Source: Bacteroidales bacterium (GTDB lineage: Bacteria > Bacteroidota > Bacteroidia > Bacteroidales > UBA932). From it: 43,276 bases of DNA. How positions within the stretch are numbered: position 1 is the stretch's first letter; each line of letters opens with the position of its first letter. The stretch spans positions 1 to 43,276 of the forward strand of contig JAFXVX010000016.1 in assembly GCA_017534745.1 (NCBI GenBank), written 5' to 3'. The position numbers were made by a program, and so were the translations under genes. Of this stretch, positions 1 through 43,276 are shown piece by piece. Under the pieces are notes generated by a model. The model worked only from the letters and a program-made list of their open reading frames with translations. It made no database searches and was not told where the DNA came from.

Positions 1-115
1 ACATAACAAAATCATTTTAAACATTCTTCGGTTTCGGGTCCTTACGTGGCCTTCCGTCCGGGTTCCTCATCGGAACGCCTAAGGATATTGCAAAGCTGGG
101 ACCAGTGCCGGGATG

Positions 116-154
116 ATGGACTTTTTGTCACCATAGAAGTGACAAATAGTCCAT
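116..154. repeat. Perfectly placed 16-bp hairpin with 7-nt loop
   Basis: ATGGACTTTTTGTCAC (116-131) pairs with GTGACAAATAGTCCAT (139-154) with a single mismatch in the middle; the loop is 132-138. No T-tract follows, so it is not an obvious intrinsic terminator. It could be an operator, a mobile-element end or a transcript end. Confidence 0.6.
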
Positions 155-221
155 TTTGTGGACAGATTGTCCAGGTGGGAGATGGGTGGAAGAAATAAGT
201 GGTCAAATTGTGGTCAAATTG

Positions 222-313
222 TGGCCAAATTTGGTGAATAGAAAAATTAAAGACTTTGTAAGCGCTTGAATATTAGCAATATACGAAGTCTTTAATGTGC
301 CCCGGGCGGATAT
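222..313. repeat. Attachment-site-like repeat, left copy
   Basis: About 92 bases here align at roughly three quarters identity with 2099-2191. In both copies an AAATTTGG block is followed by a hairpin-forming pair (AGACTTTGTAA and a reversed GAAGTCT) and then GTGCCYCGGGCGG. In the right copy this last block is the 3' end of tRNA-Leu. Here only about 13 bases of tRNA end are present and no tRNA body follows. This is what an old element-chromosome junction would leave. A duplicated terminator is the alternative reading. Confidence 0.5.
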
Positions 314-414
314 AGCTGTATCGGTGGCTATCGTGTATTCTTGGTAGCTATCGAAAGCTATGACCCTTAACTGGTTAAAATAATCTTCGGTGTATTCAAA
401 TAATAAGCGGAAAA

Positions 415-461
415 GGTGACCAAAAGTGACCAAATTTTGGAAAAAGTGACCAAAAGTGACC
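415..461. repeat. Cluster of four RGTGACC heptamers
   Basis: GGTGACC (415-421), AGTGACC (425-431), AGTGACC (445-451) and AGTGACC (455-461) lie in two pairs. The first pair and its AAATTTTGG extension recur at 2089-2114. The spacing of about one turn of the helix (10 nt) inside each pair suggests protein-binding arms, for example recombinase arm sites. That function is inferred. Confidence 0.5.
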
Positions 462-547
462 GAATCCGATGACCTTTCCTACTTGCAAAGATGGAATCTT
501 TGTGCAGTCTATCAAGTTCCCTCACCTGACCTATCAAAAGAAAGTAG

Positions 548-555
548 TAACTTTG
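548..555 (+). promoter_or_regulatory. -7 promoter element for the acetyltransferase gene
   Basis: TAACTTTG is an exact match to the Bacteroidota -7 consensus TAnnTTTG. No good TTTG lies 19-21 nt upstream. A transcript starting a few bases downstream would exclude the ATG at 557 and leave the ATG at 578 as the start. Confidence 0.55.
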
Positions 556-577
556 TATGTTTGATGAAGGTTTCATT

Positions 578-1228
578 ATGAGCAACGTTCCAAATAGACC
601 AGATCCTAATTCGGCTTTCCCCAACCCGAATCTGCCAAGACTATGCTTCATTAAAAACGCGGTAAAGAATCCTCGTATCATCATTGGGGACTATACCTAT
701 TATGATGACCCTGATGGTGCAGACCAATTTGAAAAGCACGTCACTCATTTCTATGATTTCATTGGTGATAAGCTTATCATAGGGAAGTTCTGCGCCATAG
801 CAAAAGGTATAGAGTTCGTGATGAATGGCGCTAATCACAGAATGGATGGGGTGACCACATATCCTTTCTACATTATGGGAGGAGACTGGGGGAGCGCAAT
901 AGCACCAGTAAAAGATGAACTTCCCCTGAAGGGCGATACTATTGTCGGTAATGATGTCTGGATAGGACAGAATGTAACCGTGATGCCTGGGGTTCATATA
1001 GGTGATGGTGCTATCATAGGAACAAATTCAGTTGTAGCCTCCGACATTCCCCCTTATGCAGTTGCTGCTGGGAATCCTTGTCGGGTTATTAGAAAGCGTT
1101 TTGATGACGACTTCATCGCCTATCTCCTGGACTTGAAATGGTGGGATTGGGAAATAGAGAAGATCGAGTCCAACTTTGAGGCTCTATCTAGTGGTGATTT
1201 GTCGCTTATCAAGAATATCGAGAGGTAA
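578..1228 (+). CDS. Vat-family (xenobiotic) O-acetyltransferase
   Basis: The product is a left-handed beta-helix acetyltransferase of the Vat/CatB (xenobiotic acyltransferase) group. Vat enzymes move acetyl from acetyl-CoA to streptogramin A antibiotics in the cytoplasm. The seen features are the FIKN motif near the N-terminus, the signature MNGANHRMDG with the catalytic His (residue 87 from this start), hexapeptide repeats around GNDVWIGQNV and GDGAIIG, and the ending DLKWWDW typical of Vat. The length of 216 aa fits the family. The frame is open from an ATG at 557, but that codon touches a TAACTTTG -7 element, so the ATG at 578, preceded by AAGG, is preferred. The gene is clearly more AT-rich than the chromosomal genes to its right, which suggests transfer. 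Streptogramin resistance is inferred; another acetyl acceptor is possible. Confidence 0.88.
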   Translation: MSNVPNRPDPNSAFPNPNLPRLCFIKNAVKNPRIIIGDYTYYDDPDGADQFEKHVTHFYDFIGDKLIIGKFCAIAKGIEFVMNGANHRMDGVTTYPFYIMGGDWGSAIAPVKDELPLKGDTIVGNDVWIGQNVTVMPGVHIGDGAIIGTNSVVASDIPPYAVAAGNPCRVIRKRFDDDFIAYLLDLKWWDWEIEKIESNFEALSSGDLSLIKNIER

Positions 1229-1302
1229 AGGCCATTCTCAAAATGTGGTTAAAAACCCATACCTTTGACAGTTAGATAAATCGAAATCTGTTTGATCAAA
1301 AT

Positions 1303-2043
1303 ATGAAAATTATCCTCTTACTACTCCTTAGCCTTCTTACCGGATGCAGCGCTACGAAGCATCTGGACAAGTCATCTTCAGATCCGCAGAAGGAAGAACA
1401 GACATCTGTCGTTCCGGACATCCCTTATCAAGTGATTGAAAACCTCATCGGCACAAATGACAAGCCAGCCCTTATCATTTATCTGCACAGCAACAGCGGC
1501 AGCGGCACGGACAACAAAAAGCAGATGAATCAGGCGTCCGTCAGCAATATCGAGAAATACATCAAAGACAATAATATCCCTGCGTATTTCCTTGTGCCGC
1601 AGTGCCCGACCGATCATGAATGGGACAGCAGAGGAAGCACTGCTGGCTATTATGTAAAGGCCAAGGAACTGCTTGATTACTTCATGAAGGAGAAGGATAT
1701 CGATGAGAGCCGAGTCTATATCTGCGGCACATCGATGGGGGCTATGGGCGCATGGAGAATGCTCAAGGAATACCCGAAGCTTTTCACCGCTGGCATCGTC
1801 TCATCCGGGCAGGCCCAATTTGCCACACCGTCACTGTACACCTATCTTCCTCTATATATTACGGCAGGAACGGAAGAGCGCAGTTATGAAGCGCTCAAGA
1901 GTTTCGCCCTGCAAATCAAAAATGCCGGAGGAAATGTAGTATTTGAGGAATTCGAAGGAATGACACATGGCCGAGCCTGCGACAATGCTTGCTCAGCCGA
2001 AAGACTCCAATGGTTATTTTCTCAGAAGAAAGGCATCAAGTAA
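1303..2043 (+). CDS. Alpha/beta-hydrolase lipoprotein (PHB depolymerase/esterase-like)
   Basis: This is a predicted surface or periplasmic lipoprotein of 246 aa, with a short hydrophobic signal and a lipobox LLTGC (Cys15). An alpha/beta-hydrolase fold is shown by IIYLHSNSG (oxyanion region, about 58-66), the nucleophile elbow GTSMG with Ser144, a strand-loop ITAGTEE that could supply the acid, and His222 in GMTHG. The layout resembles esterase/PHB-depolymerase and prolyl-oligopeptidase-like secreted hydrolases of Bacteroidota. The substrate cannot be read from the sequence. It follows the Vat-like gene by 74 bp on the same strand and shares its lower GC, so both may be cargo of one element. 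Confidence 0.8.
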   Translation: MKIILLLLLSLLTGCSATKHLDKSSSDPQKEEQTSVVPDIPYQVIENLIGTNDKPALIIYLHSNSGSGTDNKKQMNQASVSNIEKYIKDNNIPAYFLVPQCPTDHEWDSRGSTAGYYVKAKELLDYFMKEKDIDESRVYICGTSMGAMGAWRMLKEYPKLFTAGIVSSGQAQFATPSLYTYLPLYITAGTEERSYEALKSFALQIKNAGGNVVFEEFEGMTHGRACDNACSAERLQWLFSQKKGIK

Positions 2044-2098
2044 ATTCCTGTTTATCGGTCTCTTTGGTTCTTTGGCCTGAAAGAAAAAGATGACCAAA

Positions 2099-2191
2099 AG
2101 TGACCAAATTTGGGGGATACAAAAAACAAGACCTTGTAAAATGTTTGAAAATCAACAACTTACAAAGTCCTGTTGTGCCTCGGGCGGGAAT
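2099..2191. repeat. Attachment-site-like repeat, right copy, overlapping the tRNA-Leu 3' end
   Basis: This copy matches 222-313. Its distal part, GTGCCTCGGGCGG, is the discriminator base, acceptor strand and edge of the T-stem of the tRNA on the minus strand. Inside, ACCTTGTAA (2140-2148) and TTACAAAGT pair with each other, and on the minus strand the hairpin is followed by a T-rich run, so the same bases may also terminate tRNA-Leu transcription. Confidence 0.5.
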
Positions 2192-2260
2192 CGAACCCGC
2201 ACGGCCGTTTCGGGCCAAGGGATTTTAAGTCCCTCGTGTCTACCATTCCACCACCAAGGC
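2176..2260 (-). tRNA. tRNA-Leu (anticodon TAA)
   Basis: On the minus strand the 85-nt sequence folds as a class II tRNA. The acceptor stem is GCCTTGG/CCGAGGC with discriminator A. The D-arm contains GGTAGACAC. The anticodon stem-loop is GGGACTTAAAATCCC, giving anticodon TAA. There is a long variable arm (GGCCCGAAACGGCC), and the T-arm carries GGTTCGAACC. CCA is not encoded. The 3' end abuts an attachment-like repeat. A TACATTTG -7 element lies about 40 bp upstream. Confidence 0.95.
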
Positions 2261-2299
2261 GGAGGGGTGTGGGGGCGGGGCGCTCCCGGGTTGCGGCGA

Positions 2300-2307
2300 C
2301 AAATGTA
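2300..2307 (-). promoter_or_regulatory. -7 promoter element for tRNA-Leu
   Basis: On the minus strand this reads TACATTTG, an exact TAnnTTTG match, 40 nt from the mature tRNA 5' end. No clear -33 TTTG is visible. A weaker plus-strand box, TATCTTTA (2320-2327), could serve the downstream EEP gene divergently. Confidence 0.5.
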
Positions 2308-2376
2308 CGAAAAAAATCCTATCTTTACACTTTGAAGGACCGGGAGGTCTTTCGTGGCAAAAATTTTTGAGGCATT

Positions 2377-3345
2377 ATGAAAAGATTAATAGCTGCTGTT
2401 CTTGTGCTCATGGCCGTTTCGGCTATGGCTTTCGGGAAAGGAAAAGGAAAGGAAATCAAGGTGCTTTACTGGAACATCCAGAACGGGATGTGGAGCGACC
2501 AGGGAAACAATTACGACAATTTTGTCGCCTTTGTGAAGGATCTGGATCCGGACATCTGCGTCTGGGCGGAGGCCGAGTCGCGGTACGTCACCGACACGTG
2601 CTCCAGGCTGAAAGCTCCGGAGGAGCAGTATCTGCCGTGGAACTGGGATATATTGGCGCGCCGCTATGGACACAGCTATTCGCTGCTCTGCGGAAAGCGT
2701 GACGGCTTTCCGCAGGTGGTGACATCTAAGTATCCGCTGGAGATCGTGAAGCGCATCACCGGCAACGGCGACGACATCCTCGTCGCCCACGGCGCCGGCT
2801 GGGCGAAGGTGGACCTCGGGAAGGGGCGTGAACTGAACATCGTGACCGTCCACACCTGGCCGCACCGTCACACCTACGGAGCCGAGGACAAGAAGGCCAG
2901 CGCTGAGGCGAGGGGAGGGGATTACTTCCGGGCGTCCGAGATCAAGTATATATGCGAGCAGACCGTGGCGACCGTTCCGGGCGCGGCGGACCAGCTGTGG
3001 CTGATGACCGGGGATTTCAACTCCATCTCTTCGGTGGACAATTACCACTATGAACTCGACCTGTCGGATCCTCGTTTTCTCGTCCACGATTATGTGAGGG
3101 GGAATACGCCGCTCCTCGACCTCATCGAGCGGTTCTATCAGGGTGAATTCAAAAAAAGCACCCTCTCGGGGCGCCGTATTGACTTCGCGTATGTGAGTCC
3201 GGCGCTGTTTGACAGGGTGATTTCCGCCGCCACGCTATACGAGGGGTTCGCCGACCTTCGGAGGGACCCGCGCGGGAAGGCCGTCAATAATTTCTGCCAT
3301 CCGTCGGATCACTATCCGATATTGTTTACGTTCAAACTGAAATAG
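2377..3345 (+). CDS. Secreted endonuclease/exonuclease/phosphatase (EEP) family protein
   Basis: The 322-aa protein has a cleavable signal peptide (about 1-20, ending SAMAFG) followed by one EEP (DNase I/sphingomyelinase-fold) domain. Metal and catalytic motifs in order are WNIQNG (about 32-37), the acidic WAEAES (Glu65 or Glu67), a TGDFNS motif (conserved Asp/Asn) and SDHYPI at the C-terminus (His312). EEP enzymes cut phosphodiester or phosphomonoester bonds in nucleic acids, lipids or sugar phosphates, and the signal peptide places this one outside the cytoplasm. The stop is 2 nt before the start of the AraM-like gene, so the two are probably co-transcribed. The true substrate is not known. 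Confidence 0.85.
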   Translation: MKRLIAAVLVLMAVSAMAFGKGKGKEIKVLYWNIQNGMWSDQGNNYDNFVAFVKDLDPDICVWAEAESRYVTDTCSRLKAPEEQYLPWNWDILARRYGHSYSLLCGKRDGFPQVVTSKYPLEIVKRITGNGDDILVAHGAGWAKVDLGKGRELNIVTVHTWPHRHTYGAEDKKASAEARGGDYFRASEIKYICEQTVATVPGAADQLWLMTGDFNSISSVDNYHYELDLSDPRFLVHDYVRGNTPLLDLIERFYQGEFKKSTLSGRRIDFAYVSPALFDRVISAATLYEGFADLRRDPRGKAVNNFCHPSDHYPILFTFKLK

Positions 3346-3347
3346 TT

Positions 3348-4691
3348 ATGGATAATCAGGAGAGGATACTCAAGGCGCTTGCCATCGCGACGGACACGAA
3401 GGTGTTCGAGATGGGTAGCGGGGTGGCCGGCCGTGCTCCTGTTGTGTTCAGGGAGTGTTTTCCCGGGAAAACGGCGATGATTGTAGCAGACGTCCACACC
3501 TGGCCGGTGCTGGGAGCGCAGGTCTTCGCGGAGTTTGCCGCCGCGGGAATACCTGTGGATAAGGACATCATTCAGGAGGAGGAATTCCACGCCGAGTGGG
3601 CATACGTCGAGAGGGTGGACGCCCTGCTGGACGCCCGCCCCGACGCGATTCTCGTGTCGGTGGGCTCGGGGGTGATCAACGACCTGTGCAAACTGTCGTC
3701 GCACCGCCACGGCAGGTCCTACCTGACCCTGCCGACGGCCGCATCAGTTGACGGGTACTCCTCGTTCGGTGCATCCATTACATATAAGGGCCTGAAGCAG
3801 ACTTTCGAGTGTCCGGCGCCGACGGCGATTCTGGCGGATATCGACGTCATCGCCGCCGCGCCGAAGTGGATGACGGCGGCCGGCTATGCCGACCTCGCCG
3901 CCAAGGTCCCCTGCGGTGCGGAGTGGATGATCGCCGACCTGTTCGGGACGGAGCCGATTCAGCCCGTCGCCTGGCACGTGCTTCAGGACGTGCTGGATGA
4001 GATGCTCTCCGACCCGGAGGGCGTTGCGGCAGGGAAGCCGGAGGCCATCGCCCTCCTTTTCGAGGGCCTTACCTACAGCGGCTTCGCGATGCAGGCGGCG
4101 CGCTCGAGCCGCCCGGCCTCCTGCACGGACCACCTGTTCAGCCATTACCTCGACATGACGGAGCACCGCTACAAGGGTAACCTCCAGAGCCACGGCTTCC
4201 AGGTAGCGATAGGGACGCTCACCATGTGCGCGTTCTTCGATGCCTTCCTGGAGATGGATCTCTCCGGGCTGGATATCGACGCGTGCGCCGCGGCCTGGCC
4301 CTCCCTGGAGGAGGAGCAGGCGCGTGCCCGCAAGGTTTTCGCCAACTTTGTCGATCCGGAACTCGGAGTACGTGAGATTACTAAAAAATACGGCGACAGA
4401 GAGACCGTCCGCGAGCAGCTTCGCCGCGTGCGGGACGCCTGGCCGGAGCTTCGGGAGAAGTACCGCGCCCAGGTCTGGCCGTTTGAGAAGATGCAGCGCT
4501 GCTTCGCCATCGTCGGCGCCCCGACGGATCCCGCCGACATCGGCGTGAGCCGCCGCATGCTCCGCGACATGGTCCCGTTCACCCAGCTGATGCGCTACCG
4601 CATCAACCTTCTTGACCTGGCCAAGCGTGCTCGCATCTACGACACCCTTGTCGAAAAAGTCTTCGGCCCCGGCGGCGTCTGGGAGGTGTAG
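3348..4691 (+). CDS. araM: sn-Glycerol-1-phosphate dehydrogenase (AraM/EgsA family)
   Basis: The 447-aa cytoplasmic protein belongs to the iron-alcohol-dehydrogenase-like superfamily, AraM/glycerol-1-phosphate dehydrogenase branch, which reduces dihydroxyacetone phosphate to sn-glycerol 1-phosphate with NAD(P)H. Visible motifs are the nucleotide-binding GSGVINDL (106-113), the TAASVDGYSS block (130-139), GYADLAAK with the metal-ligand Asp182, and candidate metal-ligand histidines in CTDHLFSHY (His262) and SHGFQV (His282). The length is that of the longer bacterial AraM type. It starts 2 nt after the EEP gene and ends 53 nt before the RNA methyltransferase. The product could feed a glycerol-1-phosphate-containing lipid or wall polymer, but nothing else here shows such a pathway. 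Confidence 0.85.
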   Translation: MDNQERILKALAIATDTKVFEMGSGVAGRAPVVFRECFPGKTAMIVADVHTWPVLGAQVFAEFAAAGIPVDKDIIQEEEFHAEWAYVERVDALLDARPDAILVSVGSGVINDLCKLSSHRHGRSYLTLPTAASVDGYSSFGASITYKGLKQTFECPAPTAILADIDVIAAAPKWMTAAGYADLAAKVPCGAEWMIADLFGTEPIQPVAWHVLQDVLDEMLSDPEGVAAGKPEAIALLFEGLTYSGFAMQAARSSRPASCTDHLFSHYLDMTEHRYKGNLQSHGFQVAIGTLTMCAFFDAFLEMDLSGLDIDACAAAWPSLEEEQARARKVFANFVDPELGVREITKKYGDRETVREQLRRVRDAWPELREKYRAQVWPFEKMQRCFAIVGAPTDPADIGVSRRMLRDMVPFTQLMRYRINLLDLAKRARIYDTLVEKVFGPGGVWEV

Positions 4692-4698
4692 CGGAGCC

Positions 4699-4733
4699 TG
4701 TCATACCGAGGCCGGCTGGCCGAGAGTATCTCC
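4699..4733. repeat. Short GTCAT...ATCTCC hairpin repeat
   Basis: GTCATACCGAGGCC and its partner GGCCGAGAGTATCTCC form a short imperfect hairpin between two co-directional genes. A close relative (GTCATACCGAG...GCGAGCGTATCTCC) sits at 32903-32937 inside the beta-mannosidase reading frame. It belongs to a dispersed family seen at least nine times in this window. Confidence 0.6.
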
Positions 4734-4744
4734 TCTAAGAATAT

Positions 4745-5467
4745 ATGTTAACAGCAGCGGAAATAAAGAAAATCAGGAGTCTCCGGGAGAAGAAGTACCG
4801 GGACGAGTACGGCCTGTTCGTGGTCGAGGGTGAGAAGCTCGTCGCCGAGGCGCTCGACTCCGGCTGGGACGTCGAGGGCGTCTGGCGCATAGAGGAGATT
4901 GGCGAGCGCACCATGGCGCGCCTCTCCTCCCTCTCCACCCCGCCCCCCGTCCTCGCCGTCCTACGCAAGCGTCCAGACATCGCCCTTCCCAGCCCCGCCG
5001 GGCTGTCGCTAGCGCTCGACGGGATACGCGACCCGGGGAACCTCGGGACAATCCTGCGGGCGGCGGACTGGTTCGGGGTGGACGCCGTGTACGCATCGCC
5101 GGACACCGTGGACCTGTATAACCCCAAGGTCGTCCAGTCCACGATGGGCGCCATCTTCCGCGTGGCGTTTCACAACACCGACCTTCCCGCCCTCTGCCGC
5201 CGCTGGACGGCTTCCGGTGGCGTCGTCTATGGCACCTTCCTCGACGGGAAGAACATCTACGGCGAGGCGCTGGAGACCGGTGACGGCGCCCCGGTGCTCG
5301 TCATCACCGGCAGCGAGGCGGACGGCATCTCTCCCGAGGTCGCCGCGTGTTGCACTTCCCGCCTCTACCTCCCGCCGTTCCCCCCGGACGACCCCGGCAG
5401 CGAGTCCCTCAACGCCGCCGTCGCCACCGCCCTCACCCTCGCCGAGTTCCGCCGCCGCGCTTTATAG
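4745..5467 (+). CDS. SpoU/TrmH-family RNA 2'-O-methyltransferase
   Basis: The 240-aa protein has an N-terminal substrate-binding part (FVVEGEKLVAEAL, about 25-37) and a C-terminal SPOUT (trefoil-knot) methyltransferase domain with the three family motifs: DPGNLGTILRAADWFG (motif 1, about 97-112), the ITGSEADGIS SAM loop (motif 2, about 186) and SLNAAVATAL (motif 3). It would methylate a ribose in tRNA or rRNA using SAM. The exact target (for example the RlmB or TrmH site) cannot be assigned from sequence alone. The ATG follows a hairpin repeat and a purine-poor leader. Confidence 0.9.
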   Translation: MLTAAEIKKIRSLREKKYRDEYGLFVVEGEKLVAEALDSGWDVEGVWRIEEIGERTMARLSSLSTPPPVLAVLRKRPDIALPSPAGLSLALDGIRDPGNLGTILRAADWFGVDAVYASPDTVDLYNPKVVQSTMGAIFRVAFHNTDLPALCRRWTASGGVVYGTFLDGKNIYGEALETGDGAPVLVITGSEADGISPEVAACCTSRLYLPPFPPDDPGSESLNAAVATALTLAEFRRRAL

Positions 5468-5478
5468 CCTAGGTGTTC

Positions 5479-5557
5479 GTAATGGCATAAAAAAACCGCC
5501 ATTACTCGCGAAAAACGCCATTTTTGCTAGTAATGGCGCAAAATTCCATCCATTACT
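5479..5557. repeat. Alternating four-arm palindromic element (GTAATGGC type)
   Basis: Four arms alternate in orientation: GTAATGGCA (5479-5487), GCCATTACT (5498-5506), AGTAATGGC (5529-5537) and CCATTACT (5550-5557). Arms 1-2 and 3-4 form two local hairpins, while arms 1-4 and 2-3 allow nested pairing. An extra partial GCCATTTTT lies between them. No second copy is seen in the window. Confidence 0.6.
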
Positions 5558-5597
5558 CACACCCCGCCTCGGTTCGCCCTCGCCAAGTCACCCCCCG

Positions 5598-5753
5598 CGC
5601 TTCGTGAAATTCACCTGCCACGCCAATGCCCATTTGGTGGCGTGAGAGCCATCTTCGTGTGGCAGGTGAGGCAAAATCGGCTCACCTGCCATGGTGAAAT
5701 GCATCAGGTGACGTATATTGCACAATTCCGTGGCAGGTGAATTTCATGAAGCG
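5598..5753. repeat. 156-bp element with 24-bp terminal inverted repeats
   Basis: The ends 5598-5621 and 5730-5753 are inverted copies of each other with 23 of 24 bases matching. Inside is a perfect 11-bp stem with a 10-nt loop (5660-5691, TGGCAGGTGAG paired with CTCACCTGCCA), and a CACGCCA/TGGCGTG stem-loop. The motif TCACCTGCCA/TGGCAGGTGA therefore occurs four times in alternating orientation. It is noncoding. A MITE, a REPIN-like element or a structured RNA are the candidates. Confidence 0.65.
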
Positions 5754-5790
5754 CCCTTCGGCCAGGCTCCCGCCCCATAAGGCGCACGGA

Positions 5791-5823
5791 TTTGGGGATT
5801 TCCGGCGAAAAGGGTATATTCGC
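5791..5823 (+). promoter_or_regulatory. Promoter for the first FISUMP-like lipoprotein gene
   Basis: TTTG (5791-5794), a 21-nt spacer and TATATTCG (5816-5823, one mismatch to TAnnTTTG) form a well-spaced promoter. Its position, about 25-30 nt before the signal-peptide codons, matches the arrangement upstream of the paralogue at 9672. Confidence 0.55.
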
Positions 5824-5846
5824 AGTCAGTTGAAAATATAAATCGC

Positions 5847-7142
5847 ATCAATAAAAAACTAATTACTATAATTTCAATCGCGGCGGCGGTGCTGGCTGCG
5901 GCGACCTCGTGCAAGGACCGGTTCAAGACTGATGCGGATGAAATCCACATCTCCGGTTACATCTTCACAAGGGATGCTGACATCAGCAGCAACGAGGCCA
6001 AGACCGAGTTCTATGCGGAAATGCATGCCGTCCTCTCTTATTCTGTTGACATCAGCGGTGACAATACCATTGCCCAGAGGATGTCAAGGGAGGAAATAGG
6101 CTTTGAATACGGCCAGGACCCGAAACTCTCCGGAAGCGTGAGGACAGTCTTCGCCGACAATCACTGGGGAGAAGAGGAAGACGTGACCCAGTGGAGAGGG
6201 TTCTCCGGCCGCGCCGGCATCGGCATAGGCGAATCCCCTCTGCCTCCGGGCCAGTTTTTCTACTACCGGGCATTCGTAATCCTTGACGGCAACAGGGAAT
6301 ACGGCCAGATCTACTCCTTCCGCACCGACGATGCGATGGTGGTCGGTGTCGCCCTGGACAGGGATAAAGTAACCCTTACGGTAACGGAGACCGCACAGCT
6401 TACGGCGACGATAGATCCGCCTGTCGCCGGCAACAAGGAAGTAGAGTGGTCCAGCGACAGGGAGTCCGTGGCGACCGTCAGCTCAGGCGGCCTTGTCACG
6501 GCCGTTAGCCCGGGCGATGCGACCATCACGGTCACTACGAAGGAGGGCGGAAAGACCGCCACCTGCAAGGTCATCGTGAAGGGAGCGGACCCGACCGCCG
6601 TCGATCTCGGCCTTTCAGTGAAATGGGCTGATTTCAACCTGGGCGCCTTCAAACCGTCCGACACTGGCAATTACTACCGTTGGGGCGACACCTACATCCC
6701 CTTGGTATATAGCACCGATGGTTACAAATTCTACCACGGAAGGGAAACTGTTCCCACAACCTCGATTGCGGGCGGTGCCTACGATGCGGCTTATGATAAT
6801 CTGGGCTCTCCATGGCGTATGCCGACCAAGGAGGAGTTTAATGAGCTGAAAGATGGATGCACATGGACGCAGGAGACCGTTGACGGCATGGCCGGATGGC
6901 GGGCGACAGGAGGCAACGGCAATTCCATTTTCCTGCCGTTCGTTGGATACCGCGAGGGCAACCCGAGCAACACTCCTGGTCTTGGCGAGACCGGTTTCTA
7001 CTGGACGTCCAATTATGCATCCGGCCCGGAATACCAGGAGTCCGTCAAGGCCTGGGAATTCCAGATCGAAGCTGCTGGGCAAAAGTTGAGAAATGATGGC
7101 ATAGGCCATCACGGCCACGCCATCCGCCCGGTGCGGCCGTAG
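5847..7142 (+). CDS. Lipoprotein with Big_2 domain and FISUMP-like domain; no canonical start codon
   Basis: The reading frame encodes a lipoprotein signal (KKLITIISIA...ATSC), an N-terminal domain, a bacterial Ig-like Big_2 domain (VTLTVTETAQLTATIDPP...TVTTKEGGKTATC) and a C-terminal domain (AVDLGLSVKWADFNLGA...GNYYRWGD...WRMPTKEEF...GHAIRPV) like the Fibrobacter succinogenes major paralogous (FISUMP) domain. It is a close paralogue of the gene at 8434-9672. Its equivalent there starts with ATG directly before KRLITII; here the matching codon is AAT (5850-5852), preceded by ATC. No ATG, GTG or TTG occurs in frame between the stop at 5778 and a GTG at 5889, which would discard the signal peptide. 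The start given (ATC, 5847) is therefore tentative, and the gene may be start-less. Confidence 0.7.
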   Translation: MNKKLITIISIAAAVLAAATSCKDRFKTDADEIHISGYIFTRDADISSNEAKTEFYAEMHAVLSYSVDISGDNTIAQRMSREEIGFEYGQDPKLSGSVRTVFADNHWGEEEDVTQWRGFSGRAGIGIGESPLPPGQFFYYRAFVILDGNREYGQIYSFRTDDAMVVGVALDRDKVTLTVTETAQLTATIDPPVAGNKEVEWSSDRESVATVSSGGLVTAVSPGDATITVTTKEGGKTATCKVIVKGADPTAVDLGLSVKWADFNLGAFKPSDTGNYYRWGDTYIPLVYSTDGYKFYHGRETVPTTSIAGGAYDAAYDNLGSPWRMPTKEEFNELKDGCTWTQETVDGMAGWRATGGNGNSIFLPFVGYREGNPSNTPGLGETGFYWTSNYASGPEYQESVKAWEFQIEAAGQKLRNDGIGHHGHAIRPVRP

Positions 7143-7190
7143 ATTTCTCGGCTGCGCTCGAAATGACAAGGAGGCTGCGCTCGAAATACA
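7143..7190. repeat. GATTTCTCGG...CGAAATGACA hairpin repeat
   Basis: Directly after the lipoprotein stop, AGATTTCTCGGCTGCGCT is followed by CGAAATGACA and by a second partial unit GCTGCGCTCGAAATAC. It is a member of the dispersed GTCATTTCGA hairpin family, reversed. It may act as a bidirectional transcript end between convergent genes. Confidence 0.55.
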
Positions 7191-7213
7191 TCAGCGCCGC
7201 CGCGTAGCTATTT

Positions 7214-7325
7214 TGGGGAAGGTCGGATTTAAAGTGTCCGACCTTCCCCATTGTTTTGGCCTCGTACTGTGCTACAGTGCCATATCGGCGGGGAAGGTCA
7301 CGGCAACGAAATCCGACCTTCCCCA
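7214..7325 (+). repeat. 112-bp structured intergenic element, copy 1
   Basis: The element begins and ends with inverted TGGGGAAGGTCGGATTT (17 bp exact). Internally, GACCTTCCCC and GGGGAAGGTC occur again, so four arms alternate. The first half is a 14-bp perfect stem with a 9-nt loop (7214-7251). The centre (ATTGTTTTG...TGCTACAGTGCCATAT) is conserved in copies at 12935-13046 and 33706-33817, all exactly 112 bp. It lies 29 bp beyond the dusB stop, between convergent genes. Confidence 0.75.
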
Positions 7326-7354
7326 GGAATCGGAGCCTAGAGCACGCCAAGGTG

Positions 7355-8389
7355 CTACACCCCGTAAACGGAGGTTTCCTCCGTAAGGGGGCAGTCGCCC
7401 CAGCGGGAGGCGATGTAGTCCAGGATGGAGAGGATCTCATCAGGGTCGGTGGTGGTGACGAGGCGGATGCGTGTCTGCTTGAAGTCGGGGAGGCCCTTGA
7501 AATAACAACTCAGGTGGCGGCGCATCTCATAGACGCCGGTCACGGGGCCCTTCAGGGATAGCGACAGGGCGAGGTGGCGCTTTGCAAGGGCCACCCTCTC
7601 GCGCACTCCCGGCGGCGGCAGCGGCTCGCCGGTGTCCAGTAGATGCCGTATCTCGCTGAATATCCACGGCCTTCCGAACGAGGCGCGCCCGACCATTATC
7701 CCGTCCACACCGTACCGGTCAAAAGCTTCCTTCGCCTTCTCTGCCGAGGTGATATCACCATTACCAATTATCGGAATATGCATGCGCGGGTTCGCCTTCA
7801 CCTGCCCTATGAGCGTCCAGTCCGCTTCGCCCTTGTACATCTGGCTGCGGGTGCGGCCGTGGATGGTGAGGGCGGCGATTCCGGCATCCTGCAGACGCTC
7901 GGCCAGCTCCACGATGATCTTGGAATTCTCGTCCCAGCCAAGGCGGGTCTTCACGGTCACGGGCTTCCCGACGGCCTCCACTACCGCCCGGGTGATGGCG
8001 ACCATCTTGTCAGGGTCGCGCATCATCCCGCTGCCGGCGCCGCGCCCGGCAATCTTCGAGACCGGGCAGCCGAAGTTGATGTCGATGATGTCGGCGCCGT
8101 GGCCGCCGGCGATCTCCGCCGCGCGGTCGGCCATCCGGGCAGCATCCACCATGGCTTCAGGCAGGTTGCCATAAATCTGGATGCCGACGGGCGCCTCTTC
8201 GTCGGAGGTCACCATCTTCGCGATGGCCTTCCTGGCGTCGCGGATGAGCCCGTCCGAGGAGACGAACTCCGTAAACACCATCGCCGCCCCCGCCTCCCGG
8301 CACAGCACCCTGAAGGACGCGTCCGTCACGTCCTCCATCGGCGCCAGCAGCACGGGCCGCGGCCCCAGGTCTATGTTCGCAATCTTCAT
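7355..8389 (-). CDS. dusB: tRNA-dihydrouridine synthase B
   Basis: The 344-aa cytoplasmic flavoenzyme reduces specific uridines in the tRNA D-loop with NADPH. The TIM-barrel N-terminus PVLLAPMEDVTDASFR (12-27), the catalytic Cys108 in DINFGCPVSKI, the FMN-binding VTVKTRLGW (about 147), the TIHGRTRSQMY block and the IIGNGDI / GIMVGRASFGRPWIF phosphate-binding loops are all present, followed by the helical C-terminal tRNA-binding domain. The frame is open further upstream, but those codons run through a GTCATT-type hairpin repeat (8391-8425), so the ATG at 8387-8389 giving MKIANIDLG is chosen. The gene sits between two paralogous FISUMP-like lipoprotein genes. Confidence 0.95.
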   Translation of the reverse strand: MKIANIDLGPRPVLLAPMEDVTDASFRVLCREAGAAMVFTEFVSSDGLIRDARKAIAKMVTSDEEAPVGIQIYGNLPEAMVDAARMADRAAEIAGGHGADIIDINFGCPVSKIAGRGAGSGMMRDPDKMVAITRAVVEAVGKPVTVKTRLGWDENSKIIVELAERLQDAGIAALTIHGRTRSQMYKGEADWTLIGQVKANPRMHIPIIGNGDITSAEKAKEAFDRYGVDGIMVGRASFGRPWIFSEIRHLLDTGEPLPPPGVRERVALAKRHLALSLSLKGPVTGVYEMRRHLSCYFKGLPDFKQTRIRLVTTTDPDEILSILDYIASRWGDCPLTEETSVYGV

Positions 8390-8390
8390 G

Positions 8391-8425
8391 ATTGAGATTC
8401 CTTCGCTTCGCTCGGAATGACAATT
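8391..8425. repeat. GAGATTCC...GGAATGACA hairpin repeat
   Basis: TTGAGATTCCTTCGCTTCGC is followed by TCGGAATGACAATTT, another member of the dispersed GTCATT(C/T)CGA hairpin family, placed between dusB and the next lipoprotein gene. Confidence 0.6.
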
Positions 8426-8433
8426 TCGGTAAT

Positions 8434-9672
8434 CTACGGCTGGACAGCGCGGACGTTGTAGCCTATGTGGCCCTCTTCCCAATTCTTGCCGTAGGTGTAG
8501 CTTTCGAGTTTTAAGCAAAAGCCCTTGGCGGATGCCTGGCTAGTGGGATTGGAAGCCTTGTCGGCCGACCAATAATAACCGATTTCGCCGCGTTCGGATA
8601 CTTCAGTACCGCGTTTCTGGCCGCCCCAGGGCAGGTAAATGGAGTTGCCGTTGCTCCCTGTTACTCGCCATCCATGCATGTCGCCAATAGTTTCTCTTGT
8701 CCATTGACAACCAAGGAGCTCCCTCACCTCTTCCCAGGTGGGCATACGCCAGGGGGAGCCCATAACGGCCAGGGCGGTGTCGTATTCTCCGCCTTCGATC
8801 GAATCGGGGATGGTGATTTGCGAGGAGGAGTTGAATATGTATCCTTCGGCGACGTAATTGCTTACGACGGAGGATTCGCCCCAGCGGTAGTAGTTGCCGG
8901 GGTCTGCCACCTTGGTTGCGCCGATATTGATGTTGGCCCATTTGACGGAAAGGCCAAGATCGACGGCTTCCAGTTGGAATTGTTTGACCGTCACCTCGCA
9001 GGTCGCGGTCTTGCCGCCTTCCTTTGTCGTGACTGTGATGGTCGCATTGCCTGTTGCGACTGCGGTTACGAGGCCGGTGCTGCTGACCGTGGCGACATTC
9101 TTGTTGCTGGTGCTCCATTCGACGTCCTGATTGACGGCTTCCGGAGGATCGATCGTCGCCGTGAGCTGGATGCTCGCCTCATCGCCCAGCGTAAGGGTCA
9201 CTTCGTCGTGGTCGAGACTGACGCCCTTGACCATAGTATTGTCGGTCCTGAAGGAGAAAGCCTCTCCATATTCTATATTTCCGTCTTTTTTCAGGAAGGC
9301 CCGGTAGTAGAAAACCTCATTTGGCGGCATGACCTCGGTGTGCGCCAGAAAACCCTTCCTTTCAAGGGGATCACCATCTTCCGTCCACCAATCTTCAGCT
9401 AATACAGTCGTCACCTCGCCGGTAAACTTGGAACTCTTGCTGTATTCAAAGCCGATGTCGCCGTTTGCGAACGATTCGTCAGTTAACTCAATGGAGTTGG
9501 CCACGAGGGCGTACATCTCGGCATAGAATTCCGACTCGTCTCCGAATACTTCCACGCCTCTCGTCTCTACAAACAGGGATTTGGGAGTTTTCTTGCTGAG
9601 CTTGTCCTTGCAGGAGGTTGCGGCGGCCGCAACGACGGCTGCGATGGCGATGATGGTGATGAGTCGTTTCAT
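8434..9672 (-). CDS. Lipoprotein with Big_2 domain and FISUMP-like domain
   Basis: The 412-aa predicted surface lipoprotein has signal MKRLITIIAIAAVV and lipobox AATSC (Cys about 20). After a domain carrying an ETRGVEVFGDESEFYAEM segment it has a Big_2 domain (DEVTLTLGDEASIQLTATIDPPEA...TVTTKEGGKTATCEVTV) and a FISUMP-like C-terminal domain (AVDLGLSVKWANINIGA, YYRWGE, WRMPTWEEV, GYYWSAD, NVRAVQP). It is paralogous to 5847-7142 along its whole length. The ATG at 9670-9672 is chosen because it gives the signal peptide and lies about 20 nt after a good promoter. The molecular role is unknown; such proteins are usually surface-exposed. Confidence 0.85.
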   Translation of the reverse strand: MKRLITIIAIAAVVAAAATSCKDKLSKKTPKSLFVETRGVEVFGDESEFYAEMYALVANSIELTDESFANGDIGFEYSKSSKFTGEVTTVLAEDWWTEDGDPLERKGFLAHTEVMPPNEVFYYRAFLKKDGNIEYGEAFSFRTDNTMVKGVSLDHDEVTLTLGDEASIQLTATIDPPEAVNQDVEWSTSNKNVATVSSTGLVTAVATGNATITVTTKEGGKTATCEVTVKQFQLEAVDLGLSVKWANINIGATKVADPGNYYRWGESSVVSNYVAEGYIFNSSSQITIPDSIEGGEYDTALAVMGSPWRMPTWEEVRELLGCQWTRETIGDMHGWRVTGSNGNSIYLPWGGQKRGTEVSERGEIGYYWSADKASNPTSQASAKGFCLKLESYTYGKNWEEGHIGYNVRAVQP

Positions 9673-9691
9673 ATCAAATGCATTTGGCTGA

Positions 9692-9723
9692 CTAATATAC
9701 ATATTATAAGATGAAACAACAAA
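9692..9723 (-). promoter_or_regulatory. Promoter for the second FISUMP-like lipoprotein gene
   Basis: On the minus strand TTTG (9723-9720), a 20-nt spacer and TATATTAG (9699-9692, one mismatch) precede the ATG at 9672 by 19 nt. It diverges from the rplM promoter. Confidence 0.6.
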
Positions 9724-9743
9724 TCGGGACTGTGCGGCGAATG

Positions 9744-9775
9744 TTTGTTTTTTCAGGGAAATATTCATAACTTTG
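9744..9775 (+). promoter_or_regulatory. Consensus promoter of the rplM operon
   Basis: TTTG (9744-9747), a 20-nt spacer and TAACTTTG (9768-9775) match the Bacteroidota -33/-7 consensus perfectly. The leader to the GTG start would be about 55 nt. Confidence 0.75.
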
Positions 9776-9835
9776 CGCCCCCTATAATGTGTAGGGATCG
9801 CAATAAATTGTTATAAACCATTAAAGATCAAGACA

Positions 9836-10288
9836 GTGGACACACAAAGCTACAAAACGGTCTCGCTCAACGCAGCGACCGTGAAGAAAGAGTGGGTCGT
9901 CATTGATGCAACCGATCTGGTGCTTGGTCGTCTGGCCTCCAGGGTCGCTCTTGTCCTCCGTGGCAAGACGAAGCCCGGTTACACCCCCCACGTGGACTGC
10001 GGTGACAACGTCATCGTCATCAACGCGGAGAAGGTGCGCCTTCTTGGCAAGAAGATGACCGACAAGGTTTACACTCGCTACACCGGCTACCCGGGTGGCC
10101 AGCGTTTTACCACGCCCAAGGAGATCCTTGCAAAGCGTCCCGCCGAACTCATCAGGAGAGCTGTCAAAGGCATGCTCCCCAAGACCCGTCTTGGTGACAA
10201 GATCTACGGAAACCTCTATGTCTATGCAGGTCCGGAGCACCCTCACCAGGCGCAGAATCCCAAACCCATCAAGTTAAACGAAATCTAA
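9836..10288 (+). CDS. rplM: 50S ribosomal protein L13
   Basis: The 150-aa protein has the L13 signature features WVVIDATDLVLGRLAS near the N-terminus, YTPHVDCGDNVIVINAEKV, the YTRYTGYPGG loop and GMLPKTRLG followed by LYVYAGPEHPHQAQ. It binds 23S rRNA early in large-subunit assembly. The start is a GTG codon; no ATG precedes the conserved SYKTVSLN segment in frame. It is followed after 9 nt by rpsI, the usual arrangement. Confidence 0.97.
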   Translation: MDTQSYKTVSLNAATVKKEWVVIDATDLVLGRLASRVALVLRGKTKPGYTPHVDCGDNVIVINAEKVRLLGKKMTDKVYTRYTGYPGGQRFTTPKEILAKRPAELIRRAVKGMLPKTRLGDKIYGNLYVYAGPEHPHQAQNPKPIKLNEI

Positions 10289-10297
10289 ACAGAGCAA

Positions 10298-10687
10298 ATG
10301 GAACAGAAACACGCACTTGGAAGGCGTAAATCAGCAGTCGCTCGTGTTTACATCTCGGCAGGAAAGGGCAGTATCGTTATCAATGGAAGAGAGCTCACCG
10401 ATTACTTCAAGGACGCTTCCCTCCATTACATCGTGAATCAGCCCTTCGAGGTCACCGGCACCGCCGGCCAGTTTGATGTCAAGATCACCATTGTCGGTGG
10501 CGGCACCAAGGGCCAGGCAGAGGCCGTCAGGCTCGGTATCTCCCGCGCCCTCTGCGAGATGGACAGCGAAGCTTACCGTCCTGCTCTCAAGGCCGCCGGC
10601 TTCCTCACAAGGGACGCCCGCGAGGTCGAGAGGAAAAAGCCCGGACAGCCCGGCGCACGCCGTCGCTTCCAGTTCAGCAAGCGTTAA
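10298..10687 (+). CDS. rpsI: 30S ribosomal protein S9
   Basis: The 129-aa protein carries [14 protein letters not shown] at the N-terminus, the [19 protein letters not shown] central motif and the basic tail [12 protein letters not shown] whose last Lys-Arg reaches the ribosomal P site. It is the second gene of the ribosomal operon. Confidence 0.97.
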
Positions 10688-10862
10688 TGCTGCAGAATTT
10701 ACGTTAGCACAGTCCGGTCACAAATCTTCTGACCTTTTGCAAGGATGTGAATCTTTCTAAGCTGCTTGAAGATTGCCGGTCTGCGGAAAATCCCCGGGAT
10801 TGACCGGGTGGTCACTACCCGGAGATTGAAGAAAAGAGAAAACAAAAAACAACAAAACAACA
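10688..10862 (+). promoter_or_regulatory. Leader of the rpsB-tsf genes with a CCGGGT/ACCCGG hairpin
   Basis: The 175-nt gap between rpsI and rpsB holds a clear stem-loop, CCGGGT (10805-10810) with ACCCGG (10818-10823), and other GC-rich pairings upstream, then an A-rich run into the rpsB ATG. No T-tract follows, so a structured leader, for example one bound by S2 for autogenous control as known for rpsB in other bacteria, is more likely than a terminator. This role is inferred. Confidence 0.4.
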
Positions 10863-11876
10863 ATGTCAAGAACAAATTTCCAGGAACTGCTTGATGCAGG
10901 CGCACATTTCGGACACCTCGCCCGCAAATGGAACCCCAAAATGGCCCCCTACATCTTCGACCAGAAGAACGGGATCCACATCATCGACCTGCACAAGAGC
11001 GTCGTCAAGATTGACGAGGCAGCCGAAGTTATGAAGGAATTCGCCCGTTCGGGCCGCAAGATCCTCTTCGTTGCCACCAAAAAACAGGCTAAGGAAGTCG
11101 TTTCCGAAAAAGCTCTGTCAGTCAATATGCCTTCAGTGACCGAGCGCTGGCCCGGTGGAATGCTCACCAACTTCCCCACCATCCGCAAGGCCGTGAAGAA
11201 AATGAACACCATCGACAAGATGAAAGAAGACGGTACCTTCGAGAAGCTCGCCAAGAGGGAGCGCCTCCAGATCGACCGTCAGAGGGCCAAGCTTGAGAAG
11301 AACCTCGGTTCCATCAAGGATATGAGCCGTCTCCCTTCCGCTCTCTTCGTCGTCGATATCCAGAAAGAGGCGAACGCCGTCAAGGAAGCCGCCCGTCTGA
11401 ACATTCCCGTTATCGCAGTGGTTGATACTTGTTGCGATCCCACCCCCATTGATTACGTGATACCGGCAAACGACGACTCCACGAAGACCGTCGAGCTCAT
11501 CCTCAGCGTGCTCTGCGCCGCCATCCAGGAGGGTCTCGAAGAGCGCAAGCTCGAGAAGGAGAAGACCGACGAGGACGCCCCCGTCGCCGAAGAAGCTCCG
11601 GTGCAGCCCGCCCGCAAGCTCCGCGCCCGCAAGAGCGCTGTGAAGGCCGAAGAGGCTCCCGCCGAGGAGGCCCCGAAAGCCGAGGCTCCTGCCGAGGAGG
11701 CACCCAAGGCTGAAGAGGCTCCCGTAGAGGAGGCTCCCAAGGCTGAGGCTCCTGCAGAGGAAGCCCCTAAGGCTGAGGAAGCTCCCGCAGAGGAGGCTCC
11801 GAAGGCTCCCGCCAAGAGGACCAGGGCCAAGAAGGCCGCTCCCGCTGCCGAAGAGGAAGCGCCCAAGGCTGAGTAA
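10863..11876 (+). CDS. rpsB: 30S ribosomal protein S2 with a long Ala/Glu/Pro-rich tail
   Basis: Residues 1 to about 230 form a normal S2 (QELLDAGAHFGHLARKWNPKMAPYIF, TERWPGGMLTNF, PSALFVVDIQKEANAVKEA, IPVIAVVDTCCDPTPIDYVIPANDDS). From about residue 245 to 337 the protein continues as a low-complexity tail made of EEAPKAE/APAEEAP units ending in basic KRTRAKK and acidic blocks. S2 is usually about 230-280 aa, so the tail adds some 60-100 residues. Its DNA (11590-11870) is a tandem-like repeat and may vary in length between strains. S2 helps recruit S1 and form the mRNA exit platform. tsf follows. Confidence 0.96.
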   Translation: MSRTNFQELLDAGAHFGHLARKWNPKMAPYIFDQKNGIHIIDLHKSVVKIDEAAEVMKEFARSGRKILFVATKKQAKEVVSEKALSVNMPSVTERWPGGMLTNFPTIRKAVKKMNTIDKMKEDGTFEKLAKRERLQIDRQRAKLEKNLGSIKDMSRLPSALFVVDIQKEANAVKEAARLNIPVIAVVDTCCDPTPIDYVIPANDDSTKTVELILSVLCAAIQEGLEERKLEKEKTDEDAPVAEEAPVQPARKLRARKSAVKAEEAPAEEAPKAEAPAEEAPKAEEAPVEEAPKAEAPAEEAPKAEEAPAEEAPKAPAKRTRAKKAAPAAEEEAPKAE

Positions 11877-11899
11877 TTCATCTTTAAACCGATAAAACT

Positions 11900-12892
11900 A
11901 TGGCTATCTCATTAGCAGATATCAAGAAACTCCGCGATATGACCAGCGCCGGTATGATGGACTGCAAAAACGCCCTTACCGAAGCTGAAGGCGACTTCAA
12001 GCGCGCTGTGGAGATTCTTCGTGAGAAGGGTAAATCCACCCTCTCCAAGCGTGGTGACAACGAGACGACCCAGGGTGCCGTCCTTTCCCGCATCGAAGGC
12101 GGAAAGGCCATCCTCGTCTGCCTCGGCTGCGAGACCGACTTCGTCGCCGCAACGCCCGACTTCAAGACCCTCGCCGGCGGCATCGCTGACGCGGCAATCA
12201 AGGCGTTCCCGGCTGATGCCGAGGCTCTCAAGGCTGAGAAACTCGCCGACGGCTACACCGTCGAAGAGGACATCACCAACCAGGCCGGCAAGACCGGCGA
12301 GAAGCACGTCCTCGCATTCTACGGTGCCCTCGAGGCCCCGTGCGTTGCCGAGTACGTCCACTTCAACGGTAAGCTCGGCGCCATCGTTTCCTTCAACAAG
12401 GAGCTGAACCCCGAGCTCGCCCGCGGTATCGCCATCCAGGTCGCGACTATGAACCCGGTCGCCGTCGATGAGGCTTCCGTCCCCGCCGAGGTGCTCGAGT
12501 CCGAGAAGAACGTCGCCATCCAGAAGACCAAGGACGAACTCGTCCAGAAGGCCGTTGACGCCGCCCTCAAAAAGGCCGGCATCAACCCCGCCCACGTCGA
12601 TAGCGAGGACCACATCGAGTCCAACACTGCGAAGGGCTGGCTCACCCCGGCTCAGGCCGACCAGGCCCGTCAGATTATCAAGACCGTCGGTGAGGAGAAG
12701 GCTGCAAGCCTCCCCGCTCAGATGATCGAGAACATCGCTAACGGCCGCGTCGCCAAGTTCCTCAAGGAGAGCACCCTTCTCGCGCAGGAGTACCAGTTCT
12801 CCGACGACAAGCTGTCCGTCGGTCAGGCTCTTGCCGCTGCCGACAAAGAGGCGAAGGTCCTTGCCTTCCGCCGCTTCTCCCTCGCGGACTAA
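11900..12892 (+). CDS. tsf: Elongation factor Ts
   Basis: The 330-aa protein is the GDP-GTP exchange factor of EF-Tu. The N-terminal UBA-like part ISLADIKKLRDMTSAGMMDCKNAL and the core motif ILVCLGCETDFVAATPDF, which contacts EF-Tu, are clear, followed by two core subdomains and a C-terminal FLKESTLLAQEY segment. It is 23 nt downstream of rpsB, as expected for this operon. Confidence 0.97.
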   Translation: MAISLADIKKLRDMTSAGMMDCKNALTEAEGDFKRAVEILREKGKSTLSKRGDNETTQGAVLSRIEGGKAILVCLGCETDFVAATPDFKTLAGGIADAAIKAFPADAEALKAEKLADGYTVEEDITNQAGKTGEKHVLAFYGALEAPCVAEYVHFNGKLGAIVSFNKELNPELARGIAIQVATMNPVAVDEASVPAEVLESEKNVAIQKTKDELVQKAVDAALKKAGINPAHVDSEDHIESNTAKGWLTPAQADQARQIIKTVGEEKAASLPAQMIENIANGRVAKFLKESTLLAQEYQFSDDKLSVGQALAAADKEAKVLAFRRFSLAD

Positions 12893-12894
12893 GG

Positions 12895-12922
12895 CGTCAT
12901 TCCGGGCTTGACCCGGAATCTC
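12895..12922. terminator. ATTCCGGG hairpin after tsf (dispersed repeat)
   Basis: ATTCCGGG (12899-12906) and CCCGGAAT (12912-12919) form an 8-bp stem with a 5-nt loop just after the tsf stop. Lacking a T-tract, it is not a textbook terminator, but the place fits transcript termination or 3'-end protection. Nearly the same sequence occurs at 33674-33700, and both precede a 112-bp element. Confidence 0.5.
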
Positions 12923-12934
12923 CGCCTTGCGATT

Positions 12935-13046
12935 TGGGGAAGGTCTGATTTTAAGTGTCAGACCTTCCCCATTGTTTTGTCCGCAGAGTGTGCTGTAGTG
13001 CCATATTGGCGGTGAAGGTCCCGCCCCTGAAATCAGACCTTCCCCA
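12935..13046 (+). repeat. 112-bp structured intergenic element, copy 2
   Basis: It has the same length and layout as copy 1. In all three places where copy 1 has a G-C pair within the GGTCGGA/TCCGACC stems, this copy has T-A (GGTCTGA/TCAGACC), in both the internal hairpin and the terminal repeats. These are compensatory changes that keep the stems. It differs from the reverse complement of copy 3 at about 10 of 112 positions. It lies between convergent tsf and the regulator gene. Confidence 0.75.
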
Positions 13047-13068
13047 AAATGTGCTGGCGAGGCTCCAA

Positions 13069-15858
13069 TTAGGACTGTTTGCGGATGTACTCGGTGGGTG
13101 TGACACCCATGGAGCGGCGGAAGGCGGAGGCGAAATAGGAGGGGGTGGCGAAGCCGGTCATGTAGGCGATCTCGGCGATGGAGTATTTCTTCTCGTGAAG
13201 AAGGCGGCAGGCTTCGTTGAGGCGGATGGTCTTGATAAACTCCAGGGCGGGAACGCCGAAGAGGGCTTTGACCCGCAGGTGGAGGTTTGAGCGGCTCATG
13301 TTCATCTCGGATGCGAGCATCGGGACGGAGAAGTCGGGGTTATCCAGGTTTTTCTTCACCACACGGACGGCGTTTCGCATGAACTCCTCGTCGCCCTTGC
13401 CGAAATTCTTCTCGGCGGAGGCCTGGCGGGAGCGGTCTTCCCGCCCGGACGGCTGGGAGGCCCCGAGGCTGACGAACTCCAGTGAGAAGTCCTGCAAGAG
13501 CTCGTTGCGGAATTTTTCCATCTCGCTCTGGTGCTCCTCTTTCTCTTTGGAAATCAGCCAGAGGAAGTAGCCCACGACAACAAGTAGCAGCAGGAGGGCG
13601 ATGACTATCCTCGCTGCGAGCGTCTCGTACCAGAAGGCGGCGACGCGAAGGCGCAGGGTCGTCTCGCCGGGGCAGGGGATGCCGGAACTGCTTCGGTAGT
13701 CGAGGCGGAAGGTGTAGTTGCCGTGGCTAAGGCCGTGGTACGCCGCCTTCCTGTCCACTCCCGCTTCGTGCCAGTCGGTGTCCACGCCGTCCATCCTGTA
13801 GTAGAACTTCCCGTCGCGGCCGGAAATATAGTCCGGAATGGAGAACAGGAATGTTACGTCCCTCTCGCGCGGCTTCAGGGAGACTACTGCCTCTCTGGAG
13901 CCCCCATCCGCGCCGATGACGGGCACTGCCCGCCGGACGCCGTTGACTTCGATGCCGGCGATGACCGGGCGGACGTCCAGCGTTGAAGGCGCCACCTCGG
14001 ACGGGTCGAACCAGACCATCCATGAGAGGCCGCCGAAATAGATTTCACCGCTACTGGCCCGGCAGTGGGCGTACGAGGAGAACCGATCTCCCGGAAGCCC
14101 GTCCGCTTCCGTGAAGATGCTTTTCTCCCCGGTCGAGGGGTCGAGACGGTACAGCCCGTTGTTGGTGCTTATCCAAAGCATCCCGTCGGCGTCCTCCTCC
14201 ACCCCGTGGATGACGTTGTCCGGCAGTCCGTCCTGAGTCGAGAGCACCTGCACGCCCCCGCTTTCGCGGTCATAGCTCAACAGCGCGCCGCTCGAGGAGA
14301 ACCATATCCTCCCGGCGGAATCCTCCATCACATCCTCCACATAGCGGAATTCGCCCAGCTCCGGCGGTAGGGCGACGGGCTCCCCGCTCTCCCACTGCAG
14401 GGCGGACACACCTGTCTTGCGTCCTATCCAAAGGATCCCGTCCCGGTCCATCATGATGGATTTGATTTCGGTAATATTTTCCTTAGTACGGACTGCGGAG
14501 AGCTCCCCGGAGTGTTCGTCGTAGAGGAACACTCCCTCCGAAGCCCCTACGATCACTTTCCCTGTTCCATCGTCCGTCATGGCGTACACGCTGAGCGAGC
14601 GTCCTCCGGAGACCTCACGGATCTGCCTGGTCACCGGGTTCAGGATTGCGAGTCCGCCGAGATCCGCCCCCAGGAGTATCTTCCCAGAGACAGGGCTTAC
14701 ATAGATACATTTGATATCCAGCGGATCGCCGTGCTCCCCGCCGAGGGTGCGGATATGCTCGAACCTGCCGTCCGGGAGCAGGTGGTTGAGGTCTCCGGAA
14801 TTGGTGCCTATCCAGAGCGAGCCGTCGGCGGCTTCCGCTATATCGCTGATAATGTTGCCGTTGAGATAAGCCTCCCCGGGGCGGGAAACTGAGCCGCGGA
14901 ACTGCGAGAAGCGGGGCGTCGAGTAGCAGACGCCGCCGTAGTAGGTCCCGAGCCACATCGTCCCCTGCTTATCCCTGAAGATCTCATAAACGCTGTTGTG
15001 GGTGATGCTGCGGGGGTCGTAGTAGTTGTGGTAAAAGACCTCAAATCTGTCGCCTTCCAGGATATTCAGGCCGTTCTTGGTGCCGATCCAGAGGCGGCCG
15101 CTTCCGTCCATACACAGTGAACGGACGTGATTGTAGCTGAGATGCCCTGCTCCGGGGGAGGACTGGTAGTGCTTCAGGGCACCGTCCGGCCGGATCTCCC
15201 ACAGTCCGCCGCCTTCCGTCCCGACCCAGAGCGGCCCGTCCGCGTCCTTCAGCAGGCAGTTTACCCTGAACCCTCCTAGGTCCACAGGCACTTCCCGGAT
15301 ATTGTCAAGGGATGTTGAAGCGGTCGCGATGCGCCCGTCCAACGTACCGAAACAGAGAGTGTCGCCGTAGCAGATAACGGCGTTGACCGACAAGTCCTTC
15401 AGCTCCCCCGGAATCCCTTCCCGGCTGAAAGAACCGTCCGCGTCGGTGAAATACCACAGTCTTTTCCCTGTGGCTGTCAGGAAACGGCTGTCGCCCAGGG
15501 GTAGTACCTCCTCCACTGCCCCGTCCGGGCTGGCATAGCTACGGAAATCCCCGACGGCGTGATCATAGACCGAAAGCCCGGACATGTGGGCGACCCAGAT
15601 CCGTCCGTCGCTGTCGCATACTATTTTATATATACGGTTATCGGGGATACCGCCGCCTGCCGCTTCGGCATTGTGGCGGAAACTAGTGTAACGGCTTCCG
15701 TCATACAGCGTAAGGCCGTCGCGACCGCCGAACCACATGTTGCCGAGACTGTCCTGGCAGACGGTCTCGATGTTGGTCCCGGCGGACTCGGTGGGAAGTG
15801 AATGGAAGGTTAACCCACTCGCCAGGATAGAAATCAGTATGGAAGCTAAAATCGACAT
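13069..15858 (-). CDS. Membrane-spanning PUL regulator: propeller, Y_Y_Y, AraC DNA-binding domain, no kinase
   Basis: The 929-aa protein starts with a signal/anchor (MSILASILISILASG). Residues to about 660 are two-component-regulator-type beta-propeller repeats (for example DSDGRIWVAHMSGLSVYD, DADGMLWISTNNGLYRLD). A Y_Y_Y Ig-like domain (YYRMDGVDTDW, about 690-735) and one membrane helix (about 752-770) follow, then a short charged linker and a C-terminal AraC-type double HTH (about 824-929, ending GFATPSYFASAFRRSMGVTPTEYI). The histidine kinase, ATPase and receiver domains of classical hybrid two-component systems are absent, so binding of a glycan fragment outside must be passed directly to the cytoplasmic DNA-binding domain. 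The start at 15858 is preferred over a codon at 15912, which lies upstream of a -7 box. It faces the SusC/SusD operon and most likely controls it. Confidence 0.85.
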   Translation of the reverse strand: MSILASILISILASGLTFHSLPTESAGTNIETVCQDSLGNMWFGGRDGLTLYDGSRYTSFRHNAEAAGGGIPDNRIYKIVCDSDGRIWVAHMSGLSVYDHAVGDFRSYASPDGAVEEVLPLGDSRFLTATGKRLWYFTDADGSFSREGIPGELKDLSVNAVICYGDTLCFGTLDGRIATASTSLDNIREVPVDLGGFRVNCLLKDADGPLWVGTEGGGLWEIRPDGALKHYQSSPGAGHLSYNHVRSLCMDGSGRLWIGTKNGLNILEGDRFEVFYHNYYDPRSITHNSVYEIFRDKQGTMWLGTYYGGVCYSTPRFSQFRGSVSRPGEAYLNGNIISDIAEAADGSLWIGTNSGDLNHLLPDGRFEHIRTLGGEHGDPLDIKCIYVSPVSGKILLGADLGGLAILNPVTRQIREVSGGRSLSVYAMTDDGTGKVIVGASEGVFLYDEHSGELSAVRTKENITEIKSIMMDRDGILWIGRKTGVSALQWESGEPVALPPELGEFRYVEDVMEDSAGRIWFSSSGALLSYDRESGGVQVLSTQDGLPDNVIHGVEEDADGMLWISTNNGLYRLDPSTGEKSIFTEADGLPGDRFSSYAHCRASSGEIYFGGLSWMVWFDPSEVAPSTLDVRPVIAGIEVNGVRRAVPVIGADGGSREAVVSLKPRERDVTFLFSIPDYISGRDGKFYYRMDGVDTDWHEAGVDRKAAYHGLSHGNYTFRLDYRSSSGIPCPGETTLRLRVAAFWYETLAARIVIALLLLLVVVGYFLWLISKEKEEHQSEMEKFRNELLQDFSLEFVSLGASQPSGREDRSRQASAEKNFGKGDEEFMRNAVRVVKKNLDNPDFSVPMLASEMNMSRSNLHLRVKALFGVPALEFIKTIRLNEACRLLHEKKYSIAEIAYMTGFATPSYFASAFRRSMGVTPTEYIRKQS

Positions 15859-15897
15859 TTGCACAAAATTAAAAACAATTTCGACATTGTCGACATT
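15852..15897. promoter_or_regulatory. Regulator promoter with three TCGACAT sites
   Basis: On the minus strand TAATTTTG (15871-15864) is an exact -7 box 5 nt before the regulator ATG, without a -33 TTTG. TCGACAT occurs at 15852, 15881 and 15891; the last two lie within the 13-bp palindrome TCGACATTGTCGA (15881-15893) and its extension, where the -33 region would be. This suggests an operator between the divergent regulator and operon. On the plus strand TATAATTG (15917-15924) could serve the operon. Confidence 0.45.
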
Positions 15898-15950
15898 TTT
15901 AGCGATAAACACTTTCTATAATTGCATCGTGAAGAACTAATAACCGAGTC

Positions 15951-16799
15951 ATGAAGAAGATACTCACAATCCTCTCCATTCTGGCCCTTCTTTCCGCCGC
16001 TGGTTGCAAAAAGGAAGCGCCGAAGAACAATCACCCACATCTCGGCCCGGGTCAGCTGAAGGTTATGACCTTCAACATCAGGGCAACGACGACCGAGGAC
16101 GACGCCTTCAACAACTGGGGTATGCGTGCCGGCGCCTGCCGTGACATGATCATCGACCAGCAGCCGTCCATCGTTGGTTTCCAGGAACTCGTGGCGACCC
16201 AGTGGAAGTACGTGACCGGGACACTTTCCAGCCATGGGTATGTCGGTGTCTCGATCGATGATCCGATGAACGCATTCATATACCGCCCCGACGAGCTCGA
16301 GATGCTCTCTGAGGGCGTCTTCTGGCTGTCGGACACTCCTGACAAGCCATCGATGAGCTGGGACAACTTCGTCCGCTACGTCCACTGGGCGGTGATGAAG
16401 GTTCTCTCCACGGGTCAGGAGTTCTTCTATGTCAACACCCACTTCGGCCTGACGGCAGCCTCCCGCCGCAGCGCGGTGACGCTGATCAAGAGAAGGCTGG
16501 CAACCCTCAACACTGATAATCTTCCCGTCGTCATGATGGCTGACTTCAACACTCACGCGACCGATAACGTCTTCGAAGGTTTCCGTGAGACGCTCTCCTG
16601 CACTCGAGAGATAGCCCCCATCACCGACGAGGTCAAGACCTACAACGCCTGGGGCAACGAGGCGAAAGCCTATGTCTGCGACCACATCTGGATCACCAGT
16701 TCAATGAAATGCTTCGAGTACAAGACCGTCACTCAGTGGTACGACGGCCATAAATACGTCTCCGACCACTACCCGGTCTATTCCATCATCGAATTCTAA
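15951..16799 (+). CDS. EEP-family lipoprotein, first gene of the SusC/SusD operon
   Basis: The 282-aa lipoprotein (lipobox SAAGC, Cys19) is a single endonuclease/exonuclease/phosphatase domain: TFNIRA (Asn42), the catalytic-acid motif VGFQELVA (Glu79), MMADFNTH (Asp/Asn), a VCDHIW metal motif and SDHYPV at the end (His273). Such a fold hydrolyses phosphodiesters or phosphomonoesters; a membrane-anchored, outward-facing enzyme would act on an extracellular or periplasmic phosphate ester. It is related to the C-terminal domain of the 1119-aa lipoprotein in the same operon. SusC starts 15 nt downstream. Confidence 0.85.
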   Translation: MKKILTILSILALLSAAGCKKEAPKNNHPHLGPGQLKVMTFNIRATTTEDDAFNNWGMRAGACRDMIIDQQPSIVGFQELVATQWKYVTGTLSSHGYVGVSIDDPMNAFIYRPDELEMLSEGVFWLSDTPDKPSMSWDNFVRYVHWAVMKVLSTGQEFFYVNTHFGLTAASRRSAVTLIKRRLATLNTDNLPVVMMADFNTHATDNVFEGFRETLSCTREIAPITDEVKTYNAWGNEAKAYVCDHIWITSSMKCFEYKTVTQWYDGHKYVSDHYPVYSIIEF

Positions 16800-16814
16800 A
16801 CAGCCCGTGCAAAT

Positions 16815-19800
16815 ATGAAAAGAATCAAATCAATATTCCTTATCCTAGGGCTGTCTATGGCGCTTCCAGCGCTACTGTACGCCCAGGACCTGACCGTCAA
16901 GGGAGTTGTCACTGACTCGAGCGGCGAGCCGCTTCCGGGCGCCGTCGTGATGATCCCCGGGACCAGCAAGGGCGCCTCGACCGACGCCGAAGGCCGCTAC
17001 AGCATTGTCGTTGGCGCGAAGCAGGCCCTCGAGTTCTCCTGCATCGGTTACGCGACGAAGACGGTCCCCGTCGCCGGCCAGTCCAATATCGACGTCGTCC
17101 TCGAGGACGACAGCCTGATGCTTGAGGAGACGGTCGTCGTGGGTTACGGCACGCAGCGCAAGGTGGACCTCACCGGCGCGGTGGACCAGATCGGCGGCGA
17201 CGTCTTCACGGCGCGTCCCAATGCCAACGTGACGCAGATGCTCGAAGGCGCCGTGCCTAACCTCAACATCTCCCTCGCCGACGGTAAGCCTATCCGCACG
17301 GCGGACTTCAACATCCGCGGCGTGACCTCGATCGGCCAGGGCGGCAGCGCGCTGATCCTGGTTGACGGCGTGGAGGGCGACCCGTCGATGCTGAACCCGG
17401 ACGACATCGCCTCTGTGTCCGTTCTCAAGGACGCTGCCTCGGCTGCCATCTACGGCTCCCGCGCCCCTTACGGTGTCGTTCTCATAACGACCAAGAACGC
17501 CTCCAAGGAGAAGGTCAGCATCACCTATTCGAACAACTTCACCTTCTCCTCCCCGGTGGTGAAGCCGGACTACGTCACCGACGGACTTACCTGGGCGACA
17601 ATGATGTGCGAAGGCTGGTTCAATTATAACGGAAGTCTTCCTACTCACATGAACCTCATCATGCCGTTCTCCCTCGCCTGGCTCAACGAGTATCGCCTTC
17701 GCCACGACACCGGCGACACGGGCACCGTCGTGAGCGATGGCTCATGGAGGATTGATGCGGGTAAATTTGCCTACTTCCCTGAAGGCACCGACTGGTTCGG
17801 CCTCCTATATAAGAAAAATGCGTTCGGTCAGACCCACAACCTTTCCCTTTCGGGTTCCACGAAAAAGTTCGACTACTACATCTCCGGCCGCATCTACCAC
17901 TACTCGGGCCTTTACAACTCGGACACCAACACCGACAAGTGTCTTTCCGAGAACATGCGTGTAAAGGTGGGCTACCAGGCTTTCCCCTGGCTCAAAATCA
18001 CCAACAACTTCGAGCAGGGCCACCAAAAGTACAATAACCCGATTGTCGCCAGCGGCTCCGCCGGTAACATCTGGGCTAATATCAATTCACAGGCCCCTGT
18101 GTGCAGCCCGTTCTATAACCCGGACGGCACTATGACGCAGGCCGCTGCCAACTCAGTCGGCGGTTTCCTCTATGGCAGCAGCACTAACGTCTATGAGACC
18201 GACTATGTGAAAAACACCGTCGGCGTCAACACCTCCTTCCTTGACAATACCCTCACGGTCAACGCCGACGCGACCTTCAAGTGGACCAACTCCAATGGCT
18301 ACACCCGCAAGTATCCGGACCAGTTCTCTCAAAGGCCGGGCGTCCTTGAGACCAAGGAGGGCATAGTGTCTTCCTTCACCGAGGACCGCAACATCATTAA
18401 ATACATTTCGGTCAACGCCTACGCGGATTACACCAGGACCATCAAGAAGCACTATTTCAAGGCGATGCTCGGCTACAACTACGAGCAGCGTTCCTCCAAC
18501 AAGATTCACGCGTACAACACCGATCTCCTTTCCGAAACGGTGGAGAATATCAACCTGACTTTCGGCACCGAGGACAAGAAGATTTCCGGCACTTGGGCCA
18601 AGTGGCGCTCCGTCGGCGTTTTTACCAGGCTCAACTACAGTTACGCCGATCGCTACCTCGTCCAGTTCAACGGCCGTTACGACGGTTCGTCGAAGTTCCC
18701 CGCCAATGAGCGCTGGGCCTTCTTCCCCTCGGTGTCTGCCGGATGGCGCCTGAGCGAGGAGCCGTTCGTGCGCAACAACGTCAGCAAGAAGGTCATCTCG
18801 AACATCAAGATGCGCTTCTCCTACGGTTCGCTTGGCAACAGCAACATCAGTGAGTACTACTACGATGAAGTCTTCGGTTTCGGCAACAGCCGCCTTCTCA
18901 ACGGCACCAAATACCGCCAGACGAGTGCCCCGGATCCCATTCCGGACAACCTGACCTGGGAGAAGTCGCAGACCTACGACGTGGGTCTCGACCTCGGCTT
19001 CCTCGACGACCGCCTTACTCTCACCGCCGACTGGTACACCCGCAAGACGCAGGATATGTTCACTGCCGGCCCCAGTATCCAGGCAGTTTACGGTGCGGAT
19101 GCGCCCGAGGGCAACTACGCGTCCCTCACGACCCGCGGCTGTGAACTCTCCCTCTTATGGAAGGACAGTTTCAAACTGGCCGGCAGGCCGTTCAACTACA
19201 GTATAAAAGCGACCTTCGCCGACTATGTGTCGAGAATAGACAAATACAACAACGACACAGGCTACATAGGCGGCCGCAACATCCCGGAATACTATTCCGG
19301 CATGATCATGGGCGAGCTCTGGGGCTTCGTCTGTAACGGCCTCTGGCAGGATCAGGCCGACATTGACGCCGCAGAGGCGGTGGCAAGGGCGGCCGGCGCC
19401 GAGCGTTATGATGTCATTAATCAGTTCTCAAAGGATTATTCAATCCACCCCGGCGATCCCAAGATTGAGGACCTCGACGGCAACGGCTACATCGACCGTG
19501 GCGACCAGACCCTCTCCAATCCTGGAGACCGCACTATCATCGGTAATTCCAGTCCCAGGTTCATGTACAGTTTCACGATAGGCTTTGACTGGTGCAACTT
19601 CTATGCTTCCATCTTCTTCCAGGGAGTGGGCAAGCAGGATTTCATCACAGAGGGCGACAGCGGTATGATCTGGGGCCAGTACAACCGTGCTTACAACCAG
19701 ATCCCCAAGTGGGTCCTCGGCAACTACTGGACCGAGGAGAACCGCGACGCCTGGTTGCCGCGCTATTCTTCCGGCGCCAATCCCCTCGCGGGGACCAGCC

Positions 19801-20093
19801 GGCGCGGCAACACGCGCTATATGCTGGATGTCTCTTACATCCGTCTCAAAAACGTCCAGTTCGGCTACAACCTGCCGCAGAAATGGATTAAGCCCCTGCA
19901 TTTGCAGAAAGTCGGCATTTTCTTCTCCGGAGAGAATCTCTGGGACTGGTCGCCGATGTACAAGTACATCAAGGGCACGGTTGACGTGCTCGCCCTTGGC
20001 CAGGACCCGGAAAACCACGACACTACCGCCGGTACGGGCGGCTGCTATCCTGTCCTGAAGTCCTACAGTTTCGGTATTAACCTGACATTCTAA
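16815..20093 (+). CDS. SusC-like TonB-dependent outer-membrane transporter
   Basis: The 1092-aa protein has a signal peptide (1-23, ending LLYAQ), a carboxypeptidase-regulatory-like domain (VKGVVTDSSGEPLPGAVVMIPGTSKGAST, about 27-105), a plug domain opening with the SusC hallmark TVVVGYGTQRKVDLTGAV (about 106-125) and FNIRGVTSIG...LILVDGVEGDPSMLNPDDIASVSVLKDAASAAIYGSRA, and a 22-strand barrel ending in an aromatic residue (FGINLTF). It imports glycan fragments across the outer membrane with energy from TonB, with SusD as the lid. SusD follows after 12 nt. Confidence 0.96.
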   Translation: MKRIKSIFLILGLSMALPALLYAQDLTVKGVVTDSSGEPLPGAVVMIPGTSKGASTDAEGRYSIVVGAKQALEFSCIGYATKTVPVAGQSNIDVVLEDDSLMLEETVVVGYGTQRKVDLTGAVDQIGGDVFTARPNANVTQMLEGAVPNLNISLADGKPIRTADFNIRGVTSIGQGGSALILVDGVEGDPSMLNPDDIASVSVLKDAASAAIYGSRAPYGVVLITTKNASKEKVSITYSNNFTFSSPVVKPDYVTDGLTWATMMCEGWFNYNGSLPTHMNLIMPFSLAWLNEYRLRHDTGDTGTVVSDGSWRIDAGKFAYFPEGTDWFGLLYKKNAFGQTHNLSLSGSTKKFDYYISGRIYHYSGLYNSDTNTDKCLSENMRVKVGYQAFPWLKITNNFEQGHQKYNNPIVASGSAGNIWANINSQAPVCSPFYNPDGTMTQAAANSVGGFLYGSSTNVYETDYVKNTVGVNTSFLDNTLTVNADATFKWTNSNGYTRKYPDQFSQRPGVLETKEGIVSSFTEDRNIIKYISVNAYADYTRTIKKHYFKAMLGYNYEQRSSNKIHAYNTDLLSETVENINLTFGTEDKKISGTWAKWRSVGVFTRLNYSYADRYLVQFNGRYDGSSKFPANERWAFFPSVSAGWRLSEEPFVRNNVSKKVISNIKMRFSYGSLGNSNISEYYYDEVFGFGNSRLLNGTKYRQTSAPDPIPDNLTWEKSQTYDVGLDLGFLDDRLTLTADWYTRKTQDMFTAGPSIQAVYGADAPEGNYASLTTRGCELSLLWKDSFKLAGRPFNYSIKATFADYVSRIDKYNNDTGYIGGRNIPEYYSGMIMGELWGFVCNGLWQDQADIDAAEAVARAAGAERYDVINQFSKDYSIHPGDPKIEDLDGNGYIDRGDQTLSNPGDRTIIGNSSPRFMYSFTIGFDWCNFYASIFFQGVGKQDFITEGDSGMIWGQYNRAYNQIPKWVLGNYWTEENRDAWLPRYSSGANPLAGTSRRGNTRYMLDVSYIRLKNVQFGYNLPQKWIKPLHLQKVGIFFSGENLWDWSPMYKYIKGTVDVLALGQDPENHDTTAGTGGCYPVLKSYSFGINLTF

Positions 20094-20105
20094 GGAGAGA
20101 GCACT

Positions 20106-21902
20106 ATGGAAAAGAGATATATCAAAACAATCGCTTTACTCTCCGCCGGCATAGCACTGCTGGCCGCCTGTGACCTTACGGAGACGCAGAAATCCTCGGC
20201 TGATGCGGCCCTTGTCTTCGGTTCGGAGACGGGTCTTAAACTATACTGCAATTCTTTCTATAATTTCTTCCCCAATGGATCGTCGATCCATCATCAGGAT
20301 GGAACAGCGTGTGACTATATGGCCAAGACCGAGCTCGAGGACTATGAACTTGGCACTCTGATACCTGACACACAGGGCGAGTGGGGATGGGGTAATATCC
20401 GTAGCGTCAATTATTTCCTTGACCACAATAATTACGACTCTGTCCCGCAGGATGTGCGCGACAACTACAACGGCATCGCCCGTTTCTTCAGGGCCTGGCT
20501 TTATTTCGACAAGCTCTTCTGGTACGGCGGTGTACCGTGGATAGACCACGTGCTGAATCCCGGAGATCCTGAGCTCACAGCCCCGAGGGACACCCGCGAC
20601 GTCATCGTTACCCACATTATGGAGGACTGCGATTTCGCCTTTGAGCACATCAAGGCGGAAAATTCCTCTTCCAGCAAGGCGGGTTTTGTCAACAAGTGGT
20701 GTGCCCTTCTGCTAAAATCCAGAGTTTGCCTGTATGAGGCCTCCTGGCGCAAATACCACGCAGGGACCGCATACGTCGCAGGGTGCAGCATCAGCGCCGA
20801 CGACCTGTTTGCTGCCGCTGTCGACGCCGCCAGGACTGTAATGGAAAGCGGAGTGTTCTCCATCCACACCGGAACCGCATACGGCAAGGGCAAAGGCTCT
20901 TACCGCGACCTTTTCTCCAGCGACGCCGTCCCCTTCGACGAGGTGATGCTGGCAGTCGAGCAGGACAATCCTCTCTCCGTGGGTTACGCCAACTACTATT
21001 ATAATAAACAGAATGTCAAGGCCTCCCTTGTCCGTCCGTTCATCAACACCTACCTCAATCTGGACGGATCCTATTATTCGGAGACCAAGCCTGACGGTAA
21101 ATACAAGACATTCCCGGAAGAAATGACCGATCGCGACCATCGCCTCGGCCAGACCATCCGTTCAATAGATTATGAAAGAAAAGATTCCGACGGGAATAAT
21201 GTTCGCACGACTGCGGATTACGGCTATTCGCTGACCGGATATCATATCATTAAGTTCACGGTAGACGATGCCGCCGCTGACGCGTACGGTGCCAATGGCA
21301 ACGACATTCCTCTGATGCGTTACGCCGAGGTTCTCCTCAACTATGCGGAGGCCAAGGCCGAGCTCGGGACCCTCACCGATGACGACTGGAGAAGCACCAT
21401 CGGAGTGTTGCGCCGCAGGGCCGGCATCACCGGCGGCGCCCTTGACTCCAAGCCAACGACCGTGGACCCCTACCTGAAGAACACGTTCTACCCTGATGTT
21501 ACAGATCCTGTCATCCTTGAAATAAGGCGTGAACGCACAATTGAGCTCTGCCTTGAGGGCTTCAGGCTTAAGGACCTTAAGCGCTGGGCCTGCGGCGATC
21601 TCTGGACCGACCTGCCTTGGACCGGCATCTGCATCCCCGGTTACGATACGCCGCTGGATATGAATGGAGACGGCACTCCTGACGTGTATTTCCCGGATCC
21701 GAGGATGTCCACCGTCCCGGAACAGTATGCGGGCATCGCCGTATCAGTCGGCTCGCCACTGCAATTCATCTCAGTCCCCGGTGGCCTGATGCTTCGTGAC
21801 GACCTGACCGGCCGTGTCTGGAATGACAGGATGTACTTGGACCCGATCTCCACTTCGGACATCGTCATGAACGGCAATCTCGCCCAAAACCCTGGATATT
21901 AA
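20106..21902 (+). CDS. SusD-like surface glycan-binding lipoprotein
   Basis: The 598-aa lipoprotein (lipobox LLAAC, Cys22) is of the RagB/SusD family: TPR-rich, with the N-terminal RagB/SusD segment and the typical RFFRAWLYFDKLFWYGGVPWIDHVL block (about 120-145), PLMRYAEVLLNYAEAKAELG (about 398-417) and RRERTIELCLEGFRLKDLKRW (about 477-497). It forms the lid of the SusC transporter and binds glycan at the cell surface. It is the third gene of the operon. Confidence 0.95.
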   Translation: MEKRYIKTIALLSAGIALLAACDLTETQKSSADAALVFGSETGLKLYCNSFYNFFPNGSSIHHQDGTACDYMAKTELEDYELGTLIPDTQGEWGWGNIRSVNYFLDHNNYDSVPQDVRDNYNGIARFFRAWLYFDKLFWYGGVPWIDHVLNPGDPELTAPRDTRDVIVTHIMEDCDFAFEHIKAENSSSSKAGFVNKWCALLLKSRVCLYEASWRKYHAGTAYVAGCSISADDLFAAAVDAARTVMESGVFSIHTGTAYGKGKGSYRDLFSSDAVPFDEVMLAVEQDNPLSVGYANYYYNKQNVKASLVRPFINTYLNLDGSYYSETKPDGKYKTFPEEMTDRDHRLGQTIRSIDYERKDSDGNNVRTTADYGYSLTGYHIIKFTVDDAAADAYGANGNDIPLMRYAEVLLNYAEAKAELGTLTDDDWRSTIGVLRRRAGITGGALDSKPTTVDPYLKNTFYPDVTDPVILEIRRERTIELCLEGFRLKDLKRWACGDLWTDLPWTGICIPGYDTPLDMNGDGTPDVYFPDPRMSTVPEQYAGIAVSVGSPLQFISVPGGLMLRDDLTGRVWNDRMYLDPISTSDIVMNGNLAQNPGY

Positions 21903-21920
21903 CAGAATAACCAAATAATA

Positions 21921-24221
21921 ATGAAGACTTTCAAATGGTTTATCGCAGGGATTTTCCTGCTTCTGCCCCTTCTTCATGGCTGTAAAGCCGAGAAGCCGGA
22001 GCTACCGGTGATCAATCTTAATCCGCCTGTTCTTTCCGGCGTACTTGAGGACGGAATTATCGTCCTGAGCTGGGCTCCGGTCACCAACGCTATCTCCTAT
22101 AAAGTGGAGATAAAGGATGCCGATGCGTCCGAATACAAGACTATCGGTTCGCCCTCTTACGCTCCCTTCAGTGTGCCGGAAATCGAGACTCTTGTCGGCC
22201 ACACTTACGACCTGCGCGTCAAAGCCATTAACGGCGATAGCGAAAGTGACTGGTCGAACGTTGTCACTCTTGAAGTAATCAGGCTGCTACCACTGCCTGT
22301 CATCCGCTGCGATGCTGATTTTACCAGCATCAACGTAGAATGGAGTGCAGTTGAGGGAGCATCCTCCTACAGTGTCGAGCACAAGGTTTCTGTCGCCTCC
22401 GATTGGACCGTGGATTACACTGGGAACGAGACCTCGTTCAGGATATCGGAGCTTGATAGCGGCGTGTCCTACGATGTCCGTGTCGGAGCTGTCGCCGATG
22501 GATTCAGTATGACTTATTCGGATGTTGTCACGATGTCAACCGCCGAGGCTCCTTCCACTTTTATCTCCTCCGGTGAGCAACTGGCCACCTGGCTGGCCGG
22601 CATCAGCGTTGAGACGACTGAAGTTGCCGCCCTTGCCAATGATATTGATATGCAGGGCATAACCATTACTCCAGCAAGTGGTTTTGCCGGCACCCTGGAG
22701 GGTCAGGGACATTCAATCAAGAACCTGACGTCCTCCGTGCCGCTGTTCGCCCAGAACTCAGGCACAATAAAAGCCCTTGTCCTCGATGAGAGTTGCTCCT
22801 TCACGGCAGAAAGCAATGTCTTCGGTCCGCTCGTCGGCCGGAGCATCGGCGGGGCCTACAAGAATGTCGTAAACAAGGCATCTGTGACCTATGGTGCAAC
22901 GGCTGATGTGGATGTTGAAATCGTCCTTGGCGGCCTTGTCGGCCTTGTCGAGGGCGCTCGTTTCGAGAACTGCTCCAACGAAGGTAATATCTCCTTCAAC
23001 GCCCCGGGATGCGTTCATAAAAACGCATCGCTCGGCGGCCTGGCGGGTCTGGTCAATAACAATGAAGGAGGATCTTCCGTCTTCTTCGCCTGTGTCAACA
23101 GCGGCAAGGTAAGCCTGAACGCGAAGTACGGTGATCCGGTCAATGATTTCTCGGGTACCGGTACCAATAATGCCATCGGCATAAACTTGGGCGGTATCGT
23201 TGGAACGTCAAGTCTCAGCAATGAGAATAATGTCTCTTTTGAACAATGTGTCAATGAGACCGGCGCAGTCATTTCGCTCTATCATTCAGATATGGTCCCG
23301 CTCCCGACTAAAACTGACGGTTCATCCGGCCCCGTGAGCGTCGCCGGCATCCTTGGATTCGGCCAGGGGCGTTTCAACCAGTGCAGTAATCTCGGACTCA
23401 TCAAGGCGGTTTCACTTGCAGAAGGGGATCCTTCCGAGGCTGAAATGAAGAAAAAGAACTACCTGCTCAAGGTGGGCGGTATAGCTGGCATGCCATGGGA
23501 TGATCTGGCGATAGAATCCTGCACCAATTCTGGCAACATAGAGGTGGAATACTATGGCTTGTATGACAATGACGATAAGTGGCGTGCTGCCGTTGGTGGT
23601 ATTTGCGCGCAGGGTGCATATAACAGCACGGGCACTTATGTCCAGGGATGCACGGTTGACGGAAACATAACGGTCAGCGGTAAAGGCACTGTGGGTGTGG
23701 GTGGTGTTATAGGTGTTATCGGCAAACAGGTCAATAACACTGTGACAGCGAACTGCCATATCACGGTGAATGGCCGCAAGGGTGATGTCGGTGGTCTTGT
23801 CGGTTATGTCGTTGGTGGTGCTGCAAACTACACCATAAAAGGTTGTTCCTGCGCTGCGACCATATTCGCCGACAGCGACTGGGGCCCTTACGACAAGACC
23901 TGGTACTACAGCATCGGCGGTCTTATGGGCCGTTGGAGCGGTGCCAATGGCGAAGGCAGCAATGCCAGCATGACCGGCGGGTGCGTATTCAGCGGATCGA
24001 TATCATCCATATACCAGACAAGGGTAGGTATAATTGTCGGCGCGGTAAGGGGTAACAAGAAAGTAGTCTTTGGCGAAAGCAATAACCCCATCCGGGTTTC
24101 CGGCAAATTCTCCAGGAAAGATGTTGAGGAGCTCACCATCAACTCGGAGAATCTTGAGACCTACCAGTGCGGATACATCCAAGAAGAAAACACTACGACT
24201 ATGCACGTGGTATGTGAGTAA
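21921..24221 (+). CDS. Surface lipoprotein with two fibronectin-III-like domains and GLUG repeats
   Basis: The 766-aa lipoprotein (lipobox LLHGC, Cys21) occupies the SusE/SusF position. Two Fn3-like domains follow (about 35-115, IVLSWAPVTNAISYKVEI; about 120-205, INVEWSAVEGASSYSVEH). Then comes a long right-handed beta-helix-type region with glycine-rich GLUG-like repeats (GGLVGLVEGARFENCSNEGNIS, GGIVG, GGLVGYVVGGAANYTIKGCS). The repeats are homologous to the middle of the next gene. A role in binding the glycan at the cell surface is inferred from position and lipidation; no catalytic residues are evident. Confidence 0.8.
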   Translation: MKTFKWFIAGIFLLLPLLHGCKAEKPELPVINLNPPVLSGVLEDGIIVLSWAPVTNAISYKVEIKDADASEYKTIGSPSYAPFSVPEIETLVGHTYDLRVKAINGDSESDWSNVVTLEVIRLLPLPVIRCDADFTSINVEWSAVEGASSYSVEHKVSVASDWTVDYTGNETSFRISELDSGVSYDVRVGAVADGFSMTYSDVVTMSTAEAPSTFISSGEQLATWLAGISVETTEVAALANDIDMQGITITPASGFAGTLEGQGHSIKNLTSSVPLFAQNSGTIKALVLDESCSFTAESNVFGPLVGRSIGGAYKNVVNKASVTYGATADVDVEIVLGGLVGLVEGARFENCSNEGNISFNAPGCVHKNASLGGLAGLVNNNEGGSSVFFACVNSGKVSLNAKYGDPVNDFSGTGTNNAIGINLGGIVGTSSLSNENNVSFEQCVNETGAVISLYHSDMVPLPTKTDGSSGPVSVAGILGFGQGRFNQCSNLGLIKAVSLAEGDPSEAEMKKKNYLLKVGGIAGMPWDDLAIESCTNSGNIEVEYYGLYDNDDKWRAAVGGICAQGAYNSTGTYVQGCTVDGNITVSGKGTVGVGGVIGVIGKQVNNTVTANCHITVNGRKGDVGGLVGYVVGGAANYTIKGCSCAATIFADSDWGPYDKTWYYSIGGLMGRWSGANGEGSNASMTGGCVFSGSISSIYQTRVGIIVGAVRGNKKVVFGESNNPIRVSGKFSRKDVEELTINSENLETYQCGYIQEENTTTMHVVCE

Positions 24222-24243
24222 ATAACAATTAAATCCATATACT

Positions 24244-27200
24244 ATGAAATTCAAAAAACTTTTGACAAGTGCTTTACTCCTCGCCGTGGCCCTCACGGCC
24301 TGCACAAAGAAGGAGGAGCCTTTCGAGCAGCCTGAAGAGGTGGTGCCTCCTCAGGAGGAAGAGGGCGATTTCGCCTACATCTTCAAGATTGCAGATGAGA
24401 CAAAGACCGTTTTTGGTACAAACCACGTTGTCTGGGAAGCAGACGACCTGGTGGGCTCGTATGCAAGTACATCCAAGAACAAATCGACGCCCGTCACAAT
24501 TGACGGCAGCGGCGGTGTACACATTACCATCCGGAGCAGCGTCGCTCTTGCTGCCGGAGATATGGTTTACGCCTATTATCCGTTCAGCAGTACGAATAAC
24601 AATAAAGAGGCTGGTGCCGTGACACTGGAAATTCCCCGGAACCAGGTGTCCGGCAGCGCCGATGCGATGCCGATGGTGGCGCTTCCATTTGAGTTGACGG
24701 GGCCTGTATCTTCCTACACTAACACCGAGGTCGGAACCCTCCAGTTCATGAACCTCGGCTCTATCATCAAACTCAACATCTTCTCCAGCGACGCTTCCTT
24801 CCAGGGCGAGACCATCGAGAACGTCACCTTACAGGCCGGTACGGCCTGCGCAGGCTCGTTCACGTATGACATTACGGCACTGGATGAGGCGAATCCTGCA
24901 GCCATTTCAGGTTATGAGGAGACCGATGTCGTGGTTTCCGGCGACGGTGCCCATCCAACGACCGTGGGCGTTGACAGGGATCACGGCGGCGTATTCTACG
25001 TCATCGTCGCTCCCGGCACTTATGCGGGCAGTTTCAAAATACGTACGAGCCGTGCTGAATACATTTATAATTCCGCGTCCCGCACCTATTCCCGGGCGAG
25101 CGTGAAACCGCTCAATATCGACCTTGCCGGCACCAACTGGACCGCGGTCACCGGATACGATAACACGATCGACTCACCTCGCGAACTTTATGAGTTCCTC
25201 GCCGGCACCTCATCTTCCGACACCGGCTCGTACACGATTACGGCTGACCTCGACATGACCGGCTACACTATCACCAGCGCCTCCGGCTTTGGCGGTACGC
25301 TCGAAGGGAATGATCATAAGATAAGCAATGTCGTTTCCTCGGTTCCGCTTTTCGAGACAAACAATGGTACAATACGAAATCTCATTTTGGATGAGACATG
25401 TTCCTTCTCACCTTCAAGCAATAAATTCGGTGCATTGGTGAGAGAGGACAAGGGCGGCGTTTATGAATCTGTAAAATCTGCCGCATCCGTTATTTATACG
25501 CCATCCGACAATATTACTACGTGTACGATGATTGGTGGCTTAGTTGGTTTTGCAGATGTCAGCGGTGGCCCCACTTTTACCTCGTGCTCAAACAGTGGCC
25601 AGGTTAAGTTGGAAGCGCCAGGGTATTATCACGTTACTCTTGCCATGGGAGGATTGGTCGGATATGCCAAGGAAGTAACCTTCACCAGCTGCACTAATAG
25701 CGGGCCTGTGACAGTAAATGCATGGTATGGTGATCCCGCTGTTGATGATTCCATTGTCGACTTAATTGGCATCGGCGGTCTGATTGGTTTTATATATAGT
25801 AGTTCCTCGTCATCCTCTTTAATCACCTGCGAGAATAAGGCTCAGGGTGTCGTTACACTTAACCACACAGATCTCTATCAATTGGAGACTGGTAGTGCGG
25901 CATATAGCGTAGCAGTTGGCGGTGTTTGCGGTTATGGTACCGTGAATATGAATAAAGCAAACAACTATGCTCCTATCAATGTTTCGTGTAAGTCAGCTAA
26001 TGGCAATGCTCAGAAAATAAAGAAGTACATCCTCAAGTGTGGAGGCGTCATCGGGGTCGTTGGTTCCAACTCTGGCTTGCAGAGTTGTAAGAATGAAGGT
26101 GCTATCACCGTTGATTATGACGGATCCTACCGGGGTGATGCCAATAATGTTAACTGCGCAGCTGTAGGCGGAATATTTGGATCGGTCGGCTACAACAACT
26201 CGTCGCAGATTAATTACTGTGACTCCAAAGCGCCCATTTCCGTTGCGGGAAAAGGCAAGGTCTGTGTGGGTGGTATCGGTGGCATCAACGGAAAACTGAT
26301 TCGCGACAGATTCTTTGGCGGTGCCTCTATAACCATTAGCGTAGCGGAGAGTTACGTGGGCGGTATATGGGGTCAGGTGAGCCAAAATGGCTCAGGTGCC
26401 TATGCCCAGGCCAAAGGCTGTAAAGTTGAAGCTAGCATAACCAACACAACTTCTGGCTGGTCTTCTATGGGAGGATTGTTGGGACTCTGGAATGCCGGTA
26501 ATACGGGAAACAATGTGTTCTTTATCAGTTACGATGGCGAACAAAGCTCTTTCAGCGGAACAATATCTGCTCCTTTGTCAAACGCTTCCGGTGTCGGATT
26601 CCTTATTGGAGAAACCGCAGGTGACAGCCAAACAAAGAACTTTGGGAAATCGGATGATAAGATTCTGGCTTCTGGAAGCATTGAGCGCAATGGACTGTCT
26701 TTAACCCAGATTACTTCCAGTAATATCGAGACATACTGGTATGGGAAAAAGAAGGGAACAAACAATATTTATGTTGAAGCCCCCGAGGAAGTTTCGCCAT
26801 CTTCGCTGACTCTGATGAGCTTCAATATCCGTGAAGGCAGCAACTGGACCAGCCGCAGGGGTCCCATAGTATCAATGATCAACGGCGAGAGCCCGGACCT
26901 CATCGGCCTGCAGGAAGTCAAGGACCTGGATGTGTATGACCTTGCAACACAGGGGAAGCATCCCTGGAATTATTTGAAAGATAACCTCTCCGCCTACAGC
27001 GGCTACCGCTCAGGGACTTATCACAATGCTATTCTCTATAAGACCAGCACGGTGGAGCTTTCCAATACCGGTATCTTCTTCCTTCGTGATGACTACAACA
27101 CCAGCGGTAACAGCTGGGATGGCTACGAACGGACGGCCCTCTATGCCACCGTCCGTGAAAAAGCGACCGGGAGATATTTCTTCTACATTACCACCCATTT

Positions 27201-27603
27201 CCCTATGAACGATAGCAATGACGGATGGAATAAGAGTACGGCGCTTTTGGAAAATCGAATTGCCGCGTTGAACACCAACAACTATCCCGTGATTCTGATG
27301 GGCGACTTCAACTGTGTGATTGGAAATGCCTGCTGGGACAATATCAAAACCTGGATGAAAAACACCCGGTATAATGCAGATACGATTGTCAGTGATGAGA
27401 ACAGGGATCTTTACACGTATAATGCTTTTGGCGACAGTTCGAAAGCCCGTAATAAGGTTGACCATATCTGGGTAAGCAAAAACGGGATAAACGTGGATTC
27501 TTACGTTACTCTGACAACGGCCGTCCATAATTATGGCGGTTACACTACAAACGGTGAGACTTTCCTCTCCGACCACTATCCCATCATTGCCCACATTTCC
27601 TAA
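24244..27603 (+). CDS. Fimbrillin-like / GLUG beta-helix / EEP fusion lipoprotein
   Basis: The 1119-aa lipoprotein (lipobox ALTAC, Cys20) has three parts. An N-terminal domain resembling the fimbrillin-like family (about 45-305, DETKTVFGTNHVVWEADDLVG...VYAYYPFSS) is followed by a GLUG-repeat beta-helix (about 310-830, GGLVGFADVSGG, GGLVGYAKEVTFTSCTNSG, GGVIGVVGSNSGLQSCKNEG) homologous to the preceding gene. The last part is a complete EEP hydrolase domain (about 855-1119) with MSFNIREG (Asn861), LQEVKD, MGDFNC (Asp1021, Asn1023), KVDHIW and SDHYPI (His1111). It would thus place a phosphodiesterase-like enzyme on a surface adhesive stalk. The DNA of the GLUG part (about 25380-26760) is visibly more AT-rich than its flanks. 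The order is unusual; the substrate is unknown. Confidence 0.82.
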   Translation: MKFKKLLTSALLLAVALTACTKKEEPFEQPEEVVPPQEEEGDFAYIFKIADETKTVFGTNHVVWEADDLVGSYASTSKNKSTPVTIDGSGGVHITIRSSVALAAGDMVYAYYPFSSTNNNKEAGAVTLEIPRNQVSGSADAMPMVALPFELTGPVSSYTNTEVGTLQFMNLGSIIKLNIFSSDASFQGETIENVTLQAGTACAGSFTYDITALDEANPAAISGYEETDVVVSGDGAHPTTVGVDRDHGGVFYVIVAPGTYAGSFKIRTSRAEYIYNSASRTYSRASVKPLNIDLAGTNWTAVTGYDNTIDSPRELYEFLAGTSSSDTGSYTITADLDMTGYTITSASGFGGTLEGNDHKISNVVSSVPLFETNNGTIRNLILDETCSFSPSSNKFGALVREDKGGVYESVKSAASVIYTPSDNITTCTMIGGLVGFADVSGGPTFTSCSNSGQVKLEAPGYYHVTLAMGGLVGYAKEVTFTSCTNSGPVTVNAWYGDPAVDDSIVDLIGIGGLIGFIYSSSSSSSLITCENKAQGVVTLNHTDLYQLETGSAAYSVAVGGVCGYGTVNMNKANNYAPINVSCKSANGNAQKIKKYILKCGGVIGVVGSNSGLQSCKNEGAITVDYDGSYRGDANNVNCAAVGGIFGSVGYNNSSQINYCDSKAPISVAGKGKVCVGGIGGINGKLIRDRFFGGASITISVAESYVGGIWGQVSQNGSGAYAQAKGCKVEASITNTTSGWSSMGGLLGLWNAGNTGNNVFFISYDGEQSSFSGTISAPLSNASGVGFLIGETAGDSQTKNFGKSDDKILASGSIERNGLSLTQITSSNIETYWYGKKKGTNNIYVEAPEEVSPSSLTLMSFNIREGSNWTSRRGPIVSMINGESPDLIGLQEVKDLDVYDLATQGKHPWNYLKDNLSAYSGYRSGTYHNAILYKTSTVELSNTGIFFLRDDYNTSGNSWDGYERTALYATVREKATGRYFFYITTHFPMNDSNDGWNKSTALLENRIAALNTNNYPVILMGDFNCVIGNACWDNIKTWMKNTRYNADTIVSDENRDLYTYNAFGDSSKARNKVDHIWVSKNGINVDSYVTLTTAVHNYGGYTTNGETFLSDHYPIIAHIS

Positions 27604-27618
27604 ATCTTGAGTACAGTT

Positions 27619-27741
27619 ATGAAAGAGTATATAACACCTATTACCGAATGGTCCGTCCTCAAGGTTGGCAATTTCTGCGCGTCCTTTGATTCAACGGACA
27701 ACACTGAAACCTGGACGATCGAAGAAGGAGAAGATCTCTGA
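27619..27741 (+). CDS. 40-residue peptide overlapping the lyase-hydrolase start
   Basis: A 40-codon ORF begins with ATG 15 nt after the preceding stop and ends in TGA that shares its A with the next ATG (TGATG), a sign of translational coupling. The peptide starts MKEYITPITEWSVLKVGNFC and continues with an ASFDSTDNTETW stretch and an acidic end. This pattern (MKxYxTPxxE, a hydrophobic middle, Cys-Ala-Ser, acidic Gly-poor tail) resembles small Bacteroidales peptides encoded beside surface-protein genes, as recalled from genome annotation. It has no signal peptide or known domain. It may be a secreted or signalling peptide, or a translational leader for the enzyme gene. Confidence 0.6.
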   Translation: MKEYITPITEWSVLKVGNFCASFDSTDNTETWTIEEGEDL

Positions 27742-30719
27742 TGCTCAGAGTATTACTGATAGCGACAGCCCTTCTGGCCTCGCACGTTTCGGATATTGAC
27801 ACCTCATCCCTGGTGATGAACCAGGGGTGGGTGCCGTATCCGGCGTATGACGACAGGGATGGATGGGCTGAGCAACTGGGGGAGTATCAGGAGAGGATAG
27901 CCGCGGCGGGGGAGAAGTACCTCGGGTTCCGGTGGGTGGACATCACGGATGATGACTACCGCGCTTGGGACCTTCGCGACGACCGCCACCAGATGGAGGA
28001 CAAGTATTTCGCCAACCAGGAGGCCATACGTAACCTTTTCGTCGCGGAACTCGCGGAAGGGAAGGGACGGTACCTGTCCGACATCGCGGCGGGCGTGGCC
28101 TGGTGGTGCGACCTTTACTCCTGGTCGGTGGTGACCCATCTTGCGAAACTCCAGACGAACAGGAATCCGGTCCCGAACCCGGGCGAGCAGATTGTCGAGC
28201 TGCAGTCGGGCAACGTGTCGCAGATGATGGCGTGGCTGCACTATTTTCTCGGGGCGGAGCTGGATAAAATCCAGCCCGGCCTTGCGGGCCGCCTGAAGAA
28301 CGCCGTGAAGGAGAAGACGATGGACACGTACATGAATCGCGACGATTTCTGGTGGATGGGCTTCGACACAAGTTCCGGTAAGAAACTCAACAACTGGAAC
28401 CCCTGGTGCAATCAGAACGTCCTCCTCTGCTTCATGCTGCTGGAGGACGACAGGGAGAAGCTCGCCCAGGCTGTGGAGAAGACAATGCGCTCCGTGAGCC
28501 TGTGGCTGGATTCGCTGCCCCGGGACGGCTGCTGCGACGAAGGTACGACCTATTGGTACAAGTCCACCGGTCACCTGCTGGACTACCTGGAGAATCTCGG
28601 GCGCATCACCGGAGGGGCTGTGAACCTCTGGAATGAGCCGCTCCTCCAGCGGATGGGCGATTTTATCGTCAACGCCGACATAGGCGACTGCTGGCAGGTC
28701 AATTTCGCCGACGGGACGCCGTCGAGGAGGCCGATTTCCTATTGGATATACCGCTACGGGAAGGCTTCCGGCAACCGTCTGATGATGGATTTCGCCGTGA
28801 ACAGCTTCCACCGCTACGGCGCCGATCCGACGGATGTCAACTGGACGCTGTTCTATCAGGGGATGGAGGCCATCACCGCGTGCCGCGAGATGAAGGCGCT
28901 TCCGTCGCCGGAGGTGAAGCCTGCTCCTTTCGTGTACTATCCGAAGACTGACGTCTGTTTCGCCCGTGCCGGGAAGGGTTTCCTCGCGGCCAAGGGCGGC
29001 ACCAACGGCGAGCGCCATAACCACAACGACGTCGGGAGCTGTATCTATTTCTTCGATTCCGCTCCAGTGCTGATTGACGCCGGCATAGGCAATTACGAGA
29101 AGAACACCTTCGGCCCTCACCGCTACGAGAACTGGTTCGTCCGGAGTGGCTGGCACAACCTGCCGGTCGTCAATGGCTGCGAGCAGGTCTTTGGGGAGGA
29201 GTACAGAGTTTCAGGCAGCCGTGCGAGCAGGCTCCTTCGGCGCTATGTCACCGACATCGCCGGGGCCTATCCCGACTCCGCCGGTGTGGAGTCCTGGAAG
29301 ATCGCCTACCGGCTCCGTCGCGACGGAGGTCTTGTAATCCGTGAGAATTACTCCCTGAAGGAAGCGGTCTGCCCCAACGAATTGCATTTTCTTGTGAAAT
29401 ACGAGCCGGTGGTTTCCGGCGATGGGGAGATACAGCTGCATGGGGTGACGATGCGCTACGACGCCTCCGCCTTTGACGTTTCCGTTGAGGAAAAGTCGAT
29501 GGTGGGCCTTGGGTTCACCGACAGGTGGGGCAAGAGTATATATCGTATTGTCCTTACTGCGAAGGATTTGCAGAAGAAGGGGCGTTACGTGTTCCGGTTT
29601 GTGCCTTCGCCGGAGGAGCCGATGGAGCTCCTGACGGCGCGGGTGCTGTCCGTGGCCAAGAAGCAGTTCGCACTGCTCCACGGACGGCTGGGGCCCGATA
29701 AGCTTCCCCGTACGCTCAATGAGGACGGAAGCGTGAAGGACTGTGGCATATCCTCATGGCCGAGCGGGTTCTTCCCGGGCTCGCTGTGGCTGCTGTATCA
29801 GCTGACGGACGACGATGCCGTCCGCGATATGGCTGAAGAGGAGACGGTCAAACTGGCCCCGATCCTGTGTTGCCCCATCAACCACGACATCGGTTTCCAG
29901 ATTAACTGTAGCTACGGCAATGCCTACCGCCAGACGGGAGATGAGAAGTATCTTCCGCTCATCGAGGATGCCGCGAGGGCGCTCGCCGGCCGGTTCAACC
30001 CGACCGTCGGCGCGACCCTCAGCTGGGAGCCCGGCGAGAGGGGGAAGTGCCCCGTCATCATAGACAATATGATGAACCTGGAGCTGTTGGAGTACGCCTC
30101 GAAACTGTTTGAATGCGATTCGCTGCAGGCGATTGCCGTGACCCACGCGGAGACGACTATCCGCAACCACTTCCGTCCGGACTACTCGACCTGGCACATG
30201 CTCGACTACGACCCGGCGACGGGCGAGGTCCTGCGCCGCGTGACGGTGCAGGGCTACTCCGACGACAGTGCCTGGGCCCGTGGCCAGGCCTGGGGCCTCT
30301 ACGGCTTTACGATGATGTATCGCGAGACCGGGCGCGGGGAGTTCCTCGCACAGGCGGAGCACATCGCCCGCATGCTCCTCGAAAGGCTCCCCGCTGACGG
30401 CATCCCCTGGTGGGATTTCGATGACCCCGACATCCCGAACTACCGCGATGCCTCCGCGGGCGCCATCCTCGCCTCCGCCTTCATCGAGCTGAGCACACTG
30501 ACACAGGACAAAAAGTTGTCACGTGCTTGTTTCTCCACAGCGGAGAAACAAATCCGTACACTCTCGTCCCCTGAGTATCTTGCTTTGTCTGGAGAAAATG
30601 GAAACTTCCTGCTGAAGCACAGCGTCGGCAACCTGCCGAGTGGCGTCGAGGTTGACGTCCCCCTCACCTACGCCGACTACTACTTCCTCGAAGCCCTCTG
30701 CCGGTATAACGCTCTGTAA
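27741..30719 (+). CDS. Bifunctional heparinase II/III-like lyase and GH88 unsaturated glucuronyl hydrolase
   Basis: One 992-aa frame joins two enzymes. Residues 1-15 are a signal peptide. Residues about 30-640 are an (alpha/alpha) toroid plus beta-sandwich polysaccharide lyase of the heparinase II/III superfamily, with the active-site block [12 protein letters not shown] (His426, His428) and the [22 protein letters not shown] segments. Residues about 650-990 are a GH88 hydrolase: [22 protein letters not shown] (Asp716), [11 protein letters not shown] (Asp775), the two Asp about 59 residues apart as in unsaturated glucuronyl hydrolases, and [12 protein letters not shown]. The lyase would leave a 4,5-unsaturated uronic acid at the new end, and GH88 would hydrate and release it. 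It would act in the periplasm. No sulfatase is present in the locus, so a non-sulfated uronide is favoured. Confidence 0.85.
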
Positions 30720-30733
30720 CTCCTGTCATTTCG

Positions 30734-32995
30734 ATGCCCTCCCTGTTGACATTTCTGACTCTGCTGACGGCTTTTTCCGCTGCTGGTTACCAGGAGGGGA
30801 GGGACACCGTAATCGCAAGGACGCTGGAGGTGCCGCCGGGGATGCTGGAGGCGGAGGCGGTGTACCTCAGGGCGGACTACGTGGACACGTTCTGCGACGT
30901 GAGTGTCAACGGGCACTTTGTGGGCTCGACATCTAACTATTTCCGCAAATGGGAGTGGGACGTGAAGGAGTTTCTCCACGAGGGAAGCAACGTCGTGGAG
31001 GGAGTATTCCACGACGCCGAGGCCATCACGGAGAAACTCGACGCCGCGTTGCCCTATCCCATACCGATGAGCGGGGTGGGCTTTGTGCCGCACCTGAACC
31101 TTATCCGTAAGCCGGGCTACCACGGCGGATGGGACTGGGGACCGAAGTGTATGAACGTCGGGTTCGCCGGGGAGCTGTCGCTGATCCCGGTCAACGTGGC
31201 CCGGGTAGATTACCTCGGATGTGCGCAGGACCATTCCCGGAAGGGGAAATGCACGGTGACGCTGAAGGCGGAACTGTTCTCGCCGAAGGGCGGGAAGACG
31301 AAGCTGTCATTTGCCTGTGGTGGCAAGGTCAAGAATAAAAAAGTTGCCTTGCAACCGGGCACCAATGTCGTTTCGCAAAACTTTGTGATTCGTAAACCGA
31401 AACTTTGGTGGCCTGCAGGGATGGGTGAACAGCCGCTGTATGAAGTCAGCGTCAGTGCCGATGGACAAAGGCTTTCGAAGAAGATCGGTCTCCGGACGAT
31501 CGAGGTGGGGGAGAACCTGGCTTTCCACGTGAACGGGAAGCCGATCTTCGCTGCGGGAGCCAACTGGATCCCGTGCGAGACGGATCCGTCGCGGGAGACG
31601 TATGGCAGGTATCTGGACCTTCTGACCTCGGCGCGCGATGCCAATATGAATATGGTGCGCCTCTGGGGCGGCGGCAAGTTCGAGAAGGACGCTTTCTATG
31701 AAATCTGCGATTCGTTGGGGCTGCTGATCTGGCACGACTTTATGTTCTCCTGCGCGATGTATCCCGCCACGGAAGAATTCCTCGGCGAGGTCAGCGCGGA
31801 GATTACGCATCAGATCAAGAGGCTTCAGAGCCATCCTTCAATCGCGCTATGGTGCGGTGATAATGAGGGGATTGATAATTACAACAAACGGATTTGGAAG
31901 AAGAATCCGCAGCTGTATCGCGGTGAATATGAGGCGCTTGTGTCGTTGAGGGGCGACCTGGTAGCCGCGCTGGACCCGGAGCGGCTCTACTGGCCGACCT
32001 CCCCCTGCGGCGGCCCCGGAGACCTCGACACCAACGGCTGGAAGGACGACTCCAAGGGCGACATGCACCTTTGGGATGTATCCAAAAGGGTACAGCCTCT
32101 GTCGGCATACTACAAGTACAATCCCCACTTCATGTCGGAGTTTGGCCACTCCTGCTTCACCTCCCTCCTCCCCGACATGGAGGAACAGAAGGCCCACATC
32201 CGCGAAAAGGGCGGCTACGACAACATCCTCGCCCGCATCTCCCTCCACTTCCCGGTTGTCATTCCGAGCGAAGCTGCTGCCGTTCCTGGCGCCTCTTCTG
32301 TCATTTCGAGCGAGCAGAGCGAGTCGAGAAATCTGATTTACCTCTCGCAGATCGAACAGGCCATCGGCCTGGAAACTGCGATTTCCTACTGGCGTTCCCT
32401 CCCGAAATGCAACGGCATCCTCGTGTGGCAACTCAACGACATTTGGCCGGGCGCATCGTGGTCCACGGTGGAGTACGACGGCTCCTGGAAGCCGGCGCAC
32501 TACCACCTCCGCCGCCTCTTCGCCCCCGACGCCCCCAAAACCCCGACCGTCTTCCCCGACTTTAAGTCGGGCCAGCAGCCGGGGTCGCCTGACGCCTCTG
32601 CCGGCCCTTCTGCTGACCTTCAGCCGGGAACCGCAGCCTCTGCCGGCCTTTCTGCCGACGCGTGTGACGTCCTTCCGGACGCCACCGTGAAGGCCGATAC
32701 CGCCGTTAGGGACGGCCGTCTGGTGGTGACTCTCACCACCGACAAGCCCGCTTACTTCGTCTGGCTCACCGCACCTGGCGCACGATTCAGCGACAACTCC
32801 TTCACCCTCCTCCCCGGCGAGACAAAAGAGGTTACCGTCATTCCGCACAATGAGATTTCTCCGTGCGCTGCGCTTAGTCGAAATGACAGTGCCGTCCCTT
32901 CTGTCATACCGAGCCCCGGAGGGGCGAGCGTATCTCCATCTATCACCGTCACCCATCTCGCGAAAGAAATCGCACCTTTCCGTTCTGATAGATAA
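30734..32995 (+). CDS. GH2 beta-mannosidase, N-terminally short and with repeat-derived inserts
   Basis: The 753-aa protein has a signal-like N-terminus, most of the jelly-roll domain ([24 protein letters not shown]), an Ig-like domain, a TIM barrel with the acid/base Glu378 in LWCGDNEG, the nucleophile Glu469 in MSEFGHS, and a C-terminal Ig-like domain ([15 protein letters not shown]). It releases beta-mannose from non-reducing ends, presumably in the periplasm. Compared with usual beta-mannosidases it lacks about 60-70 N-terminal residues. Its start lies at a GTCATTTCGA motif. In-frame copies of the GTCATTCCGAGCGAAG hairpin family encode residues about 509-535 (32259-32336) and a stretch near the C-terminus (32851-32937). 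A Pro/Ala/Ser-rich insert (about 610-650) separates barrel and Ig domain. Activity may be altered. Confidence 0.82.
32256..32337. repeat. Hairpin repeat inside the beta-mannosidase reading frame
   Basis: GTCATTCCGAGCGAAGC (from 32259) and GTCATTTCGAGCGAGCAG with GTCGAGAAATCTGATT (32302-32336) are two members of the dispersed hairpin family placed between the TIM-barrel strands of a GH2 gene, without breaking the frame. A further pair lies at 32851-32937. Confidence 0.65.
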
Positions 32996-33003
32996 ACTGC
33001 CGT

Positions 33004-33639
33004 ATGAAAAAAATATTACCGTTCATACTCATCCTCTTATTATTCGGCTGTGACAAAAACAAAATTGACTTGCCGCAGCCACATGTTTACGACGCAATCT
33101 TCATCGGGGACTCAATAACGGCTAACTGGAATAAGGAATCCAAAGGACATCCCGAGTTTTTCAGTGAGAATAATTTCCTTTGCCTGGGGTTCTCCGGGAA
33201 GACGTCGGGTTATCTGAAGACCTTATTCAACAAGGGTGTGACGGAGAAGCACCCCGGGAAGGCCGTTATCCTTTGCGGTACAAATGACATAGCGCAGAAC
33301 GACGGGGTCTATGTTTCCAACGAAGAGATATGTGACAATATCGCCTGGATGGCGTCGGAAGCGGCAGGGAGCGGCATCAAAGTAGTCCTATGCTCCGTCT
33401 TGCCCAGCACCCACTTCTACTGGGCCACTTCAATTCATCCGGAGGATATAATCATTGAACTCAACGTCCTGATCAAGGCGCTCGCCGAAGAGAAGGGCTA
33501 TGCGTATGTCGATTACTACTCGGCCCTGGTCGATTCAAACAAAGGCCTGCCCTCAGAGTATTCCTCCGACGGCTGCCACCCCAACCAGGCCGGCTACACC
33601 GTCATGGAAAACCTCATCCTCCCGATCCTTCAGAACTAA
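33004..33639 (+). CDS. SGNH/GDSL esterase lipoprotein
   Basis: The 211-aa lipoprotein (lipobox LLFGC, Cys16) is an SGNH hydrolase. Block I is IGDSIT with the nucleophile Ser37, Gly68 lies in block II (KTSG), Asn94 in CGTNDIA is block III, and block V is DGCHPN with Asp189 and His192. Such enzymes remove acetyl or other acyl groups from glycans. Last in the operon and 8 nt after the mannosidase, it probably deacylates the imported oligosaccharide. Its upstream neighbour's unusual tail ends just before it. Confidence 0.88.
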   Translation: MKKILPFILILLLFGCDKNKIDLPQPHVYDAIFIGDSITANWNKESKGHPEFFSENNFLCLGFSGKTSGYLKTLFNKGVTEKHPGKAVILCGTNDIAQNDGVYVSNEEICDNIAWMASEAAGSGIKVVLCSVLPSTHFYWATSIHPEDIIIELNVLIKALAEEKGYAYVDYYSALVDSNKGLPSEYSSDGCHPNQAGYTVMENLILPILQN

Positions 33640-33673
33640 CGGATGTCCCGCTTTTGCCATCTTGGTACGAAGG

Positions 33674-33700
33674 CGTCATTCCGGACTTGCCCCGGAATCT
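33674..33700. terminator. ATTCCGG hairpin after the PUL operon (dispersed repeat)
   Basis: ATTCCGG (33678-33684) and CCGGAAT (33692-33698) form a 7-bp stem shortly after the operon's last stop. The sequence is nearly the same as after tsf (12895-12922). A role at transcript ends is likely. Confidence 0.5.
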
Positions 33701-33705
33701 CAACT

Positions 33706-33817
33706 TGGGGAAGGTCGGATTTCAGAGGCGGGACCTTCACCGCCAATATAGCACTACAGCATGCTCTGTGGGCAAAACAATGGGGAAGGTCCGGCACTTA
33801 AAATCCGACCTTCCCCA
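33706..33817 (-). repeat. 112-bp structured intergenic element, copy 3 (inverted)
   Basis: This copy is the reverse complement of copies 1 and 2 and again exactly 112 bp. It has the same TGGGGAAGGTCGGAT ends, the same core (TTGTTTTGCCCACAGAG...TGCTGTAGTGC when reversed) and the GGTGAAGGTCCCGCC inner arm shared with copy 2. No target-site duplication is evident at its borders. Confidence 0.75.
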
Positions 33818-33888
33818 AAAAGTGTCGGTAGTCCTCCATAGCGACGGAGGGGTACCGTCATTGAGGTGGTATTTCGCGGTGCCGGCAT

Positions 33889-33918
33889 TTTGTTTTTGCA
33901 AGGAAATATATACCTTTA
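33889..33918 (+). promoter_or_regulatory. Promoter of the CE7-like esterase gene
   Basis: TTTG (33889-33892), an 18-nt spacer and TACCTTTA (33911-33918, one mismatch) lie just before the GTG start at 33944. An open frame reaching back to 33866 would start upstream of this promoter and is not used. Confidence 0.5.
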
Positions 33919-33943
33919 TAGAAATGTTAAGGGGGTAGCAAAA

Positions 33944-35380
33944 GTGCATAGGATTGGACTCATATTGTTGCTGCTGGCGCTGGAGATGCTGCCGCTGCTG
34001 GCGCAGGACGTCAGGCTGAGGCTGAACCGCCCGGACGGAGTGTATTCCAGAGGGGATACGGTGAAGGTCTATGGGCGCTGCGAGCCGGCGGACACTCGAC
34101 TGGTGAATTGCGGTGATCCGGGTGACTCGCTGCGGGCTGATGGATGCTGCGCTTCGGCTGCGGATTCGTTTCGGATGGAGGTCCGGGTGGGCGGTAATAC
34201 GCGCTCGGTCGTGCCGCTCCGGCTCGGGCCGAGGGACAGTGTTATATATACGGAAATATGCGATTCGTCGCGGTGGGTGGCCGTCCTTGTGAGCGCCGGG
34301 GAGAAGGTAATTGACGTCGGATACGTCGTCGAGCCGGGGGAGTTCAGACCGGGCTATGCCGCGCCGCGGGATCTCGGGCGATTCTGGAAGAAGGAGATCG
34401 CCCGGATGCGCCGCTCTCCGATGAGCGTGAAGGTGGACTCTGTCGCCACGCCGGAAAAATACACCGGGCAGGTGGTCTGTTGGCACATCGAGCTGTCGAT
34501 GCACGAGGGGCGTCCGGTCAATGCGTATGTGAGCGTCCCCGCGGGCTCCGCTCCCGGCTCGCTCCCCATCCGCATCGGGACCCACGGCGCGACAGACATC
34601 TCTTCGCCGAGCACCCGAAGCTCGCTCAAAAAAGCCTGCCGGCATGCGCTCCGGGGCGCCATCGGCGTCGATGTCAACGCCCACGGGATCAGGGACGACG
34701 CTCCCGAGGAGTACTATCTGGAACTTGAGAATGGCGAACTGAAGGATTACGAGAGGCAGGAGCTGACTTCCCGGAAGGCGTGGTACTTCAGGCTAATGTA
34801 TCTGCGACTTGTGAGGCTGGTGGACTACCTCGTGACAGTCCCGGAGTGGGACGGGCGGGACATCACGGTCCTTGGCCACAGCCAGGGCGGCGGGCAGGCT
34901 CTTGCCCTCGGCGGTCTGGACCCGCGCGTCACGCGCGTCGTCGCCGACGAGCCCGCGCTGACCGACCTCGGCGGGGCGCTGCTGGGCCGCCGCAGCGGCT
35001 GGCCTTTCTCCCGCCGCCAGGTCTCCCTGCCGACCACCCGCCTCGCCTCCCGCATCCTCCCGTACTACGACGCCGCCCTCCTCGCGGGCTTCTTCCACGG
35101 CGCCCTCACCGTCCGCGTCGGCCTCGCCGACTACATCTGCCCCGCCCCCGCCGTTTATTCCGCCTTCAACACCGCCGGCTCGTTCCCGACCGGCTCATCT
35201 CCTGCCGACGGGCGCTCAGGCGCCCCCGCCGACCTCCGCTCAGCCGCCTCATATCCTGCCGTTGGTCGCGCAAGCGACCCCGCCTCAGCCGCCAAGTCGA
35301 TCATCCCCTTCCGCTCGAGGCATCATGTGGATGTCGTCTGGTACGACCGTGAAGAGTTCGACGCCCTGCCGAAAGAGTAG
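33944..35380 (+). CDS. CE7-like acetyl (xylan) esterase with N-terminal Ig-like domain
   Basis: From the GTG at 33944 (AAGGGGG 8 nt upstream) the protein has 478 aa: a signal peptide (to about LLAQ), an Ig-like domain (RLRLNRPDGVYSRGDTVKVYGRCEPAD), and an AXE1/CE7 alpha/beta-hydrolase domain with the GHSQGGGQAL elbow (Ser313), GLADYICPAPAVYSAFN (Asp396) and RHHVDVVWY (His460/461). CE7 enzymes remove acetyl from small sugars and oligosaccharides. Between Asp396 and the His is an Ala/Ser/Gly/Pro-rich insert of about 40 residues (about 410-448) not expected in the family. It lies just beyond the PUL operon on the same strand and probably helps deacetylate the same substrate. Confidence 0.85.
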   Translation: MHRIGLILLLLALEMLPLLAQDVRLRLNRPDGVYSRGDTVKVYGRCEPADTRLVNCGDPGDSLRADGCCASAADSFRMEVRVGGNTRSVVPLRLGPRDSVIYTEICDSSRWVAVLVSAGEKVIDVGYVVEPGEFRPGYAAPRDLGRFWKKEIARMRRSPMSVKVDSVATPEKYTGQVVCWHIELSMHEGRPVNAYVSVPAGSAPGSLPIRIGTHGATDISSPSTRSSLKKACRHALRGAIGVDVNAHGIRDDAPEEYYLELENGELKDYERQELTSRKAWYFRLMYLRLVRLVDYLVTVPEWDGRDITVLGHSQGGGQALALGGLDPRVTRVVADEPALTDLGGALLGRRSGWPFSRRQVSLPTTRLASRILPYYDAALLAGFFHGALTVRVGLADYICPAPAVYSAFNTAGSFPTGSSPADGRSGAPADLRSAASYPAVGRASDPASAAKSIIPFRSRHHVDVVWYDREEFDALPKE

Positions 35381-35460
35381 GGGGCGTGCCGTCGCCTGGC
35401 TCCTCGCCTCCGTCACCAGCCGATTCGCATCCGCTATCTGTCGTCCCGCACAAAAATGAT

Positions 35461-35492
35461 GATCTCCGGGTGCTTCCCAGCAACCGGAGATC
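35461..35492 (+). other. Compact 32-nt hairpin in a 5'-leader-like position
   Basis: GATCTCCGG (35461-35469) pairs with CCGGAGATC (35484-35492), and the interior TGCT/AGCA adds 4 bp around a TCCC loop with one G-A mismatch. It is followed by a pyrimidine/adenine leader and an ATGAAAAAAC at 35517. It could be the leader of a gene whose body has been lost, or a terminator of the esterase transcript. Confidence 0.5.
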
Positions 35493-35771
35493 CAATTCTA
35501 ACCTAAAACTTAACCTATGAAAAAACTATTCGGTACAAATATACACCTAAATTTCGTTTTGTCAATACCTTTTCGACAAAACTTTATTATCTCCTTGAAA
35601 ATCAGCCACTCTCCCCGTCACTCTCCCCGCCCTCCATTACCCTTCACCATCACTCCCTCCTCCTCCCCTCCCATTGCCGTCCCCCCGTTTCCGTTCCCTC
35701 TGCTTTTACGCCGCACTACCCGCTTCCCCATTCTTATAAAACGCGAATCATAACTCGTTGTATTTTAGTAT

Positions 35772-35850
35772 TTAACGTAAAAACCCTGGCCCAATTTAGT
35801 ACTAGGGTTTTCATGTAACTTACTTGACACCAGCGATTTGCGATTTGCGC
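35772..35850. repeat. Direct repeat with hairpin, left flank of the RAYT gene
   Basis: TTAACGTAAAAACCCTGG begins an imperfect repeat of about 80 bp matched at 36803-36882. Both copies contain an AAAACCCTGG/CCAGGGTTTT-type palindrome (here CTAGGGTTTT), then CATGTA/AATGTA and later GATTTGCGC. Placement of such hairpins on both sides of an HUH transposase gene is typical of REP/IS200-like ends. Confidence 0.65.
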
Positions 35851-35877
35851 TCATACAGCGAGTAAATTTCAGGTGGT

Positions 35878-36786
35878 TTACTTGTGTGTCAGGGGGACAC
35901 GAAGAAAGGCAGCGATTTGCTCTGGCGTTGCATCTGTGAGCCCGATCAGCCTGAAGAGCAGATCGGACTTTTCGCTGTTGGATAGCGCCAGAACATCGTG
36001 TATATCATTAAGTTGGAGTTCTCTCATAAGTATGGCGGTTATTTTTGCGTAGCAGGCATCTGATCTTCCCGTGAAAACTTCATGAAGGTCATACTCACTT
36101 CCGGTTGAGGCATGCATAGCTATCAGCATCTTATCATAACTACCAAAGTAGCGTATAGCGGATTGGTAATCAATAACGTTGTATTCAGTGATTATTACAT
36201 CAACCAGTTGCTTTCTTTCTTTGCCGTTCAATGGGAGAAAAAGCCGTTGGAGTTGAGCGTAGGACATCGGGGCATTTGCTTTTACCATCACCTTGACTTC
36301 CCTTACTGCTCTTTTCATTTGCTGTGAGGTATCTTTGTACAGCGGCTTTGATGCAGACGGGTACGGATTGGTAGCATAGGCAATATAGTTCCATCTGTAT
36401 TCTTCTGCTTTACTGCAGAGGTGGCGCTCAACTGGATTGTTGCCAACGTAGATCAAATTGGTCCTGACTTTCTTGTCGGTGTATTTTGGAGCGCTGCCGA
36501 AATGGTGCTCCAGCAGGATACCCGAATCATGGCACGTCCTGTTATGGTGAATAGCGAAGACCGAACTGCTGTCACGGAAGAATCCGGCCAGTTGATACCT
36601 GTCCTTGGCGATGACCGAGGAGTGGATATGGTCCGGCATCTGACATAGTGACAGAACCCGAATTCCGTATTTTCTGGCCGTGGTGCAGAAAATCGTGAAA
36701 TGCACCAGATAGTCGCTGATACTGTAGAAAAGGACAACCCCTTTCTTGGTTCGTTGATAGCAGTGATTCAGAATGCCTTCGACCAC
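35878..36786 (-). CDS. REP-associated tyrosine transposase (RAYT, IS200/IS605-like HUH nuclease)
   Basis: The 302-aa protein carries the Y1-transposase fold: N-terminal YHxYxR-like segment (LNHCYQRTKKGVVLF), the HUH motif MPDHIHSSVIA (about 50-60), and the LIYVGNNPVERHLCSKAEEYRWN segment near the expected catalytic-Tyr helix, followed by a C-terminal extension of about 130 residues with a helical, possibly DNA-binding region. RAYT proteins cut and join single-stranded DNA at REP hairpins. A GTG start is used. The gene is more AT-rich than its neighbours. It is flanked by hairpin-bearing direct repeats. Confidence 0.82.
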   Translation of the reverse strand: MVEGILNHCYQRTKKGVVLFYSISDYLVHFTIFCTTARKYGIRVLSLCQMPDHIHSSVIAKDRYQLAGFFRDSSSVFAIHHNRTCHDSGILLEHHFGSAPKYTDKKVRTNLIYVGNNPVERHLCSKAEEYRWNYIAYATNPYPSASKPLYKDTSQQMKRAVREVKVMVKANAPMSYAQLQRLFLPLNGKERKQLVDVIITEYNVIDYQSAIRYFGSYDKMLIAMHASTGSEYDLHEVFTGRSDACYAKITAILMRELQLNDIHDVLALSNSEKSDLLFRLIGLTDATPEQIAAFLRVPLTHK

Positions 36787-36802
36787 GACTCGATCTCTAT
36801 GG

Positions 36803-36882
36803 TTAACGCAAAAACCCTGGTGCCAGATTGGGCCAGGGTTTTAATGTAGCACCTTGAGTGTGACGCGGTTATGATTTGCGCG
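36803..36882. repeat. Direct repeat with hairpin, right flank of the RAYT gene
   Basis: TTAACGCAAAAACCCTGG, the palindrome partner CCAGGGTTTT (36834-36843), AATGTAGCACC and GATTTGCGC match the left copy in the same orientation. The repeat ends 4 bp before the stop codon of the cyclophilin gene. Confidence 0.65.
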
Positions 36883-36885
36883 CGA

Positions 36886-37632
36886 TTACTGCTGCGGCGG
36901 AGGGGTGGCAGCGGCGGCGTTGAGTTTGGCGTCGGGGCGGATGGAGATGATGCGGACGGGGTTGATGGGGCGGTCGTAGCGGTCGGTCTTGACGGCGGCG
37001 ATCTTGTCGATGACGGGGAGACCTTCGACGGTCTCGCCGAAGACGGTATATGCGCCGTCAAGCTGGGAGCATACTTCAGGGTCCTGGACGATGTAGAACT
37101 GTGAACCTGAGGACTCCTTCATGGGGTTCGCGGCGTCGCCTTTTCGGGCGGCGGCAAGCGCGCCCTTTTTGTGTTTGTATTCCCGTACAAACTCCGCGGG
37201 GATGGTGTAGTCGGGGCCGCCGGTGCCGTAGAGCTCGACGAGGGTGTCGCGGGTTGTGGGGTCCCCGCCCTGGATCATAAACCCGTTGATGACGCGGTGG
37301 AACAGCAGGCTGTCGTAGTAGCCGGAAAGGGCGAGCTTCTCGAAATTGTCGCGGTGCTTCGGGGTCTTGGAGTAGAGCTTGACCTTGATGGTTCCGAGGG
37401 TCGTCACTATGTCGAAGAACGGCTCCTCGGGGAGAGTCGCCGCGGCCTTTTCGGCTTCCTTTTCCTTCTTCTCGGCTTCGGCTTTCTCAGCGGCGGCGGC
37501 TTCGACCGCGGCGAGGGAGTCGGCGAGGGCTTTTTCTTCAGCCGCCTTGCGCTTGGCGGCGTTGTTGCATCCGGCGGCGGCCACTATGACGGCCGCGGCG
37601 ATGCAGAGGGTTTTGATAAGGGCATTTTTCAT
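36886..37632 (-). CDS. Cyclophilin-type peptidyl-prolyl isomerase lipoprotein
   Basis: The 248-aa lipoprotein (Cys22 in VAAAGC) has a charged Ala/Glu/Lys coiled-coil segment (about 28-68) and a cyclophilin domain: GTIKVKLYSKTPKHRDNFEKLA, FHRVINGFMIQGGDP with the catalytic Arg, GSQFYIVQ and YTVFGETVEGLPVIDKIA. It would catalyse proline isomerisation during folding of secreted proteins in the periplasm. Its promoter overlaps the divergent flippase gene, and the ATG lies 7 nt after a perfect -7 box. Confidence 0.93.
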   Translation of the reverse strand: MKNALIKTLCIAAAVIVAAAGCNNAAKRKAAEEKALADSLAAVEAAAAEKAEAEKKEKEAEKAAATLPEEPFFDIVTTLGTIKVKLYSKTPKHRDNFEKLALSGYYDSLLFHRVINGFMIQGGDPTTRDTLVELYGTGGPDYTIPAEFVREYKHKKGALAAARKGDAANPMKESSGSQFYIVQDPEVCSQLDGAYTVFGETVEGLPVIDKIAAVKTDRYDRPINPVRIISIRPDAKLNAAAATPPPQQ

Positions 37633-37656
37633 AACAACGCAAAAATATTAAATTTG
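37626..37656 (+). promoter_or_regulatory. Promoter of the flippase gene, overlapping the divergent promoter
   Basis: TTTT (37626-37629, one mismatch), a 19-nt spacer and TAAATTTG (37649-37656) end 7 nt before the ATG at 37664. The two -7 boxes are adjacent on opposite strands, so simultaneous polymerase binding is unlikely. Confidence 0.6.
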
Positions 37657-37671
37657 CGGTGATATGGCAAA
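37640..37671 (-). promoter_or_regulatory. Consensus promoter of the cyclophilin gene, starting inside the flippase gene
   Basis: On the minus strand TTTG (37671-37668), a 20-nt spacer and TATTTTTG (37647-37640) match the consensus in every defined position. The -33 element lies in codons 2-3 of the divergent flippase gene. Only 7 nt separate the -7 box from the ATG. Confidence 0.7.
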
Positions 37672-39268
37672 TCCGCTCAAACAACTTGCAGGCGAGACCG
37701 CGATCTACGGCCTCAGCTCCATACTGGCGAGGGTACTGAACTTCATGTTCGTACCCATATACACGAGAATGCTCACGACCGCCCAGTACGGCGTCGTGAC
37801 GGAGTTTATGGCATACATCGCCATACTGCAGGTCGTACTGGTGCTCGGCCTTGAGACGGGCTGTTTCCGATTCGCAAACAAGGAGGGGGCTGACCCGGCG
37901 AAGGTGTATTCGAACGCCCTTCTGGCGGTGTTCGGGCTCAACCTGGCGTTCCTCGCGGTCATCGTTGGATTCCGCGGAGGGATTGCCGCAGCCCTCGGAT
38001 ACGACGGCTACGGCGCCATGGTGGCTTACGTCGCAGGAATCCTGTTCTGCGACAGCCTGACGGCCATCCTCTTCGCCAAGCTCCGCCAGGAGCATAAGGC
38101 GGTGAAATTTGCTGTTCTCAAGACCGTGAAAATTCTCACGGAGACGGGCGCGAACCTTCTGCTGTTCTTCCTGTATCCGGCCTTCGCCGCGGCGCACCCG
38201 GCCAATCCGCTCTCCGGCCTCATCAGCGCGACGCCTGATTTCAACTATCCGATATTCGCGATATTCGTAAGCTGCGTCGTCTGCCTGGTGCTGTTCCTGC
38301 CGGATCTGGTGAAATTCCGTTTCTCCTTCGACAAGGGGGTGATGGGGAAGATGCTGCTCTACTCATTGCCGCTGATGGTGGCCTCTCTGCCCGGGGTGGC
38401 CAACGACTTCCTCGACAGGGTGCTGTTCCGCTACTTCGACACATCCTCGGCGGTCTGGCAGTCGAGCCTCGGGGTGTATCAGGCGGCGGTGAAGCTGGCG
38501 GTGATTATGAACCTGTTCATACAGATGTTCCGCTACGCCGCCGAGCCTTTCTTCTTCCAGCGGGCCCGCGAAAAGGGCTCGAATGAGCTCTACGCGGAGG
38601 TGATGGAGTATTTCACGGCCTTTTGCGGGCTCGTGCTGCTGGGGGTCGTGGGATACATCGACGTCATATCACTAATCCTCGGCCGCGACTTCCGCGTCGG
38701 CGTCGCCGTGGTGCCGGTGATGCTCCTCAGCTACATGCTGCTAGGGATGCTCTTCAACGTGTCGATGTGGTACAAACTCTCCGGCAAGACCCAGATGGCC
38801 ATCTGGATCACCCTCGCCGGACTCGCTGTCACCATCGTGGTCAACGTGGTCTTCATGCCCCGCTTCTCCTACTGGGCCTCCGCCTTCGGCCACCTCGCGA
38901 GCTACCTAGTGATGTTCGTCCTCAGCGCCTCTCTCGGCGCCAAGTATTACCCCATCCCCTACAAGTGGGGCCGCATCCTCCTGATCTTCGTCATCATGGG
39001 CGCCTCGTACGGCCTGATGGTTCTCGCTGACTTCTTCATCGGAGGCGGCGCTGCCGGCGCTTCGGGCGCGGTCGCTGCTGACCTGGCTTCGGGGACTGCT
39101 GGCGCGGTTGGTGCTGGCACTTCCGGCTCTGCTGGCGCGAGCCTGTCTCATGGCGGCATGTGGCTCCGCATGGGGCTCAACACTGTGGCGATTCTCGCCT
39201 ACCTCGCCTGCTGCTGGCTCCTTTTCGGCCGCTCCCTCAAGCGTTCCCTCAAGCGCGCTGACGCATAG
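37664..39268 (+). CDS. Polysaccharide/lipid-linked oligosaccharide flippase (Wzx/MATE-like)
   Basis: The 534-aa inner-membrane protein opens with MANPLKQLAGETAIYGLSSILARVLNF and FVPIYTRMLTTAQYGVVTEF, typical of oligosaccharide flippases of the MOP superfamily, and has about 12-14 hydrophobic segments. It would move an undecaprenyl-linked glycan across the inner membrane. Between the last membrane segments (about residues 460-502) there is an Ala/Gly/Ser-rich insert. The C-terminus RSLKRSLKRADA is encoded by a short repeat CTCCCTCAAGCG that continues past the stop. No glycosyltransferase genes are adjacent. Confidence 0.88.
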   Translation: MANPLKQLAGETAIYGLSSILARVLNFMFVPIYTRMLTTAQYGVVTEFMAYIAILQVVLVLGLETGCFRFANKEGADPAKVYSNALLAVFGLNLAFLAVIVGFRGGIAAALGYDGYGAMVAYVAGILFCDSLTAILFAKLRQEHKAVKFAVLKTVKILTETGANLLLFFLYPAFAAAHPANPLSGLISATPDFNYPIFAIFVSCVVCLVLFLPDLVKFRFSFDKGVMGKMLLYSLPLMVASLPGVANDFLDRVLFRYFDTSSAVWQSSLGVYQAAVKLAVIMNLFIQMFRYAAEPFFFQRAREKGSNELYAEVMEYFTAFCGLVLLGVVGYIDVISLILGRDFRVGVAVVPVMLLSYMLLGMLFNVSMWYKLSGKTQMAIWITLAGLAVTIVVNVVFMPRFSYWASAFGHLASYLVMFVLSASLGAKYYPIPYKWGRILLIFVIMGASYGLMVLADFFIGGGAAGASGAVAADLASGTAGAVGAGTSGSAGASLSHGGMWLRMGLNTVAILAYLACCWLLFGRSLKRSLKRADA

Positions 39269-39356
39269 GCTCCGTCGCTCCCTCAAGCGCTCCGCCCCGT
39301 TCGTCCACGCTGGAGGGGGTGTTTTGTGGACGGAGGGTGAAGGTGGTGGGGCGGAG

Positions 39357-40445
39357 TTATTCCTGCGAGGGGATGAGTTTGAGGACGAGGTACTCGGAGC
39401 GGGTGCCGAGGCGGATTTTGGGGCCCCAGATGCCGAGGCCGGAGGAGATGTAGTACCGGGTGGCGCCGCGGGAGTGGTGTCCCCACGACTTCTCGAAGAT
39501 GGCGTCCGTTACCCACGACAGGGGCCAGACCTGCCCCCTGTGGGTGTGGCCGCTGAACTGGAAGTCGATCCCCGCGGCCTCTGCCTCCTCCAATCCCATT
39601 GGCTGATGGTCCAGCAGTATCGTAAACTCCGTCGGGGCCGAGCCGGCTAGCGCGGCGAGCGGGAGGCGGCGACGGCTGCTGCGGTCGTCGCGGCCGATGA
39701 TGCGGACGCCCTTGAAGAGGGCGGTGGAGTCCCGCAGGAGGGCGATTCCGGCATCGGCGTAGAAGCGTTCGGCCCCTGCGATGTCGCCATAGAACTCGTG
39801 GTTCCCGACCACGGCGTATGCGGGCGCCTTCAGCCGCCGGAACTCCTCCGCGTAGCCGCCTTCGACCACAGGCCGCAGCCGCATATCCAGCACGTCCCCG
39901 CCGAAAAGCACCAGGTCCGGCTCGGCGACGTTGATGAGATCTATCCAGCGGGCGAGTTCGGCTCGGCGGTTGGTGTAGCCGACGTGCAGGTCGCTGGCGA
40001 GGACCACCGTCAGCGGCTGCTCCAGCGGCTTGGACGTGTGGATAGTCAGGTCCTCGCGGTATTTGTGCCGATAATGTATTCCTCCGGCGGCGAGAAGGAC
40101 GGCGACTACCCCCAGCGCGACGCTCAGTCCGATGGCGCTGCTGTACATATATTCCTTCGGTAGAATACGGCATATCGCGCATATATCCGCCACCAGAAAC
40201 CCCAGCAGCAGATACAGGAACGCAATCAACCACGGCATACCGACCTCCTGCATCAGCACCGCCGCCTTGATGGGCACCTTCTCGCTTAGGCCGAGGCTCG
40301 CGAACGCCAGTACCATCCACAGCACGAACAGCCCGGCCACGGTGAGCTTCACCGGCCATCCGCCCGGCGCGATGCGCCACAGATGCCACGTAACGTACAC
40401 CACGGCGGCCAGAACTCCCGCCAGCACCAGAGGAAACATTTTCAT
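39357..40445 (-). CDS. Membrane-anchored calcineurin-like metallophosphoesterase
   Basis: The 362-aa protein has four to five membrane helices in its first about 140 residues, then a YkuE/YpbG-like metallophosphoesterase domain with all metal motifs: ASDLHVGY (Asp, His), FGGDVLD, VVGNHEFY and FSGHTHRGQVWPL, and a YYISSGLGIWGPKIRLG end. It would hydrolyse a phosphomonoester or phosphodiester, perhaps in lipid A or UDP-sugar turnover, at the membrane. The ATG at 40443-40445 (MKMFP) is preferred to an upstream GTG three codons earlier. It diverges from the YbjQ-like gene. Confidence 0.88.
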   Translation of the reverse strand: MKMFPLVLAGVLAAVVYVTWHLWRIAPGGWPVKLTVAGLFVLWMVLAFASLGLSEKVPIKAAVLMQEVGMPWLIAFLYLLLGFLVADICAICRILPKEYMYSSAIGLSVALGVVAVLLAAGGIHYRHKYREDLTIHTSKPLEQPLTVVLASDLHVGYTNRRAELARWIDLINVAEPDLVLFGGDVLDMRLRPVVEGGYAEEFRRLKAPAYAVVGNHEFYGDIAGAERFYADAGIALLRDSTALFKGVRIIGRDDRSSRRRLPLAALAGSAPTEFTILLDHQPMGLEEAEAAGIDFQFSGHTHRGQVWPLSWVTDAIFEKSWGHHSRGATRYYISSGLGIWGPKIRLGTRSEYLVLKLIPSQE

Positions 40446-40500
40446 ACGGCTCACAATATAAGAATTTTCCGTATCTTCGTACGGCTAAACCGTAGATAAT

Positions 40501-40821
40501 ATGATACTTTCCACTACCCCTACCATCGAAGGACACTCCATCCGTGAATACAAAGGAGTCGTTTTCGGCGAAGTCATCGCCGGCGTCAATTTCTTACGTG
40601 ACATCGGAGCCAGCATCCGCAACATCATCGGCGGCCGCAGCGCCTCCTATGAAGAGGAACTCATCGGGGCCCGCACCCAGGCGATGAACGAGATGTCCAC
40701 GCGCGCCGCCCAGCTCGGCGCCGACGCCGTGGTCGGCATCGACATCGACTACGAAGTCCTCGGCGAGAACAACGGCATGCTCATGGTCACCGCCTCCGGC
40801 ACCGCCGTCAAGCTCGACTAG
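40501..40821 (+). CDS. YbjQ (UPF0145) family protein
   Basis: The 106-aa protein matches the YbjQ/UPF0145 family along its length: [26 protein letters not shown] N-terminus, [32 protein letters not shown] and the final [11 protein letters not shown]. Members form decamer-like rings and have been suggested to bind metals; the function is not settled. A TATCTTCG -7-like box is 21 nt upstream of the ATG. Confidence 0.92.
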
Positions 40822-40864
40822 CAGCCCGTGGCCCGTGGGCTCGGCGGCGCCTGAGAGGTTTCGC

Positions 40865-40974
40865 CGTGGGGCGTAAAGCATTGGCGATCAGATAATTGCC
40901 GAAAATCAATCTGTATGATTTGCTACAGATTGATTTTCGGTTTCTCGTTATCAGTCAATGCTTTATGCCCCACG
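40865..40974. repeat. 110-bp imperfect inverted repeat (50-bp arms, 10-nt loop)
   Basis: Arms 40865-40914 and 40925-40974 are inverted copies with 37 of 50 positions paired. The outer 19 bp (CGTGGGGCGTAAAGCATTG, one mismatch) and the inner 16 bp (CCGAAAATCAATCTGT, exact) are strong; a symmetrical unpaired 15-nt section lies between. It separates two convergent genes. It may terminate both, but the length is more like a MITE. Confidence 0.7.
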
Positions 40975-40984
40975 GGCCGGGCGG

Positions 40985-41683
40985 TTAGTACAGCAGCAGG
41001 CCTAGGGCGGCGGCGGCAAGGATGATGAGGATGGGGTTGATTTTGCGCCACCAGGAGGCGATGAAGGCGGCGGCGAGCAGCACCCAGCTCCGCCAGTCGG
41101 GGAAATTCTCCCGAACGAGGGAAATGGACGGAATCCGGCCGAACCAGGCGGAAAGGCCGCCCTGGGCCATGCCGGCCACTGCGGCGTCGCTCTCGACACC
41201 GTCCGCCAAAGCCGCCCCGTCTGCCAGCGCGCCCGCCGTCCAGGTGGTCTTCACCATGAGGACGAGGGCGGCGGCGCCGATGAGGCCGACGACGCAGGGC
41301 TTGAGGAAGTCCATCGTGCCGGCGTAGAGAGTCGAACTGCGGAACCGGGTGTAGAACTTCACAATCAGAAGCATGATAACGAGCGAGGGGAGGATGAGGG
41401 CGAGCGTCGCGGCGAAGGAGCCGCAGACGCCGAGCGCCTGGCTGCCCGTCGCCTGAAACAGCACGTCGTAGCCGACGTAGGTCGCCGTATTGATCCCGAT
41501 GGGCCCCGGCGTCATCTGCGAGACCGCCACGATGTCCGTGAACGTGCTCTCCGAAATCCATCCGTGAGCCACCACGACTTCGTTCTGGATTAGCGACAGC
41601 ATCGCGTACCCCCCGCCGATGGTGAACGCCCCGATCACGAAGAACGTCCACATAAGCTGCAGTATGAGAAGAGACACCGTCAT
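40985..41683 (-). CDS. chrA: Chromate transporter, second half (ChrA family)
   Basis: The 232-aa membrane protein is a short-chain ChrA-family (CHR) unit: FFVIGAFTIGGGYAMLSLIQNEVV and VSQMTPGPIGINTATYVGY are the family motifs, with about six membrane segments. Two such units act together, exporting chromate or related anions. An Ala/Gly/Asp-rich insert (about residues 150-175) lies between membrane segments. Its ATG overlaps the upstream gene's stop by 4 nt. Confidence 0.9.
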   Translation of the reverse strand: MTVSLLILQLMWTFFVIGAFTIGGGYAMLSLIQNEVVVAHGWISESTFTDIVAVSQMTPGPIGINTATYVGYDVLFQATGSQALGVCGSFAATLALILPSLVIMLLIVKFYTRFRSSTLYAGTMDFLKPCVVGLIGAAALVLMVKTTWTAGALADGAALADGVESDAAVAGMAQGGLSAWFGRIPSISLVRENFPDWRSWVLLAAAFIASWWRKINPILIILAAAALGLLLY

Positions 41684-42306
41684 GCGTCGCCCTCCTTGTC
41701 GGTGAGATTTCTCCGCTCGCTGCGCTCGGTCGAAATGACAGAGGTGTCCGTCCTTTGGCCGTCAGACCTCCTCTCCCGAAGCCATGTCACGCTGAAGCCC
41801 AACACGGCGACGCATAAAATGATGTAGATCGGCGACACGGAGAGGAAGGCGACGAGGGCGAGCGACGCTACGGCGATCGCCCATGCCCACCACTTCTTGC
41901 AGCTTTTCCGCGCCATATCCACCATCGGGACGAGGATGAGGGCAACGACAGCGGGGCGTATGCCCTGAAAGGCCCTCGCGACCCACGGGTTATCCTTGAA
42001 CGCCGTGAAGAACATAGCAATTGCAAGGATTATCAGGAACGACGGCAGGACGGATCCGAGCGTCGCGACGATGCTGCCCTTGATCCCACGGAGCTTATGC
42101 CCGGCGAATATGGAAATATTCACCGCCATCACCCCCGGCGCACTCTGCGAGAGCGCCACGACATCCGGCAGGTCCTCCTCGGAGATCCACCCGCGGCGCG
42201 ACATTTCGTCGCGGATCAGCGGGATCATCGCATATCCCCCGCCGATCGTGAACGCCCCTATTTTGGCGAACACCGCGAATATTTTCCAAAGCGGCACCTT
42301 GTTCAT
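41680..42306 (-). CDS. chrA: Chromate transporter, first half (ChrA family)
   Basis: The 208-aa protein is the partner CHR unit (IGAFTIGGGYAMIPLIRDEMSRRGWI, LSQSAPGVMAVNISIFAGHKL). Both units are complete, so this is a natural split pair, not a frameshifted long ChrA. The last about 25 residues (SVISTERSERRNL...) are read from a GTCATTTCGA-type hairpin repeat (41701-41742), which seems to have been added to the C-terminus. The ATG lies 7 nt after a TAAATTTG box. Confidence 0.9.
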   Translation of the reverse strand: MNKVPLWKIFAVFAKIGAFTIGGGYAMIPLIRDEMSRRGWISEEDLPDVVALSQSAPGVMAVNISIFAGHKLRGIKGSIVATLGSVLPSFLIILAIAMFFTAFKDNPWVARAFQGIRPAVVALILVPMVDMARKSCKKWWAWAIAVASLALVAFLSVSPIYIILCVAVLGFSVTWLRERRSDGQRTDTSVISTERSERRNLTDKEGDA

Positions 42307-42321
42307 ACGGCTACAAATTTA
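41701..42321 (-). promoter_or_regulatory. -7 box of the chromate-transporter pair (42314-42321)
   Basis: The relevant site is 42314-42321, which reads TAAATTTG on the minus strand, 7 nt before the ATG at 42306. No TTTG is found at the -33 position. The wider span given here only links it to the two-gene unit it serves and to the hairpin repeat at 41701-41742 at the other end of the first gene. Confidence 0.4.
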
Positions 42322-42332
42322 CGCAGATTTAA

Positions 42333-42363
42333 TTTGCCGAAGGAATAATTTTTCGTATAATTG
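42333..42363 (+). promoter_or_regulatory. Promoter of the Big_2 lipoprotein gene
   Basis: TTTG (42333-42336), a 19-nt spacer and TATAATTG (42356-42363, one mismatch) precede the ATG at 42396 by 32 nt. Confidence 0.6.
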
Positions 42364-42395
42364 CAAAAGTAGGTGTATTTTACAATCGATCAGCC

Positions 42396-43151
42396 ATGAA
42401 GAAAATTCTGTTCCTTATCGCGGCAGCCGCCGTGCTACTAGCCGCCTGTGAAAAAGAAAACAAGAGCAAATCGAAAACTCATAAACCTACCGGAATATCA
42501 CTGGACTACGACCGCGCCATAATTAGTCTTGACCGTACGTTCACCCTCACCGCCACGCTTCAGCCCGCTAAAGCTAAGGCGGCAGAGATTACCTGGCGGT
42601 CGGAAAACCCCGAGGTCGCCACTGTTGAAGACGGCGTCGTGACGCCACAATATGTCGGGACGACAAAGATTTTCGCCGAAGTCGATGAGGAGATTTTCGC
42701 TTCCTGTGACCTCACCGTCTGCGCCTTTACCTTTAACCCTTCCAATGTAGATGTCGGGGTTGAACGGAGCCTGCCACTTTCTCTGAGCATTACCCCGGAA
42801 CTTGAGGACCTCGGAGAAATCACCTGGAGCTCCGATTACCCTGAAATAGCTACTGTCGAAGATGGCGTCGTTATCGGCAAGAGCATCGGAACCGCGGCCA
42901 TTACCGCGACTGCCGGCATCAACCTGAAGTCGGTCTGCAATGTCACCGTCTGCCGCATCATATATGAAGAGGGCTTTGAGGATAAAGATGAATTCGAGTC
43001 CCAGTGGACCAACGTTGACGCCGACGGCGACGGATTCAAATGGAAGCATATCGACAACACCGGCCTGGAGACGGGGAGGATGCTCACTCATTCAGGCGAG
43101 TGTTTGGTCTACAGCGAATCTTTTAATAATGGTGCCATTGCTGTCCACTAA
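42396..43151 (+). CDS. Big_2-domain lipoprotein, truncated at its C-terminus
   Basis: The 251-aa protein has a lipoprotein signal (lipobox LLAAC, Cys18) and two Big_2 Ig-like domains (about 30-110, ITWRSENPEVATVEDGVVTPQYVGTT; about 112-190, ITWSSDYPEIATVEDGVVIG). It then enters a domain of the cleaved-adhesin/choice-of-anchor type (EGFEDKDEFESQWTNVDADGDGFKWKH...ECLVYSESFNNG). That domain normally continues for another 100 or more residues. Here, after FNNG, the frame reads only five more codons and stops within a sequence that looks like the end of an insertion sequence. The gene is thus probably broken by insertion. Confidence 0.75.
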   Translation: MKKILFLIAAAAVLLAACEKENKSKSKTHKPTGISLDYDRAIISLDRTFTLTATLQPAKAKAAEITWRSENPEVATVEDGVVTPQYVGTTKIFAEVDEEIFASCDLTVCAFTFNPSNVDVGVERSLPLSLSITPELEDLGEITWSSDYPEIATVEDGVVIGKSIGTAAITATAGINLKSVCNVTVCRIIYEEGFEDKDEFESQWTNVDADGDGFKWKHIDNTGLETGRMLTHSGECLVYSESFNNGAIAVH

Positions 43152-43276
43152 AAGTTGTGGACGTAGTTAAAAGTTAAAAATCAAACAACGTGGGTTCATA
43201 GAACCCGTCAAGTTCTTTGTCAATATTGAGGTTAGATTTGTTGAAGAGGTCTTCAAGAGGCGTTGTGTCTGTAAGC
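43138..43276 (-). mobile_element. Right end of an insertion sequence (partial)
   Basis: GTCCAC (43143-43148) and GTGGAC (43157-43162) form a short inverted repeat at the point where the lipoprotein domain is interrupted. Just inside, an AT-rich sequence carries the 3' end of a minus-strand ORF. This is the usual picture of an IS terminus with the transposase reading out of the window. The exact border is uncertain, and the IS family cannot be named. Confidence 0.5.
43174..43276 (-). CDS. C-terminal end of a probable transposase (partial)
   Basis: On the minus strand an open frame enters from beyond the window and ends in TAA at 43174-43176; the visible 33 residues include TPLEDLFNKSN, ELDGFYEP and the end TLFDF. 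A hydrophilic, aromatic-ended tail next to an inverted repeat fits an IS4-like or similar DDE transposase, but too little is visible to assign a family. Confidence 0.45.
   Translation of the reverse strand, partial: LTDTTPLEDLFNKSNLNIDKELDGFYEPTLFDF

Follow-up and report, generated by a model that had tools for sequence, protein, structure and literature searches.

The 43,276-nucleotide stretch of Bacteroidales DNA analysed here (the window), from a bacterium whose habitat is likely a ruminant gut, carries three copies of a short element, and the question it raises is what these copies are and which enzyme, if any, moves them. The initial annotation left the choice between a MITE/REPIN family and a dispersed structured RNA. 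Its description of the copies was borne out by a repeat search: all three are present as members of one repeat family, each is exactly 112 bp long, none has a protein gene within it, and copy 2, said to differ from reversed copy 3 at about 10 positions, is 91% identical to it. A detector that is blind to the arm sequence, when run over the window, points to exactly these three places, where 30, 29 and 29 of 30 arm letters are found (Table 1).

Table 1. Putative REPIN copies in the window, with their arms, 17-nt ends and neighbouring genes
Feature	Position	Strand	Arms	17-nt end	Neighbouring genes
Copy 1, 112 bp	7214..7325	+	7214-7224, 7240-7250 (inverted), 7289-7299, 7315-7325 (inverted)	TGGGGAAGGTCGGATTT	Big_2-domain gene (+) / dus gene (-), convergent
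Terminal inverted repeat of copy 1, 17 nt	7214..7230	+		TGGGGAAGGTCGGATTT
Copy 2, 112 bp	12935..13046	+	12935-12945, 12961-12971 (inverted), 13010-13020, 13036-13046 (inverted)	GGTCTGATTT	tsf (EF-Ts, +) / Reg_prop/HTH_18 regulator gene (-), convergent
Copy 3, 112 bp, opposite orientation to copies 1 and 2	33706..33817	-	33807-33817, 33781-33791, 33732-33742, 33706-33716 (- strand)	TGGGGAAGGTCGGATTT	GDSL lipase gene / AXE1 esterase gene, tandem

Architecture of the element and the adjoining enzyme

The element is built of two inverted 56-bp halves with one hairpin per half, which is why its four arms share one common 10-nt sequence. The conserved end of this 10-nt stem, AGGT, lies on the loop side and the variable part on the foot side. 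When folded as single-stranded DNA, the three copies are much more stable than shuffled sequences, with z values of -8.4, -6.4 and -7.4. The compensatory change described in the initial annotation, GGTCGGA to GGTCTGA in the internal hairpin and the terminal arms of copy 2 together, stands in part. It holds between copies 1 and 2 (column 12 goes from G to T, columns 26 and 101 both from C to A), and the variant occupies three of the four arms of copy 2, the inner right arm being unchanged; in copy 3, column 26, the partner position within the internal hairpin, holds G, and therefore the end-to-end pair alone is kept there. If bases are numbered from the first G of GGT as 0, this change lies at +4, one base outside the arm TGGGGAAGGTC, and is likely a minor example, inside one genome, of a stem that drifts but remains palindromic.

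Covariation, for which the annotation had proposed to align many copies, is plentiful. Among 71 elements of less than 80% identity, taken from 97 elements of 112 bp, 95.4% of cells are paired and changes on both sides are seen at 11 of 20 pairs, so that the hairpin-forming REPs show the compensatory change expected of a REPIN. As the selected structure, the local hairpins and the end-to-end fold stand at 8 versus 6 cells. A REPIN is also expected to hold an inverted pair of palindromes at a set distance, and 97 of 178 distinct elements measure exactly 112 bp. Lengths of 81, 99-100, 110-113 and 121 bp occur, and a possible helical phasing of them was judged by eye alone.

A fourth copy of 111 bp, absent from the initial annotation, is located elsewhere in the same genome, on contig C4 (9019-9129). 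It adjoins a RAYT gene whose stop codon lies inside the copy, and this gene, flanked by the same REPs as in a REPIN system, is what the suggested search for an autonomous transposase with the same ends brought up. Its ORF is intact. The copy number is low, four copies being found in this genome, and 13 places were found in another genome, G034; several dispersed copies per genome are a further mark of REPINs. The protein contains the HUH motif, the catalytic Tyr and a downstream Asn, with H66, H68, Y126 and N130 invariant in 22 RAYTs. Against Pfam PF01797 it scores 18.6 bits (E 0.002), below the curated cut-off of 23, and no credible match came from a sequence search in which the RAYT alignment was compared with solved structures, whereas a fold search did give one. 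The latter used the predicted model of a RAYT that is 90% identical to the one on C4 (pLDDT 85.9): Foldseek returned nothing at E 0.001; Thg1 took the first two places of its list, and the best transposase, 4er8, came third at E 0.006. Thg1, although first in this list, falls below all transposases by VIA Z and was rejected as the nearest fold; the model has the IS200/RAYT fold. The enzyme adjoining the element is an HUH tyrosine transposase (RAYT), and the RAYTs considered here form one clade. A plasmid search gave no match.

Distribution across the genus and variation of the arms

Further copies were sought in related genomes with a covariance model, nine candidates per genome being scored; of 400 genomes belonging to the genus, 153 carry the element. 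It is present in 103 of the 114 genomes that carry this RAYT clade (odds ratio 44). Genomes with the RAYT and no element number from 11 to 21, and in 50 of the 153 element genomes the RAYT was not detected at the cut used; many genomes of both kinds are incomplete MAGs. The aligned set was made from the best 150 of 171 matches and was reduced to 78 places with 72 distinct copies. The RAYT loci used are, among the matches listed, those nearest to the protein of this genome; the arm-blind detector found elements at 97 of 110 such loci, so 13 are without a usable REPIN, and nothing in Markov controls run five times over 110 other loci. When gene context was assigned to 45 elements with a crude ORF picker, 17 were convergent, 16 tandem, 3 divergent and 9 unclassified; 13 of the 45 lie over ORFs longer than 150 aa, which were not checked singly.

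GGT is found in 142 of 145 RAYT-adjacent elements, and its invariance in the remaining set is partly by construction, because 16 elements that could not be put in register on GGT/ACC (3 without GGT and 13 without ACC in place) were left out. With these 16 excluded, 46 arm sequences are found among 91 RAYTs, arm sequence and length both correlate with the RAYT tree (Mantel; trees were built with FastTree), and the GT[AG]G tag that a classical GTAG-tagged REP has at the hairpin foot is seen at the outer foot of 5 and the inner foot of 4 of 356 half-elements (background, 129 of 4218 8-mers). Among the seven closest RAYT pairs of the Mantel bins the mean difference in length is 6.4 bp; therefore length, as detected, is not always kept between near relatives. 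Element and RAYT thus adjoin each other, occur together across the genus, and co-diversify, the arms with the transposase.

Two RAYT residues and two stem bases

The arm letters that change with two RAYT residues constitute a testable protein-DNA reading code. Arm base -3 changes with residue 172, and base -2 with residue 178. From 40 loci held out, 10 were without a usable element, and in the 30 used the rule was right 28 times for residue 172 and 30 times for residue 178; four of these 30 (L286, L287, L288 and L305) share 95-99% identity with a training RAYT, and L306 is the same locus as L098, which was known earlier but had no part in the rule. The RAYT on C4 has E172, G178 and S102, to which the code assigns G(-3), A(-2) and C(+3), in agreement with the arm TGGGGAAGGTC found in the window copies. 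Weaker candidates for such a role are residue 102, with base +3, and residue 168, with bases -5/-4. The rule for residue 102 was right in 27 of 30 held-out loci, with weak co-change on the tree (p 1e-3). As a reader of base -5, residue 168 was rejected, its rule being right in 17 of 30 loci versus 23 of 30 for the nearest relative; its co-change with the arm is still present on the tree and within genomes.

These correlations might reflect phylogenetic hitch-hiking and not contact, given that one clade supplies all the RAYTs and that the trees of arm and RAYT correlate. We regard this as decidedly improbable: among the columns tested, strong co-change on the tree is limited to 172/-3 and 178/-2; the code is right where the nearest relative is wrong in three held-out loci at each of the two sites; and RAYTs that share a genome were sorted by the code in 24 of 24 pairs, drawn from 20 genomes. 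Seventeen of these pairs include a held-out locus and seven consist of training loci only, in three of the 24 pairs the own assignment fits three of four bases, and for this comparison M and S at residue 172 had been added to the rule after the hold-out showed them.

Read on the 3' arm, the pairings are E with C, R/K with G and I/V/L/A/M with T at residue 172, and R/H with G, D with C and N with A at residue 178, most of which fit ordinary amino-acid/base preferences. A natural hairpin code is the probable reading, in which residues 172 and 178, placed in or just after one RAYT helix, would each read one stem base pair, the specificity of a single-strand transposase would have switched roughly ten times or more within the genus, and distinct enzyme-hairpin pairs would coexist in one genome. 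The two residues are predicted to contact stem base pairs -3 and -2 directly, and the RAYT on C4 is predicted to prefer the arm GGGGAAGGTC over GGGCAAGGTC and GGGGCAGGTC. Within the open-licence literature no residue-to-base code of this kind was found in print.

Kinship, mobility and alternative explanations

As far as the available parts of the published accounts describe them, several known systems resemble the one considered here. The REPINs of Pseudomonas fluorescens SBW25 likewise pair two REPs in inverted orientation at constant spacings of 71 or 110 bp, are extragenic and are associated with a RAYT; in contrast to them, the elements here have no GT[AG]G tag, are few per genome, are symmetric over the whole 56-bp half including the spacer, have 22-bp ladders of additional arms in certain species, and have 112 bp as their commonest length across many species (PMC3116915). 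In pseudomonads and stenotrophomonads, with 22 and 13 REP classes, each RAYT also has its own palindrome, but the conserved part there is the GTAG foot and here AGGT near the loop, and the available text of that account holds no residue-to-base code (PMC3686654). RAYT subclass 2.6 (Bertels group 5), as partly described, belongs to Bacteroidetes and has genes bordered on their flanks by atypical secondary structures that lack GT[AG]G, with further copies in the genome; judged by motifs, the RAYT here falls outside this subclass, with NH[SC]H and YIPRNA versus NH[LIV]H and YIH[QN]NP and a HuH-Y distance of 58 residues versus about 82 (PMC6006769). SELEX-tested TnpAREP-REP pairs share a hairpin-reading HUH transposase and enzyme-REP co-evolution; the contacts given in that text involve the GTAG tag, a bulge or loop base, stem positions and helix alpha3, whereas the covarying residues here, 168-178, follow the catalytic Tyr (PMC8266576). 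TIRtrons, in the available description, are tyrosine transposase genes flanked by longer inverted repeats that are unrelated to GTAG REPs, some in small families; the flanking repeats here are instead REPIN dimers with arms that differ according to the enzyme (PMC3733652). A link between ladders and an accessory gene would stand at Fisher p 0.05 by a statistic that ignores the tree and is not claimed; the predicted model of the accessory protein (pLDDT 62.7) is too poor for use, and a 118-aa protein is the presumed partner of the RAYT.

By analogy with the RAYT/IS200 family, the RAYT on C4 likely transposes the REPINs by cutting and copying them in single-stranded form. No transposition events were seen, and the empty sites that the annotation had hoped for were not cleanly recovered: when the flanks of each of the three copies were searched, no relative turned up that had both flanks but lacked the element. 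Flank matches occur in 128 of 151 genomes because copy 2 follows tsf, and in one genome (G085) the element is absent after tsf, but the right flank is not syntenic. A target-site duplication of 2-10 bp was sought in 175 elements and none stood clearly above shuffled flanks, with 73 matches of 2 bp against a shuffle mean of 61.8 and maximum of 72 (50 shuffles) and, at 3-10 bp, no count beyond the shuffle maximum. Five pairs of copies in G034 share 90-98% identity, but their outer flanks share 19-51%, and this suggests that the copies there spread recently.

Taken as a whole, the evidence makes us quite confident that the window copies are REPINs, likely mobilised by the one RAYT on C4, with stems tracked by RAYT residues. 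REPIN is the better name in view of the adjoining RAYT, the hairpin form of the arms and the lack of a target-site duplication clearly above shuffled flanks. Of the choice left by the initial annotation, the REPIN side is thus retained and the structured RNA is not. A transcribed regulatory or terminator RNA kept for its fold would suit the plentiful compensatory changes and the position of copies 1 and 2 between convergent genes, shared by 17 of the 36 elements classified by the crude ORF picker; it is made highly improbable by nearly equal scores of the element on both strands, by the lack of any Rfam family at gathering score (a tRNA is the sole match in the window), and by arms and lengths that follow the RAYT tree and arm bases that follow RAYT residues. 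The ATTGTTTT tract 3' of hairpin 1 is not retained in other species, and a terminator role was rejected on finding this T-rich tract not conserved.

A MITE of a classical DDE insertion sequence with 17-bp terminal inverted repeats is scarcely credible, since the inverted ends, fixed length and gene-free interior that it explains are accompanied by an HUH tyrosine transposase, by halves that are each a hairpin, and by the target-site result given above for the 175 elements. It is unlikely, too, that the copies are domesticated REPINs, spread by an ancestral RAYT and now immobile and used by the host, for example as terminators or recombination brakes. The low copy number, the 50 genomes in which the element but no RAYT was detected and the convergent intergenic setting of copies 1 and 2 speak for this, whereas the intact RAYT ORF of this genome and the near-identical copy pairs of G034 in dissimilar flanks speak against it.

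Hairpin choice by single-strand transposases has been studied in a few enzyme-REP pairs. The mobile REPINs proposed here offer, in one genus, a minimum of 46 stem sequences, each linked to an enzyme of its own, and in loci outside the set that yielded the rule two stem bases are predicted by two amino acids. Element length can hold across many species while the sequence changes. Part of a REPIN arm would thereby be predictable from the RAYT protein sequence, and hairpin recognition becomes a directly testable question.

Copies, anatomy and fold

The initial annotation had claimed three 112-bp copies, and all three are exact at the places it gave, two in the same orientation and one inverted; they are also the sole places found in the window by a letter-blind detector that looks for an arm (the 10-nt stem sequence) followed some 25 nt later by its inverse, and then for a second such pair with the same arm. 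The host genome comprises 2.29 Mb in 21 contigs, of which C3 is the entire window, and a fourth copy on contig C4 lies beside the gene of a RAYT, an HUH tyrosine transposase. The compensatory change that had been read from the copies holds between copies 1 and 2; in copy 3 it holds for the end-to-end pairing but not for the inner hairpin.

A logo of 194 half-elements resolves the 112 bp into 2 x 56 bp, each half running from the [TC]GGGnAAGGTC arm through a loop, mostly with ATTT, to the inverse arm, which is followed by a spacer with partial conservation of its own (87% have A at position 53). The covariation predicted for many copies is borne out in 71 elements of <80% identity, where both sides change at 11 of 20 stem pairs, 95.4% of hairpin cells are paired and, at stem column 5, 38 of the 71 depart from the commonest pair in both bases. 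Since all four arms vary in concert, the pairing counts fit local hairpins and an end-to-end fold alike. GT[AG]G stands at the outer foot of 5 of 356 half-elements, below the background of ~3% per 8-mer, and no target-site duplication clearly above shuffles was found in the element flanks.

Past the core, extra outward arms form a ladder: 77 of the 173 elements with flanks have one at an offset between 12 and 99, the commonest being exactly 22 bp (40 left, 38 right), with others at 44, 66 and 88, and the opposite-orientation control on the left side gave no arm at 22 and one at 21. The palindromes that precede copies 2 and 3 resemble the CGTC-tagged REPs described in PMC3733652.

Features of the window, the host genome and related RAYT loci (L-numbers)
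Feature	Position	Strand	Context
Copy 1	window 7214-7325	+	between 3' ends of convergent genes
Copy 2	window 12935-13046	+	between 3' ends of convergent genes
Copy 3	window 33706-33817	-	between two same-strand genes
Fourth copy, 111 bp	C4:9019-9129		beside C4 RAYT gene
CGTCATTCCGG...CCGGAATCTC palindrome	window 12896-12922		12 bp before copy 2
CGTCATTCCGG...CCGGAATCTC palindrome	window 33675-33701		4 bp before copy 3
Short AAAAGTGACCAAA-type repeats	window 195-470, 2085-2114		near contig's left end, close to tRNA
tRNA	window 2176-2260
Second RAYT, other clade	window 35878-36786	-	PF01797 match
Single hairpins (AAAACCCTGG...)	window 35775-35811, 36811-36847		flank second RAYT
Perfect hairpin form	window 36811-36842		no other exact copy in genome
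Ladder (example)	L050 around 1410-1660
RAYT stop and last codons	L043:1501-1520		inside arm of adjoining REPIN
~118-aa ORF (example)	L141:2145-2498		upstream of RAYT

Arms and their RAYTs

The RAYT loci studied are those nearest the C4 RAYT among the matches listed. Arms and RAYTs co-diversify: 91 RAYTs have 46 distinct 10-nt arms, and both arm and element length correlate with the RAYT tree (Mantel 0.43 and 0.49, each 0/999 permutations). Where elements flank a RAYT on both sides, they agree in arm and in length (within 1 bp in 30 of 33), and the loop-side GGT is present in 142 of 145 elements, a count taken ahead of the register step, which itself requires GGT.

Mutual information between the 91 RAYTs and their arms, numbered from the first G of GGT as 0, revealed a residue-base code. 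Residue 172 goes with base -3 at 15.6 SD (E with G in 31/31, R with C in 33/34, A with mostly hydrophobic residues), residue 178 with base -2 at 13.3 SD (G with A, R/H with C), residue 168 with bases -5/-4 at 9.8 and 8.1 SD, and residue 102 with base +3 at 9.3 SD, the next-highest value being 5.7. The rules were fixed before 40 further loci were fetched, 30 of which had a usable element. In these, the rule was right for residue 172 in 28 (majority base 10, nearest RAYT 25; the two misses are S and M, residues without any rule), for 178 in all 30 (12 and 27), for 102 in 27 (19 and 23) and for 168 in 17 (14 and 23); with four near-identical loci excluded, residues 172 and 178 gave 24/26 and 26/26. 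Of the 18 changes of base -3 on a 121-RAYT tree, 13 coincide with a branch where 172 changes (p 1.7e-11), and of the 12 changes of base -2, 10 coincide with one where 178 changes (p 1.3e-12), the runners-up among 267 eligible columns reaching 1e-3 and 1e-4. In same-genome RAYT pairs with different bases, assigning each RAYT its own bases fits better than exchanging them in 24/24 (20 genomes; 17 pairs with a held-out locus; M and S rules already added).

In the structure predicted for a RAYT 90% identical to that of C4, residues 168-175 form a helix and residue 102 lies in a loop between helix 76-98 and strand 108-113. Most pairings, on the 3' arm, fit usual amino-acid/base preferences, D172 with outer C being an exception. 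For the C4 RAYT (K168, E172, G178, S102), the code gives the arm that the window copies carry. Its gene is absent from the genome's five PF01797 matches; the window RAYT is 15% identical to it and has flanking hairpins of its own that differ from those of the C4 RAYT.

At one locus the RAYT ends within the neighbouring arm, and several further members of the clade likewise end in GKV, which the arm would encode. A conserved ~118-aa ORF lies upstream of the RAYT at 44 of 110 loci, on the same strand and ending -4 to 21 nt before its start; it has no Pfam match above cut-off and none in NCBIfam, PHROGs or PADLOC, does not adjoin the RAYT of this genome and is absent from scattered clades of RAYTs.

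Spread and classification

When further copies were sought as proposed, with a covariance model built from 19 copies (E up to 1e-3), 153 of the 400 genomes searched within the genus proved to carry the element, among them 59 of 150 of good quality. A related RAYT is present in 24 named records, every one an uncultured Bacteroidales or Bacteroidia MAG; a compartment of the ruminant stomach appears in 11 of the titles, and a further 11 carry RUG names, as used for rumen genomes. The 178 distinct elements over all loci measure 112 bp (n=97), 110, 111 or 113 bp (29), 97-101 bp (31), 81 bp (7), 121-125 bp (6) or other lengths (8), and the classes of 81, 97-101, 110-113 and 121 bp go with RAYT clades.

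The element works in the manner of a REPIN and its RAYT, and is classed as a REPIN. Besides its anatomy and copies, the analysis established that it adjoins, co-occurs with and co-diversifies with the RAYT, and that the residue-base code holds. By analogy with IS200/IS605 and the RAYT family, the RAYT would bind and cut the single-stranded hairpin of each half and would copy the hairpin pair to new sites. The best sign of recent spread is a relative genome (G034) in which five copy pairs show 90-98% identity and their outer flanks 19-51%. Assignment to GTAG REPs or to RAYT subclass 2.6 was rejected, the features tested for each being absent.

A fixed spacing of REPINs and the co-evolution of REPs with RAYTs have been described before (PMC3116915, PMC3686654, PMC8266576). 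As far as the open-licence literature searched shows, novelty lies in the clade, in a symmetric 2 x 56 plan bearing 22-bp ladders, in the partner gene upstream of the RAYT and in the code that links residues to bases.
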